From: Crossiella equi | Lineage (GTDB): Bacteria; Actinomycetota; Actinomycetes; Mycobacteriales; Pseudonocardiaceae | Direction: 5' to 3' | Length of the DNA: 64,000 bases | Assembly: GCF_017876755.1 (NCBI RefSeq) | Contig: NZ_JAGIOO010000001.1 | Location: 7,673,786-7,737,785, forward strand | In this document: piece after piece, positions 1 to 64,000 of the stretch | Position numbering within the stretch: the stretch's first letter is position 1 | How the letters are laid out: every line of letters starts with the position of its first letter | Notes under the pieces: generated by a model | The model's database searches: none | What the model saw: only the letters and a program-made list of their open reading frames with translations | Told to the model about the DNA's origin: nothing | Translations under genes and position numbers: made by a program

Positions 1-2
1 GC

Positions 3-47
3 CTGGCCGCGGCGCTGCCACTGCCCAAGCGGGGGAGGACGGCATGA
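3..47 (+). CDS. azlC: AzlC-family permease large subunit, C-terminal end only
   Basis: Only the last 14 codons are in the window (LAAALPLPKRGRTA then TGA). The stop overlaps the ATG of the next gene (ATGA), which is the usual azlC-azlD arrangement for the two-subunit branched-chain amino-acid exporter of the inner membrane. The identity is inferred from this overlap with an AzlD-like gene and a plausible tail; the body of the gene lies upstream of the window. Confidence 0.6.
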   Translation: MAAALPLPKRGRTA

Positions 48-352
48 CCCTGACCACGATCCTGGTCCTGGCCGCGGGCACCTACGCCCTGCGCGCGGCG
101 GGCCCCTTCCTGCGCGACCGCCTGGAGGTCTCGGAGCGGCTCCAGCGCGGCCTGGCCCTGGCCGCGGTGGCCCTGCTGACCGCGCTGGTGCTCACCCAGA
201 CCTTCCTGGACGGCCAGTCCTTCACCGGCTGGGCCCGCCCGGCCGGGGTGCTCGTCGGCGGGGTCGCGGCGTGGCTGCGGTGGCCGTTCGTCGTGGTAGT
301 GCTGCTGGCGGCGGGCACGGCCGCGGGCCTGCGCCTGCTGGGCGTGCCCTGA
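44..352 (+). CDS. azlD: AzlD-family branched-chain amino-acid transport subunit
   Basis: A 102-residue very hydrophobic protein with about three to four predicted membrane segments (roughly residues 5-20, 38-53, 66-78 and 80-98) and the short TYALRAAGPFLRD motif near the N-terminus that is typical of AzlD. AzlD works with AzlC to export branched-chain amino acids or analogues. It overlaps the upstream stop by 4 bp, so the two are translationally coupled. An Lrp-type regulator lies 1 kb downstream, but nothing shows that it controls this pair. Confidence 0.85.
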   Translation: MTLTTILVLAAGTYALRAAGPFLRDRLEVSERLQRGLALAAVALLTALVLTQTFLDGQSFTGWARPAGVLVGGVAAWLRWPFVVVVLLAAGTAAGLRLLGVP

Positions 353-358
353 CGCCGG

Positions 359-1348
359 TCAGCGCGGCAGCGGTTCGGTGAGCTTGGTGCCGTTCACCCC
401 GACCGCCACGCAGACCGCGTTGCGGTCACCCCGGCGCCAGGACTCGGCGGTCGGGTAGAAGTACATCATCTCCAGCCGGTCGGCCAGCGGGCCTTCGCTG
501 AGCTTGGCCGGGACGCGCCGGGAGCACTCCTCGTCGACGGTCTCCTGCACCTTGGCCACCCCCGGGTAGCCGCTGCCGCCGCTGACGGTGAAGCGGTCCA
601 GCACCTCGGCCTGGTGCGGGTCGGTGCACGGCTGCGCGGTCACCGAGACCGCCTCCTTGCGGTCGGAGATGCCGTCGAAGCAGTGGCCACGGTCGAGCTG
701 GAAGACCGACAGGCGGCCGGACTCCACGACCTGGCCGTTCGCGTCGAGCCGGGCCGACATCGACGCCGAGACCACCACGCCGACCACGATCAGGCACACC
801 CACAGCGACCCCGTCACGATGCCCGCGACGGCCATGCCCTTGCCGCTGTCCCCGCGCCGCCTGATCTGCGACAGCGCCACGAACCCGAAGATGATGCCCA
901 GCAACAGCAGGTTGCCCAGGATGCCGAGCACCAGGGCGGCGATGGCGAAGCCGTTGACGTTGCCGGGCGCCGGCAGCCGCCGCTGGCTCTGGTCGTAGGC
1001 ACCACCCGGCCCGTACGGCGACGGGTACCCCGGCGGAGCCTGCGCGTAGGGCTGGCCCGCGTACCCGGGCGGCGCCGCGTAGGCGGGCGGTGCCGGGTAG
1101 CCGGTCGGCCCGGCGGCACTCGCCACCGCGGCCTGTCCCGCCGCCTCCGGCTGTCCAGTCGCCTCGGTGTGACCGGTCGTCCCGGCCTGCCCGGTGGTCC
1201 CAGGCTGTTCAGCCGTTTCGGCCTGCCCGGCCGTCTCCGGCCGCGCCGCGGACTCCGGCTGCCCGGCGGTCCCGGTCTGCCCGGCCGCCACCCCCGGTGT
1301 TTCCTCGTCCTCCGGCCGTCCCGGCTGGTTCGTCCCCGGTGTCGTCAT
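359..1348 (-). CDS. DUF4190 / septum-formation-domain membrane protein with low-complexity N-terminus
   Basis: 329 residues. About 130 N-terminal residues are low-complexity: first Gly/Gln/Thr/Ala-rich degenerate heptads (ETAGQAE, GTTGQAG, EATGQPE), then a Pro/Tyr/Gly-rich part. Two membrane helices follow (about residues 135-160 and 175-200, the DUF4190 unit FAIAALVLGILGNLL), then an extracytoplasmic domain with four cysteines (HCFDGI, QPCTDPH, EECSRR, NAVCVAV) matching the septum_formation domain. Such proteins are common actinobacterial cell-envelope proteins of unknown biochemical role. ATG at 1348 is preferred because it follows a G-rich ribosome-binding stretch; a GTG three bases upstream is also possible. 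Confidence 0.8.
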   Translation of the reverse strand: MTTPGTNQPGRPEDEETPGVAAGQTGTAGQPESAARPETAGQAETAEQPGTTGQAGTTGHTEATGQPEAAGQAAVASAAGPTGYPAPPAYAAPPGYAGQPYAQAPPGYPSPYGPGGAYDQSQRRLPAPGNVNGFAIAALVLGILGNLLLLGIIFGFVALSQIRRRGDSGKGMAVAGIVTGSLWVCLIVVGVVVSASMSARLDANGQVVESGRLSVFQLDRGHCFDGISDRKEAVSVTAQPCTDPHQAEVLDRFTVSGGSGYPGVAKVQETVDEECSRRVPAKLSEGPLADRLEMMYFYPTAESWRRGDRNAVCVAVGVNGTKLTEPLPR

Positions 1349-1375
1349 CACGCCCCCCCTGTGCTCGCAAACCGG

Positions 1376-1876
1376 TCAATCGTGCAGCACCGCGCTCGTC
1401 GGCGGTACTGCGTTCTTGCGCACATGCTCGAACATGAGGTGCGTCTGCAGCTGCGCGACCTCCTTGCGCGTGGTGAAGGAGTCCAGGACCAGGCGTTGCA
1501 GGTGCGCGGTGTCGGCCACCGCCACGTGCACCAGGAAGTCGTCCGGCCCGGCCACGTGCGAGAGCGCGATCGTCTCCGGCAGCCCCATGACGAAGTCCAG
1601 GAACGGCTGCACGATCGCCCGGGTGTGCGGCCGCACCCGCACCGCGATCATCGCCTGGATCGGCCGCCCCAGCGCCGCCAGGTCCACCTCCGCCCGGTAC
1701 CCGGTGAGCACGCCCCGCTCGCGCAGCGCCCGGTGCCGCACCAGACAGGTCGAGGGCGCCAGGTTCACCCGTTCCGCGAGGTCCTTGTTCGGCAGCCGAG
1801 CGTCGTTCTGCAACTCCTGCACGATGGCCGCGTCCACCGCATCCAGCACGGACTTCACCTCATTTCGCCGAACCAC
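1376..1876 (-). CDS. Lrp/AsnC-family transcriptional regulator
   Basis: 166 residues. The N-terminal winged helix-turn-helix spans about residues 10-65 (DAAIVQELQNDARLPNKDLA, with APSTCLVRHRAL as recognition helix). The RAM ligand-binding/oligomerisation domain spans about residues 70-150. The family senses amino acids and binds DNA as dimers to octamers. The gene is divergent from the PLP sulfur-amino-acid enzyme at 1925 with only 48 bp between them, so it most likely controls that gene, and perhaps the permease after it, as well as itself. The effector is not readable from sequence. Confidence 0.9.
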   Translation of the reverse strand: MVRRNEVKSVLDAVDAAIVQELQNDARLPNKDLAERVNLAPSTCLVRHRALRERGVLTGYRAEVDLAALGRPIQAMIAVRVRPHTRAIVQPFLDFVMGLPETIALSHVAGPDDFLVHVAVADTAHLQRLVLDSFTTRKEVAQLQTHLMFEHVRKNAVPPTSAVLHD

Positions 1877-1924
1877 ATTCGAAAACTTCCCGGTAGTGCC
1901 GACTAATCATCGACGATCCCGCCC

Positions 1925-3133
1925 ATGCAGAGTATCCAGTACAGCGGCTCCCGCACCCGCGCCGTGCACGCCGGACGGGACGAGCTCGGCGCCCTCGGCG
2001 TGCACGCGCTGCCCCTCGACCTGTCCACCACCTACCCGATCGCCGACCCCGGCCTGGGCGAGCAGGCGCTGCTGGAGCTGGCCGAGGGCGCGCCCGCCGC
2101 CGCCTCCCCGGTGTACGGGCGCCTGCACAACCCGACCGTGGCCCGCTTCGAGCGCGCCCTGGCCGCGCTGGAGGGCCTGCCGGAGGCGGTGGCCTTCGCC
2201 AGCGGCATGGCCGCGGTCGCCGCCGTGCTGCAGGCCGCGTGCGTGCTCACCGGCAGGCGGCACGTGGTCGCGGTGCGCCCGCTCTACGGCGGCACCGACC
2301 ACCTGCTGGCCAGCGGCCTGCTCGGCACCGAGACCACCTACGCCACCCCGGATGGCGTGGCCGCCGCGATCCGCCCGGACACCGGCCTGGTCGTGGTGGA
2401 GACCCCGGCCAACCCCACCCTGGACCTGGTCGACCTGACCGCCCTGGCCGCCGCGGCGGGGGACGTGCCGCTGCTGGTGGACAACACCTTCGCCACGCCG
2501 GTGCTCCAGAACCCGGCCGCGCACGGCGCCACCTACGTGCTGCACTCGGCGACCAAGTACCTCGGCGGCCACGGCGACACCTTCGGCGGGGTGGTCGCCG
2601 CGCCCGAGCACGAGGCCGCCGCGCTGCGCTCGGTGCGGGTGGTCACCGGCGCGCTGCTGCACCCGCTGGCCGGGTACCTGCTGCACCGCGGCCTGGCCAC
2701 CCTGCCGGTGCGGGTGGAGGCCGCGCAGCGCACCGCGGCCGAGCTGGCCCGGCGCCTGGCCGCGCACCCGTCCGTGGCGGCAGTCCACTACCCCGGGTTG
2801 CCGGGCGCCGATCCCGGCGGCCTGGTCGGCGGCCAGCTGAGGGGGCCCGGGGCCGTGCTGGCCTTCGAGACCTTCGAAGAATCGGATGCCGTGCTGTCCG
2901 GTCTCCGCCTCCTCACGCACGCCGTGAGCCTCGGCTCCGTGGACTCCCTGATCGAGCGACCGGCCGCCCTGACGCACCGCGTCGTCGCCGAGGAGGACCG
3001 TCTGACCTGCGGGATCAGTCCCCGGCTGCTGCGGGTCTCGGTCGGTCTGGAGGACGTCGAGGACCTCTGGTTGGACCTGGACCAATCACTCAATTCGGCC
3101 AAAAGAGTGAACGTGATCCCCGTTACGTCGTAG
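1925..3133 (+). CDS. Trans-sulfuration PLP enzyme (cystathionine/methionine gamma-lyase family)
   Basis: 402 residues, a normal length for the Cys/Met-metabolism PLP family. The PLP lysine is Lys211 in SATKYLGGHGD, the cofactor aspartate is in LLVDNTFATP, the phosphate/ring contacts include YGRLHNPT and FASGMAA, and the C-terminal SLGSVDSLIERPA is typical. These cytosolic tetramers catalyse gamma- or beta-elimination or replacement on methionine, cystathionine or homocysteine. Sequence alone does not separate methionine gamma-lyase from cystathionine gamma-lyase/synthase. A divergent Lrp regulator on one side and an amino-acid permease on the other favour catabolism of an imported amino acid. 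Confidence 0.85.
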   Translation: MQSIQYSGSRTRAVHAGRDELGALGVHALPLDLSTTYPIADPGLGEQALLELAEGAPAAASPVYGRLHNPTVARFERALAALEGLPEAVAFASGMAAVAAVLQAACVLTGRRHVVAVRPLYGGTDHLLASGLLGTETTYATPDGVAAAIRPDTGLVVVETPANPTLDLVDLTALAAAAGDVPLLVDNTFATPVLQNPAAHGATYVLHSATKYLGGHGDTFGGVVAAPEHEAAALRSVRVVTGALLHPLAGYLLHRGLATLPVRVEAAQRTAAELARRLAAHPSVAAVHYPGLPGADPGGLVGGQLRGPGAVLAFETFEESDAVLSGLRLLTHAVSLGSVDSLIERPAALTHRVVAEEDRLTCGISPRLLRVSVGLEDVEDLWLDLDQSLNSAKRVNVIPVTS

Positions 3134-3192
3134 CGGACGCTGTTCCGCCGGATACAGCGCGTGGCGCTATCGTCCCCGGTTCGAGGGCACTG

Positions 3193-3222
3193 GGGCCCGC
3201 ACGACGGCGGGCCCGCTTGTTT
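3193..3222 (+). terminator. Rho-independent terminator after the PLP enzyme
   Basis: GGGCCCGC (3193-3200) pairs with GCGGGCCC (3207-3214) across a 6-nt loop, followed by T-rich GCTTGTTT. It separates the PLP gene from the permease, which starts 30 bp further on. Confidence 0.65.
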
Positions 3223-3251
3223 GGTTAATCGAGGACAGAGAGGGGCGCCGC

Positions 3252-4685
3252 GTGGCTTCCGCGCCGGAGCTCAACAACACGACGACGGATGACGACGGTT
3301 ACGTCAAGACGTTGTCCAACCGCCAAGTCCAGATGATCGCGATCGGCGGCGCCATCGGCGTCGGCCTGTTCCTGGGAGCCGGTGGCCGCCTCGCGGCGTC
3401 CGGCCCGGGCCTGGTCCTCGCCTACGCGGCCTGCGGCATCGCCGCGTTCTTCGTGATGCGCGCGCTGGGGGAGCTGGTCATGCACCGGCCCGCCGCGGGC
3501 AGTTTCGTGGAGTACGCGCGAGAGTTCGTCGGGCCCTGGGCCGGGTTCACCAGTGGCTGGATGTACTGGGTGAACTGGGCGATGACGGGCATCGCGGAGA
3601 TCACCGCCGCCGCGATCTACGTGCACCGCTGGCTGCCGGACGTACCGCAGTGGATCACCGCGCTGGTCGCGCTGGTGGTGCTGCTCGCGGTCAACCTGCT
3701 CTCGGTGAAGCTGTTCGGCGAGCTGGAGTTCTGGTTCTCCGTCATCAAGGTCCTGGCGATCATCATCTTCCTGTTCACCGGCCTCGCGCTGGTGCTGACC
3801 TCAGCCGACGTCGGCGGGGCCACCGCGAGCGTGTCGAACCTGACCGCGCACCAGGGCTTCCTGCCCAACGGTGTCGGCGTGGTGCTGATGAGCCTGCAGG
3901 CCGTGATCTTCGCCTACTCCGCGATCGAGATGGTCGGCATCGCCGCCGGTGAGACCAAGGACCCGAAGAAGGTCCTGCCCAAGGCCATCAACGGCGTGGT
4001 CTACCGGATCGCCATCTTCTACGTCGGCTCGGTGATCCTGCTGGCCATGGTGCTGCCGTGGACGGCGTACTCCGGCCTGGAGAGCCCGTTCGTCACCGTC
4101 TTCTCCCGCCTGGGCGTGCCCGCCGCGGGTGATGTGATGAACGCGGTCGTGCTGACCGCCGCGCTCTCCTCGTGCAACTCCGGCCTCTACTCCACCGGGC
4201 GCATCCTGCGCTCGCTGGCGCAGAAGGGCGAGGCGCCCGCCTTCACCGGCAAGATGTCCTCGCGGCACGTGCCCTATGGCGGCATCCTGTTCACGGCCGT
4301 GGTCTACCTCTTCGGCGTGGTGCTGAACTACCTGGTGCCCAAGGAGGCCTTCGACATCGCGATCGCGATCGCCTCGCTGGGCGTGATCACCACGTGGATC
4401 ACGTTGCTGTACTGCCAGATCCGGTTCCGCCGCAAGTGCGACGCCGGGGAGCTGCCGCGCTCGGAGTTCCGCATGCCGGGCGCGCCGTACACCGGCTGGG
4501 CCGCGATCGCCTTCCTGGTGTTCGTGCTGGTGCTGATGGCCTTCTCCGAGGGGCCTGAGGTGTGGGCGTTCTACTCCATGCCGGTGCTGGCCGTGGTGCT
4601 GTTCGTCGGCTGGAAGCTGGTGGCCAAGCGGTCCACCGCGCTGCAGTCGACCCCGGCCAAGCAGAGCCCGGTCGCGGGCGAATAG
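3252..4685 (+). CDS. APC-superfamily amino-acid permease
   Basis: 477 residues with about 12 hydrophobic segments. The N-terminal signature [14 protein letters not shown] and [20 protein letters not shown] are hallmarks of the AAT branch of the APC superfamily (GABA, lysine, asparagine, D-serine/alanine permeases), which are proton-driven amino-acid importers of the inner membrane. The GTG start follows an AG-rich stretch (GAGGACAGAGAGGGG). It lies in line behind the sulfur-amino-acid enzyme but beyond a terminator. The substrate cannot be assigned. Confidence 0.88.
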
Positions 4686-4719
4686 GCTGGTCGGACCCCA
4701 GCGGTTCGAGCGGTTCGGA

Positions 4720-5349
4720 GTGTGCGCGGTGTCGGCAGCCCAGCCCGTGGTCGGTGTGCTCGCCCTGCAAGGCGACGTCCGCGAGCACCTCACCTCCCTC
4801 GCGGAGTGCGATGTGCTCGCCCGGCCGGTGCGTCGGGCGGAGGAGCTCGCGCAGGTGCACGGGCTGGTCATCCCCGGCGGGGAGTCGACCACCATCAGCA
4901 GGCTGCTGGCCACCTTCGAGCTGCTCGAACCGCTGCGCGAGCGGCTGGCCGAGGGCCTGCCCGCGTACGGCTCGTGCGCGGGGATGATCATGCTGGCGAG
5001 CACGGTGCTGGACGGTCGGGCCGACCAGCACCAGCTCGGCGGCGTGGACATGGTGGTCCGGCGCAACGCCTTCGGCCGTCAGGTCGACTCCTTCGAGGCC
5101 GACCTCGACGTCACGGGCATCGACGACGGCCCGGTGCGCGCGGTGTTCATCCGCGCGCCCTGGGTCGAGTCGGTGGGCCCGGACGTCGAGGTCCTCGCCA
5201 CCGTGCCCGACGTGCCGTCCTCCGGACCGGCCGCCGGTAGGATCGTCGCCGTTCGTCAGGGACGCGTGCTGGCAACCGCGTTCCACCCGGAACTGACCGG
5301 CGACGGGCGGGTGCACCGCCTGTTCGCGGACACCGTGCGCGCGGCCTGA
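4720..5349 (+). CDS. pdxT: Pyridoxal 5'-phosphate synthase glutaminase subunit PdxT
   Basis: 209 residues, class-I glutaminase fold. Seen: [10 protein letters not shown] near the start, the oxyanion motif PGGESTT, the nucleophile elbow YGSCAGM (Cys of GSCAG) and the His-Glu pair FHPEL near the end. PdxT hydrolyses glutamine and channels ammonia to PdxS, which makes PLP from ribose-5-phosphate and glyceraldehyde-3-phosphate. The pdxS partner is not adjacent; an amino-acid permease occupies the position where pdxS usually lies in actinobacteria. Starts at GTG 4720 and GTG 4729 are both possible. Confidence 0.93.
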
Positions 5350-5407
5350 CCAGCGCTCTGGTTAGCTGTGGGGAACGCGTGTCGGTGAAGATCGCAACGG
5401 AGGAGAG

Positions 5408-6160
5408 ATGAGCGGCCACTCCAAGTGGGCCACCACCAAGCACAAGAAGGCCGCCCTCGACGCCAAGCGCGGCAAGCTGTTCGCGAAGCTGATCAAGAAC
5501 ATCGAGGTCGCCGCGCGGACCGGTGGGGGCGACCCCGAGGGCAACCCGACGCTCTACGACGCCATCCAGAAGGCGAAGAAGAGCTCGGTGCCGTCGGACA
5601 ACATCGAGCGCGCGCGCAAGCGCGGCGGCGGTGAGGAAGCCGGTGGCGCCGACTGGCAGACCATCATGTACGAGGGCTACGGCCCCAACGGCGTGGCGGT
5701 CCTGGTCGAGTGCCTGACCGACAACCGCAACCGCGCGGCCGGTGAGGTCCGGGTGGCGATGACCCGCAACGGCGGCAACATGGCGGACCCGGGCTCGGTG
5801 TCCTACCTGTTCAGCCGCAAGGGCGTCATCATCGTCCCCAAGGAAGGCACCACCGAGGACGACGTGATGATGGCGGCCCTGGAGGCGGGCGCCGAGGACG
5901 TCAACGACCTGGGCGACTCCTTCGAGGTCATCTCCGAGGCGGGTTCCATGGTCGGCGTCCGCACCGCCCTCCAGGGCGCGGGCATCGACTACGACTCGGC
6001 GGACGCCAACTTCGTCCCGGCCACCACGGTCCCCCTGGACGCCGACGGCGCTCGCAAGATCTTCCGCCTCATCGACGCCCTGGAAGACTGCGACGACGTC
6101 CAGAACGTCTACGCGAACTTCGACGTGAGCGACGAGGTCATGGCCGAGGTCGACGCCTGA
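5408..6160 (+). CDS. yebC: YebC/PmpR-family regulator (TACO1 type)
   Basis: 250 residues, starting with the family hallmark [31 protein letters not shown]-like and [11 protein letters not shown] motifs follow. YebC proteins act as DNA-binding regulators or, in recently studied members, ribosome-associated factors easing proline-rich stalls. AGGAGAG lies just before the ATG. The order pdxT-yebC is conserved in actinobacteria, and ruvC normally follows closely; here ruvC is displaced by 7 kb of accessory genes. Confidence 0.95.
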
Positions 6161-6176
6161 CCGAGAGGACGTGACG

Positions 6177-6214
6177 AAGGGGCGCCCCGGCTTCGGTCGA
6201 AGGCGCCCCTTTGT
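6177..6214 (+). terminator. Rho-independent terminator of yebC
   Basis: AAGGGGCGCC (6177-6186) pairs with GGCGCCCCTT (6202-6211), loop of 15 nt, followed by TTTGTC. It begins 16 bp after the yebC stop. Confidence 0.85.
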
Positions 6215-6225
6215 CTGTTCCGCAC

Positions 6226-6947
6226 TGCGGAGTTCTGGCCCCCGGAGCGGTTCGGCAGAGTGATTCGCGATGGCCCTGACCTGGCCTGATGGGCGATGAG
6301 CCGGCTCTTCGCAGGCCTGCGTCGAAGTCACCCGATCGTGGCGTGTTTGTGAGAAACGAATCCGCCCCGGAAAACGATCCGCTGGGGGAAGGCGGTGGCG
6401 CGGCGGCGGCCATGCTGCTCGTGGCTGTGCCCCTGCCCGGGGCTGCTGCCGGGGCCCACCCATGACCAGCACCCGGGCCCGGACCTCGGTGCGATGATCA
6501 CCCGGCGCCAGGCATCGAGCACCCAGAGCCGGGCGAGCACCCAGAGCCGGGCGAGCACCCAGAGCCGGGCGAGCACCCAGAGCCGGGCGAGCACCCAGAG
6601 CCGGGCGCGCACTCACCCGCTGTCTGACCCCGCGGCCCGGCCCCTCGTGCGACCCCGGCCAGCTGATCGCCGCCCGGCTCGATCGCGGTGCGCCCCGGCG
6701 TGGGCAGGGCCGCGAAATGCGTGGACCGCGGCATCCGGGGCGGTGTCAGGGCGGGTGCCGTTCATCTGTGTTGCCGCGCAAGGGAATTCGTCGACCGCGA
6801 GTCCGTGCCGGGCGGGGTTGCCGTGTGGTCGAGGGGGCCGGGCCGCGGGGCCAGGGGGCGCGGAAGTGCTTGTGACGGTGGGAATTGGGCCGTTTGGAGC
6901 AGTGGGGTCTGTGGTTGGGGGGTGTGGTGGGTGTGCAGAATGGGCGC
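6226..6947. other. 722-bp stretch without a convincing gene
   Basis: Several long frames cross this stretch on both strands but none has plausible codon use, a ribosome-binding site or a recognisable product. The only clear structure is the five-copy 18-bp tandem repeat at 6517-6606. The last part (about 6850-6947), with G/T-rich sequence, should hold the promoter of the first DUF4262 gene. Confidence 0.6.
6517..6606. repeat. 18-bp tandem repeat, five perfect copies
   Basis: The unit GAGCACCCAGAGCCGGGC occurs five times head to tail without a mismatch (6517, 6535, 6553, 6571, 6589). As 18 is a multiple of three it keeps every frame open, giving six-residue peptide repeats in all frames, but no frame looks coding outside the array. 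Confidence 0.97.
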
Positions 6948-7451
6948 ATGCCGCCCGTGGAGACCGCTGACGACAAGTTGCGCAATGAGCTCATGGCGAG
7001 TGCGGAGGCCAATGGTGCGGCCGTCGTGCATGTGCCGGAGGAGGACGGGGCCGCGAACTTCGCTCTGTCCGTGGGGGCCTGGCGGCGGTTCGGGGCGCCT
7101 GAGGTCGTGGTGATCGGGTTGCCCGAGGAGGTGGCCAACCACGCCGTCAACATGTACGTGCAGCGGGTTGGCAAGGGGGAGCGGTTTCCTCTGGGGCGGG
7201 TCTACGACGACTTCATGCCCGGGTTGCGCGTGGTGTTCGAGAAGGTGCACCTCGGGTACTACCCCGAGTTCCTCGGGTTCGTGTTCCTGTTCCACCCGCA
7301 GGGGAACTTCCCCGCGTTGCAGATGATCGTCACCACGCCCGAGGGGCATTGGCCCTGGGCCGATGACGCGCCTGCCGGGTTCTTCGAGTGGCAGCCCGTG
7401 CTCACCGACTCCGGGTATCCCGAGTCCTGGGCCGTGGCGGAGCTCGCCTGA
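6948..7451 (+). CDS. DUF4262 domain protein
   Basis: 167 residues from ATG 6948; the frame is open further upstream but that part looks non-coding. It matches the DUF4262 pattern: an N-terminal beta-rich half with a NFALSVGAWRR-type strand, RVYDDFMPGLRVVFEKV in the middle, and a tail with FPALQMIVTTPEGHWPW and FEWQPVL. The biochemical function is unknown; DUF4262 proteins are usually solitary cytosolic proteins. A second family member follows at 7596, so this is a divergent tandem pair, unlike enough to be an old duplication. Confidence 0.75.
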   Translation: MPPVETADDKLRNELMASAEANGAAVVHVPEEDGAANFALSVGAWRRFGAPEVVVIGLPEEVANHAVNMYVQRVGKGERFPLGRVYDDFMPGLRVVFEKVHLGYYPEFLGFVFLFHPQGNFPALQMIVTTPEGHWPWADDAPAGFFEWQPVLTDSGYPESWAVAELA

Positions 7452-7554
7452 GGTCGGTCCCCGGGTGCCCGGCTGGGCCGGGGCGCGTGCTCGGGTGCGG
7501 GCCTGGGGGGGCGACACGCCAGGCCGGCGGGGAGGGCTTGCCGTCGTCGTTGTG

Positions 7555-7568
7555 CGAACATATGTTCG
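7555..7568. promoter_or_regulatory. Perfect SOS box (LexA site)
   Basis: CGAACATATGTTCG is a perfect 14-bp palindrome identical to the Gram-positive LexA consensus core (CGAAC-N4-GTTCG). It ends 27 bp before the ATG of the second DUF4262 gene, placing it over the likely promoter. Confidence 0.8.
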
Positions 7569-7595
7569 AACGCGGGCGACGGCGAAGGGGTGCGC

Positions 7596-8114
7596 ATGGG
7601 TGAGCGGGGGATCGCGGAGCAGGAGCGGCGCGGGCTGTTGAAGCGGGTCGCCGAGGAGGACTTCGCCGCCGTGGCGGTGGCCGCCGAGCGGGATCCCGTC
7701 ACCGGGCTCGCCGTGCCCGGGTGTCACTACACCGTGGGGTTGTGGGCGTTGCGGCGCACGCCCGAGCTCATCGTGGTCGGCGCACCCGACCGGCACGCCA
7801 AGGACCTGCTCCGCCGCTACACCGAGCGTGCCGCCGCGGGAGAGGAGTTCCTGCCCGGGGTGCTCTACGACGGGTACGTCGAGGGGTACCGGGTCACGTT
7901 CGAACGGGTCGCGCCCGGACAGCTGCGCGGGTGGTTCGGGCAGGCCGGGGCGCTCTACCCCGACTGGGACTTCCCCGCCCTGCAGCTGCTCTGGCCCAAG
8001 CACGACCACACCTGGCCCTGGGACCGGCTGTGCTGGCGGTTCCACACCCACCAGCCGGTGCTCACCGCCAGCGGCGCCCCGGAGAGCTGGCTGCCCGGCG
8101 TCAACGGGCCGTGA
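7596..8114 (+). CDS. DUF4262 domain protein, putative SOS-regulated paralogue
   Basis: 172 residues. Family pattern: CHYTVGLWALRRTPELIVVG, GVLYDGYVEGYRVTFERV, then WDFPALQLLWPKHDHTWPWD and HQPVLTASG near the end. ATG 7596 is chosen because AAGGGG (7585-7590) sits 5 bp upstream; an in-frame GTG at 7590 overlaps that site. The function of DUF4262 is unknown. A perfect SOS box lies directly upstream, which suggests induction by DNA damage; this is an inference from the site only. Confidence 0.8.
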   Translation: MGERGIAEQERRGLLKRVAEEDFAAVAVAAERDPVTGLAVPGCHYTVGLWALRRTPELIVVGAPDRHAKDLLRRYTERAAAGEEFLPGVLYDGYVEGYRVTFERVAPGQLRGWFGQAGALYPDWDFPALQLLWPKHDHTWPWDRLCWRFHTHQPVLTASGAPESWLPGVNGP

Positions 8115-8123
8115 GCACGCGCC

Positions 8124-8531
8124 TCACCAGGTGCCCAGCACCCGGCTGACCGGGATCTCCAGCACCACGCGCGCCGGGTTCGGCTTCGGTTCGCGGTAGC
8201 GGCGGGCGTAGCGCCGCTCGGCATCGCGCACCGACTCGGCGTCCTTCCGCAGCACCGCCCGGCCCTCCAGGGTCGACCAGTGACGGCCCTCGAACTGGCA
8301 CACCGCCACGGTCAGGCCCGCCGCGCCCGCGGCCGCGACCAGGCGCGCCTTCACCGAGGCCGCGAAGGTGATCACCCGGGCCGTGCTCGTGTCCAGGTCC
8401 AGCGTCACGCCGACGGGGACCACGTGCGGGCTGCCGTCCGGGCGGATCGTGGTGAGGCTGGCCAGGCGGCGTTCGGTCCAGAACGCGGCGAACTCCGGGC
8501 CACGGGCGTGCAGGTCGACGAGATCGGTCAC
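8124..8531 (-). CDS. PPOX-class F420-dependent oxidoreductase
   Basis: 135 residues with the split-barrel flavin/F420-binding fold: FWTERRLASLTTIRPDGSPH at residues 18-37 followed by VVPVGVTLDLD is typical of the small F420-dependent PPOX group found in actinobacteria. Members reduce diverse substrates with F420H2; others only bind the cofactor, so the reaction cannot be named. It converges on the DUF4262 gene with a 9-bp gap and no clear terminator. Confidence 0.85.
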   Translation of the reverse strand: MTDLVDLHARGPEFAAFWTERRLASLTTIRPDGSPHVVPVGVTLDLDTSTARVITFAASVKARLVAAAGAAGLTVAVCQFEGRHWSTLEGRAVLRKDAESVRDAERRYARRYREPKPNPARVVLEIPVSRVLGTW

Positions 8532-8552
8532 AGAGGCGAGCCTAGGTCCTGC

Positions 8553-9431
8553 TCAGCAGACGCGGCCCTCGGTGCTGTCCTTGCGGCAGCGCAGCAGCTC
8601 ACCCGCCGCGGCCACGCCCGCCTCGGTGGCGCGGCGTGGGTCGGCCGGGTCCTCGATCATGCTGGCCACCGCGGCGGCGAAGAAGACGTCCCCGGCGCCG
8701 GTGGTGTCCACCGCGTCCACCGAGGTCGCCGACACCGCGCCGGAGGTGCCGTTGTGCCAGAACTGCGCGCCCGAGGCGCCCTGGGTCTCCGCACGCAGGG
8801 CCAGTGCCCTGGTGCGGTCGCGTAACGGGCGCGGCGCGACCGCCTTCTCCAGGAACCGGCGCTCGCGGGTGGAGAAGGTGAGCACCGAGGCGCGGGAGAG
8901 CAGGCGGTGCACCAGGCCGCCCGGGTAGGCGTCCGGGTCGTCCTTGACCGTCCACGCCAGGTGCTGTTCCTCGCGCAGCAGGTCCAGCACCTCGACGGTG
9001 ACCGGGCGCGGGCCCACCAGCAGGCACACCCAGTCGCTGGCCGCCACCGCCGCGCGCTGCGCCTCGGTCAACGCCACCGGGGCGGGCTCGCCCGGGTCGT
9101 AGACGGTGACCACCTGCTCGTCCGGGGCGTAGAAGAGGTAGTTGGACGGGGTGCGGTCCCCGCCGCGGTCCACGCCCGAGACGTCCACACCCCAGCTGGC
9201 CAGGCGTTCGGTGTAGGCCGCGCCGAAGGTGTCCTGGCCGACCCAGGTGATCGCGTGCACCTCGTGCCCGGCCTTGCGCAGCCCCTCAGCGGCGTAGGTG
9301 ATGCCGCCCAGGTGGGGCCAGGGGTGGGACAGGCGCCTGCGGACGAGGGTGGTGCCGGTGGCCGCCAGGAACGTATCGGTCTCCATGGCGTGGTCGACAC
9401 TGGCGTAGCCGATCACCGCTACTCGCGGCAC
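8553..9431 (-). CDS. PfkB-family carbohydrate kinase
   Basis: 292 residues. Seen: the N-terminal GYASVDH strand, the sugar-binding region HLGGITYAAEGLRKAGHEVH, and the PfkB signature 2 VDTTGAGDVFFAAA with the catalytic Asp of GAGD. Family members phosphorylate ribose, fructose derivatives, nucleosides or similar with ATP. GTG 9431 is selected because GGGAG lies 5 bp upstream; the open frame continues upstream without coding character. The substrate is unknown. It is 21 bp from the F420 oxidoreductase on the same strand and may share its transcript. Confidence 0.85.
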   Translation of the reverse strand: MPRVAVIGYASVDHAMETDTFLAATGTTLVRRRLSHPWPHLGGITYAAEGLRKAGHEVHAITWVGQDTFGAAYTERLASWGVDVSGVDRGGDRTPSNYLFYAPDEQVVTVYDPGEPAPVALTEAQRAAVAASDWVCLLVGPRPVTVEVLDLLREEQHLAWTVKDDPDAYPGGLVHRLLSRASVLTFSTRERRFLEKAVAPRPLRDRTRALALRAETQGASGAQFWHNGTSGAVSATSVDAVDTTGAGDVFFAAAVASMIEDPADPRRATEAGVAAAGELLRCRKDSTEGRVC

Positions 9432-9554
9432 GTGATCTCCCGGGCATTCTGCGTGAGGGGCGGACAAGTCAACGTAGCGTGCCGCCACAGCCCGCTGTCA
9501 CCGATTCCCGCCTACTTCGCGTTTTCCCATGCGGGCTTGCCCGCGAACACCTGC

Positions 9555-10637
9555 TCAGGGGCGCACCACCCGGGCGAGGAAGTACGGCAGCGCACTGCCC
9601 CGCCCGCGCACCACGAACAGGAACGGCCGGTCCACCCGCACCGGCAGCGGCGGCTCGGGCTCGGGCATGAACGCCACCGCCCGCGCCACCAGCACCGTCG
9701 CGGCCGCGCCCTCCAGCCCCTTCTCGTCGACGGTGAGCACCGCGCGGTGCAGGGCGGCGCTGAGCTCGGCCCGTTGCGGGGTGAGCGCGCCGAGGTCGGC
9801 CCCGGCGGTGAACACCGTGCGCACCCCCACGCCCCGCAGCGCGGTGTCCAGCCCGAACGCCGCCTCCAGGCGGAAGGACGGCAGGCGCAGGTCGAGCTCG
9901 CGGTGCGTGGCCTCCGCGTCGAGCAGGGCGGACAGCCCGGCCGCGGACAGCTCGGCGGGCAGCTCGCCGTCGGGCAGCAGCACCGCCGCCTCGACCTGGC
10001 CCTGCGCGCGCAGGGTGACCACCTGCCAGCCGGGCACCACGGCGTGGCGCTGCTTGGCCACCAGGCGCATGGTCGGCACCTCGACCGGACCGCCGGGGGC
10101 GTGGAACGGGGCGTCCCCGGCGCGCTCGAACGGCGCCTGCCACGCGGTGCGCAGGTAGAGCGCGTTGACCAGGGCCAGCAGCGTGTCCGGGGTGAACGTG
10201 CCCGGCGGCACCAGCTCGGGGATGAGCCCGTGCGTCGTCTCGGCCACATCGGCGTTGACGGCCTGCCGCGCCCGCTCCGGCGCCGCCCGCAGCGCCAGCC
10301 GCCGCACCGCCGAACCCGGCAGCCCGGCCAGGTGGTCCCGGAAACCCGGCAGCACGGTCAGCCCGTCGTCGGCCCAGAGCGTGTTGGTGACCGCGAGCAG
10401 CGGCTTGTCCGCCAGCCACTCCGGCCGGTCGACCTCGGCCGCCGCCCGCACCTGCTCGTCCAGGGCCGCCTGGTCGCCGAGCAGCGCCAGCAGCTCCTCG
10501 CGGCTGGCGCCCCGGGCGGCGTGGGCGAGCAGGGTCAGGGCGCTGGCCACCGAGTACGGGGACCAGACCGCGTTGGTGGTGGACGGGCCGGTGAGCGCCT
10601 GGTGCAGGGCGGCGGTGAAGGGCAGCACGCCCGCCAC
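9555..10637 (-). CDS. Serpin-family serine protease inhibitor
   Basis: 360 residues, a full serpin core. Seen: NAVWSPYSVASALTLLAHAA (helix A/B region), NTLWADD, LVNALYLRTAWQAPF (breach), and near the C-terminus the hinge/reactive loop EKGLEGAAATVLVARAVAF followed by RVDRPFLFVVR. Small residues at the hinge indicate an inhibitory serpin; counting from Glu P17 puts P1 near Val, compatible with an elastase-like target, but this is inference. There is no signal peptide, so it probably acts in the cytosol. GTG 10637 is 9 bp after the stop of the SDR gene, suggesting one operon. Confidence 0.9.
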   Translation of the reverse strand: MAGVLPFTAALHQALTGPSTTNAVWSPYSVASALTLLAHAARGASREELLALLGDQAALDEQVRAAAEVDRPEWLADKPLLAVTNTLWADDGLTVLPGFRDHLAGLPGSAVRRLALRAAPERARQAVNADVAETTHGLIPELVPPGTFTPDTLLALVNALYLRTAWQAPFERAGDAPFHAPGGPVEVPTMRLVAKQRHAVVPGWQVVTLRAQGQVEAAVLLPDGELPAELSAAGLSALLDAEATHRELDLRLPSFRLEAAFGLDTALRGVGVRTVFTAGADLGALTPQRAELSAALHRAVLTVDEKGLEGAAATVLVARAVAFMPEPEPPLPVRVDRPFLFVVRGRGSALPYFLARVVRP

Positions 10638-10645
10638 CGTACGGA

Positions 10646-11401
10646 CTACAGGCCGTAGCCGCCCGCGATCTCGATCTCCTGGCCGGTGATCCAGCGGCCG
10701 TCCTCCGAGACCAGGGCCGCGATCGCCAGGCCGATGTCGTCCGGCTCGCCGATGCGGTTGAACACGCTCTTGGCCGCGATCGCGGGGATGATCTCCGGGA
10801 AGCGTTCGAAGGCGTCGCCGCCCAGACGGGTGCGGGTCGCGCCCGGGGAGACCGCGTTCACCCGGATGCCCCTGGGCCCCAGTTCCTTCGCCAGGTAACG
10901 GGTGGTCACCGCCAGGGCGCCCTTCATCGAGGCGTAGGCCGAGTAGCCCGGTTCCATGCCGGTGACCTGGGCGGAGTTGCTGGTCACGTTGATGATCGCG
11001 CCGCCCTCGGCGATCAGCGGCAGCAGCTGCTGGGTGAGGAAGTACGGGCCCCGCAACAGGGTCCGCTGCAGGCGGTCGAAGACCTCCTCGGTCATGTCCT
11101 CGAACAGGGCCGACTCCGCCGCGCCCGCGTTGTTCACCAGGCAGTGCACGCCGTCCGCGCCCCACTCGCCCACGGTCGCCGCGACCTTGGCGCCGAAGGC
11201 GGCGAAGGTGTCGGTGCGCGCCAGGTCCAGCGGCAGGGCGACGGCGCGGCCACCACCGTCCTCGATGGCCGCGACCGCCTCCCGGGCGCCGTCGGCGTTG
11301 CGGCCGTAGGTCAGCACCACGCCGTACCCGCGCCTGGCGATCTGGACAGCCGCGCTGCGCCCGATGCCGGAACTGCCCCCGGTGACCACCGCGATCCGCA
11401 T
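10646..11401 (-). CDS. Short-chain dehydrogenase/reductase (SDR)
   Basis: 251 residues. Rossmann motif TGGSSGIGRSAA near residue 10, NNAG motif CLVNNAGAA, catalytic Ser in NVTSNSAQ and the catalytic pair YSAYASMK. The C-terminal DGRWITGQEIEIAGGYGL is typical of classical NAD(P)-dependent SDRs. ATG 11401 is preceded by GAGAGAG. The substrate is unknown. It is the first gene of a probable operon with the serpin. Confidence 0.9.
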   Translation of the reverse strand: MRIAVVTGGSSGIGRSAAVQIARRGYGVVLTYGRNADGAREAVAAIEDGGGRAVALPLDLARTDTFAAFGAKVAATVGEWGADGVHCLVNNAGAAESALFEDMTEEVFDRLQRTLLRGPYFLTQQLLPLIAEGGAIINVTSNSAQVTGMEPGYSAYASMKGALAVTTRYLAKELGPRGIRVNAVSPGATRTRLGGDAFERFPEIIPAIAAKSVFNRIGEPDDIGLAIAALVSEDGRWITGQEIEIAGGYGL

Positions 11402-11501
11402 ATCTCTCTCACCCGTTCCTGAGCTGGAAACTCTGTCCACTCAAGAATGCCTGCTTGATCTGCGGAAACGTAGAACGATGGTCTCGGGGGATTGCCTGAT
11501 C

Positions 11502-13127
11502 CTACTTGGGCAGGCGGATGGAGAGAGCGTGGTGGAAGACGTTCCGGGGATCCCACCTCGCCTTGACCTCTTGCAGCCGCCGGTAGTTGCCCTTGAAGTA
11601 CAGCTCGTGCCAGGGCACCCCGGAGGTGTTGACCGCCGGGTCGGCCATGTCCACGTCCGGGTAGTTGATGTAGCAGCCGTCGTTGGCCTCGTTGGGCACC
11701 GGCACACCGCCGGTGTCGGAGTACAACGCGGCGTAGTAGTCCCGCACCCGCTTGATCTCGGTCGCCTCGTGCTGCGCGGGGTGGCCCCAGTAGGTGATGA
11801 AGGTGGCCTTGAGGATGGAGTCCCGCTGCGGCATCGCGGTCGCCTCCGGGGCCACCGTGTTCACCTTGCCGCCGTAGGCGAGCAGCCACAGCATCGGCGC
11901 CGCCGTGGTGCCCTCCGGCGCCTCCTCCCGCGTGATGTGCCGGAAGCTGGTGCGGGCCTGCTCGTCGGTGAAGGGCTTGCGCAGGTAGGCCGACTTCTGT
12001 TTGTACTTGCCCGCCTCCTGCGGGTTGGTGCCCGAGGACAGCGCGCTGCTCAGCCACGGCGTGCGCTCCGGCGGCGTGACGATCCCGCCCGGCACGCCCT
12101 CGGTGACCGCGGCGAAGTAGTCCGTCAGCAGCTTCTCCGCGCCCGGCAGGTTAGCGTCGATCGACCCGGAGACGAGGAACCCGTTGTCGGCCTTGGCCAC
12201 CGGACGCGGCGCCAGCAGCGCCGACCACAGGCTCGCGTACGGCGAGTCCGGCGCGCTGTGCTTCTCCAGGAAGGCGCCGAAGTTGCGCAGCACCCGGACG
12301 AAGCCCTCCTCGCCGATCTGCCAGCCGTACAGGGCCGCGCCGGTCAGCACCGCGCCGGGCGGGCTGGGCAGCAGCTTCGCCGGGTCGCTGCCCCGGGCCT
12401 CCGGGTCGCGCATCCAGTACCGGGTGACCACGCCGAAGCTGCCACCCCCGCCGCCGGTGTGCGCCCACCACAGGTCGCGGTTCGGGTCGTCGGGCTCGCG
12501 GGTGGCCACCACCGCGCGGGCCCGGCCGTGCTGGTCCACCACGACCACCTCGACCGCGTACAGGTAGTCGACCATGACGCCCAGGCGCCGGGACTGCGGG
12601 CCGTAGCCGCCGCCGGCGATGTGCCCGCCGACGCCGACCTCGCCGCACTCCCCGCCGGGCAGCGTGACGTTCCAGCCCAGGTAGAGCGTCTTGTACACCT
12701 CGCGCAGCGTGGCCCCGGCCTCGATGGCGAAGGCGTTGCGGGCCTTGTCGAAGTACACCGCGTTGAACCGCGACAGGTCGATGATCACCTGCGCGCCGTC
12801 GCCGACGAAGTCCTCGCAGCAGTGCCCGCCGCCGCGCACGGTCACCCGCTTGCCCGCCCACACCGCCTCCCGCACCGCGCGCACCACCTGCTCGGTGGAG
12901 CCCACCAGCTGCCAGTACTCCGGCTTCGGCCGCCAGCGGGCGTTCACGCCCTTGATCCGCAGGTCCTCGTAGCGCGGGTCCCCGGGCCGGATCGTCACCG
13001 GCCCGATCGGCGGAGGTGCCGCGCCCGCGACGCCTTCCGGCTCGGCCGAGGCCGTGCCACCGGTGACCGCCAGGCCGCCCGCGGCGGCCGCGCCCACCAG
13101 GAAGCCGCGTCTGCTGACATCGCTCAT
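11502..13127 (-). CDS. Secreted BBE-type FAD-linked oxidase, Tat substrate
   Basis: 541 residues. A twin-arginine signal (SRRGFLVGAAAAGG, residues 5-18) predicts Tat export. The PCMH FAD-binding domain carries VRGGGHCCEDF (His102) and LPGGECGEVGVGGHIAGGGYG (Cys161), the two residues that give bicovalent FAD attachment in berberine-bridge-like oxidases. The C-terminal WDPRNVFHHALSI matches the BBE domain. Such enzymes oxidise sugars, alcohols or natural-product intermediates with O2. ATG 13127 is chosen over an upstream ATG because GGGGGAA lies before it and the Tat motif then starts at residue 5. Confidence 0.9.
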   Translation of the reverse strand: MSDVSRRGFLVGAAAAGGLAVTGGTASAEPEGVAGAAPPPIGPVTIRPGDPRYEDLRIKGVNARWRPKPEYWQLVGSTEQVVRAVREAVWAGKRVTVRGGGHCCEDFVGDGAQVIIDLSRFNAVYFDKARNAFAIEAGATLREVYKTLYLGWNVTLPGGECGEVGVGGHIAGGGYGPQSRRLGVMVDYLYAVEVVVVDQHGRARAVVATREPDDPNRDLWWAHTGGGGGSFGVVTRYWMRDPEARGSDPAKLLPSPPGAVLTGAALYGWQIGEEGFVRVLRNFGAFLEKHSAPDSPYASLWSALLAPRPVAKADNGFLVSGSIDANLPGAEKLLTDYFAAVTEGVPGGIVTPPERTPWLSSALSSGTNPQEAGKYKQKSAYLRKPFTDEQARTSFRHITREEAPEGTTAAPMLWLLAYGGKVNTVAPEATAMPQRDSILKATFITYWGHPAQHEATEIKRVRDYYAALYSDTGGVPVPNEANDGCYINYPDVDMADPAVNTSGVPWHELYFKGNYRRLQEVKARWDPRNVFHHALSIRLPK

Positions 13128-13146
13128 CAATTCCCCCAGATGATTC

Positions 13147-13160
13147 AATGCGATCGCATT
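13147..13160. promoter_or_regulatory. Palindrome upstream of the BBE-type oxidase
   Basis: AATGCGATCGCATT is a perfect 14-bp palindrome 20 bp before the ATG of the secreted oxidase, in its expected promoter. It resembles operators of TetR/MarR-type regulators; no such gene is adjacent. Confidence 0.4.
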
Positions 13161-13285
13161 ACAACACCGAAGGTAGCGACGCGGGCGTCAGCTGTCCACG
13201 AAACCGGACAAGTCGTCGCCTCCGTTCGCCCGGCAGCCCGCGTGCGTGTCACCCGTAGGAGAATCCAGGCGACCCTCTAGGGTTT

Positions 13286-13299
13286 CGAACGAGTGTTCG
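13286..13299. promoter_or_regulatory. SOS box upstream of ruvCAB
   Basis: CGAACGAGTGTTCG matches the LexA consensus CGAAC-N4-GTTCG and lies 34 bp before the ruvC start. LexA control of ruvC is established in mycobacteria. Confidence 0.85.
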
Positions 13300-13333
13300 C
13301 AGAGATCGTCGCGGGAAGCGGGAGTTGGTGGGC

Positions 13334-13924
13334 GTGCGCGTGCTGGGAGTCGACCCCGGCCTCACCCGGTGCGGCATCGCCGTGGTGGACGGCGGCACCG
13401 GGCGGAGCGTGCGGGCGGTGGCCGTGGACGTGGTGCGCACGCCGGTGGACGCGCCGCTGTCGGTGCGGCTGCTCCAGATCGCCGACGCCGCCGAGGAGTG
13501 GCTGGACCGGTACCGGCCCGACGTCATCGCGGTGGAACGGGTGTTCAGCCAGCACAACGTGCGCACCGCCATGGGCACCGCGCAGGCCGGGGGAGTGGTC
13601 GCGCTGTGCGCCGCCCGGCGCGACCTGCCCGTCGCCTTCCACACGCCCAGCGAGATGAAGGCCGCGCTCACCGGGTCCGGGCGTGCGGACAAGGCCCAGG
13701 TCACCGCCATGGTGACCAAGGTGCTCGGGCTGGCCGAGGCACCGAGGCCCGCCGACGCCGCGGACGCCCTCGGGCTGGCCATCTGCCACCTCTGGCGCGC
13801 GCCCATGCAGTCCCGGCTGGCGGAGGCGCAGGCGCGGGCCGCCGAGCTCGCCCGTACCCACAAGGCCCGGCTCGCCGCCGCGGCCCGGACGGCGGGGCGG
13901 CCCGCCAGGACAAGGAACAAGTGA
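13334..13924 (+). CDS. ruvC: Crossover junction endodeoxyribonuclease RuvC
   Basis: 196 residues from GTG 13334. [13 protein letters not shown] at the N-terminus carries the first catalytic Asp; [12 protein letters not shown] carries the Glu; the last acidic pair is in [14 protein letters not shown]. RuvC dimers resolve Holliday junctions in complex with RuvAB. GTG 13334 fits the conserved MRVLGVDPG start, with GGGAG 9 bp upstream; TTG 13325 and GTG 13328 are in frame but less likely. It heads the ruvC-ruvA-ruvB operon under an SOS box. Confidence 0.95.
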
Positions 13925-13928
13925 TCAC

Positions 13929-14522
13929 GTGATTTCCTCGGTACGCGGCCCGGTGCTCGCCATCAGCCTCGACCACGTCGTCATCGAGGTCGGCGGCGTC
14001 GGCCTGGCCGTGCGCACCACGCCCGCCACCCTGGCCACGCTGCGGCGCGGCGAGGAGGCCCGGCTGTCCACCACGCTGGTCGTGCGCGAGGACTCCCTGA
14101 CCCTGTTCGGCTTCGCCACCGACGAGGCGCGTGAGCTGTTCGGGCTGCTCCAGACCGTCACCGGCGTCGGCCCCAAGCTCGCGCTGGCCGTGCTCGCGGT
14201 GCTGGAGCCGGACAAGCTCGTCGCCGCCCTGGCCGAGGGCAACATCACCGTGCTCACCCAGGTCCCCGGCGTCGGCCGCAAGGGCGCCGAGCGCCTGGTG
14301 GTGGAGCTGCGGGACAAGGTCGGCTCGCTCACCCCGGCCACCGACGCGCTGCCCGGGCAGCGGCACGACCACATCCGCGTCCAGGTGGTGGAGGCGCTGC
14401 TGGGACTGGGCTTCCCGGCCAAGCAGGCCGAGGGCGCGGTGGAGGCGGTGCTGGCCGACGGCGGCGGCGACACCTCGACCGTGCTGCGCAAGGCCCTGGC
14501 CGCGCTCGGGCGCAAGAAGTAG
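13929..14522 (+). CDS. ruvA: Holliday junction branch-migration protein RuvA
   Basis: 197 residues, full length. The N-terminal OB fold begins [10 protein letters not shown]; the two helix-hairpin-helix motifs are in [14 protein letters not shown] and [14 protein letters not shown]; the short C-terminal domain that contacts RuvB ends in [12 protein letters not shown]. RuvA tetramers clamp the Holliday junction and load the RuvB motor. GTG start 4 bp after the ruvC stop. Confidence 0.96.
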
Positions 14523-14528
14523 GCGCGG

Positions 14529-15596
14529 ATGTTCGAGGAGGACTTCGCCGAGGAGGAGACCCCGCTCTCGCCCTTCGCGGGCACCGGGGAACGCGAGGAC
14601 GAGAACGGCCTGCGTCCCAAGAACCTCACCGAGTTCGTCGGCCAGCCCCGGGTGCGCGAGCAGCTCGAGCTGGTGCTCGGCGGCGCGATGCGGCGCGGCA
14701 GCCCGCCCGACCACGTGCTGCTGTCCGGCCCGCCCGGCCTGGGCAAGACCAGCCTCGCCATGATCATCGCCGCCGAGCTGGGCGCGGCGCTGCGCATCAC
14801 CTCCGGCCCCGCCCTGGAACGCGCGGGCGACCTGGCCGCGATGCTGTCCAACCTCACCGAGGGCGACGTCCTGTTCATCGACGAGATCCACCGCATCGCC
14901 CGGCCCGCCGAGGAGATGCTCTACCTCGCGATGGAGGACTTCCGCGTCGACGTGGTCGTCGGCAAGGGCCCCGGCGCCACCAGCATCCCCCTCGACATCG
15001 CGCCGTTCACCCTGGTCGGGGCCACCACGCGCTCCGGCGCGCTCACCGGGCCGCTGCGCGACCGCTTCGGCTTCACCGCGCACATGGAGTTCTACGCCCC
15101 CGGCGAGCTCGAACGCATCATCACCCGTTCGGCGGGCATCCTGGGCGTGGACCTGCGGCCGGACGGGGCGGCCGAGATCGCGGGCCGCTCCCGGGGCACG
15201 CCCCGCATCGCCAACCGGTTGCTCCGCCGGGTCCGCGACTACGCCGAGGTCCGCGCCGACGGGGCTGTGACCAGGGACATCGCCCACGCCGCGCTCAAGG
15301 TCTACGACGTCGACGAGCTCGGCCTGGACCGCCTGGATCGTGCCGTTCTGGGCGCTTTGGTGCGGTCTTTTGGTGGCGGTCCGGTCGGGGTGTCTACCCT
15401 GGCGGTGGCGGTGGGAGAGGAACCGACCACCGTCGAGGAGGTCTGCGAGCCGTACCTGGTGCGCGCTGGCATGCTCGCCCGCACTCCTCGCGGACGGGTC
15501 GCCACGGCTTCGGCCTGGCACCACCTCGGGCTGGTCCCCCCGGCCCAGGCTCCTGGTGAGGCGGTAAACACCCCGCCCACGTCGAACGACGAGTGA
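14529..15596 (+). CDS. ruvB: Holliday junction DNA helicase RuvB
   Basis: 355 residues. AAA+ motor: Walker [14 protein letters not shown], Walker [11 protein letters not shown], sensor I GATTRSG, arginine finger region LRDRFGF, and the C-terminal winged helix with [14 protein letters not shown]. RuvB hexamers drive branch migration with RuvA. It starts 6 bp after the ruvA stop, so ruvCAB is one transcriptional unit. Confidence 0.97.
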
Positions 15597-15674
15597 CACC
15601 TGGCACACTCGTAGCCGCAACAGTCGACAAAACCGGATGTCAGGCCGTCAGGGCCGGCCTCCGCCGAACGGAGA

Positions 15675-16070
15675 ATGATGGACCCGTCCTTCATCCTGCC
15701 CCTGATTCTGCTCGTGTTCGCGGTGCCGCTGTTCCTCAGCGCCCGCAAGCAGAAGCGGGCCTTCCAGGAGCAGCAGCAGCTGCAGAAATCGCTCGCGCCT
15801 GGTGACCGGGTCATGACCACCTCCGGCCTGTACGCCACGGTGGTCGACGCCGACGACGACACCACGATCGACCTGGAGATCGCGCCCGGCGTGGTCACCA
15901 CGTGGGTCCGCGCCGCCGTGCGCGAGCAGGTCAAGGACTCCGACGAGGAGACCACCGCCGTGACCAGCGGCGGCCTCGTCAACGAGGAGCCCGACGAGGC
16001 GGCCGACAAGGCGAACGAGTCCAAGGCTCAGGTCGCCCCGCCCCTTGAGCAGGAAAAGAACAACCGGTAA
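15675..16070 (+). CDS. yajC: Preprotein translocase accessory subunit YajC
   Basis: 131 residues: one N-terminal membrane helix (ILPLILLVFAVPLF, residues 8-21), then the YajC domain with SARKQKRAFQEQQ, LAPGDRVMTTSGLYATVV and an acidic, charged tail. YajC associates with SecDF. Position between ruvB and secD is the conserved actinobacterial order. Confidence 0.93.
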   Translation: MMDPSFILPLILLVFAVPLFLSARKQKRAFQEQQQLQKSLAPGDRVMTTSGLYATVVDADDDTTIDLEIAPGVVTTWVRAAVREQVKDSDEETTAVTSGGLVNEEPDEAADKANESKAQVAPPLEQEKNNR

Positions 16071-16108
16071 GACGCTTACGCTGGGATTTCCCAGCGGGCT
16101 AGGCTCTG

Positions 16109-16145
16109 GCGCTCCCCCAGGTGGCCACTCCACCAGGGGGAGCGC
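16109..16145 (+). terminator. Long hairpin between yajC and secD
   Basis: GCGCTCCCCCAGGTGG (16109-16124) pairs with CCACCAGGGGGAGCGC (16130-16145), 15 of 16 positions, 5-nt loop. There is no T-tract, so it may attenuate rather than fully terminate before secD. Confidence 0.55.
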
Positions 16146-16239
16146 ACCGCCCTGTTCGCCCGGGCAGGGTGGTCACCATCCACTGACCATCGCGCAACGC
16201 GGCCACACCGGCCCGTTGGCTTGAGGAGACCGACGTACC

Positions 16240-17925
16240 GTGGCACCTCCGGCAGGGCATGTACGCCCTTGGCGCAACCTCGCCGCCTTCGGACTGATCG
16301 TTGTAGCCCTGTACTCACTGGTGTTCTTCACCGGTGACGGGAAGCCGACGCCGAAGCTGGGCATCGACCTCCAGGGTGGCACGCGGGTCACGCTGACCGC
16401 GCGGACCGTCGACGGGGCGCCCCCCTCGGCCGAGTCGCTGAACCTGGCGCGCGAGATCATCGACCGCCGTGTCAACGGCTCCGGCATCTCCGGTGCCGAG
16501 GTCGTGCAGGACGGCAGCAACCTGGTCATCACGGTGCCCGGCAACAACCCGGACGAGGCCCGCAGCCTCGGCCAGACCGCCGTGCTCGGCTTCCGCGCGG
16601 TGATCAACAGCGCGCAGGGCGGCACCCCGCCGCCGGCCAACCCGCCCACCTCGGGCCAGACACCGCCGCCGTCCTCCTCCGGCGCCGCGCCGACCACCTC
16701 GCCGAAGCCGCAGGGCCGCATCGCGCCCGCGCAGCAGCCCAGCACCTCCGCCGGTGCTCCCTCCAGCTCCGCGCAGCCGAGCACCCCGCCCAAGCCCGGC
16801 AAGGCCGGTCCGGAGGCGATCGCCGCGGCCAAGGAGCTGCGCCAGAACCCGGCGCTGCTGACCGACCAGAACCTCCAGCAGGTCGCCCTGGCGTCCCTGG
16901 ACTGCAAGGCCGCCGACCCGCTCACCGGCCTGGACGACCCGAAGCTGCCCCTGGTCACCTGTGACGAGGAGGGCCAGGAGAAGCTGGTCCTCGGCCCGGT
17001 GTTCCTGGACGGCAAGCAGATCTCCGACGCCAGCGCCCAGGCCAACACCCAGGGCCCCGGTTTCGTCGTCTCCCTGAACTTCCACTCCGAGGGTGTGAAG
17101 ACCTGGGCCGACTTCACCTCCAAGAACGTCGGCAAGCGCGCCGCGTTCGTGCTCGACACCAAGGTCGTCTCCGCGCCCTCGATCAACGAGGCGATCGTCG
17201 GCGGCTCCACCCAGATCACCGGCCAGTTCACCCAGGCCCAGGCCAACGCGCTGGCCAGCGCCCTGAAGTACGGCTCGCTGCCGCTGAACTTCGAGCAGTC
17301 GGAGTTCGAGACCGTCTCGGCGACCCTCGGCTTCGCCTCGCTGCAGGCCGGTCTGATCGCCGGCGCCATCGGTCTGGCGCTGGTGCTGGTCTACTGCCTG
17401 TTCTACTACCGGGTCCTCGGCATCCTCACCGCGCTGTCGCTGGTGCTCACCGGTGTCGTGGTCTACGCGGTGCTGATCCTGCTGGGCCGCTGGGTGGGCT
17501 TCACCCTCGACCTCGCCGGTGTCGCGGGCTTCATCATCGCGGTCGGCATCACCGCGGACTCCTTCATCGTCTTCTTCGAGCGCCTCAAGGACGAGATCCG
17601 CGAGGGCCGCACGTTCCGCTCGGCCGTGCCGCGCTCCTGGGTCCGCGCCCGCCGCACCATCCTCTCCGCCGACGCGGTCAGCTTCCTCGCCGCGGCGGTG
17701 CTCTACATCCTCGCCGTCGGCCAGGTGAAGGGCTTCGCGTTCACCCTGGGCATGTCCACCGTGCTCGACCTGGTGATCGTGTTCCTGGTGACCCACCCGC
17801 TGGTGGCGCTCGCCTCGAAGTCCAAGACCCTCTCCCGCCCCGGTCTCTCCGGTCTCGGGGAGGCGCAGCGGTTCAACGCGACCTACCGCAAGGCCGCTCC
17901 GGCCGCAGCCGTGAAGGAGGCCTGA
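16240..17925 (+). CDS. secD: Protein translocase subunit SecD
   Basis: 561 residues. N-terminal membrane helix (about 15-32), the first periplasmic domain with LGIDLQGGTRVTL, a Pro/Ser/Thr-rich insertion around residues 125-185, then P1-head strands and five C-terminal membrane helices containing the RND motif AVGITADSFIVFFERLKDE and the SADAVSFLAAAVLY region. SecD and SecF use the proton gradient to pull exported proteins through SecYEG. GTG start; the secF ATG follows 1 bp after its stop. Confidence 0.95.
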   Translation: MAPPAGHVRPWRNLAAFGLIVVALYSLVFFTGDGKPTPKLGIDLQGGTRVTLTARTVDGAPPSAESLNLAREIIDRRVNGSGISGAEVVQDGSNLVITVPGNNPDEARSLGQTAVLGFRAVINSAQGGTPPPANPPTSGQTPPPSSSGAAPTTSPKPQGRIAPAQQPSTSAGAPSSSAQPSTPPKPGKAGPEAIAAAKELRQNPALLTDQNLQQVALASLDCKAADPLTGLDDPKLPLVTCDEEGQEKLVLGPVFLDGKQISDASAQANTQGPGFVVSLNFHSEGVKTWADFTSKNVGKRAAFVLDTKVVSAPSINEAIVGGSTQITGQFTQAQANALASALKYGSLPLNFEQSEFETVSATLGFASLQAGLIAGAIGLALVLVYCLFYYRVLGILTALSLVLTGVVVYAVLILLGRWVGFTLDLAGVAGFIIAVGITADSFIVFFERLKDEIREGRTFRSAVPRSWVRARRTILSADAVSFLAAAVLYILAVGQVKGFAFTLGMSTVLDLVIVFLVTHPLVALASKSKTLSRPGLSGLGEAQRFNATYRKAAPAAAVKEA

Positions 17926-17926
17926 G

Positions 17927-19177
17927 ATGGCTGAGAACGAGAGCGGAGCCGTCGTGGCCCCCGCACTGGAGAAGGCACCGAAGAAGGAGAGCTTCTTCAC
18001 CCGCCTGTACCTGGGCAACGGTGCGCTCGACATCGTCGGCAAGCGCCGCCTCTGGTACATCGCGACCGCGGTGCTGTTCGTCATCTGCCTCGGCTCGATG
18101 CTCTTCCGCGGCTTCGAGCTCGGCATCGACTTCAAGGGCGGCACCAAGCTCCAGATGCCGTCCACCAGCGTGAGCGGCCAGCAGATCAGCGACCAGCAGG
18201 TCAAGGACGTCTACGAGAAGACCCTGGGCCGCGAGGCCGCCTCGGTGCAGACCGCGGGCACCGGCACCAGCCAGACCATCCAGATCCGGTCCGAGGCGCT
18301 GCAGCCCAACGACGTCACCAAGCTCCGCGACGCGCTGTTCACCGAGCTCAAGCCCAAGGACGCCAACGGGCAGAGCACGCCCACCGTCATCAGCGACAGC
18401 GCCGTCTCCGGTTCCTGGGGCGGCGAGATCACCAGCCAGGCGCTCATCGCGCTGGTGGTCTTCCTCATCCTGGTGACGCTGTTCCTGGTCTTCTACTTCG
18501 AGAAGTGGATGGCCGTGGGCGCGCTGGCCGCGCTGGTCTTCGACCTCGTGGTCACCTCGGGCGTGTACTCCATCGTCGGCTTCGAGGTCACCCCGGCCAC
18601 GGTCATCGGTCTGCTGACCATCCTCGGCTTCTCGCTGTACGACACGGTGGTCGTCTTCGACAAGGTCAAGGAGAACACCCGGGGCCTGCTCGGCCTGACC
18701 CGCCGCACCTACGGCGAGGCCACCAACCTGGCGGTCAACCAGACCCTGATGCGCTCGCTGAACACCTCGCTCATCGCGGTGCTCCCGGTGCTCGCGCTGC
18801 TGGCCATCGGGGTCGGCCTGCTCGGTGTCGGCACGCTCAAGGACCTCGCGCTGGTGCAGATGACCGGCATGATCTCCGGCGTGTTCTCCTCGGTCTTCCT
18901 GGCCTCGCCGCTGCTGGTGACGCTGAAGATGACCGAGCCGAAGTACAAGCAGCAGGAGCAGCGGGTGCTCGCCCGCCGCGCCAACCTCGCCCGCAAGGCC
19001 GAGGCCGCCGCGGCCGGGGAGAGCTTCGACTCCACCGACGAGGACGCGATCGACGCCGAGCTGCGCCGTGAGCAGGCGGTCGCCGCCGCCTCCTCGGTGC
19101 CGGGCCGCACCCTGAAGGCCACCGACAGCCGTCGCGGTGCGCCCAAGGGCAAGCCGACCGGCAAGCGCGGCCGGTGA
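17927..19177 (+). CDS. secF: Protein translocase subunit SecF
   Basis: 416 residues. First membrane helix about residues 40-58, the FELGIDFKGGTKLQ periplasmic motif, then five C-terminal membrane helices with ILGFSLYDTVVVFDKVKEN and RSLNTSLIAVLPVLALL. A charged cytoplasmic tail of about 75 residues follows the last helix, longer than in E. coli but usual for actinobacteria. It overlaps apt by 4 bp (GTGA). Confidence 0.96.
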   Translation: MAENESGAVVAPALEKAPKKESFFTRLYLGNGALDIVGKRRLWYIATAVLFVICLGSMLFRGFELGIDFKGGTKLQMPSTSVSGQQISDQQVKDVYEKTLGREAASVQTAGTGTSQTIQIRSEALQPNDVTKLRDALFTELKPKDANGQSTPTVISDSAVSGSWGGEITSQALIALVVFLILVTLFLVFYFEKWMAVGALAALVFDLVVTSGVYSIVGFEVTPATVIGLLTILGFSLYDTVVVFDKVKENTRGLLGLTRRTYGEATNLAVNQTLMRSLNTSLIAVLPVLALLAIGVGLLGVGTLKDLALVQMTGMISGVFSSVFLASPLLVTLKMTEPKYKQQEQRVLARRANLARKAEAAAAGESFDSTDEDAIDAELRREQAVAAASSVPGRTLKATDSRRGAPKGKPTGKRGR

Positions 19178-19788
19178 CCGAGAGCCAGCCGGACCTCGCC
19201 GACGCCACCCGTGGTGTCGGCGAGGCCATGGCCGAAGTCCAGCAGGCCCTGGCCGCGCGGATGGCCCTGGCCGGTGACCTGGAGGGCGCGCTCGCGCTCA
19301 TCCGGGACGTGCCCGACTTCCCCCAGCCCGGGGTGCTCTTCCGCGACCTGACGCCGGTGCTGTCCTCCCCGGCCGCGCTGCGCGCCCTGGTCTACGGGCT
19401 GGCGCAGGCCTGCCCGAGCGCGGACGTGGTCGCGGGCATCGAGGCCCGGGGCTTCCTGCTCGCCGCCCCGGTGGCCTACGGCTGCGGCGTGGGCGTGGTG
19501 CCGGTGCGCAAGGCGGGCAAGCTGCCCGCGGTGGCCGCGCGCGTGGCCTACGACCTGGAGTACGGGCAGGCCGAGCTGGAGCTGGCCGTGGACGCGATCC
19601 AGCCCGGTCAGCGCGTGGTGCTCATCGACGACGTGCTGGCCACCGGCGGCACCGCCGCCGCGGCCTGCGAGCTGGTCGAACAGGCGGGCGGCGTGGTCGC
19701 GGCCGTGGTGGTGGTCCTGGAGATCGCCGCCCTGGACGGCCGGGCCAAGCTGGCCGGTCGCGAGGTCACCGCGCTCAAGGTGGTCTGA
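19174..19788 (+). CDS. apt: Adenine phosphoribosyltransferase
   Basis: 204 residues. Seen: IRDVPDFPQPGVLFRDLTP, GIEARGFLLAAPVA, the YDLEYG flexible-loop strand and the PRPP motif VVLIDDVLATGGTAAAA. The enzyme salvages adenine to AMP using PRPP. About 35 extra N-terminal residues precede the family core. GTG 19174 overlaps the secF stop, indicating coupling; apt between secF and rel is conserved in actinobacteria. Confidence 0.93.
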   Translation: MTESQPDLADATRGVGEAMAEVQQALAARMALAGDLEGALALIRDVPDFPQPGVLFRDLTPVLSSPAALRALVYGLAQACPSADVVAGIEARGFLLAAPVAYGCGVGVVPVRKAGKLPAVAARVAYDLEYGQAELELAVDAIQPGQRVVLIDDVLATGGTAAAACELVEQAGGVVAAVVVVLEIAALDGRAKLAGREVTALKVV

Positions 19789-19803
19789 ACACTCCTCGCT
19801 CGT

Positions 19804-19840
19804 GCGCTCGCCAGGACCCCGGTCCTGGCGAGCGCTTTTC
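19804..19840 (+). terminator. Strong Rho-independent terminator after apt
   Basis: GCGCTCGCCAGGACC (19804-19818) pairs perfectly with GGTCCTGGCGAGCGC (19821-19835), then TTTT. It ends the yajC/secDF/apt transcript. Confidence 0.95.
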
Positions 19841-19999
19841 TCTGTGCGCGGGCCACGGCTGAACCGGTTCGCCCATCTCCAGGTACAAGTGCACTGACAG
19901 ACAACCTTTAGTCCCCCGATGGGGTTAATCTAGGTATCAGTGGCCCGTCAGGCCGAGCCGCCACCGCCCGGCCGCCACACCGTCTCGGGGGAGACACCT

Positions 20000-20152
20000 A
20001 TGAGGAACACGGCCGTCCGCCGTCTCGGCGGAGTGCTCACCGCCGCGCTCGCCACCACGCTGCTGCTCCTGGCCGTCGGGGCCACCGACGCGGGCGCGGC
20101 GACCAGTGGCTGGTGCGGCGGCTCCGTCGCCGGGGGCACACCCCGCAACTGA
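20000..20152 (+). CDS. Small secreted peptide (50 residues)
   Basis: A 50-codon frame with GGGGGAGA 8 bp before the ATG. Residues 1-34 form a textbook Sec signal: basic MRNTAVRRLGG, a hydrophobic core LAATTLLLLAVG-like stretch and an AGA cleavage site. The mature part would be only about 17 residues (ATSGWCGGSVAGGTPRN) with one cysteine. It is flanked by its own terminator. The function is unknown; it could be a secreted signalling or antimicrobial peptide, or a cysteine-dependent partner. No processing genes are adjacent. Confidence 0.6.
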   Translation: MRNTAVRRLGGVLTAALATTLLLLAVGATDAGAATSGWCGGSVAGGTPRN

Positions 20153-20172
20153 GCCGCACGCGCACGACCGAA

Positions 20173-20200
20173 CGGGGCATCGCCTGGGGGCGGTGCCCCG
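20173..20200 (+). terminator. Hairpin after the small secreted peptide gene
   Basis: CGGGGCATCGCC (20173-20184) pairs with GGCGGTGCCCCG (20189-20200), 11 of 12 positions plus one G-T wobble, followed by TCTGGT. Confidence 0.6.
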
Positions 20201-20295
20201 TCTGGTGTACCCGAACTGGTGAAAAGAAGTAAGCCCCAGGCGCATGCAAGCAGAGGCGACACTGGGGCGTTCGAGTACCAAGATAACATCTGGGT

Positions 20296-21420
20296 GTGGC
20301 ATCAGTCCAGGTTGACGTGGACGCAGTGTGGAGAATGCTCTCCGAACCCCGTATGACTCCCTACCTGAGCATGGCGGGGGACAGGGCCACGGCGCTGAAA
20401 TTGTACGAGTGGAGCGCGCGCACCTCGGCGGCCGCCTTCGAGCTCGTCGGTCATGTCGAGGTGCTCCTCCGCAACGCCCTGGACGCCTGCCTACGGGAGC
20501 ATTTCGACGAAGACCGGCGCGGCATCCCGTGGTTCTTGCTGCCGCTGCCAGGTGGTGAGGACGCTGCGCAGGCCATCGCGGTCGTTCGTGAGCGGCTGCG
20601 GCAGGAGAACCGGGAGTACCGGCACCAGGTCATCGCCGGACTGAGCTTCGGTTTCTGGACCGGTTTGCTGGGACCTAAGTACGAGGAACTCTGGCGGGCA
20701 GGTCTGCGGCATGCCTTCCCCGGCTCCGACGGGACCCGCAAGCAGGTGGTCGCCGCAGCCGAGCGCGTGCGCAAGTTCCGGAACCGGCTGGCACACCACG
20801 ACTCGGTGATCAAAGTCGACATCCCCTTCCAGGAGCGGAGCGTTCTCGAACTGGCTGGTTACATCAGCCCAGACGCAGCGACCTGGCTCCGTCACAGCAC
20901 CTCGGTCATGGAGATCTACGCGCAGCGCCCGGTCGCGGTAGCGGACACCGTCGTGGTGCCGGGGAAAGAGGCGTGGTCGTTCTACGGAAAGCACCGGGCG
21001 TACGTCTGTCAGGCAGGGCGGGCTTTCCGGCCGGTGGAGCGGATGGCTTTCTATGCGGACCGGGAGGTGAAGCCGGAGCTGCCAGCCGTGGTGCATCGCC
21101 GGGATGACGTGGAGTGGAGCGACCGGGAAGTCGGCAAGCTGCGTGCTTCCGGCGACCGCGCTGACCGGAAGATCGCCACGCTGATCGAGGCCACCGCCGG
21201 GACGATGAGCCAAGGGCGTTATCAGGTCTTCCTGCTCACCCGGTACGGAGACTCGCGGCACCGTCGTCTGGCCGGTCCCATCCCGCACGATTCTTCGGTA
21301 GGGGGGGACCGCGTTCGTGAAGAAGCAGCGGTACGTGTCCTGCCACGCCCTGGAAACGGCCGCCAGCACCGCCGAACTGACCTGGCGGTCACCGACCGGC
21401 CACCCACAGTGACCGGATGA
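20296..21420 (+). CDS. Abi-like HEPN-domain protein, probably frameshifted near the 3' end
   Basis: 374 codons as read. The N-terminal 200 residues match the Abi/AbiF-like family: SMAGDRATALKLYEWSARTS, HVEVLLRNALDACL, and the HEPN motif R162-N-R-L-A-H167 in RKFRNRLAHHDSV, the catalytic R-x4-H of HEPN ribonucleases. Such proteins are associated with abortive infection and toxin-antitoxin systems. After the G7 tract at 21301-21307 the frame loses GC-rich third positions, whereas the -1 frame (TAFVKKQRYVSC onward) has them up to a stop at 21410-21412. The intended product is therefore probably 371 residues ending there. The tract may be a sequencing error or a phase-variable switch. Confidence 0.75.
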   Translation: MASVQVDVDAVWRMLSEPRMTPYLSMAGDRATALKLYEWSARTSAAAFELVGHVEVLLRNALDACLREHFDEDRRGIPWFLLPLPGGEDAAQAIAVVRERLRQENREYRHQVIAGLSFGFWTGLLGPKYEELWRAGLRHAFPGSDGTRKQVVAAAERVRKFRNRLAHHDSVIKVDIPFQERSVLELAGYISPDAATWLRHSTSVMEIYAQRPVAVADTVVVPGKEAWSFYGKHRAYVCQAGRAFRPVERMAFYADREVKPELPAVVHRRDDVEWSDREVGKLRASGDRADRKIATLIEATAGTMSQGRYQVFLLTRYGDSRHRRLAGPIPHDSSVGGDRVREEAAVRVLPRPGNGRQHRRTDLAVTDRPPTVTG

Positions 21421-21566
21421 TCGGTCCGACGGTAGGCCGCAAGCAGCTCACCGTGTGACTCTTCACGTTCGTCGAACGCCGAGACGATTCTCAGCAGCCC
21501 CGGCGTTATCCTCGGTTACCGGGGTTGTCCACTCCGGTTACTGAGGTAATGCGGGGAGTTGGTCTC

Positions 21567-23861
21567 TTGAGCCAGGACGTCGAAGCCTCCGTCGCGGCGC
21601 AACCAGCCTTCCCGGCGCCGCCGCCCTCCGCCACCCGGCGGGTGCGCGCACGGCTGGCCCGGCGGATCACCGCGCAGCGTGCCGCCCCGGTCAAGCAGGT
21701 GCTCGAGCCGCTCGCGGCGGTCCACCGGGAGCTGCACCCCAAGGCCGACCTGGCGCTGTTGCAGCGCGCCTACGACGTGGCCGAGGACAAGCACCGCAAC
21801 CAGCGCCGCAAGTCCGGCGACCCCTACATCACCCACCCGCTCGCGGTGGCCACCATCCTGGCCGAGCTCGGCATGGACACCATCACCCTGGTGGCCGCGC
21901 TGCTGCACGACACGGTCGAGGACACCGACTACTCCCTGGAAGCCCTCAGCGAGGAGTTCGGGGACGAGGTCGCGCACCTGGTCGACGGCGTCACCAAGCT
22001 GGACAAGGTCAAGCTCGGCGCCGCGGCCGAGGCCGAGACCATCCGCAAGATGGTCATCGCCATGGCCCGCGACCCGCGCGTGCTGGTCATCAAGCTCGCC
22101 GACCGGCTGCACAACATGCGCACCATGCGCTTCCTCGCGCCGGAGAAGCAGGCCCGCAAGGCCCGCGAGACCCTCGAGGTGCTGGCCCCGCTGGCGCACC
22201 GCCTCGGCATGGCCACGGTCAAGTGGGAGCTGGAGGACCTGGCCTTCGCCATCCTGCAGCCCAAGAAGTACGACGAGATCGTGCGCCTGGTCGCCAACCG
22301 CGCGCCCTCCCGCGACAAGCACCTGCGCTCGGTGACCACCGAGCTGTCCGGGCAGCTGGAGGCCGCGCGCATCCTGGCCCGGGTGGAGGGACGGCCGAAG
22401 CACTACTACTCCATCCACCAGAAGATGATCGTGCGCGGCCGCGACTTCGACGACATCCACGACCTGGTGGGCGTGCGCATCCTGGTCGACGAGGTCCGTG
22501 ACTGCTACGCCGCCATGGGCGTGGTGCACGCGCAGTGGCAGCCCATGCCCGGCCGGTTCAAGGACTACGTCGCCCAGCCCCGCTTCGGCGTCTACCAGTC
22601 CCTGCACACCACCGTGATCGGCCCCGACGGCAAGCCCCTCGAGGTGCAGATCCGCACCTACGAGATGCACCGCACCGCCGAGTACGGCATCGCCGCGCAC
22701 TGGCGTTACAAGGAGACCCGCGGCAGCCACAAGGGCGTCGAGGTCGACGAGATGGCCTGGATGCGCCAGCTGCTCGACTGGCAGCGGGAAGCCGCCGACC
22801 CGGGCGAGTTCCTGGAGTCGCTGCGCTACGACCTCGCGGTCAAGGAGATCTTCGTCTTCACGCCCAAGGGCGACGTGGTCACCCTGCCCGCCGGGTCCAC
22901 CCCGGTCGACTTCGCCTACGCGGTGCACACCGAGGTCGGGCACCGCTGCATCGGCGCCCGCGTGAACGGCCGCCTCGTCGCCCTGGAGCGCAAGCTCGAG
23001 AACGGCGAGGTCGTGGAGATCTTCACCTCCAAGGCCGAGGGCGCTGGCCCCAGCCGCGACTGGCTCGGCTTCGCCGCCAGCCCCCGGGCCAAGGCCAAGA
23101 TCAAGCAGTGGTTCGCCAAGGAACGCCGTGAAGAGGCCATCGAGGCGGGCAAGGACTCCATCGCCAAGGAGGTCCGCCGGGTCGGGCTGCCCATGCAGCG
23201 CCTGGTCTCGGCCGACTCGGTCACCGCGCTGGCCCGCGAGCTGCGCTACCTCGACGTCAGCTCGCTCTACGCCGCCGTCGGCGAGGGCCACGTCTCCGCC
23301 CGGCACCTCGTGCAGCGCCTGGTCGCGCTGCTCGGCGGGGTGGAGCACGCGGAGGAGGAGCTGGCCGACCGTGCCACCCCGTCCACCGTGCAGCGCCGCC
23401 GGGGCGTGGACGCGGGCGTGGTGGTCAAGGGCACCAGCGACGTGTGGGTCAAGCTCGCCCGCTGCTGCACCCCGGTGCCGGGCGATGAGATCCTCGGCTT
23501 CGTCACCCGCGGCGGCGGCGTCAGCGTGCACCGCACCGACTGCACCAACAGCGAGGAGCTCCAGGCCAGCCCGGAGCGGCTCCTGGAGGTCGAGTGGGCC
23601 CCGTCGGCCTCCTCGGTGTTCCTGGTCGCCATCCAGGTCGAGGCCCTGGACCGGCACCGCCTGCTTTCCGACATCACCAAGGTCCTGGCCGACGAGCGGG
23701 TGAACATCCTGTCCGCCTCGGTCACCACCTCCCGCGACCGGGTGGCGGTGAGCCGGTTCGCCTTCGAGATGGGCGACCCGAAGCACCTGGGCCACGTGCT
23801 CAAGGCCGTGCGCAACGTGGAAGGCGTCTACGACGTCTACCGCGTGACCTCGGCCAGCTGA
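21567..23861 (+). CDS. rel: Bifunctional (p)ppGpp synthetase/hydrolase Rel
   Basis: 764 residues from TTG 21567, chosen because GGGGAG (21553-21558) lies 8 bp upstream and the product starts MSQDVEAS; ATG 21549 is an in-frame alternative. Domains in order: HD hydrolase ([12 protein letters not shown]), the synthetase domain with [17 protein letters not shown] and [16 protein letters not shown] ([22 protein letters not shown]), the zinc-finger region with [14 protein letters not shown], and a C-terminal ACT domain. It makes and degrades (p)ppGpp on ribosomes in response to amino-acid starvation. Confidence 0.96.
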
Positions 23862-23868
23862 TCCACGC

Positions 23869-23898
23869 GTCCCCCAGGTGCCCCGGCGCCTGGGGGAC
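23869..23898. terminator. Bidirectional terminator between rel and fkbM
   Basis: GTCCCCCAGGTGCC (23869-23882) pairs with GGCGCCTGGGGGAC (23885-23898), one G-T wobble, 2-nt loop. It abuts the stop codon of the convergent methyltransferase gene. Confidence 0.75.
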
Positions 23899-24695
23899 TA
23901 GCGCGTGGCGAACAACATCCCGGTGTCGGCGGCGCGCTGGCCCGCGTCCTGTTCGGCGCGCACGGCCAGCCCGTGCCGCTCGAACACCGCCTGGATCTCC
24001 GGCAGCGTGGCCGTCCAGTGCTCCACCTCGACCACGGCCCGCCGGACGAGGGGCCAGTGCCGGTCCTCGATGCCGCGCAGCACGTCCAGCTCGGCGCCCT
24101 CCACGTCGATCTTGAGCAGGTCGATCGTGGTGAGCCCGAGCTCGTCCAGCACGGGGGAGAGCGGGCGCACCCGCACGCGGTGCCGCTCGTGCTGGCGCAG
24201 CACCCGCAGCTGGCGGCCGACCAGGTAGCGCAGCAGCGGCACCGGCAGCCTGCGCGCCACCGGGCCCAGGCTGCCCTGGCGGATCATCGCCACGACGCCC
24301 TCGCCGACGCGGCGACGCTCGGCTTCCACGTTGCCCGCGTCGCGCAGGGCCGAGGACAGGATCGTGGCACCGGGGAAGTAGGTGAAGTCCAGCTCGGCCT
24401 CGGCGGCGGACAGACCGAAGGGCAGGGCGGTCAGGGTGCCGCCGAAGAAGTCCTCGGCGTTGCGGGCCAGCGTCGCGTGCAGGGGCGGCATCGGCTCGAA
24501 GGCGAAGATCCGCACGTCCCCGCGCAGGCGCTCGTGCACGGCCGCGGCGAAGACCCCGATGTTGGCGCCCACGTCCAGGACCGTGGCTCCGGGCGGGCAG
24601 TCGAAACCGTGGGCGAAGTAGCCGCGCACCTCCTCGCGGAGGAAGGCCGCCTCCCACTGGTTGACGCAGTGCAGTTGGATCGCGTCCACTGTCAT
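23898..24695 (-). CDS. FkbM-family SAM-dependent methyltransferase
   Basis: 265 residues. SAM-binding motif I ATVLDVGANIGVFAAAV at about residues 38-54, IFAFEPMPPLHATL as motif II and LLKIDVEGAELDVLRGIE as the FkbM signature. Family members O-methylate sugars or natural products. No glycosyltransferase or biosynthetic neighbour gives a substrate. It converges on rel. Confidence 0.85.
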   Translation of the reverse strand: MTVDAIQLHCVNQWEAAFLREEVRGYFAHGFDCPPGATVLDVGANIGVFAAAVHERLRGDVRIFAFEPMPPLHATLARNAEDFFGGTLTALPFGLSAAEAELDFTYFPGATILSSALRDAGNVEAERRRVGEGVVAMIRQGSLGPVARRLPVPLLRYLVGRQLRVLRQHERHRVRVRPLSPVLDELGLTTIDLLKIDVEGAELDVLRGIEDRHWPLVRRAVVEVEHWTATLPEIQAVFERHGLAVRAEQDAGQRAADTGMLFATR

Positions 24696-24750
24696 CCGCC
24701 GAACTCTGGCAGAGGCCGGAGCGAGGCGCCAGGGTTCCGGGTGTGCGGGT

Positions 24751-25497
24751 CTACGCCAGCTGCCCGAGCACCAGGAACCGGTACGCCTGCTTCCACGGCA
24801 GGTCGCGTTCGACGTGCACCCGCCGCCGCGTGGTGGTCACCGGTACCGCGCGCACCGGGTCGAAGCCCCGGGCCGGGACCTCGCGCCACCACAGGGCGAT
24901 GCCGCGCCGCTGCCAGGCGGGCAGCTCCTCGAACCGGACCCCGCGCCGCGCCAACAGGTCCTGCCGCACCCGCGTGGACACCCCGCGCAGTGACCGGGTG
25001 GCCTCGCCGCTGGAGCGGCCCTCCTCGCGCAGGGTCCAGTAGGTCCAGGCGTTGAGCGCGTTGCGGGCGGCGTCGGCCTGGCGCCAGGAGAAGTAGTCGG
25101 CCACCGCGCAGGGCCCGGCACCGAGCCACACGCGACTGTCGAAGTGCCCGAAGACCCCGGCGGCCTGGGTGAACGCGGCCGAGGCCAGCCCCGCCGACAC
25201 CGACACCAGCTTCTCCTGCCGCCGCCCGAACAACCCCGAGTCCCGGGGCAGCAGCACCGAGATCTCATCGCTCTGCGTGTAGGCGAACCGGGCGCCGAGC
25301 TCGGTGAGCAGCACCCGGGCCACCTCGGTCATGTACCCGGCGAACCGCTCGTCGAAGGGCCGCGCGAACCGCTCGCCGGTGAGGCGGCCGAACCCGCGGC
25401 CGTCCAGGCGCAGCACCGGCCAGCTGCCGCGCGGCACCGTGAGGTCCTGGTAGGACTCCCCGGCCCGCTGCGCCGCCTCGAACTCGCCGCTGTCCAC
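24751..25497 (-). CDS. Thg1-like tRNA 3'-5' nucleotide polymerase
   Basis: 248 residues. VLRLDGRGFGRLT carries the first metal-binding Asp and FAYTQSDEISVLLP the second acidic motif; SVSAGLASAAFTQAAG and FDSRVWLG follow as in Thg1. Thg1 adds G-1 to tRNA-His in eukaryotes; bacterial Thg1-like proteins instead repair 5'-truncated tRNAs by template-directed 3'-5' addition. No tRNA gene or partner is adjacent. It starts 10 bp after the stop of the large secreted protein. Confidence 0.85.
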   Translation of the reverse strand: MDSGEFEAAQRAGESYQDLTVPRGSWPVLRLDGRGFGRLTGERFARPFDERFAGYMTEVARVLLTELGARFAYTQSDEISVLLPRDSGLFGRRQEKLVSVSAGLASAAFTQAAGVFGHFDSRVWLGAGPCAVADYFSWRQADAARNALNAWTYWTLREEGRSSGEATRSLRGVSTRVRQDLLARRGVRFEELPAWQRRGIALWWREVPARGFDPVRAVPVTTTRRRVHVERDLPWKQAYRFLVLGQLA

Positions 25498-25507
25498 GCC
25501 GTCGAGG

Positions 25508-28339
25508 CTAGTTCACCGGCCGGGCCATGTCCGCCGCCAGCTCGGCCTGGGTCAGCGCCCGGTCGTACAGGCGCAGCTCGTCGATGAGCCCGGCGAAGAA
25601 CTCGTTGCCCCACACCGCGTTCCCGCCGATGCGCAGCACCCCGTCCGAGGTGGTCACCGTGCCCGGGGCGGCCCGGGTGGCCACCTGGGCGCCGTTGACG
25701 TACAGGCGCAGGGCCGTGCCGTCGTGGGTCGCGCTGAGGTAGGACCACTGGTCGGCGGGCAGCGCGGTCGCGCCCGCGGTGTCGCTCTCGGCGGTGCCGA
25801 CCCGGACCACCGCGCCCGGTCCCCGTGACGGGGAGCTCGCGTACAGGCCGTAGGTCAGGCCCCGGGTGGTCTCGCGGAGGGCGACCGTGCGCCACTGCGT
25901 GCTCGTGGTGCTCGGCCGCACCCAGGCGGAGAGGGTGAAGCGCGGCGGGGACAGGCTGGTGTGGTTCGGCACCGTCACCCAGTCGTCCACCCCGTCGAAG
26001 CGCAGCGCCCCGCCGTGGCGGCCCGTGGTCCACTGTGGACCGTTCAGGGTGCCGGTGCGGCCGTTGCCGCTGTCGTCGGCGGCGGTGGTGCCACTGCCCG
26101 CGTCGAAGCCGTACTCGGCCAGCAGGCCCGTGGCGCGGTAGGCCGCGGTGTAGGTGGCGGCGGTGGCCGGGGCGGTGATCACGTGCGTGGCCGCGCCGCC
26201 GTCGGACCAGCGGGTGAAGCCGAAGCTCGTGCCCGCCACCGACTGCGGGCTGGGCGCGGACACCGAGTTCGCCGAGCCCACGATCACCGTGCGGGTGAAG
26301 GGTGTGGTCTGGGTCTGCCCGAACGTGGTCAGGCGCAGGCCGGGCGGGTCGCTGGTGAAGGTCAGCTCGACCGTGCGCGGGTTGAGCCGCACCGAGGTGC
26401 TGGCCTCGCGGCCGGTGGCGTCGCGGGCGGTGAGCACGAGCTCCAGGTAGGACGGGTACTCGTGGTCGGGGGCGGCGAACTCGCCGGAGGCGGTGCCGGA
26501 CCAGTTCTGCACCGGGTGGTTGTGGCAGTTGCTCGGGCAGTGGTGCAGCAGCAGCCGCCAGCTCAGCGCGGACGGCGGCAGCTGGCCCTCCTGCGGGTCG
26601 GTGGCGGTGCCGGAGAAGGTGATCCGCTGGCCGACCTGCCAGGTCAGCGTGCCCGCCGGGCTGGTGATCACCGGCACCGGGTCCTGGGGCGGCGGCTGGC
26701 CCGCGGTCACGGTGAGCGCGGTGGTACCGGACAGGCCGCCGGGATCGGTGACCCGCAACCCGGCCCGGTACTGGCCGACCTGGCCGTAGGTCCAGGTGGG
26801 GCGCGGCTGGACCGAGTCGTCGTAGGCGCCGTCGCCGTCGAGGTCCCAGGCGTAGGACAGGGCGTCGGCGTCCGGGTCGGTGGAGGCGGTGCCGTCGAAC
26901 TGCACCGCCAGCGGCACCGGGCCGCTGGCGGGGGTGGCGGTGGCGCGGGCGGTGGGCGCGCGGTTGCCCGCCGGGTAGCCGATCCGCCGCAGCTGGCCCG
27001 CGCCCAGCGCCAGGTAGAAGATGTCGCCGCCCGGACCGCTGGTCAGCTGCACCGGGATCTGCACGCCGGTGGCCATGGTGACGATGCGCGCCGGGTCGGG
27101 CTGGCCGTCGGTTCCGGCGAGCATGGCCCACACGCAGCCGCGGGAGGAGTCGGCGAAGAACAGCGCGCCCCGGTACTCGGCGGGGTAGGCGCTGCCGGAC
27201 TCGAAGGCCAGGCCCGTCACCGAGGAGGAGCCGGTCGGGCAGCCGTCGCCGGGGACCACGGACGCGTCGTGCCGGTAGGCGTAGTGCGGGGCGCGGTGCT
27301 CGGTCGCGGGGAGCGTGCGGCAGGAGTCCAGGCCGATCGACTCGTACCCGGCCTGGCGGGCGCCGCCCTCGAAGCAGGGCCAGCCAAAGTTCTCCGCGAC
27401 CGCGTCGGCCGGGCCGGGGATGCGGTTGATCTCCTCCCAGGTGCTCCAGCCGACGTCGGCCACCCACAGCTCGCCGGAGCCGGGGCGCACGGTGAACCGG
27501 AACGGGTTGCGCAGGCCGTAGGCGGTGATACGGCGGGCGTTGGCGTCCGGGCTGCCCGCGAACGGCCCGCCCGGCATGGCCTCCCCGGTGTCGGGGTTGA
27601 TCCGGATGACGCTGCCGGACATCGTGCGGGGCTGCCCGGCGGGCCGCCGCACGGACTGCGCCCGCACCGCCCCGCCCTGCGCCGTCGGCGGGGTGAGGGT
27701 GGGACCGGGCGGGTCGGCGCAGGGGTTCTTGGTCTGGCCGTAGTCGGCGTAGTTGAAGCTGGCGCCGTCCCCGGCGCTGACGTAGAGCGAGCCGTCGGGC
27801 CCGAAGGCCAGGGCGCCGACGGTGTGGCTGGGGAACTGCTGGCACCACCCGGTCAGCACGATCTGCTCGGGCCCGGCGACCTGCCCGCTGACCACCAGCC
27901 GAGACACCCGCCCCTGCACCACGCAGCCGTCCACGGTGGCCCCGGGCGGGTCGGGGCAGGTGTCACCCCAGGCGGGCGCGGTGCCGCCGGGCAGGGCGTC
28001 GTAGGTGTAGGCCACGTAGACGTGCGGTACGGCGGGGAACCGGGGGTGCAGGGCCAGGCCGAGCAGCCCGCGGTCCCAGTAGTCGTGCACCTGGGTGCGC
28101 AGGTCGGCGAACACGGTCGGCGTGGGGTCGGCGAGGCCGTCGAAGACCTTCACGATCCCGGCCTTCTCCGCCACGAACACCCGCCCGTCGGCGGCGAACC
28201 GCACGGCGGTCGGCGCGTGCAGGCCGCCGAGGGCGACGGTGTCGGTGAACCCCGGTGGCGCGGCCCCGGCCGGGGAGGGCAGCGCGGTCAGCCCGGTCAG
28301 GGCGAGGACGACAACGAGCACGAGGCGCAGCAGGGACAT
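25508..28339 (-). CDS. Secreted PQQ-dependent sugar dehydrogenase-like protein with PKD and LamG domains
   Basis: 943 residues. Signal peptide MSLLRLVLVVVLALTGL to the AGA site at about residue 27. A six-bladed propeller of the GDH/HHIP type follows (LHAPTAVRFAADGRVFVAEK, LLGLALHPRF, HTVGALAFGPDGSLYVSAGD, YGLRNPFRF). Next are a PKD domain (FDGTASTDPDADALSYAWD, about residues 450-540), a beta-rich segment and a C-terminal LamG/concanavalin domain (FDGVDDWVTVPN). It is likely a wall-associated or secreted carbohydrate-active oxidoreductase. ATG 28339 follows a G-rich site. Confidence 0.88.
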   Translation of the reverse strand: MSLLRLVLVVVLALTGLTALPSPAGAAPPGFTDTVALGGLHAPTAVRFAADGRVFVAEKAGIVKVFDGLADPTPTVFADLRTQVHDYWDRGLLGLALHPRFPAVPHVYVAYTYDALPGGTAPAWGDTCPDPPGATVDGCVVQGRVSRLVVSGQVAGPEQIVLTGWCQQFPSHTVGALAFGPDGSLYVSAGDGASFNYADYGQTKNPCADPPGPTLTPPTAQGGAVRAQSVRRPAGQPRTMSGSVIRINPDTGEAMPGGPFAGSPDANARRITAYGLRNPFRFTVRPGSGELWVADVGWSTWEEINRIPGPADAVAENFGWPCFEGGARQAGYESIGLDSCRTLPATEHRAPHYAYRHDASVVPGDGCPTGSSSVTGLAFESGSAYPAEYRGALFFADSSRGCVWAMLAGTDGQPDPARIVTMATGVQIPVQLTSGPGGDIFYLALGAGQLRRIGYPAGNRAPTARATATPASGPVPLAVQFDGTASTDPDADALSYAWDLDGDGAYDDSVQPRPTWTYGQVGQYRAGLRVTDPGGLSGTTALTVTAGQPPPQDPVPVITSPAGTLTWQVGQRITFSGTATDPQEGQLPPSALSWRLLLHHCPSNCHNHPVQNWSGTASGEFAAPDHEYPSYLELVLTARDATGREASTSVRLNPRTVELTFTSDPPGLRLTTFGQTQTTPFTRTVIVGSANSVSAPSPQSVAGTSFGFTRWSDGGAATHVITAPATAATYTAAYRATGLLAEYGFDAGSGTTAADDSGNGRTGTLNGPQWTTGRHGGALRFDGVDDWVTVPNHTSLSPPRFTLSAWVRPSTTSTQWRTVALRETTRGLTYGLYASSPSRGPGAVVRVGTAESDTAGATALPADQWSYLSATHDGTALRLYVNGAQVATRAAPGTVTTSDGVLRIGGNAVWGNEFFAGLIDELRLYDRALTQAELAADMARPVN

Positions 28340-28787
28340 CCGGCTCTCCCCCCCAAGGACGGCGAACGTGGACCGGCCCCGACCCGGTACCCAACAACTA
28401 CCCTCCGCTACCTCGCCGTAGCAATCCGCCATCGGGGCAGGCCTGTGGCCTAGCCGGGAAGAGTGAGGCGCGCGGTGAATGGTGCTGCCCTTCGTGCCGC
28501 CCGGGACGGGCCCGCCTTTCGGCACGACAGGATTGCTGTGCGCTGTGGCTTCAGTGTCAAATGAAATCAACCGGAGGGCACGGAGAAGAGCGCAAGCCCG
28601 GAGGCAAGGGATCCTCCGGCCGGGTCTGGTGCCTACGAGGGGCGGGGAGGCGGGGCACCTTCGGTGCTGGGTGGGTCGAGGGGCAGGAAGACGCGACCGC
28701 CGGACCGGCCAACACGGGGTACCGGATCGGCCAACACGAGGTGCGGGATGGGCCAACACGGCGTGCGGGATGGGCCAACACGGCGAA
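28340..28787. other. Gene-free stretch of about 450 bp
   Basis: No frame has coding character. The part next to 28339 should hold the promoter of the secreted dehydrogenase-like gene. The other end holds the 22-bp degenerate repeat array at 28707-28785 and abuts a terminator. Confidence 0.6.
28707..28785. repeat. 22-bp degenerate tandem repeat, about 3.6 copies
   Basis: Units start with GGCCAACACG at 28707, 28729, 28751 and 28773 and continue with variants of GCGTGCGGGATG; the last unit is cut after 13 bp by the terminator. Units 2 and 3 differ at two positions. Confidence 0.9.
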
Positions 28788-28820
28788 GAAAAGCCCCCCG
28801 GGGTTGCCGGGGGGCTTTTC
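28788..28820 (-). terminator. Strong bidirectional terminator after the cyclophilin gene
   Basis: GAAAAGCCCCCCGG (28788-28801) pairs perfectly with CCGGGGGGCTTTTC (28807-28820), with a T-run on either strand. It lies 17 bp after the stop of the leftward cyclophilin gene. Confidence 0.93.
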
Positions 28821-28837
28821 GTGGACCAGGGCGGGCG

Positions 28838-29683
28838 TCAGCTCTTCAGCGTCGCCAGCTCGATCTTGACCTCGGACTTCGGCTTGCCGTCACCGGGCTG
28901 GCCGCTGGGGCCCGCGTCGGCGCCCGCGCCCGCGACCTTGTCCAGGATCTGCAGGCCCGCCTCGTTGACCGTGCCGAAGACGGTGTACTCCGGCGGGAGC
29001 TGGGAGTCGGCGTAGACCATGAAGAACTGGCTGCCGCCGCTGTCCGGGGCCGCGGTCTTGGCCATGGCCAGCGTGCCGCGCGGGTAGACGCTCGCGCCCT
29101 GGCCCGAGCCCGGCTTCAGGTCGGTGGGCTTCTCGTCCTTGATGGTGTAGCCCGGGCCGCCCTGGCCGGTGCCCTTGGGGTCGCCGCACTGCAGGACCTT
29201 GAGGCCGTCGGTGGTGGTCAGGCGGTGGCAGACGGTGTTGTCGTAGTACTTCTTGGCCACCAGGTGCGTGAAGCTCTGCACCGTGCAGGGGGCCTTGGCC
29301 TTGTCCAGCGTCAGGCCGATGTCGCCCTGGTTGGTCTTGAAGTTGACCTCGGCCTTGCCCTGGTTCGGGGTCGGGTTCGGGTCGGCGGGCAGGCCCGCCT
29401 CCTTCGCCGCGGGCTCACCCGGGGACTCCGCGTACTTGCACGGGCCGTCGGTGGTCTTGCCCGGCGGGGGCGGGGTGGTGCTGGACTCCGAGGGGTTGGC
29501 CGCGGCGTCGGTGCTGTCCGGCATGGTCGCCAGCCAGTAGATACCGCCCACGACCGCCAGAACCGCGACGACGGTGACCGATACTCCGATCACGCGACGG
29601 CGCTTGGCGCGCACCGCTCGGCGTTCCAGCTGCCGCTCCAGCTTGCGCTTGGCAGCCTGCCGGCGCTGCTCGTTGCTCGGCAC
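28838..29683 (-). CDS. Membrane-anchored cyclophilin-type peptidyl-prolyl isomerase
   Basis: 281 residues: a very basic cytoplasmic tail (residues 1-31), one membrane helix (VIGVSVTVVAVLAVVGGIYW), a Thr/Pro-rich linker, then a cyclophilin domain with NFKTNQGDIGLTLD, CHRLTTTDGLKVLQCGDPKG and GGSQFFMVYADSQLPPEYTVFG. It is expected to assist folding outside the membrane. Such a gene between rel and hisS is usual in actinobacteria. Confidence 0.9.
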   Translation of the reverse strand: MPSNEQRRQAAKRKLERQLERRAVRAKRRRVIGVSVTVVAVLAVVGGIYWLATMPDSTDAAANPSESSTTPPPPGKTTDGPCKYAESPGEPAAKEAGLPADPNPTPNQGKAEVNFKTNQGDIGLTLDKAKAPCTVQSFTHLVAKKYYDNTVCHRLTTTDGLKVLQCGDPKGTGQGGPGYTIKDEKPTDLKPGSGQGASVYPRGTLAMAKTAAPDSGGSQFFMVYADSQLPPEYTVFGTVNEAGLQILDKVAGAGADAGPSGQPGDGKPKSEVKIELATLKS

Positions 29684-29875
29684 GTGGATCCTCCCCTGGG
29701 GGTCGACCTGTCAGGTGGTGTGGTGGCGCGCGGATTCTAGATCGGATCGTGTAAGGCCCGTGTGGCGGTACCCTCCAGGAGGCGGTGTCCGCTGGCCACC
29801 GACCGGCGAAAACCTCTCGGCGGTGGTCGCTAGGCTAGGGGCACCAGTCCACCCCAGTCGACCGGAGGTCCCCTC

Positions 29876-30577
29876 GTGCTCGTCGCCGGGTTCCCCGCGG
29901 GCCCCCTCGCCGCCAACTGCTACCTGTTGGCGCCCGACGAGGGCCAGGCCTGCGTGATCGTGGACCCCGGACAGGACGCCGAGGACCTCATCGAAGCGGC
30001 CCTGCGCCAGTACAAGCTCACCCCGGTGGCGGTGCTGCTCACGCACGGGCACTTCGACCACGTCTTCTCCGTCACCCCGGTCTGCGACGGCAACGACATC
30101 CCGGCCTGGATCCACCCCGCCGACCGCGGTCTGCTCAGCGACCCGGCCCGCGGCTTCGGGCCGGACTCGGCCGCCTTCTTCGGCGGACGGCTGGAGCTGC
30201 GCGAGCCGCGTGAGGTGCGTGAGCTGGCCGACGGCGCCGACCTGGAGATCGCCGGTCTCCGGTTCACCGTCGACCACACCCCGGGCCATACCGGCGGGTC
30301 GGTGTGCTTCCGCACCGGCACGGAGGAGGGCGGACGGCTGCTGCTGTCCGGCGACACCCTCTTCGCCGGGTCCATCGGACGCACCGACCTGCCGGGCGGC
30401 GACTCCACGGCGATCATGGACTCGTTGCGCGCCAAGGTGTTGCCCCTGCCGGATGACACCGTGGTGCTGCCCGGCCACGGCAGCCCGACCACCATCGGCC
30501 GCGAGCGCGCCGGCAACCCGTTCCTCACGGGCCTGACCGACGGCGGCACACCGGCCTTCCCGACCCGAGGACTGTGA
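29876..30577 (+). CDS. MBL-fold metallo-hydrolase (glyoxalase II-like)
   Basis: 233 residues with the metal-binding motif LLTHGHFDH (residues about 55-63), the histidine in [12 protein letters not shown], the bridging Asp in [17 protein letters not shown] and the final His in VLPGHGSPT. The family hydrolyses thioesters such as hydroxyacyl-glutathione analogues; actinobacteria use mycothiol, so the substrate is uncertain. GTG start; hisS begins 10 bp after its stop, suggesting co-transcription. Confidence 0.88.
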
Positions 30578-30587
30578 TCCACCCCCG

Positions 30588-31853
30588 ATGAGCACCTTCG
30601 CCGCACCCAAGGGCATCCCCGAGTACTACCCGCCGGTCTCCGCCGCCTTCACCCACGCCCGCGAGACGCTGACCGAGCAGGCCCGGCTGGCGGGCTACGG
30701 CTACATCGAGCTGCCCATGTTCGAGGACACCGCGCTGTTCGCGCGCGGTGTCGGCGAGTCCACTGACGTGGTCACCAAGGAGATGTACACCTTCGCCGAC
30801 CGCGGCGGCCGCTCGGTCACGCTGCGCCCGGAGGGCACCGCGGGCGTCATGCGCGCGGTCATCGAGCACGGCCTGGACCGCGGCCAGCTGCCGGTGAAGC
30901 TGTACTACGCGGGCGCGTTCTTCCGCTACGAGCGCCCGCAGGCGGGCCGCTACCGGCAGCTGCAGCAGGTCGGCATCGAGGCCATCGGCGTCGACGACCC
31001 GGCCATCGACGCCGAGGTCATCTCGGTGGCCGACGCGGGCTACAGGGCGCTCGGCCTGACCGGCTACCGCCTGGAGATCACCTCGCTGGGCGATGCCACC
31101 TGCCGCCCGGCCTACCGCGAGAAGCTCCAGGCGTTCCTGGCCAAGCTGCCCCTGGACGAGGCCACCCGCACCCGCGCCGAGCTCAACCCGCTGCGTGTGC
31201 TCGACGACAAGCGCCCCGAGGTCCGCGCGCTGCTCGAGGACGCGCCGCTGATGGTCGACCACCTCTCGCCGGAGTGCCGCGAGCACTACGAGCGGATGAA
31301 GGGCCACCTCGGCGACCTGGGCGTGAAGTTCGTGGAGAACCCACGCATGGTCCGCGGCCTCGACTACTACACCAAGACCACCTTCGAGTTCGTGCACGAC
31401 GGTCTCGGCGCGCAGTCGGGCATCGGCGGTGGCGGGCGCTACGACGGGCTGATGGCCGAGCTGGGCGGGCAGCCGCTGTCCGGCATCGGCTTCGGCCTCG
31501 GCGTGGACCGCGCGGTGCTGGCCTGCCAGGCCGAGGGCCTGGCCATCGGCGAGCAGGCGCGCTGCGAGGTCTTCGGCGTGCCGCTCGGCGAGGCGGCCAA
31601 GTCGCGGCTGGTGGCCATCGGCGGCGCGCTGCGCGCGGCCGGGGTGCGCACCGACCTCACCTACGGCGGCCGGGGCGTGAAGGGTGCGATGAAGGCGGCG
31701 GACAAGTCCGGTGCCAAGTACGCGCTGGTGCTGGGCGACCGCGACCTGGCCGAGGGCATCGTGCAGCTCAAGGACCTGGTCTCCGGCGAGCAGCGGCCGG
31801 TGCCGCTGGCCGAGGTGGTCCCGCAGGTCCGCGCGGCCCTGGCGGGGTCGTGA
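30588..31853 (+). CDS. hisS: Histidyl-tRNA synthetase
   Basis: 421 residues, class II. Motif 2 region [22 protein letters not shown], HisA/HisB motifs [15 protein letters not shown] and the [11 protein letters not shown] motif 3 region with [13 protein letters not shown]; a C-terminal anticodon-binding domain follows. It charges tRNA-His. Normal length. Confidence 0.96.
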
Positions 31854-32491
31854 CGGCCCAGCCGGAACGGGTGCCCCTGGACCTGCTGCCCCGGGCGGTG
31901 CTGCGGCGCCGGGCCTGGCTGGTGGCGGTCGGGGGCCTGCTGGTCGGCGGCGCCGTCGGCGGTGTGGTCGGGCTGTTCGGCGGTGCCCTGGCCGGGCTGG
32001 TCGCGGCCGGGATCGTCGCGCTGCCGCTGGTGCTGCTCGCGGTCACCGAGGCACGCAAGCAGGTGTGGCTGGAAGACGGCGTGCTGTCGGTGCGCGCCAT
32101 CGGCACCCGCCGCGTCGACCTGCGCGCCACCACCCGCCTGGAGCTGCTGGTCATCAACGACACCCGGGGCGCCTCCACGGTCGGCCTGCTCGTCACCGGC
32201 CCGCCCAAGGGGAAGACGATCAACCTGGCGCTGGCGATCTACGCGGGCACCCGCGGCAAGGAGCAGGACATCCTGGCCCTGCGCCGCCTGGCCGACGTGC
32301 TGGCCAGCACCGGGGAGGCCAGCGCGCTGACCTACTCGGAGCTGCTGGTCGCGCAGCTGCGCGCCGAGGCCCGGGGCGACGGGGCACCGGAGCGGCCGCT
32401 GTACCGGCTGGCCGCGCTCGCGCCGCAGGGCCGGGTCGCGCGCAGGCTGAAGCCGGAGGCGGTGGCGAGGTTCGTGACGACGCTCGGCTGA
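31850..32491 (+). CDS. Two-helix membrane protein of unknown function
   Basis: 213 residues from GTG 31850, overlapping the hisS stop by 4 bp. Two adjacent membrane helices (about residues 23-42 and 45-62) are followed by a beta-rich domain ([31 protein letters not shown]) that resembles a bacterial PH-like or YcxB-like domain. I do not recognise a specific family. Translational coupling to hisS is clear from the overlap; a functional link is not. Confidence 0.7.
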
Positions 32492-32578
32492 GTGGGCTGG
32501 GCCACCCAGGTGATAACCGCGGCGGATAGTGGGTAGCCGGGTAGCGCGACAGCTGTCGACAACGGAGGGAAACCACCG

Positions 32579-32884
32579 ATGCTCGCTCTCACCCCCACGG
32601 CCATCGAGGTCGTCCGGACCATCACCGGCGCCGACGGCGTGCCCGAGGGCTCCGGCCTACGGTTCTCGTCGACCGGCCCGGACCAGCCCGGACAGCTCCA
32701 GATGACCCTGGCCCCGGGCCCGGAGCTGGATGACAAGGTCCTCTCCGGGGACGGTGCCACCCTGTTCCTGGACGCGGAAGCCGCCCTGTTCCTGGACGAC
32801 AAGATCCTGGACGCCGAGGTCGACGAGGACGGCCAGCTGTCCTTCGCGCTGGGCGAACAGACCGCACCCCCGGCGGGCAACTGA
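32579..32884 (+). CDS. HesB/IscA-like fold protein lacking cysteines
   Basis: 101 residues starting MLALTPTAIEVVRTI, with the order and length of actinobacterial HesB/IscA-like (Fe-S biosynthesis fold) proteins. It contains no cysteine at all, so it cannot hold an Fe-S cluster in the manner of IscA; the role is unknown. GGAGGG lies 9 bp before the ATG. Confidence 0.75.
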   Translation: MLALTPTAIEVVRTITGADGVPEGSGLRFSSTGPDQPGQLQMTLAPGPELDDKVLSGDGATLFLDAEAALFLDDKILDAEVDEDGQLSFALGEQTAPPAGN

Positions 32885-32943
32885 GCGTGGGGCCGCTGGC
32901 CGGGCGACCGGTCGGCGGCCCGCTCCACTCCCCGGGCCGGCCG

Positions 32944-33327
32944 CTACCCGGCCAGCTCCGCCCACACGATCTTCCCGCCCGCCACGGGCGTGTGCCCCCA
33001 CCGGACGGACAGGGCCTCCACGAGCTGCAGGCCGCGCTGCCGCACCGAGTCCAGCGGCCCCCGGTGCAGGACTGGCGGCACGCCGCTGCCGTCGCTGACC
33101 CGCACCAGCACGCCGTTGCCGCTGGGGCGCACCTCCAGGCGGAGCGGGCCGTTGGCGTGGTCGACGACGTTGGCCACCAGCTCACTGGCCACCAGCATGG
33201 CGTCCTCGATGACGGGGGCGGGCAGGTCCCAGCCGGTGAGGGTGTCGCGCACCAGCACGCGGGCCTGTCGGCAGGCCGCCGAGGTGACCTCGAGGGCGAT
33301 GCTGCTCTCGGCTGGCCGGGCGCTCAT
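32944..33327 (-). CDS. HATPase-type regulator (anti-sigma-factor-like kinase)
   Basis: 127 residues with a single HATPase_c_2 domain: the N-box ASELVANVVDHANGPLRLEV, the G1 region VRVSDGSGVPP and the G2 region RGLQLVEALSVRWG. This is the RsbW/SpoIIAB-like family abundant in actinobacteria, which binds or phosphorylates sigma factors and anti-anti-sigma partners. No partner gene is adjacent. Confidence 0.88.
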   Translation of the reverse strand: MSARPAESSIALEVTSAACRQARVLVRDTLTGWDLPAPVIEDAMLVASELVANVVDHANGPLRLEVRPSGNGVLVRVSDGSGVPPVLHRGPLDSVRQRGLQLVEALSVRWGHTPVAGGKIVWAELAG

Positions 33328-33433
33328 GGTCAGCGGGTCCTATCTCCAGGCCGTCCTCGCCCCGGGTCATCGAGAAATGTACCCACAACGGCGTCTCAAC
33401 GCCCCATGGCGCGACCGGTGTGGTGCCAGGCGG

Positions 33434-34057
33434 TCACCGGACGCCACGTGGCCGGAACTGGATGCTGATGCGCGGACCCACCGGACGGGTGGTTTTCGGG
33501 ATGGCGTGGTCCCAGGTGCGCTGGCACGAACCGCCCATGACGACCAGGTCACCGTGCCCGAGCGCGTGCCGCAGCACCTCGCCGCCGCCGCGTGGGCGCA
33601 GCAGCAGCTGGCGCGGTGAGCCCACGGACAGGATGGCCACCATGGTGTCCTCGGTGGCGCCCCGGCCGATGGTGTCGCCGTGCCAGGCCACGCTGTCCTG
33701 GCCGTCGCGGTAGAAGCACAGCCCGGCGGTGCGGAACGGCTCGCCCAGCTCGGCCCGGTAGTGCTCGGTGAGCGCGTCGCGGGCCTGGGTGAGCAGCGGG
33801 GACGGCAGCGGCGCGCCCTCGCCGTAGAAGCAGAGCAGGCGCGGCACGTCGACCACCCGGTCGTACATCTGGCGCCGCTCGGCCTGCCACGACACCTCGG
33901 CGGCCAGCAGCTCGAACAGCTCGTCCGCGCCGGTGAGCCAGCCCGGCAGCACGTCCAGCCAGGCGCCGTGCGCCAGCGGTGTGCGCGCCAGCTCGCGCAG
34001 CGGGGAGAAACCGGGCTCAGCCTGGTCGAACAGGGAGCCCTGGAACGCGTGGGCCAT
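33434..34057 (-). CDS. alkB: AlkB-like 2-oxoglutarate/Fe(II) dioxygenase
   Basis: 207 residues. The iron ligands are in SVAWHGDTIG (His-x-Asp) and TWDHAIPK (His); the 2-oxoglutarate arginine is in GPRISIQFRPRG. This is the AlkB group that repairs alkylated bases oxidatively. A usual length. No adaptive-response regulator or SOS box is next to it; it is divergent from the TetR-controlled SDR. Confidence 0.9.
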   Translation of the reverse strand: MAHAFQGSLFDQAEPGFSPLRELARTPLAHGAWLDVLPGWLTGADELFELLAAEVSWQAERRQMYDRVVDVPRLLCFYGEGAPLPSPLLTQARDALTEHYRAELGEPFRTAGLCFYRDGQDSVAWHGDTIGRGATEDTMVAILSVGSPRQLLLRPRGGGEVLRHALGHGDLVVMGGSCQRTWDHAIPKTTRPVGPRISIQFRPRGVR

Positions 34058-34104
34058 GCCGGTCAGCCTAGTCGAACAGGCGTTCGACCATCAACGCGAT
34101 GAAG

Positions 34105-34156
34105 CGGATACTTCATCCACTTGTGCTAGCCTGCGAACAAGTGGATGAAGTATCCG
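34105..34156. promoter_or_regulatory. 19-bp perfect inverted repeat, candidate TetR operator
   Basis: CGGATACTTCATCCACTTG (34105-34123) and its exact reverse complement (34138-34156) flank a 14-bp spacer, ending 19 bp before the ATG of the SDR gene. Each arm contains an internal GGAT-N5-ATCC palindrome, so two dimers could bind. A TetR gene is the second gene of the transcript. Confidence 0.75.
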
Positions 34157-34175
34157 TTTCTGGTGGAGGTTGGAC

Positions 34176-35033
34176 ATGGGCAAGACGGCACTGGTCACGG
34201 CGGGGACCGCGGGTATCGGCCTGGAGACCGCGGTGGGACTGGTCGAAGCGGGGTACGAGGTCACCGTGGTGGGCCGCGACCCCGAGCGCGGGGTGCGGGC
34301 CGCGGAGCGGATCGGGGCCCGGTTCCTGCGCGCGGACCTGTCCTCGCTGACCGACGTGCGCGGGCTGGCCGAGCGGGTCCTGCCGGACGGCCCCCTGGAC
34401 GTGCTGGTCAACAACGTCGGCGCGATGTTCGCCGAGCACACCGAGATCGACGGCGTCGAGGCGTCGTTCCTGGTCAACCACCTCTCCCCGGCGCTGCTCA
34501 CCGAGCTGCTGCTGCCCGCCCTGGAGCGGGGCGCGCCCAGCCGCGTGGTGAACGTGACCTCCGGCGCCGTCGGGGTGGCCAAACGGGTCTTCGACGCGGT
34601 CGAGCCGCCCGGCGGCTACTACGGCTTCCACTGGTACGGCCGCGCCAAGCTGATCAACCTCGCGCACACCCTGGACCTGGCCGACCGCCTGCGGGGCACC
34701 GGGGTCTCGGTGTTCGCCGCCGACCCGGGCGGTGCCGCCACCGACATGACCGACGGCACCATGCTCGACCCGAGGATCGTCTCGCCGGGGCTGCGGCTGC
34801 TGTGGCCGCTGGTGCGGCGGAGGTTCGCGCGCTCGACCTCGGGCCCGGCCTCGGTGGCCGCCCGGCCGTCGATCACCGCCGCCACCGACCCGGCGCTGGC
34901 CGGGCGCACCGGGATCCTGCTCGGCGCGGACGCCCGCCCGCGGCCCCCGGTGCGGGCGGCCACCGATCCGCGTGTGGTCACCGCGGTGCGGCGCCTCACC
35001 CGGCCGGTGCTGGAACCTATGCTGCACGGGTGA
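34176..35033 (+). CDS. Short-chain dehydrogenase/reductase
   Basis: 285 residues. TAGTAGIGLETA Rossmann motif, DVLVNNVGAMF, active-site Ser region VVNVTSGAVG and YGFHWYGRAKLIN with the Tyr-x3-Lys arrangement. The layout resembles WWOX/retinol-dehydrogenase-like SDRs. ATG 34176 has GGAGG 7 bp upstream. It shares a 4-bp overlap with the tetR gene and lies behind a large operator, so it is the probable regulatory target. Confidence 0.87.
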   Translation: MGKTALVTAGTAGIGLETAVGLVEAGYEVTVVGRDPERGVRAAERIGARFLRADLSSLTDVRGLAERVLPDGPLDVLVNNVGAMFAEHTEIDGVEASFLVNHLSPALLTELLLPALERGAPSRVVNVTSGAVGVAKRVFDAVEPPGGYYGFHWYGRAKLINLAHTLDLADRLRGTGVSVFAADPGGAATDMTDGTMLDPRIVSPGLRLLWPLVRRRFARSTSGPASVAARPSITAATDPALAGRTGILLGADARPRPPVRAATDPRVVTAVRRLTRPVLEPMLHG

Positions 35034-35596
35034 GCACCCCACCCCGGCGCCGGGATGCCGCCCGTAACCAGGACCGCATCCTCGCCGTCGCCCGCGAGCT
35101 GGTGGACGAGGGCGTGCCGTTGCAGCTCAACGACGTCGCCCGCCGCGCGGGCCTCGGGGTGGGCACCGTCTACCGGCACTTCCCGACGCCGGAGGCCCTG
35201 CTGGAGACGGTGGCCACGCCCCGGCTGACCGGGCTGGCCGAGGACGGGGAGCGGGCACTGGCCGAACCGGACGCCTGGCTGGCGTTCAGCGGGTTCCTGG
35301 GGCGGGTCGTGGAGGCGCAGTTCGGCGACGCCGCGCTCTCGCCGGTCACCGCCGCGGCCGAGGACGCGCTGCCCGCCACCACCGAGCTCAAGCGGACACT
35401 GTGGACCGTCGGTGCCGAGCTGCTGGCGCGGGTCAAGGCCGCCGGGGAGGTGCGCGCGGACCTCAGCGCGGACGACCTGGTCCCGCTGATGTGCGGCATC
35501 GCCTACGCCGCCACCGTGCACGGCGGCGAGGACCGGGTGGCCACCGCGCACCGCTACCTGGCGACGATGCTGGCCGGTCTGCGCGCGCGGCGATGA
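35030..35596 (+). CDS. TetR-family repressor
   Basis: 188 residues from GTG 35030, overlapping the SDR stop. The N-terminal HTH is seen as RILAVARELVDEGVPLQLND and ARRAGLGVGTVYRHFPTPEAL. The C-terminal ligand domain is helical. The 19-bp inverted repeat before the SDR gene is the expected operator, giving a self-regulated two-gene unit that would respond to a small molecule handled by the SDR. Confidence 0.9.
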   Translation: MSTPPRRRDAARNQDRILAVARELVDEGVPLQLNDVARRAGLGVGTVYRHFPTPEALLETVATPRLTGLAEDGERALAEPDAWLAFSGFLGRVVEAQFGDAALSPVTAAAEDALPATTELKRTLWTVGAELLARVKAAGEVRADLSADDLVPLMCGIAYAATVHGGEDRVATAHRYLATMLAGLRARR

Positions 35597-35626
35597 CTTT
35601 CCGGCGCTCACCGGGTCTGTACTTGT

Positions 35627-36220
35627 GTGCAGGAGAAAACTGGGCCGCTGCTGGGCGGGATCGAGCTGCTGGGCCGCTCGGTCCGCTACGCCCTGGGCGG
35701 GCTGGCGCTGGTCACCCCGGCCCACCTGGACCTGCCCACCCCGTGCCCGGCCTGGGACGTCACCGGCCTGCTCCGGCACCTGGAGGACTCCCTGGCGGCC
35801 CTGGCCGAGGCCGCTGACCTGGGCCAGGTCGCGCTGACCCCGGCCCGCCGCGAGGCCCCGTCGCCGGACCTGCCGGGCAGCGTGCGGGTGCACGCGCTGC
35901 GGCTGCTGGACAGCTGGCACCGTGCCGGGGGCACGGACCTGGTCACGGTCGCGGGCTGCCCGCTGACCGCGGCGCTGGTCGTGGCAACCGGGGCGGTGGA
36001 GGTGGCCGTGCACGGCTGGGACCTGGCGGTGGCCTGCGACGGCGACCACCCGCTGCCGGAGTCCCTGGCCCGGGAGCTGCTGCGGCTGGCGCCGGTGTTC
36101 GTCGGGGAGGCCGACCGGCCGCACCGGTTCGCCGCGGTCGCCGAGCCCGGGCCGGACGCCGGGGCGGCGGAGCACCTGCTGGCGTTCCTGGGCCGCGACC
36201 CGGCCTGGCGGCCTGGCTAG
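35627..36220 (+). CDS. Maleylpyruvate isomerase-family (mycothiol-dependent, TIGR03086-like) protein
   Basis: 197 residues. N-terminal DinB-like helical domain with LDLPTPCPAWDVTGLLRHLEDSL and the metal-binding His in AVEVAVHGWDLAVACD; a short C-terminal domain follows. The family uses mycothiol, or only shares its fold. The function is not known. GTG start 30 bp after the tetR stop, so it may be part of the same transcript. It converges on hxlR with a 4-bp overlap. Confidence 0.82.
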   Translation: MQEKTGPLLGGIELLGRSVRYALGGLALVTPAHLDLPTPCPAWDVTGLLRHLEDSLAALAEAADLGQVALTPARREAPSPDLPGSVRVHALRLLDSWHRAGGTDLVTVAGCPLTAALVVATGAVEVAVHGWDLAVACDGDHPLPESLARELLRLAPVFVGEADRPHRFAAVAEPGPDAGAAEHLLAFLGRDPAWRPG

Positions 36221-36606
36221 ACCCGCGTGCCCCCGGTCTTCGTGCCCCCGGTCTTCGTGCCATCGAAGGCCAGCCGCGCCGCCAGCACGTCGCCCATGTG
36301 CTCGCGCGCCCACCGGTCCAGGTAGGACACCGCGTCGGCCAGGCTGCGGCCCAGGTCGGTCAGCGCGTACTCCACGCGCGGCGGCACCTCGGCGTAGGCG
36401 GTGCGGGTGAGCATGCCGTCGCGCACCAGGCTGCGCAGCGTCTGCGACAGCACCTTCTGTGAGATGCCGGAGACGGTGTGGCTGATCTCGGTGAAGCGGC
36501 GCGGGCCCTGCTCCAGGCTCAGCACGATCAGCACCGTCCACTGGTCGCCGATGCGGTCCAGCAGCTGGCGGGTCGGGCAGTCCCGGTCGTTCGGGTCGAA
36601 GTCCAT
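36217..36606 (-). CDS. HxlR-family (DUF24) redox-type regulator
   Basis: 129 residues. The winged helix covers residues 12-100 (IGDQWTVLIVLSLEQGPRRF, ISQKVLSQTLRSLVRDGML). The N-terminal Cys10 (DRDCPTRQLLDRIG) is at the position of the redox-sensing cysteine in QorR/YodB/HypR regulators of quinone and electrophile stress. The divergent neighbour is an NmrA-like quinone reductase. The 3' end has a 15-bp direct duplication giving GTKTGGTKTGG at the C-terminus. Confidence 0.88.
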   Translation of the reverse strand: MDFDPNDRDCPTRQLLDRIGDQWTVLIVLSLEQGPRRFTEISHTVSGISQKVLSQTLRSLVRDGMLTRTAYAEVPPRVEYALTDLGRSLADAVSYLDRWAREHMGDVLAARLAFDGTKTGGTKTGGTRV

Positions 36607-36632
36607 GCTCAGCTCCTTTGGTTCCTTCTAGA

Positions 36633-36659
36633 TAGTAACTGACTTCAAAGTCATTACTA
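36633..36659. promoter_or_regulatory. Candidate HxlR operator
   Basis: TAGTAACTGACTT (36633-36645) and AAGTCATTACTA (36648-36659) form a near-perfect inverted repeat with one missing base, in the divergent promoter of hxlR and the quinone reductase gene. Confidence 0.7.
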
Positions 36660-36727
36660 ACTTCTGGGAAGTATTGGGGTGGCAGGGGAGTTGGAGGCAG
36701 GTGAACACACCGAACATGGAGGCGGAA

Positions 36728-37579
36728 ATGTCAATCGTGGTGACCGGCGCTACCGGACAGCTGGGCAGGCTCGTGGTCAAGCACCTGCTGGCGCGGGTGC
36801 CCGCCGAGCAGGTCGTCGGCAGCGTGCGCAACCCGGCCAACGGCGCCGACCTGGGCATCGCGCTGCGCGAGGGCGACTTCGACCGCCCGGAGACCCTGGC
36901 CGCGGCGTTCGCGGGCGCGGACAAGCTGCTGATCATCTCCACCGACGGCGACACCGGGACCCGGCTGCGCCAGCACGCCGCCGCCGTCCAGGCGGCCCAG
37001 GCCGCGGGCGTCAGGCACATCCACTACACCTCGCTGACCAACGCGACCGACGCCAAGATCGCGCTCGCCGACGTGCACCGCCCGACCGAGGAGGCCATCC
37101 GCGCCACCGGCCTGCCGTTCACGATCCTGCGCGACAACTGGTACCTGGAGAACGACCACGGCACGATCCTGGGCGCGGCGGCCTCCGGCGTGCTGGCCAC
37201 CTCCAGCCGCGGCGGCCGCTTCGCCCCCGCGACCCGCGAGGACTTCGCGCGCGCCATCGCCGCGGTGCTGGCCACCGACGGCCACGAGAACACCGTGTAC
37301 GAGCTGGGCGCGCCGGTCTCCTACGGCTACGCCGACTTCGCGCGGGTGATCTCCGAGGTCAGCGGCAAGGAGGTCCGCTACGTCGAGGTGACCCCGGCCG
37401 AGGCCACCGCGGGCCTGCGTGGCGCGGGGCTGCCGGAGCCGCTGGTCGAGCTGATCGTGGACTACTACGACGGCCTGGGCCGGGGCGAGCTGGACCGCCC
37501 AGACGGCGCGCTGGAGCGCCTGTCCGGCCAGCCGGTCACCTCGCTGCGCGACTACGTGGCGTCGGTGCTGATCGGCTGA
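36728..37579 (+). CDS. NmrA-like NAD(P)H quinone oxidoreductase (Qor2 type)
   Basis: 283 residues. N-terminal NAD(P) motif VVTGATGQLGRLVVKHLL, then LLIISTDGD, HIHYTSLTNA and FTILRDNWYLEN, all typical of NmrA-type quinone reductases such as QorB/Qor2. ATG 36728 with GGAGG upstream (36717-36721). Divergent from a Cys-bearing HxlR regulator, as in the Corynebacterium QorR/Qor2 pair, so it probably detoxifies quinones on electrophile stress. Confidence 0.88.
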   Translation: MSIVVTGATGQLGRLVVKHLLARVPAEQVVGSVRNPANGADLGIALREGDFDRPETLAAAFAGADKLLIISTDGDTGTRLRQHAAAVQAAQAAGVRHIHYTSLTNATDAKIALADVHRPTEEAIRATGLPFTILRDNWYLENDHGTILGAAASGVLATSSRGGRFAPATREDFARAIAAVLATDGHENTVYELGAPVSYGYADFARVISEVSGKEVRYVEVTPAEATAGLRGAGLPEPLVELIVDYYDGLGRGELDRPDGALERLSGQPVTSLRDYVASVLIG

Positions 37580-37586
37580 GCCGGGC

Positions 37587-37618
37587 GGGTGAGGCCGGGC
37601 CACGCCCCGGCCTCACCC
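37587..37618. terminator. Bidirectional terminator
   Basis: GGGTGAGGCCGGG (37587-37599) pairs perfectly with CCCGGCCTCACCC (37606-37618). The right arm covers the stop codon of the convergent phosphotransferase gene. Confidence 0.75.
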
Positions 37619-38509
37619 CGTCTCCAGCGCCGACGGGTTCCCGGCCAACCACCGGACCCGGGCCGCGGCCTGGTCGGCGACCGGGTTGCCGGGCGGCCGG
37701 GTGAGCAGCTCGGTGAGGGCGAACATGTCCAGCACCCGGCCGAGGTAGGGCCAGGCCGGGTCGGGCTGGGCGGCGCCGAAGCCGTCGCGGAAGCCGGTGG
37801 TGAAGGCGGGCGGGTAGTCACGGGCGAAGCGCAGCATGTTCGCCGCGTCCCCGTACGGGCAGCCCGAGTGGGCGAACTCCCAGTCCAGCACCGCCCGCAC
37901 CCGCCACCGCCCCCCTTCCCGGGCGATGAGGAGGTTCTTCGGGTTCACATCGGCGTGCACGAGCCGGGCCACCCCGTCCACCGCGGTCAGTGCCGGGGCG
38001 TGCTCGCGGCACAGCGCCAGCCAGGCCGCGGCGGTCACCCGGTCGAGACGCGTCGTGTCACCCAGGCACTGCTCGGCGAACTCCGGGAGCTGGGCCGACC
38101 ACGGCCGTTCCGGCGCGACGGCGAGGTCGGGTCCGGTGAAGAAACCCGGGCGGGACAAGGGGATCGTGCCGATCCGGGCGATGACCTCCCCGACCTCGGC
38201 ACCCAGCTCGTGGCCGCCGTCGAGGGCCTGGCCCAGCGGGGTGCCCTCGACGAAGTCCAGGACGACCGCCGCCCGCACGCCGTCCTCCCCGGGCAGGACG
38301 TGCCGCACCGCGGGCACCGGGACCGCGGTGCGGCCCAGGGCCAGCACCGCCGCCTCGACCTCCGGCGCGGCCCCGCCCAGGCGGACCACCACGCGGTCGC
38401 CGGGCAGGTCCAGGAGGCAGGTCTCGTACGAGTAGCCGCCCGCCAGGGGGTGGACCGACCGCACCGGGCCGAGGAGGGCGGTGAGCCGGTCGAGCTCGGA
38501 GGAGCGCAT
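37613..38509 (-). CDS. Aminoglycoside phosphotransferase (APH)-fold kinase
   Basis: 298 residues from ATG 38509. Protein-kinase-like motifs: VVVRLGG near the start, the catalytic Brenner motif LVHADVNPKNLLI (Asp as base, Asn) and VLDWEFAHSGCP (DxD metal site). The family includes antibiotic kinases, choline/homoserine kinases and many uncharacterised members. The substrate is not predictable and no resistance context is present. Confidence 0.85.
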   Translation of the reverse strand: MRSSELDRLTALLGPVRSVHPLAGGYSYETCLLDLPGDRVVVRLGGAAPEVEAAVLALGRTAVPVPAVRHVLPGEDGVRAAVVLDFVEGTPLGQALDGGHELGAEVGEVIARIGTIPLSRPGFFTGPDLAVAPERPWSAQLPEFAEQCLGDTTRLDRVTAAAWLALCREHAPALTAVDGVARLVHADVNPKNLLIAREGGRWRVRAVLDWEFAHSGCPYGDAANMLRFARDYPPAFTTGFRDGFGAAQPDPAWPYLGRVLDMFALTELLTRPPGNPVADQAAARVRWLAGNPSALETG

Positions 38510-38567
38510 GCCGGGCAGTCTGGCGGAGGGCACCGACAGCCGGGCGGGCTGGGCCCGGTGCCCGGCC

Positions 38568-38598
38568 TTGCCCCTGACCCCGGGTCAACGTTCATGCT
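38568..38598 (+). promoter_or_regulatory. MerR-type promoter with 19-bp spacer
   Basis: A -35-like TTGCCC (38568-38573) and -10-like CATGCT (38593-38598) are separated by 19 bp, the long spacer characteristic of MerR promoters, and the spacer holds the palindrome TGACCCCGGGTCA (38575-38587). Transcription would begin near 38605, the A of the ATG, so the merR mRNA may be leaderless. Confidence 0.6.
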
Positions 38599-38604
38599 GG
38601 AGGC

Positions 38605-39381
38605 ATGAGCACAGCCCGGGGCATCACCATCAGCCAGGCCGCGACGTTCGCCGGGATCACGGTCAAGACCATCCGGCACTACCACCGGCTGGGCCTGCTT
38701 GAGGAACCGCGCCGCGACGCCTCCGGCTACCGCCGCTACGGCTCCACGCACCTGCTGCGCCTGGTGCGGGTGCGCACACTGGCCGCCGCGGGGGTGCCCC
38801 TGGCCGAGATCGCCGACCTGCTCGACGCCGACCCGGAGGTCTTCGCCGACGCCCTCGCCGACGTCGAGCGCGACCTCACCGAGCGCATCAACGAGCTCAT
38901 CGCGCGCCGGGACACGTTGCAGCGCTTGGCCACCGGCGACCGGGTGCTGCTGCCCGAGCACGCCTGCGCGGTGCTGGACCGCGTGACCGGGCTCGGCTTC
39001 AGCGAGGCCGAACGGGACATGACGCGCGAGGCCATGGTGCTGGTCAAGGCCCTGGCCCCGGAGGACTTCGACGGGTACGTGGCCCAGCTCGCGGCCGCGA
39101 TGGACGACCCCGAGTACCTGGTGCTGGTGCGGCGGATGCTGGCGGCGGGCGCACTGGCCGCCGACGACCCCCGGGTCGAGGAGCTGGCCACCGCGCTGGT
39201 CGGGCACTTCCTGGCCAATCCACACCTGGTGCCGGTGCTGACCGGGGCGCAGACCCGGGCGGACAGCGACCTGCGGCACCACGTGCTCACCCAGCACCGC
39301 ACCGACCAGAACCCCGGCTGGACGCGGTTGCACGAGCTGGTCGTGGCCCGGCTGCGCGAGGCGGGCCACCCGGTGCTCTAG
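38605..39381 (+). CDS. MerR-family transcriptional regulator
   Basis: 258 residues. N-terminal winged HTH (ITISQAATFAGITVKTIRHYHRLGL, residues 7-31; GYRRYGSTHLLRL) and a helical linker (DVERDLTERINELIARRD). The long C-terminal region of about 130 residues resembles TipAS/antibiotic-sensing or effector domains but no cysteine metal site is present. It probably activates its own promoter (38568-38598). Its TAG stop lies inside the target site of the adjacent IS element, which left the gene intact. Confidence 0.88.
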   Translation: MSTARGITISQAATFAGITVKTIRHYHRLGLLEEPRRDASGYRRYGSTHLLRLVRVRTLAAAGVPLAEIADLLDADPEVFADALADVERDLTERINELIARRDTLQRLATGDRVLLPEHACAVLDRVTGLGFSEAERDMTREAMVLVKALAPEDFDGYVAQLAAAMDDPEYLVLVRRMLAAGALAADDPRVEELATALVGHFLANPHLVPVLTGAQTRADSDLRHHVLTQHRTDQNPGWTRLHELVVARLREAGHPVL

Positions 39382-39382
39382 G

Positions 39383-40465
39383 TGTAGTAACTCATGACGT
39401 TGTTGCGGGCGTGTCGCCTTGAAAGCAGGGAGGACCTTCAGGCGAAGTGGATGTTCTCTACGCAACCACCGCGCACCAGAAGGTCCTCACATGCACCGTA
39501 ACGCCCGCACCACCATCCACGCACGCCAGCTCATCAACACCCGCTACCAGGCCGGGTGGCCACCGGCCCGCATCGCCGAACAACTCGGCATCTCCCGCAC
39601 CACCGTGCACAAATGGATCCACCGCTACCGCACCGAGGGTGAAGCGGGCCTGGCCGACCGCTCCTCCCGCCCCCACACCAGCCCCACCCGCACCCCCGCC
39701 GAGCTCGAGACGGCGGTTCTGGCCGCCCGGACCGAGCACCGCCGGGGCGCGGTGCACCTGGCCGGACTGCTCGGGCTGGCCGCGGCCACCGTCGGCCGGA
39801 TCCTGCGCCGACACCACGTGCCCGCACTCGCCCACCTGGACGCCGTCACCGGGCTGCCGGTGCGCCGCCGCCACACCGGGATCCGCTACCAGCGCCCGCA
39901 CCCCGGTGACCTGCTGCATGTCGATGTCAAGAAGCTCGGCCGGATCCCTGATGGTGGTGGCTGGCGCGTGCACGGTCGCAGCGAGGCCGTCCGTGGCCGG
40001 GGCAATGGCTGGGACTACCTGCACGTGGCTGTCGATGACCGTTCCCGCCTGGCCTATGTCGAGGCGTTGCCGGATGAGAAGGGTCTGACCTGCGCGGGTT
40101 TCCTGCACAGGGCCGCTTGCTGGTTCCGGGAACACGGGGTGACCGTGTTGCGGGTGCTGACCGACAACGCCAAGGCCTACCGAGTGGACCGGGACTGGCA
40201 GGCGGTCTGCACCGCCCTGGGGATCCGGCGGCGCTTCATCAAACCGGGGTGTCCCTGGACCAACGGCAAGGCCGAGCGGTTCAACCGGACGTTGCAGACC
40301 GAGTTCGCCTACGCGAGGGCCTGGACCTCCAACGACGAGCGGGTGGCGGCACTGCCGGGCTGGGTGGATCGCTACAACACCCAACGCGCCCACTCAGCCC
40401 TGGCAGGCCACCCACCGATCAGCGTCCTGGCCGGGTGAGTCTCAACAACGTCACGAGTCAGTACA
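39383..40465 (+). mobile_element. IS481-family insertion sequence, copy 1 (1083 bp)
   Basis: Ends in TGT...ACA with 23-bp imperfect terminal inverted repeats (20 of 23 match; inner part TGACGTTGTTG identical on both sides). A 6-bp target duplication TCTAGG lies at 39377-39382 and 40466-40471. One transposase gene. Next to the left end AGGACCTTC and GAAGGTCCT form a subterminal inverted repeat upstream of the transposase ATG. Confidence 0.95.
39491..40438 (+). CDS. IS481-family DDE transposase
   Basis: 315 residues from ATG 39491; the frame is open to a TTG at 39419 inside the IS, but the ATG gives the usual family length. Two N-terminal HTH units (GWPPARIAEQLGISRTTVHK; LAGLLGLAAATVGRILRRHH) precede the integrase core with Asp in LHVDVKKLGRI, Asp in VLTDNAKAYR and Glu in TNGKAERFNRTLQTEF. 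The protein is identical in copy 2, so both copies are probably recent and functional. Confidence 0.95.
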   Translation: MHRNARTTIHARQLINTRYQAGWPPARIAEQLGISRTTVHKWIHRYRTEGEAGLADRSSRPHTSPTRTPAELETAVLAARTEHRRGAVHLAGLLGLAAATVGRILRRHHVPALAHLDAVTGLPVRRRHTGIRYQRPHPGDLLHVDVKKLGRIPDGGGWRVHGRSEAVRGRGNGWDYLHVAVDDRSRLAYVEALPDEKGLTCAGFLHRAACWFREHGVTVLRVLTDNAKAYRVDRDWQAVCTALGIRRRFIKPGCPWTNGKAERFNRTLQTEFAYARAWTSNDERVAALPGWVDRYNTQRAHSALAGHPPISVLAG

Positions 40466-40473
40466 TCTAGGTC

Positions 40474-40746
40474 CTAGGAGACCGCCTCCAGCGGCAGCTC
40501 GTCGTCGCCGCGCCAGACCGCGGCCAGCTCCTGGAGCGGTACGCCGAGCGCCTCGCCCAGGCAGACGACCGTGCCGAAGCCGGGGGAGGGCAGCCGACCG
40601 GTCTCGATCTTGCGCAGGGTCTCCGGCGAGATCCCGGCCGCGTGCGCTACCTCGGTGAGCTCGCGTGCCGCCCGCGCCTGGCGCAGCAGGGCGCCGAGTC
40701 GCCTGCCAGCTTCGATCTGCTCGGGGGTGAGCGGTTGGCGAACCAT
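40474..40746 (-). CDS. XRE-type HTH regulator
   Basis: 90 residues from ATG 40746. A single HTH_XRE domain: EAGRRLGALLRQARAARELT, EVAHAAGISPETLRKIETGR, then FGTVVCLGEALGVPLQELAA. Divergent from the methionine aminopeptidase gene with two palindromic operators between them; it probably represses both. This regulator/aminopeptidase pairing occurs widely in actinobacteria (recollection, not checked). Confidence 0.85.
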   Translation of the reverse strand: MVRQPLTPEQIEAGRRLGALLRQARAARELTEVAHAAGISPETLRKIETGRLPSPGFGTVVCLGEALGVPLQELAAVWRGDDELPLEAVS

Positions 40747-40764
40747 GCGGTCCAGGATAGGACT

Positions 40765-40811
40765 GGTATTACTATACCGGCAAGTGCTACGGTGTCCGGT
40801 ATAGTAATACC
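40765..40811. promoter_or_regulatory. Twin palindromic operators between hth and map
   Basis: GGTATTACTATACCGG (40765-40780) is the exact reverse complement of 40796-40811. Each arm contains its own palindrome GGTAT-N4-ATACC; their centres are 33 bp apart, about three helical turns, so two dimers would bind the same DNA face in this divergent promoter. Confidence 0.8.
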
Positions 40812-40831
40812 AACACCCCGCGAGGTCTGCC

Positions 40832-41647
40832 GTGATCGAGTTGAAGACGCCCGCCGAGATCGACCGCATGCACGTGGCCGGGCGTTTCGTCGCCGAAGTG
40901 CTCACCGAGGTCGGCCGCCTGGCCGACGTGGGAGTCAACCTCCTGGACCTGGAGCACCACGTGCGCGGCATGATCGAACGCCGCGGCGCGCGGTCCTGCT
41001 ACTGGGACTACGCCCCGTCCTTCGGCAAGGGCCCGTTCCGCAACGTCATCTGCCTGTCGGTCAACGACGCCGTCCTGCACGGCCTGCCGCACGACCACGT
41101 CCTGCGCGACGGCGACGTGCTCACCGCCGACCTGGCTGTCAGCATCGACGGCTGGACCGCCGACTCGGCGCGCACGGTCATCGTCGGCACCCCGGCCGAG
41201 GAGGACCTGCGCCTGGTCCGCGCCACCGAGGAGGCACTGGAGGCGGCCATCGACGCGGCGCGCCCGGGCAACCGCCTCGGCGACATCTCCGCCGCGATCT
41301 GGGCGGTGGCCCGCTCGTATGGCTACCCGGTCAACACCGAGTTCGGCGGCCACGGCATCGGCCGCACCATGCACGAGGACCTGCACGTGTCCAACAAGGG
41401 CAAGGCGGGCCGGGGCCTGACCCTGCGCCCGGGCCTGACCCTGGCCCTGGAGCCCTGGTTCGCGCGCACCACCGACCGGATCGTCTTCGACGAGGACGGC
41501 TGGACCATCCGCTCGGCCGACGGCTCGCGCACCGCCCACTCCGAGCACACCGTGGCCATCACCGAGGACGGCCCGCGGGTGCTGACCCGGCGGGCGGACG
41601 AGGCGGCGGTGACCGGGGCCGCGCGGGCGGTGACCGGGGAGGCCTAG
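40832..41647 (+). CDS. map: Type I methionine aminopeptidase
   Basis: 271 residues, pita-bread fold. Metal ligands in VLTADLAVSIDGWTADSART (two Asp), the His in GHGIGRTMHED, Glu in LALEPWF and Glu in HSEHTVAITEDG. It starts IELKTPAEIDRMHVAGRFVA, typical of the family. It removes N-terminal methionine from nascent proteins. Because it has a dedicated repressor and operators it is more likely a conditional, secondary isoform than the housekeeping copy. Its TAG stop is embedded in the target site of IS copy 2. Confidence 0.9.
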   Translation: MIELKTPAEIDRMHVAGRFVAEVLTEVGRLADVGVNLLDLEHHVRGMIERRGARSCYWDYAPSFGKGPFRNVICLSVNDAVLHGLPHDHVLRDGDVLTADLAVSIDGWTADSARTVIVGTPAEEDLRLVRATEEALEAAIDAARPGNRLGDISAAIWAVARSYGYPVNTEFGGHGIGRTMHEDLHVSNKGKAGRGLTLRPGLTLALEPWFARTTDRIVFDEDGWTIRSADGSRTAHSEHTVAITEDGPRVLTRRADEAAVTGAARAVTGEA

Positions 41648-41648
41648 C

Positions 41649-42731
41649 TGTACTGACTCGTGACGTTGTTGAGACTCACCCGGCCAGGACGCTGATCGGT
41701 GGGTGGCCTGCCAGGGCTGAGTGGGCGCGTTGGGTGTTGTAGCGATCCACCCAGCCCGGCAGTGCCGCCACCCGCTCGTCGTTGGAGGTCCAGGCCCTCG
41801 CGTAGGCGAACTCGGTCTGCAACGTCCGGTTGAACCGCTCGGCCTTGCCGTTGGTCCAGGGACACCCCGGTTTGATGAAGCGCCGCCGGATCCCCAGGGC
41901 GGTGCAGACCGCCTGCCAGTCCCGGTCCACTCGGTAGGCCTTGGCGTTGTCGGTCAGCACCCGCAACACGGTCACCCCGTGTTCCCGGAACCAGCAAGCG
42001 GCCCTGTGCAGGAAACCCGCGCAGGTCAGACCCTTCTCATCCGGCAACGCCTCGACATAGGCCAGGCGGGAACGGTCATCGACAGCCACGTGCAGGTAGT
42101 CCCAGCCATTGCCCCGGCCACGGACGGCCTCGCTGCGACCGTGCACGCGCCAGCCACCACCATCAGGGATCCGGCCGAGCTTCTTGACATCGACATGCAG
42201 CAGGTCACCGGGGTGCGGGCGCTGGTAGCGGATCCCGGTGTGGCGGCGGCGCACCGGCAGCCCGGTGACGGCGTCCAGGTGGGCGAGTGCGGGCACGTGG
42301 TGTCGGCGCAGGATCCGGCCGACGGTGGCCGCGGCCAGCCCGAGCAGTCCGGCCAGGTGCACCGCGCCCCGGCGGTGCTCGGTCCGGGCGGCCAGAACCG
42401 CCGTCTCGAGCTCGGCGGGGGTGCGGGTGGGGCTGGTGTGGGGGCGGGAGGAGCGGTCGGCCAGGCCCGCTTCACCCTCGGTGCGGTAGCGGTGGATCCA
42501 TTTGTGCACGGTGGTGCGGGAGATGCCGAGTTGTTCGGCGATGCGGGCCGGTGGCCACCCGGCCTGGTAGCGGGTGTTGATGAGCTGGCGTGCGTGGATG
42601 GTGGTGCGGGCGTTACGGTGCATGTGAGGACCTTCTGGTGCGCGGTGGTTGCGTAGAGAACATCCACTTCGCCTGAAGGTCCTCCCTGCTTTCAAGGCGA
42701 CACGCCCGCAACAACGTCATGAGTTACTACA
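41649..42731 (-). mobile_element. IS481-family insertion sequence, copy 2 (1083 bp, inverted)
   Basis: Same length and terminal sequences as copy 1 but in opposite orientation. Its target duplication CCTAGC (41643-41648 and 42732-42737) differs from that of copy 1, so it inserted independently. It lies between map and the SOS-box promoter of the radical-SAM gene. Confidence 0.95.
41676..42623 (-). CDS. IS481-family DDE transposase (copy 2)
   Basis: 315 residues, identical in amino-acid sequence to the transposase at 39491-40438, with the same HTH units and DDE residues. ATG at 42623. Every other frame of this IS also translates identically to copy 1, so the two copies are essentially identical DNA. 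Confidence 0.95.
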   Translation of the reverse strand: MHRNARTTIHARQLINTRYQAGWPPARIAEQLGISRTTVHKWIHRYRTEGEAGLADRSSRPHTSPTRTPAELETAVLAARTEHRRGAVHLAGLLGLAAATVGRILRRHHVPALAHLDAVTGLPVRRRHTGIRYQRPHPGDLLHVDVKKLGRIPDGGGWRVHGRSEAVRGRGNGWDYLHVAVDDRSRLAYVEALPDEKGLTCAGFLHRAACWFREHGVTVLRVLTDNAKAYRVDRDWQAVCTALGIRRRFIKPGCPWTNGKAERFNRTLQTEFAYARAWTSNDERVAALPGWVDRYNTQRAHSALAGHPPISVLAG

Positions 42732-42767
42732 CCTAGCCCTGGGCCGTGCGGGCGGTTGCGATCACAA

Positions 42768-42783
42768 TCGAACATGTGTTCGA
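42768..42783. promoter_or_regulatory. Perfect 16-bp SOS box upstream of the interrupted radical-SAM gene
   Basis: TCGAACATGTGTTCGA is a perfect palindrome matching the mycobacterial LexA motif TCGAAC-N4-GTTCGA. It ends 9 bp before the ATG of the radical-SAM gene fragment. The orthologous Rv2578c promoter in M. tuberculosis is, to my recollection, also listed with an SOS box. Confidence 0.88.
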
Positions 42784-42792
42784 CTCCCGGGT

Positions 42793-42999
42793 ATGCGTTG
42801 GGAAGGTCAGCGGGTTGATGCCGAGCAGCCCGCACTGCTGTCGCTGTCGGGGTTCGTGCGATCGGTCCGCACCCCGGGGTTCGCGGGCGTCACCTTCCAC
42901 GAGGTGCGGGCCAAGTCCGTGCTCAACCGCGTGCCCCCGGCCTCGCGCCTGCCGTTCGGGTGGACCGTCAACCCCTACCGGGGGTGTGCGCACGCGTGA
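42793..42999 (+). pseudogene. Radical SAM protein (Rv2578c family), 5' fragment cut by the integrated element
   Basis: 68 residues ending INPYRGCAHA-like (VNPYRGCAHA) followed by TGA. The family begins in this way and continues with ACVYCFARNSHTYLD, which is found 15.4 kb away at 58418. The break is in the CX3CX2C cluster motif, between the first and second cysteines. Joining 42793-42998 to 58420-59269 gives 1056 bp, exactly 352 codons in frame. The fragment cannot bind a cluster and is probably non-functional. Confidence 0.92.
42990..42998. other. attL core of the integrated element
   Basis: GCACGCGTG, shared with 58411-58419. Left of it is radical-SAM coding sequence, right of it element sequence starting AGCGTGCTTCC. 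The symmetric centre of the rebuilt attP places the crossover dinucleotide at TG (42997-42998). Confidence 0.85.
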
Positions 43000-43027
43000 G
43001 CGTGCTTCCTGCTGTTACCTTATCAGT

Positions 43028-44482
43028 ATGACGGCAACTCGCGCGGCGGTGTACGCCCGAATCTCGAAAGACGTTGTGGCCCTAGGGCTTGGCGTGGAGC
43101 GGCAGCGCGATGCCTGTCTGGGCTTGTGTGAGCAGCGTGGCTGGACCGTCAGCGAAAATTTGATCTTCACGGACAACGACGTGTCCGCCTCTGGTGCCCG
43201 CAGCAAGCGCGTCGCCTTCGCGTCACTGCTGGCGCGCGTTGAGGCGGGAGAGGTCGACGTGATCGTGGTGCACCACGTCGACCGGTTGGTGCGGCGCCTC
43301 GACGAGCTGGAGCGAATCATCGAGCTGTGCGAGCGGCAAGGCGTCAAGATCATTACCGTCACTGGTGATCTTGACTTGGCCACCGACGCCGGTCGGCTGA
43401 ACGCGCGGATCCTGGCATCGGTTGCTCGCGCTGAGGTTGAGCGCAAATCGGCGCGTCAGCGCGACGCGAACCGGCAAGCCGCTGCCATGGGAAAAGCTCA
43501 TTCCGCTCGGAGAGCATTTGGCTTCGCCGATGCGAATCATCTGCACCCCGTCGAATCGACCATCGTGGCCCAGATGTACGATCAGTTCAATTCCGGAGTC
43601 TCGCTCGGCGGCTTGGCGCGCTGGCTGAACGAGCAAGGAGTTTCCACCCCGTTGGGCAAGCAATGGAAGTACAACTCGGTTCGTTCGGTTCTGGCGAACC
43701 CACGCAATGCGGGACTCCGGGGTGTCCGTGAGCTTGTCGACACAGCGGTGGGCGGTAGCGGGCGACGGGCGCGTTGGCACACGATCACCGCAGAGTCGGC
43801 GGCTTGGCCGCCGATCGTCCCCCGCGAGGCGTGGGAAGCTGCCATGCGGGTTCTCCAGGATCCCGAGCGTAGGACGAACTACGTGGGCAATCGTCAGCAG
43901 TATCTGCTTTCAGGGCTTGCGATCTGTGCAGCGGACGGGTGCGGCCAGAAGATGGTGACCGGTCGCCGTGACAAAATCCGAACTCTGCGATGCCCCTCAT
44001 TGCGTCATGCGAATCGGCGTGCGGATTACCTTGAACAGTTCGTTGTAGACGTAATCCTGGAGCGCCTGCGCAAGCCCGACGCGATCGACCTGGTGCAGCC
44101 GCAGCCTGGCGGGGTCGACATCGCCGCGCTGCGTGACCGGTCGGCGCTCCTGCGGCGACGCCTGGCCGAGCTGGCGGAGGATTTCGGCGTAGGGGACCTC
44201 ACCCGCGCCGAGTATCGCGCCGCACGCGAGGCGGCCCACGCGAAGCTGGCCGAGCTTGACGCGACCTTGGCCGATCTGGGTCGGGTGGACGTGCTTGCGG
44301 GGTTCGTTGGTGTCGATCAAGATCCCGCTGTCGCTTGGGAGCGGGCAGGCCTGGAGATCCGGCGTGGCGTGATCAACGCGCTCGCCGAGATCAGCATCGG
44401 CCCCGGCCGGGCAGGCCGTCCAGGTCAGGGGCCTGACGCGGTGGTGGGCACGGTCAGTTTTGGGTGGAGGCGTCGTGGCTGA
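43028..44482 (+). CDS. int: Large serine recombinase (integrase of the element)
   Basis: 484 residues from ATG 43028. The resolvase catalytic domain has the nucleophile Ser13 (YARISKD), the conserved arginines in VHHVDRLVRRLDELE, and GDLDLATDAGRLNARIL; a recombinase domain follows (AFGFADANHLHPVESTIV, VRSVLANPRNAGLRGV). The zinc-ribbon region has CAADGCGQ and RCPS, then a coiled coil (residues about 360-420). It lies beside attL, as integrases do, and would integrate attP into the radical-SAM attB; excision needs a directionality factor. No strong ribosome site precedes the ATG. Confidence 0.93.
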   Translation: MTATRAAVYARISKDVVALGLGVERQRDACLGLCEQRGWTVSENLIFTDNDVSASGARSKRVAFASLLARVEAGEVDVIVVHHVDRLVRRLDELERIIELCERQGVKIITVTGDLDLATDAGRLNARILASVARAEVERKSARQRDANRQAAAMGKAHSARRAFGFADANHLHPVESTIVAQMYDQFNSGVSLGGLARWLNEQGVSTPLGKQWKYNSVRSVLANPRNAGLRGVRELVDTAVGGSGRRARWHTITAESAAWPPIVPREAWEAAMRVLQDPERRTNYVGNRQQYLLSGLAICAADGCGQKMVTGRRDKIRTLRCPSLRHANRRADYLEQFVVDVILERLRKPDAIDLVQPQPGGVDIAALRDRSALLRRRLAELAEDFGVGDLTRAEYRAAREAAHAKLAELDATLADLGRVDVLAGFVGVDQDPAVAWERAGLEIRRGVINALAEISIGPGRAGRPGQGPDAVVGTVSFGWRRRG

Positions 44483-44906
44483 GCAAATCGTCGTCGTGTG
44501 CCGTGGTCCGAAAGCCAAGCCGCACAAGCCTTTCAAGTTTCCGTTCGACCGTGACGGCAGCTCATGGACCTCGCTGACGCATGAGGTGTTCGGCGACCCG
44601 GACGGCGGCGCCCGAGCAATCGACAGTGCGCTTCACGCGGGTGTCCACCCGAAGCGGTTCGAAGGGCACCACGTCCGTGTTGATGCTGATGGTCAGCGCC
44701 AGTCACGGGTTCGCGGGGGCGTCCGGATGACCCGGCGCGGCTGGGAGCTGATCTGTGCACGTCACACCCGGGTGGGCGAAGGCATCTTCACATTCCGTGC
44801 CGTGACGCTCTCGCTGGTGCTCGATCAGTTGGCGGCCAACGGCATCGCCGAGATCGACGCGCATGAACTGCTCGATCTGGTGCGGCGGGTCGCGCACCGC
44901 AAGTGA
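44475..44906 (+). CDS. Hypothetical protein downstream of the integrase
   Basis: 143 residues from GTG 44475, with GGTGGAGG (44463-44470) upstream and an 8-bp overlap with the integrase stop. A basic N-terminus (VVCRGPKAKPHKPFKF) and a middle part with KRFEGHHVRVDADGQRQSR. I do not recognise the family. Tight coupling to the integrase makes it a candidate recombination directionality factor, but nothing in the sequence proves this. Confidence 0.65.
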   Translation: MAEQIVVVCRGPKAKPHKPFKFPFDRDGSSWTSLTHEVFGDPDGGARAIDSALHAGVHPKRFEGHHVRVDADGQRQSRVRGGVRMTRRGWELICARHTRVGEGIFTFRAVTLSLVLDQLAANGIAEIDAHELLDLVRRVAHRK

Positions 44907-45035
44907 CGATCGACATGTAGTTTGTTGTCGAGTCGCTTGCGGCTCCGCGTACGCCCGGCGATACGGCGCGGTCACGCTCCCTGCGAGGCAACGATTTCGC
45001 GGTTCGGGCTCTCTTCCGCACGGGAGTAGCCCAAA

Positions 45036-45281
45036 ATGAAGCATTCGCCGGAAGAGCTGTCCGCTCGCGGCAGACTCGCAAGATCCACAGCTATCAACGG
45101 CGCCGATCACCCGCGGACCCATGCCGCGCGCCAGCAGTGGCGGACCGCGCGGTGGCTTGCCGCCGTGACCGCCATCGCGGCCGAGGCACCGCCGTTGGAC
45201 ACCGAGACCCGGGCTCGCGTGCGCAGGCTGCTGGCGCCGGTGGTCGGCAAAGCCGACAGCCGATCGGAGGCCGTGGCATGA
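45036..45281 (+). CDS. Hypothetical 81-residue protein
   Basis: Starts MKHSPEELSARGRLARSTAI; helical, Arg- and Ala-rich, with a basic first half that could bind DNA. GGGAG lies about 12 bp before the ATG. Its stop overlaps the next ATG by 4 bp (ATGA), so it is coupled to the following gene. No family recognised. Confidence 0.6.
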   Translation: MKHSPEELSARGRLARSTAINGADHPRTHAARQQWRTARWLAAVTAIAAEAPPLDTETRARVRRLLAPVVGKADSRSEAVA

Positions 45282-45811
45282 AGATCCACATTGCCCGGCC
45301 GGAGATCGCTGCGATCGCCGACCTCGCCCGCCGCGAACGTCCGCGCGTTCGGCCGCTTGAGGACGTGCTTGCGGACGTTCTCGGCGCGGGCGCGAACTTC
45401 GAGCTGACCGAGGACGGCGCAGTGCTCATCGGCTTTGGTCCTGGACGCGGCGGCGCTCCCCGTGCGGTGGAACCGCCGCGCGAGTCGTCCCGGCTGGTTG
45501 CGCTGACCGCCGAGGCCGTGCGTGCCCACGCCGTCGGATCAGCGCAGCTGCTGGAGCAGCTGGCGATCGCGCCCGATCAGCCCGACTGGGCGGCTGTGGC
45601 CGCCCAGCTGGCCGACCGGGCCCGTGCGCGCGCCGCCGAGCTGGCCGCGCAGGCCGAGGCGGCCGAGCAACGCGAGCGGGCGGCGTGGAGCGGTCAGGCC
45701 GTGCACGCCGACCGGCGTGCGGCCCTGCTCCGCGAGCTGGCCGAGCTGGACAGCCCTGCCGCCACGGCCGAGCCCGACCTCCCACCCCGCCATGGCTGGT
45801 GGTCGCGGTGA
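45278..45811 (+). CDS. Hypothetical Ala-rich coiled-coil protein
   Basis: 177 residues. The N-terminal part (MKIHIARPEIAAIADLARRE) is followed by an ADVLGAGANFELTEDG segment and a long Ala/Arg/Glu helix (residues about 105-165) likely to form a coiled coil. No catalytic motif seen. Overlaps both neighbours by 4 bp, forming a three-gene coupled unit. Confidence 0.6.
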   Translation: MKIHIARPEIAAIADLARRERPRVRPLEDVLADVLGAGANFELTEDGAVLIGFGPGRGGAPRAVEPPRESSRLVALTAEAVRAHAVGSAQLLEQLAIAPDQPDWAAVAAQLADRARARAAELAAQAEAAEQRERAAWSGQAVHADRRAALLRELAELDSPAATAEPDLPPRHGWWSR

Positions 45812-46185
45812 GCACGCCGCGCTGGTGGCCCACGCTGGCGCGCCCGGCGACGGGGCCGCTTGACCGGGATCGCCAGCGCCGCGAGACGCTGGCTGCGGTC
45901 CGGCGGTTGTTCGCGCTGGTGGTCGAGGAGCACGGCGACGTCCGGCTGGTGCCCCGGCCGGAGTTCGCCTCGCTGCCCGGCATGCAGCGCGTCAGCGTGG
46001 TCGCGGGCATGGCGGCCTCCGTGCTCGGCGTGCTCGTCGTCCACCGACTGGGGCGTCCAGCGAGCCCGGAGGCGGTGCGGTGGGCGCTGGGCGAGCTTGA
46101 GCGCGAGGCCGAGAAGCTGCGGCGCGAGGCCGCCGCGCCCCACCATGCTCCGGTACGGGCGCGGCATCTCCGGCTCGTGCGATGA
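45808..46185 (+). CDS. Hypothetical protein with a central membrane-like segment
   Basis: 125 residues from GTG 45808, overlapping the previous stop. VVAGMAASVLGVLVVHRLG (about residues 65-85) is hydrophobic enough for a membrane helix, followed by a basic helix (ALGELEREAEKLRREAAAP). No family recognised. It is the last gene before the AT-rich repeat region. Confidence 0.6.
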   Translation: MSTPRWWPTLARPATGPLDRDRQRRETLAAVRRLFALVVEEHGDVRLVPRPEFASLPGMQRVSVVAGMAASVLGVLVVHRLGRPASPEAVRWALGELEREAEKLRREAAAPHHAPVRARHLRLVR

Positions 46186-46255
46186 ATGCATGTCCGTCGC
46201 GCAAATATGCATGTAAGTAATGCATGTTGACGATGCATTTGTAACGCTTCTGCAT
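46186..46255. repeat. ATGCAT iteron-like repeats in AT-rich DNA
   Basis: ATGCAT occurs at 46186, 46207, 46220 and 46233, plus TGCAT at 46251. Three units (ATGCATGTAAGTA, ATGCATGTTGACG, ATGCATTTGTAAC) follow each other at an exact 13-bp period. The stretch is markedly AT-rich for this genome. Confidence 0.8.
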
Positions 46256-46292
46256 CGTGCTGGTGGTTATTCTCGGCAGTCCGTGCCGCGAT

Positions 46293-46362
46293 ATGCCCCT
46301 GACCTGCTGAAATTTGACTAGCCGAATTCAGTTCGGCTAGTCATTACCGCAGGTCAGGGCAT
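46293..46362. repeat. Nested inverted repeats, candidate origin or single-strand structure
   Basis: Inner arms TGACTAGCCGAA (46315-46326) and TTCGGCTAGTCA (46332-46343) are perfect 12-bp complements; outer arms ATGCCCCTGACCTGC (46293-46307) and GCAGGTCAGGGCAT (46349-46362) match except for one extra C. No T-tract follows. The structure fits a replication or transfer origin better than a terminator. Confidence 0.75.
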
Positions 46363-46425
46363 TATCGCGCTTGTGTCACGTCGCTAAGACCCGTAATTTC
46401 GTACTCGACCGAACGGAGTTCAGTA

Positions 46426-46620
46426 ATGGCTCGTCGATATACCACCGCCGACCCCGATCGAATCTCCGAGCAGCGTCGCAACGCGGTCAGGGCTCGCTGG
46501 GCACGACTCGATTCCGAGCAGCGGCGCGAAGCCACGCGGCCCGCGCGCCAGGCATCAGCAGCTCGCGCTGTCCGGGTTCGGGAGCTGCTCGCCGAGATTG
46601 ACGGCACGTCAGCGGCCTGA
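46426..46620 (+). CDS. Small basic protein, putative DNA-binding
   Basis: 64 residues (MARRYTTADPDRISEQRRNA start), rich in Arg and Ala with a helical middle (ARWARLDSEQRREATRPARQ). GGAG lies 9 bp before the ATG. Size, charge and position beside a repeat region suit an excisionase-like or replication accessory protein; no homology is recognised. Confidence 0.6.
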   Translation: MARRYTTADPDRISEQRRNAVRARWARLDSEQRREATRPARQASAARAVRVRELLAEIDGTSAA

Positions 46621-46629
46621 AAAGCAAAA

Positions 46630-46674
46630 CCCGCCCCCGGGGTCCCGGTGTTACCAGCACCGGGCGGGGGCGGG
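46630..46674 (+). terminator. Long GC hairpin after the small basic gene
   Basis: CCCGCCCCCG (46630-46639) pairs with CGGGGGCGGG (46665-46674) and, inside it, CCCGGTG (46644-46650) pairs with CACCGGG (46658-46664); four unpaired bases on the left. It starts 10 bp after the stop. Confidence 0.75.
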
Positions 46675-46741
46675 CCTGAAAGCGAACGTCGACCAAGAGC
46701 GAACACCTTCGCGTTGAATTCTAGCCGCCGTTAGCGCGGCT

Positions 46742-46772
46742 TTCCAATCTCGCGAAGTGGTTCAGATTGGAA
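46742..46772. promoter_or_regulatory. Inverted repeat just before the primase gene
   Basis: TTCCAATCT (46742-46750) and AGATTGGAA (46764-46772) are perfect 9-bp arms with a 13-bp spacer, ending 8 bp before ATG 46781. It is a likely operator for control of primase expression. Confidence 0.6.
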
Positions 46773-46780
46773 CTACTTCC

Positions 46781-49561
46781 ATGCTAGCGCAAGCCCTTGA
46801 CCAGGACAAACCGCTTCAGGCATACCCCGAAGACCTCGCCGCCTACGTGCACGCCCGCTTCGGTGTGCACGAGCTGGGTGGCCTCCACGTTGGCGTCACC
46901 GCGATCCGCCACGGCGGCCAAGTCGAGAATCGGTCCGTCCCCGCGGACGACATCGATGCGATCATCCGCGCCGTCGCCGCACTCGACGCCGATGAGACCA
47001 CGGCGGGCGTGTTCCTCGCCCAAGCGCTCGCGGACCGGCCGCTCACCAGCGGGCGCTACCGGGCTGTCGATGCGAGGGCACTGACGCACTTGTGGGCCGA
47101 GATCGACTTCGGCAAGCTTGACGCGCCGCCCACCGCGAAGGACGCGATGCGTGTGATCGACGCGATCGGCTTGCAGCCGACGTTGATCAAGAACACCGGC
47201 CATGGCCTGCACGTCGAGTTCGCCTTGGCTGAGCCGTGGCGCCTGGACACCGACGCCGACCGCCGCGAGGCTGCCGACCTGGAGCGCGACCTCGTCCGCA
47301 CGCTGGCCCTGCGCGCCCGCGAGGCGGGCCTGTGGGAGGTGGACCGCGTCGGCGACCTTGCGCGGATCATGCGCGTGGTCGGCACGACGAACCGTAAGGA
47401 CCTGGCCAGCCCCAAGTCGGTCGCCATCCTGCTGCACGAACCGAATCGCGCCTACGAGCCGTCGGAGATCCGCGCCGCGCTGGTTGATCGCTCGTTCCTG
47501 GATGCGGCCGACCAGCGCGGGGGCGTCACGGATGGGCAGCAGCGCGCCATGCTGGCCCGGATCGACCTGCGCCGGGCCTGGTCCGAGGCTCAGCGGGGCG
47601 GGGCGCAGGAGCTGCTGAGCCTGCTAGAGGAGGCGGATCCGAGCAGTCGCCTTCTTGGGCTATGGCGCGAAGCCGCCGCGCCCGGCGTGGATGACTCCAG
47701 GGAAGACCTCAAGCTCGGCAATTCCGCGTTCGCGCTTTTCAGGTCCGCTGGGGAGGACGAGGCCCTGCACAAGGCCGCTCTCGTGATCATGAGCAACCGC
47801 ATCCGCACCAACCGCAAGACCGACAAGGTCGATCCGGCCCGGCGGGTCGATTACCTGGCGCGGACGCTGGCGCGGATCGCCAAGCCGCGCACCGGCTGCG
47901 CGGAGCCGATGCCCCTGGTGGTGTTGCAGGCGAAGGCGGCCACGCTCGCGGAACCTCCGTTCGCGGAGGACACCGGCGAGCGGGAGAGCCCCGCTCTGGC
48001 CGCCCCGGAGACCAGCGAGCCGATCGACTTCAGCCGGTCCGAGCGCTGGGACTACAGCCACGAGGGCAACGCCGCCCGGTTCGTCGCCGTGCACGGCACC
48101 GGCACCGTGGCGTGGGTGCCCGGTCTGAACGTCACCCGCACCTGGCGTGGCAACGTCTGGGCCACCGACACCGGCACCCACCTGCACGCTCTGTGGAGCC
48201 ATGTCACCAAGCTGATGCGCGTGCAGGCTGACGCCGAGCTGAAGGCCGCGCAGGACGCCGTAGCTGTCGATCAGGACGACCAGGATGCCAAGGCCGCCTT
48301 GAAGCGCGCTCAGAAGTTCGACGCCTGGGCCACCAAGAGCCGCATGGGCTCCGACGTGAAGTACACGGTGACGGCCGTGCGCGCCCTGCCCGGCGTCGAG
48401 GTCCCGGCCGGGCTGTGGGATTCGAACCCGCGCTTGCTCAACGTCGGCAATGGCACGCTGGAGATCGACTACGACGGCACGCCAACCCTGCGTGAGCACC
48501 GCGCGGCCGACAGAATCACCCAGCAGTCCGGCACCGCGTACGACCCGGACGCGACGGCTCCTAGCTGGGAAAAGTTCCTCGGCGAAGCCATCCCTGATGC
48601 AGGTGTCCGCCGTGTCTTCCAGGCACTGGCAGGGCTCAGCCTTCTCGGTGACAACGCAGAGCACGTGTTCGGGTTCTTGATCGGCCCCACGCGCTCCGGC
48701 AAGACCGTCGCACTGGAAACGCTGGGCAAGATCCTGGACAGCCCCGAGGACCCCGCCCTTGGCTACAGCGGGGCCTTCGAGCTGTCCGTCCTGCGCCCCA
48801 AGCGCGAGAGCGGCGGCAACCCGCAGCTCGTCCGGCTGCTGGATCGCCGCATGGTGTGGACCGCCGAGACTGCTGACGGGTTGCCGCTCAATGCTGACCA
48901 GCTCAAGCGCTTTAGCGGCGGTGACCGGATCGCCGTGCGCGACAACTACGCCCGTTCTGGAAGTGTTCAAGACCGGGCGCCGAAGTTTGTGCCCTGGGCC
49001 GCCGCGAACAAGCCGCCGCAGATCGAGGGGGCGGACGCGGCACTGGCGGAGCGGATCATCGCGATCCCGTTCCCGAACACCCGGCCCGCCGACCGGCGAG
49101 AGACACGGCTGGCCGAACGGATCGCCCGCGAGGAAAGCTCCGGGGTCCTGAACTGGGCGCTGGCCGGACTCAAGGACGTCATCGCGAACCCGCAGATCCT
49201 GCGCTCCGAACTGCCCAAGCCATGCAGGCGCGCCCGGGACGAAATGCTCGCTGAGGTCGACCCGGTCCGGCGCTGGCTGGCCGAGGCCACCGAGCCCTGC
49301 GACTGCGAGAACGGCCACTGCTGCGTCACCAACCCAGCAGCTTGGGGGGCGTTCAGGGCCGCGATGGACGACCAGCGTGAACGGGGAATCACGCAGAACT
49401 CGTTCAGCCGAGGCCTCAAGGACGCAGGTCACCCGGCCACGGTGGTCAAGATCGACGGGCGGACGGTCAAGGTCCGGCGCGGGCTGCGTCTCACCGACGA
49501 GTACCGCGCGGAGCTCGCGCGACGGACGGCCGAGGATGAACGCGGAGCGGTCCGCATCTGA
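46781..49561 (+). CDS. AEP primase-SF3 helicase replication protein (P4/D5 type)
   Basis: 926 residues from ATG 46781; a GTG at 46757 lies inside the inverted repeat and is less likely. The N-terminal archaeo-eukaryotic primase domain has WAEIDFGK (acidic motif, about 105-112), the histidine motif TGHGLHVEF (139-147) and LARIMRVVGTTNRK (193-206). A middle linker has an Asp/Lys-rich helix. The C-terminal helicase has Walker A GPTRSGKT (about 635-642), VWTAETADG as Walker B region and AANKPPQI as motif C. It should prime and unwind at the origin of the element after excision. Confidence 0.9.
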   Translation: MLAQALDQDKPLQAYPEDLAAYVHARFGVHELGGLHVGVTAIRHGGQVENRSVPADDIDAIIRAVAALDADETTAGVFLAQALADRPLTSGRYRAVDARALTHLWAEIDFGKLDAPPTAKDAMRVIDAIGLQPTLIKNTGHGLHVEFALAEPWRLDTDADRREAADLERDLVRTLALRAREAGLWEVDRVGDLARIMRVVGTTNRKDLASPKSVAILLHEPNRAYEPSEIRAALVDRSFLDAADQRGGVTDGQQRAMLARIDLRRAWSEAQRGGAQELLSLLEEADPSSRLLGLWREAAAPGVDDSREDLKLGNSAFALFRSAGEDEALHKAALVIMSNRIRTNRKTDKVDPARRVDYLARTLARIAKPRTGCAEPMPLVVLQAKAATLAEPPFAEDTGERESPALAAPETSEPIDFSRSERWDYSHEGNAARFVAVHGTGTVAWVPGLNVTRTWRGNVWATDTGTHLHALWSHVTKLMRVQADAELKAAQDAVAVDQDDQDAKAALKRAQKFDAWATKSRMGSDVKYTVTAVRALPGVEVPAGLWDSNPRLLNVGNGTLEIDYDGTPTLREHRAADRITQQSGTAYDPDATAPSWEKFLGEAIPDAGVRRVFQALAGLSLLGDNAEHVFGFLIGPTRSGKTVALETLGKILDSPEDPALGYSGAFELSVLRPKRESGGNPQLVRLLDRRMVWTAETADGLPLNADQLKRFSGGDRIAVRDNYARSGSVQDRAPKFVPWAAANKPPQIEGADAALAERIIAIPFPNTRPADRRETRLAERIAREESSGVLNWALAGLKDVIANPQILRSELPKPCRRARDEMLAEVDPVRRWLAEATEPCDCENGHCCVTNPAAWGAFRAAMDDQRERGITQNSFSRGLKDAGHPATVVKIDGRTVKVRRGLRLTDEYRAELARRTAEDERGAVRI

Positions 49562-49580
49562 TCTCCCGCGCGACCTGACA

Positions 49581-49612
49581 CGAGGGTGGCACCCACCACG
49601 GTGCCACCCTCG
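49581..49612 (+). terminator. Hairpin after the primase-helicase gene
   Basis: CGAGGGTGGCACC (49581-49593) pairs perfectly with GGTGCCACCCTCG (49600-49612), 6-nt loop, 20 bp after the stop. No T-tract. Confidence 0.75.
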
Positions 49613-49626
49613 CTGGCGTCCGGGGC

Positions 49627-49905
49627 GGTTACGGTTTTCGGCCCTGGTTACGCATCTGCCACGCGATGCGTAACCACCCATCCGCCCTGTTCAGGCAGGG
49701 TCTAGTGGGCCTCGGGTTACGGAGTTACGGATTTTTTCTCGGAAACTCCGTAGAAGGGGAAACTGACTGACGGTGTCCCTTTGTCTTCCGTAGAGGGGAC
49801 TTCCCGTGAAAATGCGTAACCGTAACCCGGCATGGGTCGCGAGGCTCTGGCCAGCGTGAACGTGCCGAAAAACCGGTTACGCATCTGCGTGCCCGATGCG
49901 TAACC
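49627..49905. repeat. GGTTACG repeat region, candidate origin
   Basis: Two copies of the inverted repeat GGTTACGCAT/ATGCGTAACC (49646-49675, spacer 10; 49875-49905, spacer 11), single ATGCGTAACC at 49812-49821, overlapping CGTAACC at 49821-49827, GGTTACGG at 49627 and 49715, and AGTTACGG at 49723. In between are two TCCGTAGA(A)GGGGA direct repeats (49747 and 49787 regions) and a T6 run at 49732-49737. No gene is seen in this 459-bp gap (49562-50019). Confidence 0.85.
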
Positions 49906-50019
49906 GCCACCCTGCCCCGATCGACAAGCCGACATCACCCCGGCGCGGGAACCCTTGCGCCCCAACGGCTTCGGCGCGCCTGCCGCACGCGCCCCGTGGC
50001 GTGACGCACGCTGGGCGGC

Positions 50020-50589
50020 GTGAACACCCCATCGCGCGCACGCGGAACGGACTCCGCGCCCGGCGGCAACACCCCATCGCGCGCGCGACCCGGCGAGGTC
50101 GGTCCGGATGAGCGCGCCCGGCTGCGGGCCAGCTTCGGCCGCGCGTTGTGGGGCGCTCGTGCGCAGGCCGGGCTGAGTCAGGCCGCGCTGTGCGCGGCGG
50201 CCGGGGTTGGTCCGCGCCAGGTTGCCAAGTTGGAGGCCGGGGCCGTGCGGCCCTCGGATGCGATGTGCCGCCGCTTGGCGGCGGTGCTGCGCGCCAGCTG
50301 CGACGACGTGACCCGGGCCGAACTGGCACTGGAGCTGATGGCGGCGGCGGGCGGCTCCCTGCGAATCTGGCGCCGCCGCCGTCCGCTGCGGCGCCGGGTC
50401 CAGCTTGCCGAGGCCGCAGCCGCGGAGCGCTTGCGGAGCCGTGCGGAGGCTGCGGCCGAGCGAGAGCGGGCCGAGGCGCTGGAGCTGTGGACACTGCTGA
50501 ACGAGGTGCCGCCGCCCGCGCCGTCGCGACAAAACCCCACCTTGCTGCCCTCAGGGCGCAGGGTCCAGATTCGTCGAAGGAGTGCGTGA
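50020..50589 (+). CDS. XRE-type HTH regulator of the element
   Basis: 189 residues from GTG 50020. The HTH spans about residues 33-85 ([40 protein letters not shown]). A basic, helical C-terminal part ([20 protein letters not shown]) may mediate oligomerisation. The first 25 codons contain a near-duplicate of a 16-bp segment (ACACCCCATCGCGCGC), so the true start may be further in. It is next to the GGTTACG array and may bind it. Confidence 0.75.
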
Positions 50590-50825
50590 TGTTCGGACCA
50601 GGCCGCCCGGCAGGGTTGGAGTACAAGACCTCCAGCTTGGCCGGTCTGGACATCGAGACGAAGTCAGCGGCCCCTGCGGCGCGCTGCGTGGAGTGCGGTG
50701 CCAGCACGGCCGACAGCGCCAGCTCGGAGCTGTGCCGCGCGTGCGTGGATGAGCTGCTGGCCGATCTGGGCCGGGTGCTGCGCGAGACGGCGCCGGGTGG
50801 CGGCCAGCGAATGCGTTGGTGGTGA
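50589..50825 (+). CDS. Small protein with two CXXC pairs
   Basis: 78 residues; its ATG overlaps the previous stop (TGATG). The middle has [20 protein letters not shown] then AC, a CxxC-x14-CxxC zinc-ribbon arrangement. Likely a small nucleic-acid or protein-binding factor made with the HTH regulator. No family assigned. Confidence 0.65.
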
Positions 50826-50872
50826 GCGCGAGGGAGGCGTGATGTGATCGTGACAACCGATCAGCTGTGCCG

Positions 50873-50914
50873 CATTCTGGAGTCGGATAACTTTGCTTAT
50901 CCGACTCCAGAATG
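50873..50914. repeat. 18-6-18 perfect inverted repeat before the tyrosine recombinase gene
   Basis: CATTCTGGAGTCGGATAA (50873-50890), spacer CTTTGC, then the exact reverse complement (50897-50914), ending 11 bp before the ATG at 50926. The geometry, inverted arms around a 6-bp asymmetric centre, is that of a tyrosine-recombinase core site; it could also be a transcript hairpin. Confidence 0.85.
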
Positions 50915-50925
50915 GGGCTCTCGAC

Positions 50926-51927
50926 ATGACCGACACCGCCGCCCTCGTCACGGCCGGGGGTCACGTCCCGGTGCACACGGACACCGACACGATCATGTCT
51001 GAGGCCACCCGTCGGCGAATCGTCGACGGCATTGCCGCGAACACCGTCAAGGCGTACACCCGCCAGTGGACTGCGTTCACCGACTGGTGCGCCGGGCAGG
51101 GCCGCACACCCCTGCCCGCGACCGCCGAGACGCTGGCCGAGTACGTCGGCCATCTGGCCGACGCGGGCAGGGGGCCGTCCACGGTCCAGCAGGCCATGGC
51201 GGCGGTCTCCGTGCGGCATGACGCCGCCGAGCTGCCCAAGCCCAACACCAAGGGCGCGCTGCTGGTGCTCCGGTCGCTGCGACGCGAACGTGCCGACGCC
51301 GGGCAGCGCACCAAGCAGGCCCCGCCCCTGACGGTGGAAATGCTGCGGAAACTGATCGACGCCACCGACACGGACAGCCCCACGGGCAAGCGGGACCGGC
51401 TGCTGCTGGTGCTGGGCCTGGTGATGATGTCGCGCCGCTCGGAACTGTCAGCGCTGTGGATCGAGGACGTCACCGAGACGGAGAACGGCTTGGAGGTTTT
51501 GGTGCGCAGGAGCAAGACCGACCAGGACGCAATGGGCGAGGTCGTGCCCGTGCCACGCGGCTCGCACCCGCACTCCGACCCGGTGCGGCTGCTGCGAGCA
51601 TGGCTCGCGGTGCTCGCGAAGAAGGAAATCACCACCGGGCCGCTGCTGCGGTCGATCGACCGGCACGGCAAGATCGGGACCGGACAGCTCACCACCGACT
51701 CGATCAGCCGGATCGTGCAGCGCCTTGCCGTCCGGGCCGGGTTGCCCGACGCCCAGCGATACACCGCGCACAGCTTGCGGGCTGGCGGCGCGACGGCCGC
51801 GTACAAGGCGGGTGCGCCCGTGTCCGCGATCAAGAAGCAGGGGCGCTGGAAGTCCGACGTGGTCAACGAGTACATCCGCGTTACGGATAGGTGGCGGGAC
51901 CACCCGATGACGGATATCGGGCTTTAG
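50926..51927 (+). CDS. Tyrosine recombinase (XerC/D-like)
   Basis: 333 residues. N-terminal SAM-like core-binding domain (NTVKAYTRQWTAFTDWCAGQ, residues 35-54) and catalytic domain with Arg171 (MSRRSELSAL), His282-x-x-Arg285 (AHSLRAGGATAAYKAG), a GRW motif and the nucleophile Tyr316 (EYIRVTDRW). As the element already has a serine integrase, this enzyme may resolve multimers or act on the adjacent inverted repeat. It could also be a remnant of a second integration system. Confidence 0.9.
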   Translation: MTDTAALVTAGGHVPVHTDTDTIMSEATRRRIVDGIAANTVKAYTRQWTAFTDWCAGQGRTPLPATAETLAEYVGHLADAGRGPSTVQQAMAAVSVRHDAAELPKPNTKGALLVLRSLRRERADAGQRTKQAPPLTVEMLRKLIDATDTDSPTGKRDRLLLVLGLVMMSRRSELSALWIEDVTETENGLEVLVRRSKTDQDAMGEVVPVPRGSHPHSDPVRLLRAWLAVLAKKEITTGPLLRSIDRHGKIGTGQLTTDSISRIVQRLAVRAGLPDAQRYTAHSLRAGGATAAYKAGAPVSAIKKQGRWKSDVVNEYIRVTDRWRDHPMTDIGL

Positions 51928-51988
51928 TCGTCGGAGTCGCTCGGTTATCGGCCCTGTACGGTCCTCCGCTACAGACAGGGAGGTGCCA

Positions 51989-52627
51989 GTGGAGAAGGCC
52001 GCCATGCCGCTCTACCTGAGGATCACACGCTGGATTGCGATCGGAGTGCTCATGGTCGCTGAACTGATCCTGATCGTCGGCCCTCTGCTGCGTTCACCGC
52101 TCAGCTGGTTGACCAGCCAGAGCGCCGATTGGTGGGGAGCGGCCGGGCAGTGGGTGGGAGGCATCGGTTCGTGCGCGGCGGTCATCGTGGCCCTTTCCCT
52201 TGCCCGCCGTGACGGCAAGAGGGCTGAGGAGGAGCGCCGGGACCGTGAGATGGCGCAGGCACGGTTGGTGTTCATCGAGACCTTCCAGTCCGACCCCACG
52301 TCGATCCTGGTCGTCAACCGCAGTAAGGAGCCCATTCTGGGTGTCGAACTGCTCAACGTGACGTCGGGCGACCCATCGTTCTGTGGTTGGGAGCTGGCCC
52401 CGATGGAGGGGGAGCTTGACCACTTTCCCGTCGTCCCTGCCAGCGGCAACGGGTTCTTCAGAATGTCCATGGAGATCGGCGTTGGAGTCGACGGAGTCAA
52501 AGATGTGCACGACCTCCGGTGGGAGTACACGATCGGGTTCGTGGACGCCAACGGCCTATCCTGGACACGGACCAACAACGGCTCGCCTGAGCGGGACCTG
52601 TCCGGCCGGATCCCGCGACTCGTGTAG
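51989..52627 (+). CDS. Two-helix membrane protein of unknown function
   Basis: 212 residues from GTG 51989, chosen because GGGAGG (51978-51983) lies 5 bp upstream. Membrane helices at about residues 12-32 and 48-68 (WWGAAGQWVGGIGSCAAVIV), a charged helix, then a beta-rich domain (ILVVNRSKEPILGVELLNV; IGFVDANGLSWTRTNNG). No family recognised. It lies in the cargo zone between recombinase and transfer genes, where defence or entry-exclusion genes are often found. Confidence 0.65.
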   Translation: MEKAAMPLYLRITRWIAIGVLMVAELILIVGPLLRSPLSWLTSQSADWWGAAGQWVGGIGSCAAVIVALSLARRDGKRAEEERRDREMAQARLVFIETFQSDPTSILVVNRSKEPILGVELLNVTSGDPSFCGWELAPMEGELDHFPVVPASGNGFFRMSMEIGVGVDGVKDVHDLRWEYTIGFVDANGLSWTRTNNGSPERDLSGRIPRLV

Positions 52628-52632
52628 GCGGC

Positions 52633-52833
52633 ATCGACCTGGACAGCCTGCTGAACCTGACGCCGCTCGTCGGCCTGGTGCTCGTCGTGCTCGTCGGGGT
52701 TCGCCTGTATCGCTGCTGGTCCCAGACCGCCATGGCGGCCGAATTGCGCGACCTGCGTGCGCGTCTGTGTCGAAAGCTCCGGCGCCGTCCACCGACCCCA
52801 GCTGATTCCCGCCGGGGAAGGTCGTCAGCGTGA
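52633..52833 (+). CDS. Small single-helix membrane protein, start uncertain
   Basis: A GC-rich-third-position frame of up to 67 codons: a leader DLDSLLNLTPL, a strong membrane helix (VGLVLVVLVGVRLY), then a basic tail (ELRDLRARLCRKLRRRPPTP). Its TGA overlaps the GTG of the next gene (GTGA), a sign of translation coupling. No standard start codon precedes the helix: the frame opens at ATC 52633 behind AGGCGG, and GTG 52678 would cut into the helix. Confidence 0.4.
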   Translation: MDLDSLLNLTPLVGLVLVVLVGVRLYRCWSQTAMAAELRDLRARLCRKLRRRPPTPADSRRGRSSA

Positions 52834-53042
52834 GCGCGGGAGTCCTCGGCGTCCGCGTCAAGCGTGGCCTGGTCGGTGAGAGCCAGCGCGTAGTGCACAG
52901 CGTCGTCGTACCTGACGGCGCGCCCGTGATCGGCACCTTGACAACCGTCTGCGGCGCGATGTTCGCGGCCAACAATGTGGACGTCGTTGGCCGGGTCGGG
53001 ACGCCGTGCATGCCCTGCGTGATTCGTCTGGCTACCGGCTGA
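52830..53042 (+). CDS. Hypothetical 70-residue protein
   Basis: GTG start overlapping the upstream small frame. Composition is beta-rich (VLGVRVKRGLVGESQRVVHS) with a C-terminal CMPC motif and one more cysteine, possibly a small metal-binding or redox protein. No family recognised. Confidence 0.5.
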   Translation: MSAGVLGVRVKRGLVGESQRVVHSVVVPDGAPVIGTLTTVCGAMFAANNVDVVGRVGTPCMPCVIRLATG

Positions 53043-53204
53043 GCCCAGGGGCTGGGGCGCGGCCTGTCAGCGAGTGCCCGGCCGTCGCACAGGGCGGTAC
53101 TCAACGCGGTCAGACTTGGTGAGGGCAGCTCGCTGCGGCCCCACACGCCGGGGCAGGGTCTGCTGCGACGTATGTGCGGCGAACGGTGACATTGTGTCCG
53201 CGCG

Positions 53205-53675
53205 TCAGGGCCGTTCGACCTCGTACATGGCCGCCAGGATGGTCTCATCACCAAGTTTGACTTTGGACAACGTCCCTATCACGCAGCCGATCCGCTCGCT
53301 TGTGTTCGGGGCGCTCGTCACGCACACCTTCACCCACTTCTCGATGGCCTCCGACACCTCTGCAGCGGCCTTCTCAACCGTCGCGTAACGACCACCGAGA
53401 GCGTCTGCTTGATCTCCGATCTCCTCCACCAACTTCTGGAAGTCTAGGATGGCACGCAGACAGCCAGGCTCGAATGTGGCCTCTGCGGGGCAGGCACCGC
53501 GCGGGGACACCGCAGGCAACCGCTTCTCCCACAAAGGAAGCAGTGCGGTTGGTGTGGCGGTCGTGGTGGTCGTCGGCGATGCGGAGATCGACGAGTTCGG
53601 CGCGGCCGTTGGCTCGCCCCCGGAACAAGCGGTGGTGAGCAGGACTGCGGCGACGAGGGCAGGTAAGGCACGCAT
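53205..53675 (-). CDS. Predicted lipoprotein
   Basis: 156 residues. Signal peptide MRALPALVAAVLLTTACSGG with lipobox LTTAC (Cys17), a Thr/Ser-rich linker (ASPTTTTTATPT), then a domain with four cysteines (GACPAEA, PGCLRAI, KVCVTS, IGCVIG) that probably form two disulfides outside the cell. It is the only gene of the cargo zone on the minus strand, transcribed on its own. A surface lipoprotein in a conjugative element could act in entry exclusion; this is speculation. Confidence 0.8.
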   Translation of the reverse strand: MRALPALVAAVLLTTACSGGEPTAAPNSSISASPTTTTTATPTALLPLWEKRLPAVSPRGACPAEATFEPGCLRAILDFQKLVEEIGDQADALGGRYATVEKAAAEVSEAIEKWVKVCVTSAPNTSERIGCVIGTLSKVKLGDETILAAMYEVERP

Positions 53676-54004
53676 GCGGGTTCAGTCGCACAAATCGGTG
53701 TCCGCGTTACGGACGAGATGAGATTGTCCCAGTGCCGTGTCTCAGGGCAGCCTCGTGCAGCGTTGCGAGGGTGGCCCCGCGGACTTGTCAGGGCTTCATG
53801 AAAGGTCTGTCGAAACTATTGATCCTCGGCGTCAGGCCTTGCGCCTCAACTTGTATGTGGCGCGCTCGACCGTGGACGCTGAGCGCCAACTTGGTACCGG
53901 GATCGTCGCAATCGAGTAACTCGGTACGTATCCAGATAACGACCACTTAGACGTAAACGAGATATCTCCTACCTGCACATTTCCCGCGCATGAAGGAGCT
54001 TCCG
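53676..54004. other. Gene-poor, AT-richer stretch of about 330 bp
   Basis: It should contain the promoters of the leftward lipoprotein gene and the rightward gene at 54005. A 60-codon frame (53737-53919) lacks coding bias and is not called. Base composition is less GC-rich than the flanking host genes, which may reflect recent acquisition. Confidence 0.5.
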
Positions 54005-54256
54005 ATGCCCACTCCCAAGGTCCTGACCATCACCATGAAGTTCGAGATCGGTGACCGGAAGATCCACGCCGGGCGGGTGAAAGCCGCCTCCGACGCAGCG
54101 GTCGCGGCTGCGACCGCTGAGGTCCAGAAGAACCTCCTGGAGGGCTGCGTCGAGAACGTCACGGCGTCGACCACCTGGGCCTACCACTGGGCTGAGTTCG
54201 GGAGCACCATCCCGCTCACTGGCACCGATGATCCTGAACCTGACTCTGAGGTGTAG
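54005..54256 (+). CDS. Hypothetical 83-residue protein
   Basis: ATG 54005 with AAGGAG (53994-53999) 5 bp upstream; an ATG at 53990 would put that site inside the gene. Beta strand VLTITMKFEIGDRKIHAGRV, a helix rich in Ala, then GCVENVTASTTWAYHWAEFG and an acidic tail. No family recognised. Confidence 0.65.
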   Translation: MPTPKVLTITMKFEIGDRKIHAGRVKAASDAAVAAATAEVQKNLLEGCVENVTASTTWAYHWAEFGSTIPLTGTDDPEPDSEV

Positions 54257-54264
54257 GCAGAGAA

Positions 54265-54307
54265 GGTGCTGTCCTCCGCCAGCGAGTCGACGACGGAGGA
54301 CAGCACC
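54265..54307. terminator. Bidirectional hairpin terminator
   Basis: GGTGCTGTCCTCCG (54265-54278) and CGGAGGACAGCACC (54294-54307) are perfect 14-bp arms with a 15-nt loop, between the rightward gene at 54005 and the leftward small gene at 54313. Confidence 0.75.
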
Positions 54308-54312
54308 ATCAA

Positions 54313-54465
54313 TCAGCGTGTACATGTAGGCGGTACGGGCGGTGACGCCATACGCGGCGATGCGGCGGACAAGCCAAGAATGAAGGCGGCCAAGCACGCC
54401 AACGCGGCAACGCCGAGCCAGCGGCCGGGGCGGAACTCGCGTGAGAAGTTGACGGTCGGGGACAT
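54313..54465 (-). CDS. Small membrane protein (50 residues)
   Basis: ATG at 54465 with AAGGAG 4 bp upstream on the minus strand. MSPTVNFSREFRPGRW, then a membrane helix (LGVAALACLAAFILGLSAAS) and a short Pro-rich tail. It lies after traB on the same strand. Small membrane proteins (Spd type) near traB are typical of actinomycete conjugation; the assignment is by context only. Confidence 0.55.
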   Translation of the reverse strand: MSPTVNFSREFRPGRWLGVAALACLAAFILGLSAASPRMASPPVPPTCTR

Positions 54466-54502
54466 GCGGCTCCTTGGTCGAAACGGGGGCGGAACGGGCC
54501 TG

Positions 54503-54651
54503 TGTGCCGACCTCCAGGGCGGAGGTCGGCACAGCCGGAACGACCCGCCATCGAGACGTACGACGCAGCTCAGAGCCCGTTCCGGCCCTCTGGGGCGGGT
54601 TGGAACGAGCTGTTCCAACCCGCCCGTGGGCGTTCCGGCCCCGTTCCGGCC
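54503..54651. repeat. Repeats and hairpins beside the traB 3' end, candidate clt locus
   Basis: GTTCCGGCC occurs at 54579, 54632 and 54643, with the inverted form GCCGGAAC at 54534. Two perfect hairpins are interleaved: TGTGCCGACCTCC (54503-54515)/GGAGGTCGGCACA (54521-54533) and GGGCGGGTTGGAAC (54593-54606)/GTTCCAACCCGCCC (54612-54625). In Streptomyces plasmids the TraB-binding clt repeats lie near traB. Confidence 0.65.
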
Positions 54652-54653
54652 TC

Positions 54654-56798
54654 TCACCGCTCCAGCCACGGGCCCAGGGCGGCCCGGACGGCGTCCACGT
54701 CGACCACGCTGACGGGGTTCGGATGGCCCGCCACGCGCCGCTTCCCTGCTGACGGAACTCCAGCCGCCCGGAGCGCTTCGCCCAGTCCCTTGCCGTCCCA
54801 GCCGATGCGGGCGGCCAGCTCGCTGGTGGGCAGGTGCCCGGTCTCGCCTTCGGCCAGAACCTCGGCCAGCAGCCCCAGAACCTCCGGCGCGTCGTCGGTG
54901 ACGATCTCAGCGTCCACGGCCATGGGGAGGGCGGACACCACGTCGGCCAGCCGGGCGGCGGTCGCGGCGTCCAGCGCGGGCAGCTCGTTCCCGGCTGCGT
55001 CCCCGCTGAGGGTTCCGGCCTGCTCCCGCAGGGCCCGGCCACGCGTGCACGCGGCCCGGACCTGGGCGATGTGCAGTAGGTGGGTCCGCACGGTCACCGC
55101 GTCCCCGGCTGACAGCTCCGTCTCACCGTCCGCGCCCAGAAGCAAGCCCACGCCCTTGTGGCTGGTCAGCAGACGTGAGGCGTCCATCCCGGCCTTGTAG
55201 GTGCCCGCCCCGAGGATCGTCTCCGATGCCTGCCAGGTCATCGTCTTCAGCGCGAAGCGGGTACCGAGCTGACCCCGCAGCCCGTCCGGGATCACCCGGG
55301 CGTCCGGCTTCTGGGTAGCCAGCACGAGCACGTACCCGGCGGCCGGGCCGGTCTTGGCGATGTAGGTCAGCAACTCGCAGATGCGGGCGCCGACCTTCTT
55401 GCCCTTGAGCTCGGCCTCTTCCAGCGGAACGTCCAGGCCCAAGAAGTTCTGCACCTCGTCGATGCCGATCACGGTCAACGGCATGCCGAAGGCCGGTTCG
55501 CGGGTGATCTCGGGCGTCACCTTCGACTCCGGGCACACCTCGTCGTCCATCTCGGCCAGGCGGTCGAAGCGGTCGGCGACGTCCGCGGCGCACTCCTCCA
55601 GCACCGTGATCAACCTTCTGGCATCGCTCTCCCGCGAGCCCCGGATGAAGCGGTGGGCGACCTCCTCGAACGGACGGAAGTCCTTGCCGCCCTTGCCATC
55701 GGCCACGATCAGCCGCACGTGCGGGTCCAAGGCGGCGGCGGTGAGCGGCAGCCGCATGACGAAGGTCTTGCCCTGACGTGGAATCGCACCGATCAGCAGC
55801 GAAGTCCACACCACGGGCAGGTTCAGGGTCGTCCCCCGGGCTGTGGTCCCGAACGGCACCGGGCGCCAGAGATCCCAGGCAGGTGCATCGGCGAGCGGGC
55901 TGGGGACCGGGGCGGCGGCGTAGGGATCGGCGTCGCCCACCCAGAACGCCAGGCGTCCGGCGTGCCCGTCGTCGCCCCGGACGCGCTCCACGATCAAGCG
56001 GACCTCGTCCACCGCGAGTGCGGAGGCCAGAGCCTCCCGCTTGGCGATGATGTCCGATGCCTTGCGCGATGGCGGCAGGTCGATCGTCAGGGCCCAGCCG
56101 GTGCCGTCGTGGCGCGGGGCCTTCACCAGCAACAGGCGCTCGTCCTTGCCGATGAGCTTCGCGTCCCGGAAGGCCACCACCAGGTGATCACCGTCCATGA
56201 GCCACGCCAGCTTGCGTGACCCCAGATGGCTGCTCCGGCCGCCCGAGCCGTCCTTGCGGCGTCCGGCCAGGGCGAAGCCCGCCGAGACCGCGCCGCCAGC
56301 GACCAGCAGCGGCGCCGACCCGGCGGCCATGTCGGTGATGAGCGCGCCGAGGCTGACCGTGACGAGCCCGCCCAGGGACAGCAGCCCCCGGCGGCGTCGG
56401 ACGACGGCGATCTCGGACCAGCGGTCGGCGAGCTTGTCCGCCGTCTTGGCCGCCGCGTAGTAGTCGCTGACGCGCACCCAATGCCACCAGGCCCGCGCGG
56501 AAACAGCCAAGCCGCGCCCGACGGCGGCCGGATAGCGCAGCGGGACCAGGGCGGCGCGTACCGCCAGCTCGGCCCCGGCCTGCTTCGCCGTCTCGGAGGT
56601 CTGCCACCGCGCAGGCAGCTTGGCTACCGCCGACTCCGCCAGTCGCCGGGCCCGCGAGCGGCGGTACTCCTCCTCGGAGATCAGCTCGGCGTCCAGGACC
56701 GGACCGGCGGGTTCGACCTCGGTGCCGGGTGGAATCGGGAACGGCACGACCTTTGCCCCCTCGGGTTCGGCCTCCTCCGTGTGCTGCGGCGCGCTCAT
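54654..56798 (-). CDS. traB: TraB/FtsK-SpoIIIE-type DNA translocase
   Basis: 714 residues. One or two membrane segments at about residues 138-178 (LLSLGGLVTVSLGALITDMA), then the motor domain with Walker A GAIPRQGKT (337-345), Walker B LTVIGIDEVQ (441-450), VLATQKPDARVIPDGLRGQL and RFALKT. A C-terminal winged-helix-like domain (HLPTSELAARIGWDGKGLGE, about 640-690) should read the DNA recognition repeats. Single hexameric TraB pumps move double-stranded DNA between mycelial cells in actinomycetes. Confidence 0.92.
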   Translation of the reverse strand: MSAPQHTEEAEPEGAKVVPFPIPPGTEVEPAGPVLDAELISEEEYRRSRARRLAESAVAKLPARWQTSETAKQAGAELAVRAALVPLRYPAAVGRGLAVSARAWWHWVRVSDYYAAAKTADKLADRWSEIAVVRRRRGLLSLGGLVTVSLGALITDMAAGSAPLLVAGGAVSAGFALAGRRKDGSGGRSSHLGSRKLAWLMDGDHLVVAFRDAKLIGKDERLLLVKAPRHDGTGWALTIDLPPSRKASDIIAKREALASALAVDEVRLIVERVRGDDGHAGRLAFWVGDADPYAAAPVPSPLADAPAWDLWRPVPFGTTARGTTLNLPVVWTSLLIGAIPRQGKTFVMRLPLTAAALDPHVRLIVADGKGGKDFRPFEEVAHRFIRGSRESDARRLITVLEECAADVADRFDRLAEMDDEVCPESKVTPEITREPAFGMPLTVIGIDEVQNFLGLDVPLEEAELKGKKVGARICELLTYIAKTGPAAGYVLVLATQKPDARVIPDGLRGQLGTRFALKTMTWQASETILGAGTYKAGMDASRLLTSHKGVGLLLGADGETELSAGDAVTVRTHLLHIAQVRAACTRGRALREQAGTLSGDAAGNELPALDAATAARLADVVSALPMAVDAEIVTDDAPEVLGLLAEVLAEGETGHLPTSELAARIGWDGKGLGEALRAAGVPSAGKRRVAGHPNPVSVVDVDAVRAALGPWLER

Positions 56799-57802
56799 CG
56801 GGCACTCCGGCGTAGCGCGTCGCGGACCTCGCGGGCGGCGTTGGTGCCGCAGCCCAGGACCTCGCGGATCCGGGTCGCGGACGGGTCGGCGGGCAGTTCC
56901 CCGGCGGCGATCAGGTGCCGGGCACGTTCGACGAGTAGGGCGGTAGATCCGCCAGTAGCCTCACCGGCTCCGGGAACCTTGCCGAGGACGTTTCCGCTGT
57001 ACTCCGGGCCAGTAGAGCTTGAGTAGGGCTGAGCGGTAGGGGCAGCCGACAGACTGTGGTCCAGGTCCGCGAACGCACTCCAGATGATCGGCAGCACGGC
57101 CACCGCGCCGACTGCGACCAGCGGGCCGATCGCGTGCGCGAGGAGCTGCATCGGATCGAACCGGTCGGCCTGCCAAGGCAGGTACGGCCAGACGTTCAGC
57201 GTCAGCGTCACCGCCAGCGCGCCGTACTCCACGACGGTGAGGTGACGGTGGCGCAGCGTGCGGCCCCTGGTCGCCAGGAAGGCTTTTGCGGCGACCACCA
57301 CGAGCAGCACCGCCGAGATCACCGGCTCCACCGCCCACGCGCCCCACCACGCGGCCGTGTACTCGGTTACGTCCAGGGTGAGCGTGTGGTGCACGCCTGT
57401 CGTGGACCAGCCCAGCGCTCCCACGAGCGCGGACAAGGCCACGATCGTCAGCGTCCGGCGTACCCGCGCGGCCTGCCACGCTCGTGCGGCCGGGTCCTGG
57501 GCGAGTGCGTGCAACTTGGCTGCCTCGACCGCGCGCTTGCGCGAGCGGCGCACCTGGTCGGTGTCGACGAGCAGCGGCGCCGGGTCGGCCTGCATCCCAA
57601 GCAGGGCGTGCGACTCGGCGACCTCGGCCCGCAAGTCCCGCACCCGGCGCGTCTGCACCGGGGCCGCGATCTCGTCCGGCTCCGGCGCCTGGTCGGCGGT
57701 GGACGCAGGAGCCTGCGACGCGACGAAGTCCTCCACATCGGCCACCGCGCGCTCCAGCTCTTCCGGGCTCGGCTCGGGCATCGGGGGGATCGCCGTGCTC
57801 AT
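56795..57802 (-). CDS. DUF2637 membrane protein (SpdB-like)
   Basis: 335 residues: a charged N-terminal half, four predicted helices at about residues 115-230 (LTIVALSALVGALGWSTTG; ISAVLLVVVAAKAFLA; LTLNVWPYL; AVGAVAVLPIIWSAFA) matching DUF2637, and a C-terminal winged-helix-like tail (RARHLIAAGELPADPSATRI). DUF2637 proteins accompany traB in AICEs and are implicated in spread within mycelium. It overlaps traB by 4 bp. Confidence 0.85.
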   Translation of the reverse strand: MSTAIPPMPEPSPEELERAVADVEDFVASQAPASTADQAPEPDEIAAPVQTRRVRDLRAEVAESHALLGMQADPAPLLVDTDQVRRSRKRAVEAAKLHALAQDPAARAWQAARVRRTLTIVALSALVGALGWSTTGVHHTLTLDVTEYTAAWWGAWAVEPVISAVLLVVVAAKAFLATRGRTLRHRHLTVVEYGALAVTLTLNVWPYLPWQADRFDPMQLLAHAIGPLVAVGAVAVLPIIWSAFADLDHSLSAAPTAQPYSSSTGPEYSGNVLGKVPGAGEATGGSTALLVERARHLIAAGELPADPSATRIREVLGCGTNAAREVRDALRRSAR

Positions 57803-58125
57803 CGCTGGGCCTCCTCGGCCTCGATCCGGCGGGCCCTGGCAACAGCTCGGCCCAGCAGGTGCGCCAGCGCTTCAGCGGCGGCTACGGGGATGCCACCGAC
57901 CTCGGTGCGGCGGTGGCCGTCGGCGCAGTGGGCGCGCACGACCACGTGCACCGGTGTGGGCACCTTGGTGCCTTCGGCGCCGTGGTAGTGGATCTGTTCC
58001 ACGGTCACGGCGAGATCGTCAGCGCCGTCGGCGGTCAGCTCCACCACGCCGACCTCGGCGACGTGGACGTCGCGACCGGAGAACTCGAACAGCTCGTCGG
58101 CCCACGGTGCGGGCTGCCGGGTCAT
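57799..58125 (-). CDS. Hypothetical protein of the transfer operon
   Basis: 108 residues: beta-rich first two thirds (VAEVGVVELTADGADDLAVT; PTPVHVVVRAHC) and a C-terminal helix (AEALAHLLGRAVARARRIEA). Overlaps both neighbours by 4 bp. No family recognised; likely a cytosolic partner in transfer. Confidence 0.75.
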   Translation of the reverse strand: MTRQPAPWADELFEFSGRDVHVAEVGVVELTADGADDLAVTVEQIHYHGAEGTKVPTPVHVVVRAHCADGHRRTEVGGIPVAAAEALAHLLGRAVARARRIEAEEAQR

Positions 58126-58337
58126 CGCCCACCCTCCCGCCGGTCGGCGCGGATCGCGGCGGCCCGCCCGAGCCGGGCGCCTGCCTCACCGGCGAGCGCC
58201 GCGATGATCGTGATGGCGATGACCGCGACGGCCGGGAGTGGCCAGACCGCGCAGGCGGCTGCGGCCACGCTGGCCAAGGCGAGTACCGCGAGGCGCCGCG
58301 AGAAGCGGGCGAGCGCGGTGGCAAGATTGCTGGTCAC
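58122..58337 (-). CDS. Small membrane protein, first gene of the transfer operon
   Basis: 71 residues: basic N-terminus (ARFSRRLAVLALA), a long hydrophobic hairpin (residues about 18-50) and a basic tail. It overlaps the next gene and is 73 bp from attR, so the operon is read inward from the right end of the element. Size and topology fit Spd-type spread proteins. Confidence 0.7.
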   Translation of the reverse strand: MTSNLATALARFSRRLAVLALASVAAAACAVWPLPAVAVIAITIIAALAGEAGARLGRAAAIRADRREGGR

Positions 58338-58359
58338 GGTGGGGCTTCCTCCCGCCGAG

Positions 58360-58391
58360 GCCCCGATCAGCGGTTGAGCGCTGGTCGGGGC
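58360..58391. promoter_or_regulatory. Inverted repeat in front of the transfer operon, near attR
   Basis: GCCCCGATCAGCG (58360-58372) and CGCTGGTCGGGGC (58379-58391) are complementary apart from one G-T pair, 6-nt spacer. It lies 22 bp upstream of the first transfer gene and 20 bp from attR; it may be an operator or a directionality-factor site. Confidence 0.55.
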
Positions 58392-58410
58392 GATCCGGTT
58401 ATTGGGGGGA

Positions 58411-58419
58411 GCACGCGTG
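58411..58419. other. attR core of the integrated element
   Basis: GCACGCGTG, identical to 42990-42998. Left of it is element DNA ending TTATTGGGGGGA, right of it the host gene continuing TGTGTACTGC. Confidence 0.85.
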
Positions 58420-59269
58420 TGTGTACTGCTTCGCCCGCAACAGTCACACCTATCTCGACCTGGATGCCGGGGCGGACTTCGACAGCCAGGTGGTGGTCAA
58501 GGTGAACGCCGCGGAGGTGCTCGCCAAGCAGGTGCGGTCGCCGCGGTGGGGGCGGGAGCACGTGGCCATGGGGACCAACACCGATCCGTACCAGCGGGCC
58601 GAGGGGCGGTATGCGTTGATGCCCGGCATCATCCGGGCGCTCGCCGACTCCGGCACGCCGCTGTCCATCCTGACCAAGGGCACCGTGCTCGCGCGGGACA
58701 TCCCGTTGCTGGCCCAGGCCGCCCGGCAGGTGCCGGTCGGGGTCGGGGTGTCCCTGGCCCTGCTGGACGAGGAGCTCCAGCGCACCCTCGAGCCCGGGAC
58801 GCCCTCGCCCCGGGCCCGGCTGGACCTGGTGCGGCGGCTGGCCGATGCCGGACTGCCGTGCGGGGTGTTCGTCGCGCCCGTGCTGCCCTGGCTCACCGAC
58901 TCCACGCAGGCCCTGGACTCCCTGCTCGGGCAGGTCGCGGCGGCCGGGGCCACCGGGGTCACCGTGTTCCCGCTGCACCTGCGGCCCGGGGCGCGCGAGT
59001 GGTTCCTGGCCTGGCTGGCCAGGGAACATCCTCGGCACCTGGCCGGTTACCAGCGGGTATACGGTCGTGGCGGCTACGCCGACCGCCGCTACCGGGCCTG
59101 GCTCGCCGAGCGGGTCGCGCCCCTGGTGCGCCGCCACGGCCTGGACCGGGCGCGGCGCCAGGACGGCGGGGTGCCCGGAGACGAGGAGGCGGTGTGGCCG
59201 GACGGCAGCCTGCCCGCGGGCGCGCCCCGGGGCGCCAGGGTCAGCCAGGAGCAGCTCACCCTGCTGTGA
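58418..59269 (+). pseudogene. Radical SAM protein (Rv2578c family), 3' fragment
   Basis: Begins with the codons for CVYCFARNSHTYLDLD, the second and third cluster cysteines of CX3CX2C, and continues through the TIM-barrel core (VAMGTNTDPYQRAEG, PLSILTKGTVLARD, VGVGVSLALLDEELQ, LPWLTDSTQALD) to a C-terminal VSQEQLTLL. A GTG at 58421 with GGGGGGAG supplied by the element could start a 282-residue product lacking two of the three cysteines. The function of the family is not established; it resembles DNA-repair photolyase-type radical SAM proteins. Confidence 0.92.
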
Positions 59270-59306
59270 GCGCCTGGACCGCGGACGCCCGGGACGGGGG
59301 TCCGCG

Positions 59307-60152
59307 ATGAGCCTGCGGCAGTACGAGTACGCGCTGGCCATCGCCGCGGAGGGCTCGGTCACCGCGGCCGCCGCGAGACTGCGCGTGGCGCAACCCTCGA
59401 TCTCCCAACAGATCCGCGGCCTGGAACGCGAGCTGGGCGTGCCGCTGTTCGCCCGCTCGGCCAAGGGCCTGGTGCCCACGGTGGCCGGGCGCGCGTTCCT
59501 GCGCGAGGCCGAGGTCGCGGTGACCGCCGCCCGTCGTGCCCGCGCCGTCGCGCAAGCCGAGGCCGGGGAGCTGACCGGCGAGCTGCTCGTGCTCACCCAG
59601 CTCGGCCTCGGCGGCCGCCCGCTGCACCAGGCCCTGGGCGGGCTGCGCCGGGAACACCCGCGCCTGTCGGTGACCCTGGTCGAGGAACCCGGCCGCGCCG
59701 AGACCGAACGCCTGGTCCGGCAGGCCGCCGTCGATGTGGCCCTGGTGCCCCGCCTGCCCAGCCCCGACTGCGACTTCACCCTGCACCCGCTCGGCCTGGC
59801 ACCGTGGGTCGTGCTCGGTCCGGACCCGGGCCAGGACAGCCCGCACATCGGCTACGAGCGCGGCAGCGCGCTGGACGAGCACGTCAGCAGGATGCTGCGC
59901 GAGTGCTGCGGGGTGCACACCGAACCCGTGGTGCGCGTGGGCACCCCGGCCACCGCGGTGGGCCTGGCCGTGCAGGGCGCCGGGGTCGCGGTGGTCCCCG
60001 CGGCCGCGGTGCCACCCGGGCACGACCACGGGGAGTGGCCCCTGCGCGAGGTCGTCTCGCTGCCGGTGTTCGCCGCGGTGCGCACCGCGGGCGGCCCGGC
60101 CGAGCACGCCCTGCTGCGCCACCTGGAGAAAGAGGACTGGGCGACGATGTAG
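59307..60152 (+). CDS. LysR-family transcriptional regulator
   Basis: 281 residues. N-terminal HTH (LRQYEYALAIAAEGSVTAAA, RLRVAQPSISQQIRGLEREL) and a periplasmic-binding-like effector domain (LLVLTQLGLGGRPLHQALGG; GLAVQGAGVAVVPAAAV). ATG 59307. A perfect T-N11-A palindrome lies directly after its stop and before the next gene, an SDR, which it probably activates. Confidence 0.9.
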   Translation: MSLRQYEYALAIAAEGSVTAAAARLRVAQPSISQQIRGLERELGVPLFARSAKGLVPTVAGRAFLREAEVAVTAARRARAVAQAEAGELTGELLVLTQLGLGGRPLHQALGGLRREHPRLSVTLVEEPGRAETERLVRQAAVDVALVPRLPSPDCDFTLHPLGLAPWVVLGPDPGQDSPHIGYERGSALDEHVSRMLRECCGVHTEPVVRVGTPATAVGLAVQGAGVAVVPAAAVPPGHDHGEWPLREVVSLPVFAAVRTAGGPAEHALLRHLEKEDWATM

Positions 60153-60159
60153 GCAGGGT

Positions 60160-60174
60160 ATAGGCACTGCCTAT
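60160..60174. promoter_or_regulatory. LysR-type operator (T-N11-A palindrome)
   Basis: ATAGGCACTGCCTAT is a perfect 15-bp palindrome with the LysR T-N11-A spacing, 59 bp upstream of the SDR start. Confidence 0.65.
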
Positions 60175-60232
60175 GCCGCCCATCGGAAACGCGTCGTTGA
60201 ATCGCGGAAAAAGCGCACATACGGTCGGTGCC

Positions 60233-60973
60233 ATGACAAACGACAAACGACGTGTGCTGGTGACAGGCGGTTCCCGGGGAATCGGCGCGGCCATCGCCCG
60301 CAAATTCCTGGCCGCCGGTGACCAGGTGCTCATCACCGCCCGTTCGGCCACCGGGACCATGCCCGAGGGGGCGGAGTTCCTGGCCGCGGACCTGCGCACC
60401 GCCGAGGGCGTGCGGACCCTGGCCGAGGCCGTGCGGGAACGCTTCGGCGGCCTGGACGTTCTGGTCAACAACGCGGGCGCGGCCCGCCCGGTCCCCGAAG
60501 GTGCCCTGGCCGTCCCCGACCAGGAGTGGCAGGACTCCCTGGACGTGAACTTCCTTTCCGCGGTCCGCCTGGACCGCGCCCTGGTACCGGCGATGCGGGA
60601 ACAGGGCAGCGGAGTGGTGGTGCACATCTCCTCGGTCATCACCCGGGCGCCCATTCCGCAACTGCTGCACTACGCGGCGGCCAAATCCGCCCTGGACGTC
60701 TACAGCCGCGGCCTGGCGATCGAGCTCGCCCCATTCGGCATTCGTGTGCACGCGGTGCTCCCGGGCGCCGTCGACACCCCGGGAGGGGCGAAGGTACGCG
60801 AGGACATGGTGGCCGACGGCGCCCCGGCCGACCTCGGTGGCACCGCGCCGCTGGGCCGGGGCGGTGAGCCCGAGGACATCGCGAACGCGGTCGCCTTCCT
60901 GGCCTCGGCCGAGGCCAGCTGGATCACCGGCCACCCGGTGGTCGTGGACGGCGGCGAGTACCTCCGGGGCTAG
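60233..60973 (+). CDS. SDR family oxidoreductase
   Basis: 246 residues. RVLVTGGSRGIGAAIARKFL, LDVLVNNAGAARP, HISSVITRAP with the catalytic Ser, and LLHYAAAKSALDVY with Tyr-x3-Lys. The C-terminal WITGHPVVVDGGEYLRG is typical of classical NAD(P)-dependent SDRs. Likely the target of the upstream LysR protein. Its TAG stop shares bases with the stop of the convergent thioesterase gene (60970-60973). Confidence 0.9.
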   Translation: MTNDKRRVLVTGGSRGIGAAIARKFLAAGDQVLITARSATGTMPEGAEFLAADLRTAEGVRTLAEAVRERFGGLDVLVNNAGAARPVPEGALAVPDQEWQDSLDVNFLSAVRLDRALVPAMREQGSGVVVHISSVITRAPIPQLLHYAAAKSALDVYSRGLAIELAPFGIRVHAVLPGAVDTPGGAKVREDMVADGAPADLGGTAPLGRGGEPEDIANAVAFLASAEASWITGHPVVVDGGEYLRG

Positions 60974-61485
60974 GCCAGGCCCATGACCAGGCAGCTGCTG
61001 GACGCGCTCGCCACCAGACGGCCCTGCTCGTCGGTGACCGCGGCCTCGGCGAAGGCGATCCGCCGCCCCGGCTTGGTCACCCAGCCGCGCACGGTCAGCT
61101 CACCCGAGTCGGCGTGCACCGCCCGCAGGTAGCTGACCTTGATCTCCACCGAGGTGTAGCCCACGCCCGCGGCCAGGGTGCTGTGCACGGCGCAGCCCGC
61201 CGCCGAGTCGAGCAGGGTGCAGACCAGGCCGCCGTGCACCACGCCGATCGGGTTGTACGCCGACTCGTCGGGCGTGCAGACGAAAACCACCTCGCCCTCC
61301 TTGACCGCGGTGGCGCGGAAGCCGAGCAGACCGGCGATGGGCGGGGGCGGCAGCTGCCCGTCGACCATGGCGGTGAGGTACTCCAGGCCGGACACCCCGG
61401 CCCCGGTCTCCGCCATCTTCTTGGGGTCGTACCAGGTCACGGTCTTGCTGCGGGGTTCGCCCCAGGACTGCGGCACGGTCGTCAT
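60970..61485 (-). CDS. PaaI-family hotdog thioesterase
   Basis: 171 residues. The hotdog domain has YNPIGVVHGGLVCTLLDSAA with the HGG motif and Asp, followed by VEIKVSYLRAVHADSGELTV. It probably hydrolyses acyl- or aryl-CoA thioesters. Divergent from an HxlR regulator, with a palindrome between them. Confidence 0.88.
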   Translation of the reverse strand: MTTVPQSWGEPRSKTVTWYDPKKMAETGAGVSGLEYLTAMVDGQLPPPPIAGLLGFRATAVKEGEVVFVCTPDESAYNPIGVVHGGLVCTLLDSAAGCAVHSTLAAGVGYTSVEIKVSYLRAVHADSGELTVRGWVTKPGRRIAFAEAAVTDEQGRLVASASSSCLVMGLA

Positions 61486-61506
61486 GGCGGCAGGCTAACA
61501 CCCTGG

Positions 61507-61521
61507 GTTCGTAATTCGAAC
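61507..61521. promoter_or_regulatory. Candidate HxlR operator
   Basis: GTTCGTAATTCGAAC has 5-bp perfect outer arms around an AT-rich centre, 22 bp from each of the divergent starts at 61485 and 61543. Confidence 0.5.
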
Positions 61522-61542
61522 ACAGCGTGGCAGACTTCTCCC

Positions 61543-62058
61543 ATGACCTCTCCCCGGACGTGCTCGGTGGCCCGCACGCTGTCGGTGGTCGGTGAACGCT
61601 GGTCCCTGCTGGTCCTGCGCGAGGTGATGCTGGGAGTGCGCCGCTTCGAGGCGATCCGCCAGCACACCGGCGCGCCCCGGGCGGTGCTCACCGAACGCCT
61701 GCGCTCGCTGGAGGAGGCCGGGGTGCTGGAGCGGCGCGAGTACCGGGAGGAGGGCGCGCGCACGCGCTACGAGTACCGGCCCACCGAGGCTGGCCGGGAG
61801 CTCCAGCCCGTGCTGACCGCGCTCATGCAGTGGGGGGACCGGCACCTGGGTGCGGCCGGTGACCCCGACTGGCCGCCGCTGCGGGTCGCGCACCGGGGGG
61901 AGTGCGGCGGGCAGGTGCGGGCCGTGCTCACCTGCGAGCACGGCCACCGGCTGGGCGACGACGGCCGCGAGCTGGACGCGCGGCCGTCGAGCCAGGCCCT
62001 CAGCTCTCGGGCCGGTCCAGCTGCCACACCACGTCCACGCCCTTGTTGCCCGGGCTGA
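61543..62058 (+). CDS. HxlR-family transcriptional regulator
   Basis: 171 residues. The winged helix is seen as VARTLSVVGERWSLLVLREV, GAPRAVLTERLRSLEEAGVL and YEYRPTEAGREL; Cys7 (RTCSVAR) is at the usual N-terminal position. The last 20 codons overlap the 3' end of the convergent GNAT gene (62000-62058). No ribosome site is visible before the ATG. It probably regulates the divergent thioesterase gene. Confidence 0.85.
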   Translation: MTSPRTCSVARTLSVVGERWSLLVLREVMLGVRRFEAIRQHTGAPRAVLTERLRSLEEAGVLERREYREEGARTRYEYRPTEAGRELQPVLTALMQWGDRHLGAAGDPDWPPLRVAHRGECGGQVRAVLTCEHGHRLGDDGRELDARPSSQALSSRAGPAATPRPRPCCPG

Positions 62059-62545
62059 GCGGGCCGCGCGGCGGTTCCCGGCGCTCGACCTCGCGGAAGC
62101 CCAGCCGCCTCGGCACGGCGCCGCTGGGCTCGTTGGCGATGTCGTGCCAGATCTGCACGTACTTCACCCAGTCGAGGCTGAAAGCCGCCTCCGCCAAGGC
62201 TTTCGCCGCCTCGGTGGCGTAACCCGCGCCGGTCTCGTCCTGGTGCAGCCAGTAGCCGATCTCCAGGGCGTCCGGGCCCAGGCGGCGTTCCAGACCGGCG
62301 ATGCCGATCAGACGGCCCTCGCGCAGGAGCAGGTAGGTGTAGGCCTGGCCGGACTGCCAGTTGGTGTGCGCGAAGGCCACGAACTCCGCGGCCTTCTCCC
62401 GGGGGTAGGACTCGCCCGCCCACGGCATCCACGGGCGCAGGTGCTCCAGGGCACCGCTGGCCACGACCTGGACCACGTCCACGTCGGCCGGGGTGACGCG
62501 CCGCAGCAGCAGGCGTTCGGTGGCCAGCTCCTCGGGCGGGGTCAC
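62000..62545 (-). CDS. GNAT-family acetyltransferase (RimJ/RimL-like)
   Basis: 181 residues from GTG 62545, with GGGAGG about 6 bp upstream. ATERLLLRRVTPADVDVV at the start and the acetyl-CoA region IGYWLHQDETGAGYATEAAK then IANEPSGAVPRRLGFREV are typical of RimJ/RimL-type N-acetyltransferases. Coupled to the DUF4865 gene by a 4-bp overlap. The substrate is unknown. Confidence 0.88.
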   Translation of the reverse strand: MTPPEELATERLLLRRVTPADVDVVQVVASGALEHLRPWMPWAGESYPREKAAEFVAFAHTNWQSGQAYTYLLLREGRLIGIAGLERRLGPDALEIGYWLHQDETGAGYATEAAKALAEAAFSLDWVKYVQIWHDIANEPSGAVPRRLGFREVERREPPRGPLSPGNKGVDVVWQLDRPES

Positions 62546-63126
62546 CACTGCCTCCCGGTGGGCAGCTCGGCCAGGCCCGGGCGGGACAGGTGCCCGACCC
62601 CGAAGCGCACCCCCGCGTCGGCGGGCGGCTCCTCCCGCCAGAGCGTGTAGCGCAGCAGCTCCCAGGTGCGCGTGTCCACGGCCAGCGCGCTGCAGAACAC
62701 GCCCGGCGTCTTCGCGTGGGCGGCGTGCGCCTCGACCGCGGCCGCGATCGAGGCGCCCGGGTCCTGCGTGCACAGGGTGGACAGGTGGGTGGTGGCGGTG
62801 GCGGGGGTGGAGTCCAGGCCGTGCGGACCGTGCTCGAAGGCCAGGCCGGTCCAGTGCTGCACGACGGGGCGACCGAAGTCCGCGCACAGGCCGCGGAACC
62901 CCTGCCCCCAGAGGAAGTCGTTCATGCCCTCCAGGGTGCGCCACAGGTAGAACGGGGCGTACTGGTTTACCGGCGAACCGTGCTCGCCGCGCTCGCGCAC
63001 CAGGTAGGCCTTCACCCCCAGGCCGGGGAAGTCGTCCAGCAGCGGGCCCTTCGTGGCCACCCGGTCGTGGATGATGCCCATGTCGTAGTCGGCGGGAAGG
63101 GTGATCGCGTAGCGCATCGCCAGCAT
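62542..63126 (-). CDS. DUF4865 family protein
   Basis: 194 residues. The start MRYAITLPADYDMGIIHDRV and FPGLGVKAYLVRERGEHGSP match DUF4865, and NQYAPFYLWRTLEGMNDFLW follows. The function of the family is unknown; members resemble EthD/dimeric alpha-beta-barrel proteins in size. It lies between an unrecognised gene and a GNAT gene on the same strand. Confidence 0.8.
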   Translation of the reverse strand: MLAMRYAITLPADYDMGIIHDRVATKGPLLDDFPGLGVKAYLVRERGEHGSPVNQYAPFYLWRTLEGMNDFLWGQGFRGLCADFGRPVVQHWTGLAFEHGPHGLDSTPATATTHLSTLCTQDPGASIAAAVEAHAAHAKTPGVFCSALAVDTRTWELLRYTLWREEPPADAGVRFGVGHLSRPGLAELPTGRQW

Positions 63127-63132
63127 GACCGG

Positions 63133-64000
63133 TCAGGGTAGACCCGGCTCCTCGTCCCGCCGCAACTCGGGCCAGACGGCCAGCCACTCCTCCAGTTCGG
63201 CCTGCTCCGGCATGTGCGGTGCCAGCCCGGCGGCGGCGAGCACCAGCCGTCGGGCACGCAGCAGCGGCCGCACCTCCGCGCCGTGCAGCCCCGGCACCCC
63301 CCAGCGCTCCTCGGCCTCGGCCCGCGTCACCGGGATGCCCGCCAGCAGCACCTCGGTCAGCGCCGCCGGGGCGGGCAGGCCCTCCGGGCGCTCGCCGTCG
63401 TAGAGGCCGAGCCGGGCGGCGGTGGTGGCCACGTGCTCGGCGACCTCGACCCCGGGCAGCGCGGCGCGGGCGGTCAGCCGCAGGTAGCGCGCGACCCAGG
63501 CGTCCTGGTCGGGTTCGCGCCAGCCCAGGCGCACGCGCAGCACGTGCAGGCGGTCCCGCCACCAGGCGGGGTCGTCGGAGCCGTCCTCGGGCTCGCGCAG
63601 TCCGGCCAGCAGCGCGTCGAAGCGGGGCCGGTCCATGTCGTAGAGCCAGCCGGGCGCGGTGATCGCGGCGACCGAGCCGATCGGGGCGGCCGCGGTGACC
63701 AGCTCGTCCTCGCCGCCGACGACCTCGGTGACCACGGCCAGGCTGTCCGGCTGCCAGTGGCTGCGGCAGCCCGGCACCGGGCTGGGCACCTCGACGAGCG
63801 GGATGTCGCGCCGTGCCAGCTCGGCACGGAGCTCCTCGAATGGGGGATGCCCGGCAAAGACCCCGTAGGTGTCGTGCAGCAGCTCGGGCACGCCGGTCCA
63901 CTCGAAGGCGAGGTTGTCGATGTGCGCGGTCAGCTGCGTGCCGCGCCAGGGCGCGTCCTCGCCGGTGCGCTCCCACACGAACTCCAGTGGTCCGTAGTGG
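63133..64000 (-). CDS. Unrecognised protein, 5' end outside the window
   Basis: The frame is open to the window edge and reads HYGPLEFVWERTGEDAPWRG from the first codon visible, so the start (beyond GTG 63978) is probably outside. At least 288 residues, acidic and soluble, with no membrane segment, signal peptide or recognisable catalytic motif; the helical second half (about residues 150-280) resembles small tandem helices. It is 6 bp from the DUF4865 gene and likely in one operon. Confidence 0.65.
   Translation of the reverse strand, partial: HYGPLEFVWERTGEDAPWRGTQLTAHIDNLAFEWTGVPELLHDTYGVFAGHPPFEELRAELARRDIPLVEVPSPVPGCRSHWQPDSLAVVTEVVGGEDELVTAAAPIGSVAAITAPGWLYDMDRPRFDALLAGLREPEDGSDDPAWWRDRLHVLRVRLGWREPDQDAWVARYLRLTARAALPGVEVAEHVATTAARLGLYDGERPEGLPAPAALTEVLLAGIPVTRAEAEERWGVPGLHGAEVRPLLRARRLVLAAAGLAPHMPEQAELEEWLAVWPELRRDEEPGLP

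Follow-up and report, generated by a model that had tools for sequence, protein, structure and literature searches.

A probable AICE-like element inside the cysteine motif of an Rv2578c-family radical-SAM gene

Streptomyces phage Samy carries a serine integrase, and its attB is described as lying inside an Rv2578c-family radical-SAM gene that is inactivated in the native host (PMC12924846). The same paper, in the part used here, also names phiOZJ and phiWTR with the radical-SAM attB group. Phage phiJoe and the SCO2603 mobile elements, likewise equipped with serine integrases, are reported to have one common attB in a radical-SAM gene (relevant sections of PMC5311408), and 19 of the 144 AICEs in one survey depend on a serine integrase (excerpts of PMC3218068). 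A further candidate precedent for attB in a radical-SAM gene was set aside, because the excerpts of PMC7261884 use attB as the name of a gene or within a cloning primer.

Here we describe an Rv2578c-family radical-SAM gene in a Pseudonocardiaceae chromosome that is interrupted by an element of 15,421 bp, measured from crossover to crossover. The element and the split were first noticed in a sequence-only reading of the window (the whole stretch of 64,000 nucleotides that was analysed), and both are real. Very probably the element is AICE-like and owes its integration to the large serine integrase that it encodes.

The split gene and its boundaries

The N-terminal half of the gene (42793-42998, plus strand) begins with ATG at 42793 and runs for 68 codons to the Ala before the second cysteine, plus TG, and is closed by TGA at 42997-42999. 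The C-terminal half (58418-59269, plus strand) begins with the second-cysteine codon TGT at 58418 and reads without an internal stop to the stop codon ending at 59269. The halves match positions 1-75 and 71-317 of NF038135, and a match spanning both places the gene in the Rv2578c family, although each score (92.2 and 423.1 bits) is below the whole-protein cut-off of 430 bits. No other NF038135 match was found in a profile search of the same genome. Rejoined by coordinates, the host fragments give 206 + 850 = 1056 bp, as the sequence-only reading had calculated, which is the length of the intact orthologues of two same-genus genomes, G185 and G187 (1053 nt plus stop); that of a third, G188, is 1059.

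The break falls at the second Cys codon of the CX3CX2C motif (GCAHA|CVYC). In all three same-genus genomes aligned the gene is uninterrupted, and similarity on the left flank stops exactly at 42998 in 3/3 loci, which bears out the claim that integration occurred inside the cysteine triad. Similarity on the right restarts at 58424 in G185 and at 58411 in G187 and G188. The same split without an element, which had been proposed as the refuting case, was found in none of the relatives' genomes followed up.

Both halves still resemble constrained coding sequence. Identity to the same-genus orthologues is 88-90% for the N-half and 82-83% for the C-half, with pairwise dN/dS of 0.065-0.077 and 0.23-0.27, respectively; among intact orthologues the value is 0.12-0.21. 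By these values, and with the C-half free of stops, the split gene has been under purifying selection and has not decayed. Such preservation, together with precise boundaries at which excision would restore a 1056-bp frame, is what one would also expect of a programmed, skin-like element, excised at some life stage to restore the gene so that the split acts as a host switch. We regard this as very unlikely, since no relative was found with the window's element in its radical-SAM gene, the three same-genus genomes are uninterrupted, and the gene seems dispensable, given that, among the matches listed, no Rv2578c match at E 1e-12 came from 44 of the 390 genomes of the family, some of which are incomplete.

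The 9-bp core said to bound about 15.4 kb is present as GCACGCGTG in attL at 42990-42998 and in attR at 58411-58419, both on the plus strand. The bare repeat does not exceed chance (with both strands counted, the window has 3 matches, versus 3.54 expected by shuffling) and was rejected as evidence. The inferred attP, in contrast, has a dyad around TG, which supports TG, bases 1 and 2 of the second Cys codon (42997-42998 in attL, 58418-58419 in attR), as the crossover. In a 22-base count the dyad matched at 14/22 on TG and at no more than 9 on other centres tested (p 0.00055, single-base shuffles with 8 centres allowed); with 18-base arms it matched at 11/18 (p 0.0068). A 24-base count gave 15/24 at TG and 9 at the next centre, a result reached at that centre by about 1 in 5000 single-base shuffles. 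The dyad of the inferred attB is weak (11/24, tied with another centre). An attP dyad surrounds a 2-bp crossover that is common to attB, as in large serine integrase systems, and the crossover proposed by the sequence-only reading held, as did its claim that element DNA completes the stop, the A after TG in attL being the element's.

In the mechanism we propose, the integrase would recombine attP, through its TG-centred dyad, with an attB that is coding sequence of the cysteine motif, cutting at TG of the second Cys codon; on the attL side, element DNA closes the N-terminal fragment at once with TGA. Since the C-half begins at the second cysteine and lacks the first, neither half can bind the 4Fe-4S cluster, and the enzyme is therefore expected to be missing from the host for as long as the element stays integrated.

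Gene content and relatives of the element

The large serine integrase (484 aa; 43028-44482, plus strand) starts 29 bp past the crossover, just inside attL. It has the Resolvase N-terminal and Recombinase domains (PF00239, 2.6e-29; PF07508, 2.2e-15), matches the phrog_95 integrase family and matches serine integrase and resolvase chains of PDB. An integrase and flanking att sites, as expected of an AICE, are thus present. The position of the gene, and an independent element at the same crossover in another genome (G349, below), suggest that this integrase carried out the integration. Counted against this are the chance-level repeat, the weak and tied attB dyad, the C-half dN/dS slightly above that of intact orthologues, the absence of AICE replication markers, the lack of a Pfam match for the translocase and the presence in the element of a second recombinase of tyrosine type (50893-51927, plus strand; PF00589), with relatives (37-38%) in two sister loci, G078 and G242. 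Tyrosine recombinases are the usual AICE integrases (PMC3218068, as excerpted), and the second enzyme might thus have done the work. This we find scarcely credible, because the gene is far from both ends (about 8 kb to attL, 6.5 kb to attR), the serine integrase adjoins attL and the attP dyad has a centre of 2 bp.

Two further plus-strand ORFs without a Pfam family follow the integrase, a small one (44460-44906) with a 42% relative beside the integrase of G242 and one of 81 aa (45036-45281) with relatives in G242 (57%) and in a third sister locus, G057 (48%). A P4-type DNA primase/helicase, probably the replication protein, is encoded at 46757-49561 (plus strand; PF08706, phrog_1156, and TIGR01613 at 112.3 bits against a cut-off of 108.7). 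The AICE replication markers RepAM (PF12307) and Prim-Pol (PF09250) were not found, Pfam giving only D5_N for the primase. An XRE-type helix-turn-helix regulator (50020-50589, plus strand; PF01381, PF13560) precedes the tyrosine recombinase. Family profile searches were empty for the ORFs at 51983-52627 (plus strand) and 53205-53675 (minus strand).

The right end is occupied by a minus-strand operon. Two small overlapping ORFs without a family match (58122-58337, the first of the operon, and 57799-58125) are followed by an overlapping translocase partner ORF (56795-57802), which is 69-75% identical in 4 of 7 sister loci fetched and has only chance-level Pfam matches, and by an FtsK/TraB-like DNA translocase of 714 aa (54654-56798), the candidate transfer protein. 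The translocase matches phrog_1358 (FtsK/SpoIIIE-like, 92 bits) and contains GAIPRQGKT, which we take to be a Walker A-like motif. A profile built with 11 relatives matched PDB FtsK at 1.4e-9 and, less strongly, a DNA translocase coupling protein (6.1e-5); in Pfam the window protein had no match, and 3 of the 11 relatives matched PF01580 at E 0.01 or better. The protein may move double-stranded DNA between cells and, from the likeness of the translocase and the P4-type primase to known families, the element may be called putatively conjugative. The element ORFs scanned included no T4SS or relaxase family. Matches to defence genes were weak, the strongest being that of the translocase to part of SspH (29 bits), and the window has no tRNA that could serve as target.

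Phage families have matches to the integrase, to the primase and to the FtsK-like protein, and among annotated records (208 phage and 16 plasmid relatives of the integrase, all below 60% identity) the top-scoring integrase matches are phages, so that the element might be a prophage or phage satellite instead of a transfer element. We give this only a small chance: PHROGs revealed no structural phage family in the 10 element proteins scanned (six smaller ORFs were outside the scan), and the FtsK-like gene and its overlapping partner are conserved in sister loci. In G078 and G242 the integrase, tyrosine recombinase and translocase have the order and directions seen in the window's element, and in G057 the integrase and translocase are similarly placed, which favours the AICE-like reading. 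A search of genome_contigs and viral_contigs by peptide patterns confirmed no integrase relative.

No directionality factor or excisionase was identified among the element ORFs, and several ORFs are without a family, as might be expected of a dead remnant that has lost excision. This seems unlikely to us, given that the integrase, primase and translocase frames are open with their domains found, both att sites are present and the host halves have not decayed. The element is predicted to be able to excise with a directionality factor.

Other insertions in the cysteine triad

The sequence-only reading held that an attB in so conserved a motif would guarantee a target in many hosts. This was weakened. 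Of 80 named relatives, 75 gave a reading of the CX3CX2C motif, but in 48 of the 80 an intein sits immediately ahead of the third Cys, at 9 bp from the crossover, and interrupts attB, its presence replacing the outer right arm. Right-arm identity to the window is 13.4/22 in 61 intein-bearing sites versus 18.6/22 in 60 intact sites. (The TG is invariant across the compared sites by construction, the sites having been chosen by a motif that requires the cysteines, and was not used as evidence.) The closest integrases found in the family (52-53% identical) are encoded directly after a broken-off ComEC gene, and related elements come straight after a broken-off gene for ComEC, YifB or TadA. Among 30 integrase loci screened (flanks of at most 1.5 kb each side), an Rv2578c half adjoins only two, the window's own and that of G318, which counts against the mechanism proposed here.

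Three surveys with overlapping genome sets (390, 397 and 246 genomes), with 29 and 11 low-scoring or split cases searched again, gave one other element at the exact second-Cys site among the matches listed. This element, in the Saccharopolyspora genome G349, has the identical TG and other attP arms; its attL and attR have only TG in common, and its attP dyad is 17/24 (next 8). Beside attL it carries a complete, divergent copy of the radical-SAM gene that it breaks. Two serine recombinases encoded at other places in the genome (C17, C18) could not be linked to the element, whose att arms did not turn up in their vicinity. Apparent insertion-sequence genes, read by eye, lie at the contig ends next to the element.

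In five other genomes (G220, G222, G043, G318, G088) the gene is broken by other elements at the junction of intein and third Cys, with a serine recombinase just inside the element in 4/5. G220 alone has a clear attP dyad at this junction (16/24, next 11); the dyad is weak in G222 and G043 (11/24, each tied with another centre) and unsupported in G318 (9/24, other centre 11) and G088 (5/24, other centre 10). One insertion event is assumed for G088, G043, G318 and G349, the gene halves being on different contigs. We also observed an internal TGA in the C-half of G318 and, in G193, an N-half with Gly as second Cys, plus a broken intein frame. Low-scoring or broken-up radical-SAM genes were seen in G032, G036, G075, G076, G191, G200, G305, G306, G314, G315, G368, G428, G486, G488, G558, G623, G624, G720 and G839.

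Taken as one joint reading, which we favour slightly, the Fe-S triad would be a contested landing site. One class of serine integrases would cut at TG of the second Cys codon; the intein, at the boundary before the third Cys codon, would remove that attB; another class of serine integrases would cut at TG of the third Cys codon, in an attB composed of intein DNA on the left and host DNA on the right, a site present only where the intein has invaded; and at least one second-Cys element would bring a spare, divergent copy of the gene. The titles and abstract openings listed from open-licence literature held nothing relevant on an intein in the Rv2578c family or on an intein-based attB. If the intein and host attB sites are confirmed, one mobile element would create the target of another, and a spare gene copy brought in by the disrupting element would illustrate how the cost of such a target can be tolerated. 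The reach of an attB in this conserved motif depends on whether an intein is present there. The att pairs, with their predicted crossover dinucleotides, add to a gene family that already serves actinobacterial integration vectors.

Comparison with known systems

The Rv2578c family is already a published serine-integrase target, that of phage Samy, at a different site (PMC12924846, in the part used). Samy and the window have in common a serine integrase and an Rv2578c-family target; Samy is a phage. In 8/8 loci with the motif located (17 scanned; presumed Streptomyces), the Samy core TCGGGTGTGTCG (reverse complement) matched 118 nt upstream of the first Cys codon, with 10-11 of its 12 bases identical, which would place the Samy site about 120-130 bp upstream of the window's. 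The phiJoe/SCO2603 target differs in being a B12-binding radical-SAM gene (SCO2606-like), entered 74 bp short of its end in a way that may leave its function intact (relevant sections of PMC5311408). Serine-integrase AICEs such as Faln2929 resemble the window's element in their insertion in protein-coding genes and, if its candidate transfer protein is one, in their FtsK-type transfer protein, but have other target genes and, according to the survey excerpts, RepSA, RepAM or Prim-Pol versus the P4-type primase (PMC3218068). The intein-containing Rv2578c family NF038136 shares the cysteine motif and gene family as site of insertion, whereas its insertion is an intein, in frame and self-splicing, that sits just ahead of the third Cys. 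New here are the G349 element at the same TG, the five breaks at the junction of intein and third Cys, and the elements after ComEC, YifB and TadA.

Boundaries of the element and position of the crossover

The 9-bp core at window positions 42990-42998 and 58411-58419 occurs at chance level (3 matches seen against 3.54 expected), so the insertion is judged to be real from comparison with same-genus genomes and not from the bare repeat. An intact Rv2578c-family radical-SAM gene is present in three of these genomes (G185, G187 and G188). Alignment of the window to each stops at 42998 and restarts at 58424 in G185 and at 58411 in G187 and G188, which bears out the sequence-only reading that the core bounds an element within this gene. 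The fourth same-genus genome gave one match (positions 30-317) with an uninterrupted motif, and a search of the window's own genome for the family returned the two halves and nothing else. The window occupies 7673786-7737785 of a single contig of 9,440,186 bases, and 15,421 bp separate the two crossovers. An IS481-type transposase (PF13683, PF13011) is encoded just upstream of the split gene on the minus strand (41676-42695); the window from about 37.6 to 42.75 kb has no blastn match in the three same-genus loci.

The dyad of the inferred attP is centred on the TG dinucleotide (14 of 22 positions), while every other centre tested reached at most 9 (p 0.00055 by single-base shuffles, 8 centres allowed). 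Scored over 24 positions, TG reached 15 and the next centre 9. The inferred attB dyad is weak (11/24, tied by another centre). These two bases begin the TGT codon for the second cysteine of GCAHACVYC, and the next base on the element side is A, giving a TGA stop. The proposal of a crossover in this codon, with a stop made by the element, was thus upheld.

Since the N-half is missing two of the three cluster cysteines and the C-half the first, radical-SAM enzyme function is expected to be lost. Relative to same-genus orthologues, dN/dS was 0.065-0.077 for the N-half and 0.23-0.27 for the C-half; for the C-part among the intact same-genus orthologues it was 0.12-0.21. Neither host fragment shows decay, which is compatible with a recent insertion and with repeated excision alike. 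It had also been suggested that so conserved a motif would guarantee many hosts. Among 121 distinct sites, the right arm of attB agreed with the window at 18.6/22 in 60 intact genes and at 13.4/22 in 61 intein-bearing genes, a poorer match that might stop the integrase; the guarantee has to be qualified accordingly.

Other insertions in the same gene

G349, a Saccharopolyspora genome, has a second element at this site (L110, 2523-3617 and 3649-3909; L109, 356 onward): the N-half and C-half are broken at the same second-Cys-codon TG and lie on two contigs. The attP dyad at TG is 17/24 (next centre 8), and identity of the host halves to the orthologue in G354 is 96% and 90%. In this genome and in G220, described below, TG alone is common to both junctions, so the crossover there is fixed from sequence alone. 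At the 42nd base past the G349 crossover, inside attL, begins an uninterrupted, full Rv2578c gene (364 codons), which shares 72-78% identity with the intact genes compared from its genus and 82% with one in G363. The simplest reading is that the element carries a spare copy of the gene it interrupts. The gene might instead neighbour the junction by chance, as the middle of the element falls outside the assembly and no integrase could be linked to it. Besides its complete gene (L116, 1738-2835), G363 has a decayed C-terminal remnant of a second copy about 3 kb away (about 5905-6579), possibly an older replacement.

The motif was surveyed in named relatives, a non-random sample comprising the best 80 of 571. 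It was uninterrupted in 27, intein-bearing in 48 (46 scored as intein-like and two scored as "other" with the same intein start) and unreadable in 5, two of which (L152 and L155) are the C-halves of split genes. In these 48 of 80, the first intein residue follows the Tyr preceding the third Cys. Five genomes (G220, G222, G088, G043 and G318; loci L100, L101/L102, L103/L104, L105/L106 and L069/L107) contain a complete intein, after which the gene is broken at the intein/host junction, and the other half begins at the third Cys codon. The shared core at these junctions is 2 to 11 bases and includes the TG of that codon. Four of these five elements encode a serine recombinase domain within their first 2 kb; the G088 contig stops about 0.5 kb into the element. 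In G220, where a single contig covers the insertion, the crossovers are 13.8 kb apart and the attP dyad at TG is 16/24 (next 11). Matches of a G220 fragment to Pfam and NCBIfam support the intein. In the remaining four genomes the dyad is either weak or fails to support TG. In G795 (L249, about 2600-12600), the gene is split at the GTNTDPYQ motif by a different element, whose right end encodes a serine recombinase. G193 has an intein-bearing N-half (L108, 3662 onward) with Gly as the second triad Cys and a broken intein frame; no C-half match was found in that genome.

Related integrases and gene content

Integrase relatives (E 1e-40) occur in 45 of 390 Pseudonocardiaceae genomes. Among 30 integrase loci listed, screened over flanks of up to 1.5 kb, an Rv2578c half lies beside the integrase in the window and G318 only. 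The nearest integrases among those listed (G190 and G193, L067 and L068; 52-53% identity in one comparison, 54-55% in another) are directly 3' of a gene ending just past VPHHGS; in G190 the match of this gene to ComEC_Rec2 stops at profile position 611 of 663. A YifB-type ATPase fragment precedes the integrase in G078, and in G057 (L327) a TadA-type ATPase fragment ends in the P-loop GGTGSGKT; the ComEC, YifB and TadA breaks were read from the fragment adjoining the integrase alone. We take VPHHGS and GGTGSGKT to be motifs of the ComEC- and TadA-type genes. G242 and G182 had no clear target gene. As the genes beside related integrases differ, integrase and target both appear to vary within such elements. 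Breaks seem to fall in conserved motifs in three of four targets inspected closely (radical SAM, ComEC and TadA), a small hand-picked set.

The window element encodes a serine integrase 29 bp inside attL, a P4-type primase, an XRE regulator, a tyrosine recombinase (50893-51927; two sister loci with a serine integrase of their own have relatives at 37-38%) and, on the minus strand, a run of overlapping ORFs, the last of which is an FtsK-like translocase. The translocase had no Pfam match and was FtsK/SpoIIIE-like in PHROGs (92 bits); a profile built from 11 relatives matched PDB FtsK (1.4e-9) and a DNA translocase coupling protein (6.1e-5). Translocase matches (E 1e-60) were found in 196 of 390 family genomes, including the window's own. 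Among seven sister loci examined, the integrase is followed by a tyrosine recombinase and then the translocase in G078 and G242; in G057 the integrase and translocase hold matching positions, and the regulator and primase point the other way.

Comparison with known elements

Serine-integrase AICEs inside genes were already known (PMC3218068). The replication markers applied in that paper were not found in the window element, which is best called AICE-like, a putative transfer element. The Rv2578c family is not new as an integration target, since the integrase of phage Samy uses it (PMC12924846); its core is also given in PMC11302927. The target of phiJoe is a different radical-SAM gene (PMC5311408). 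Searches of the open-licence literature yielded no integration site in the cysteine triad of this gene, no second use like that in G349, no att site overlapping the intein site and no junctions of intein with host DNA. Of 17 loci scanned, 8 had a cysteine motif that could be placed, and in all 8 the Samy core falls 118 nt upstream of the first Cys codon; Samy therefore shares its target family with the window element but differs from it in the site used.
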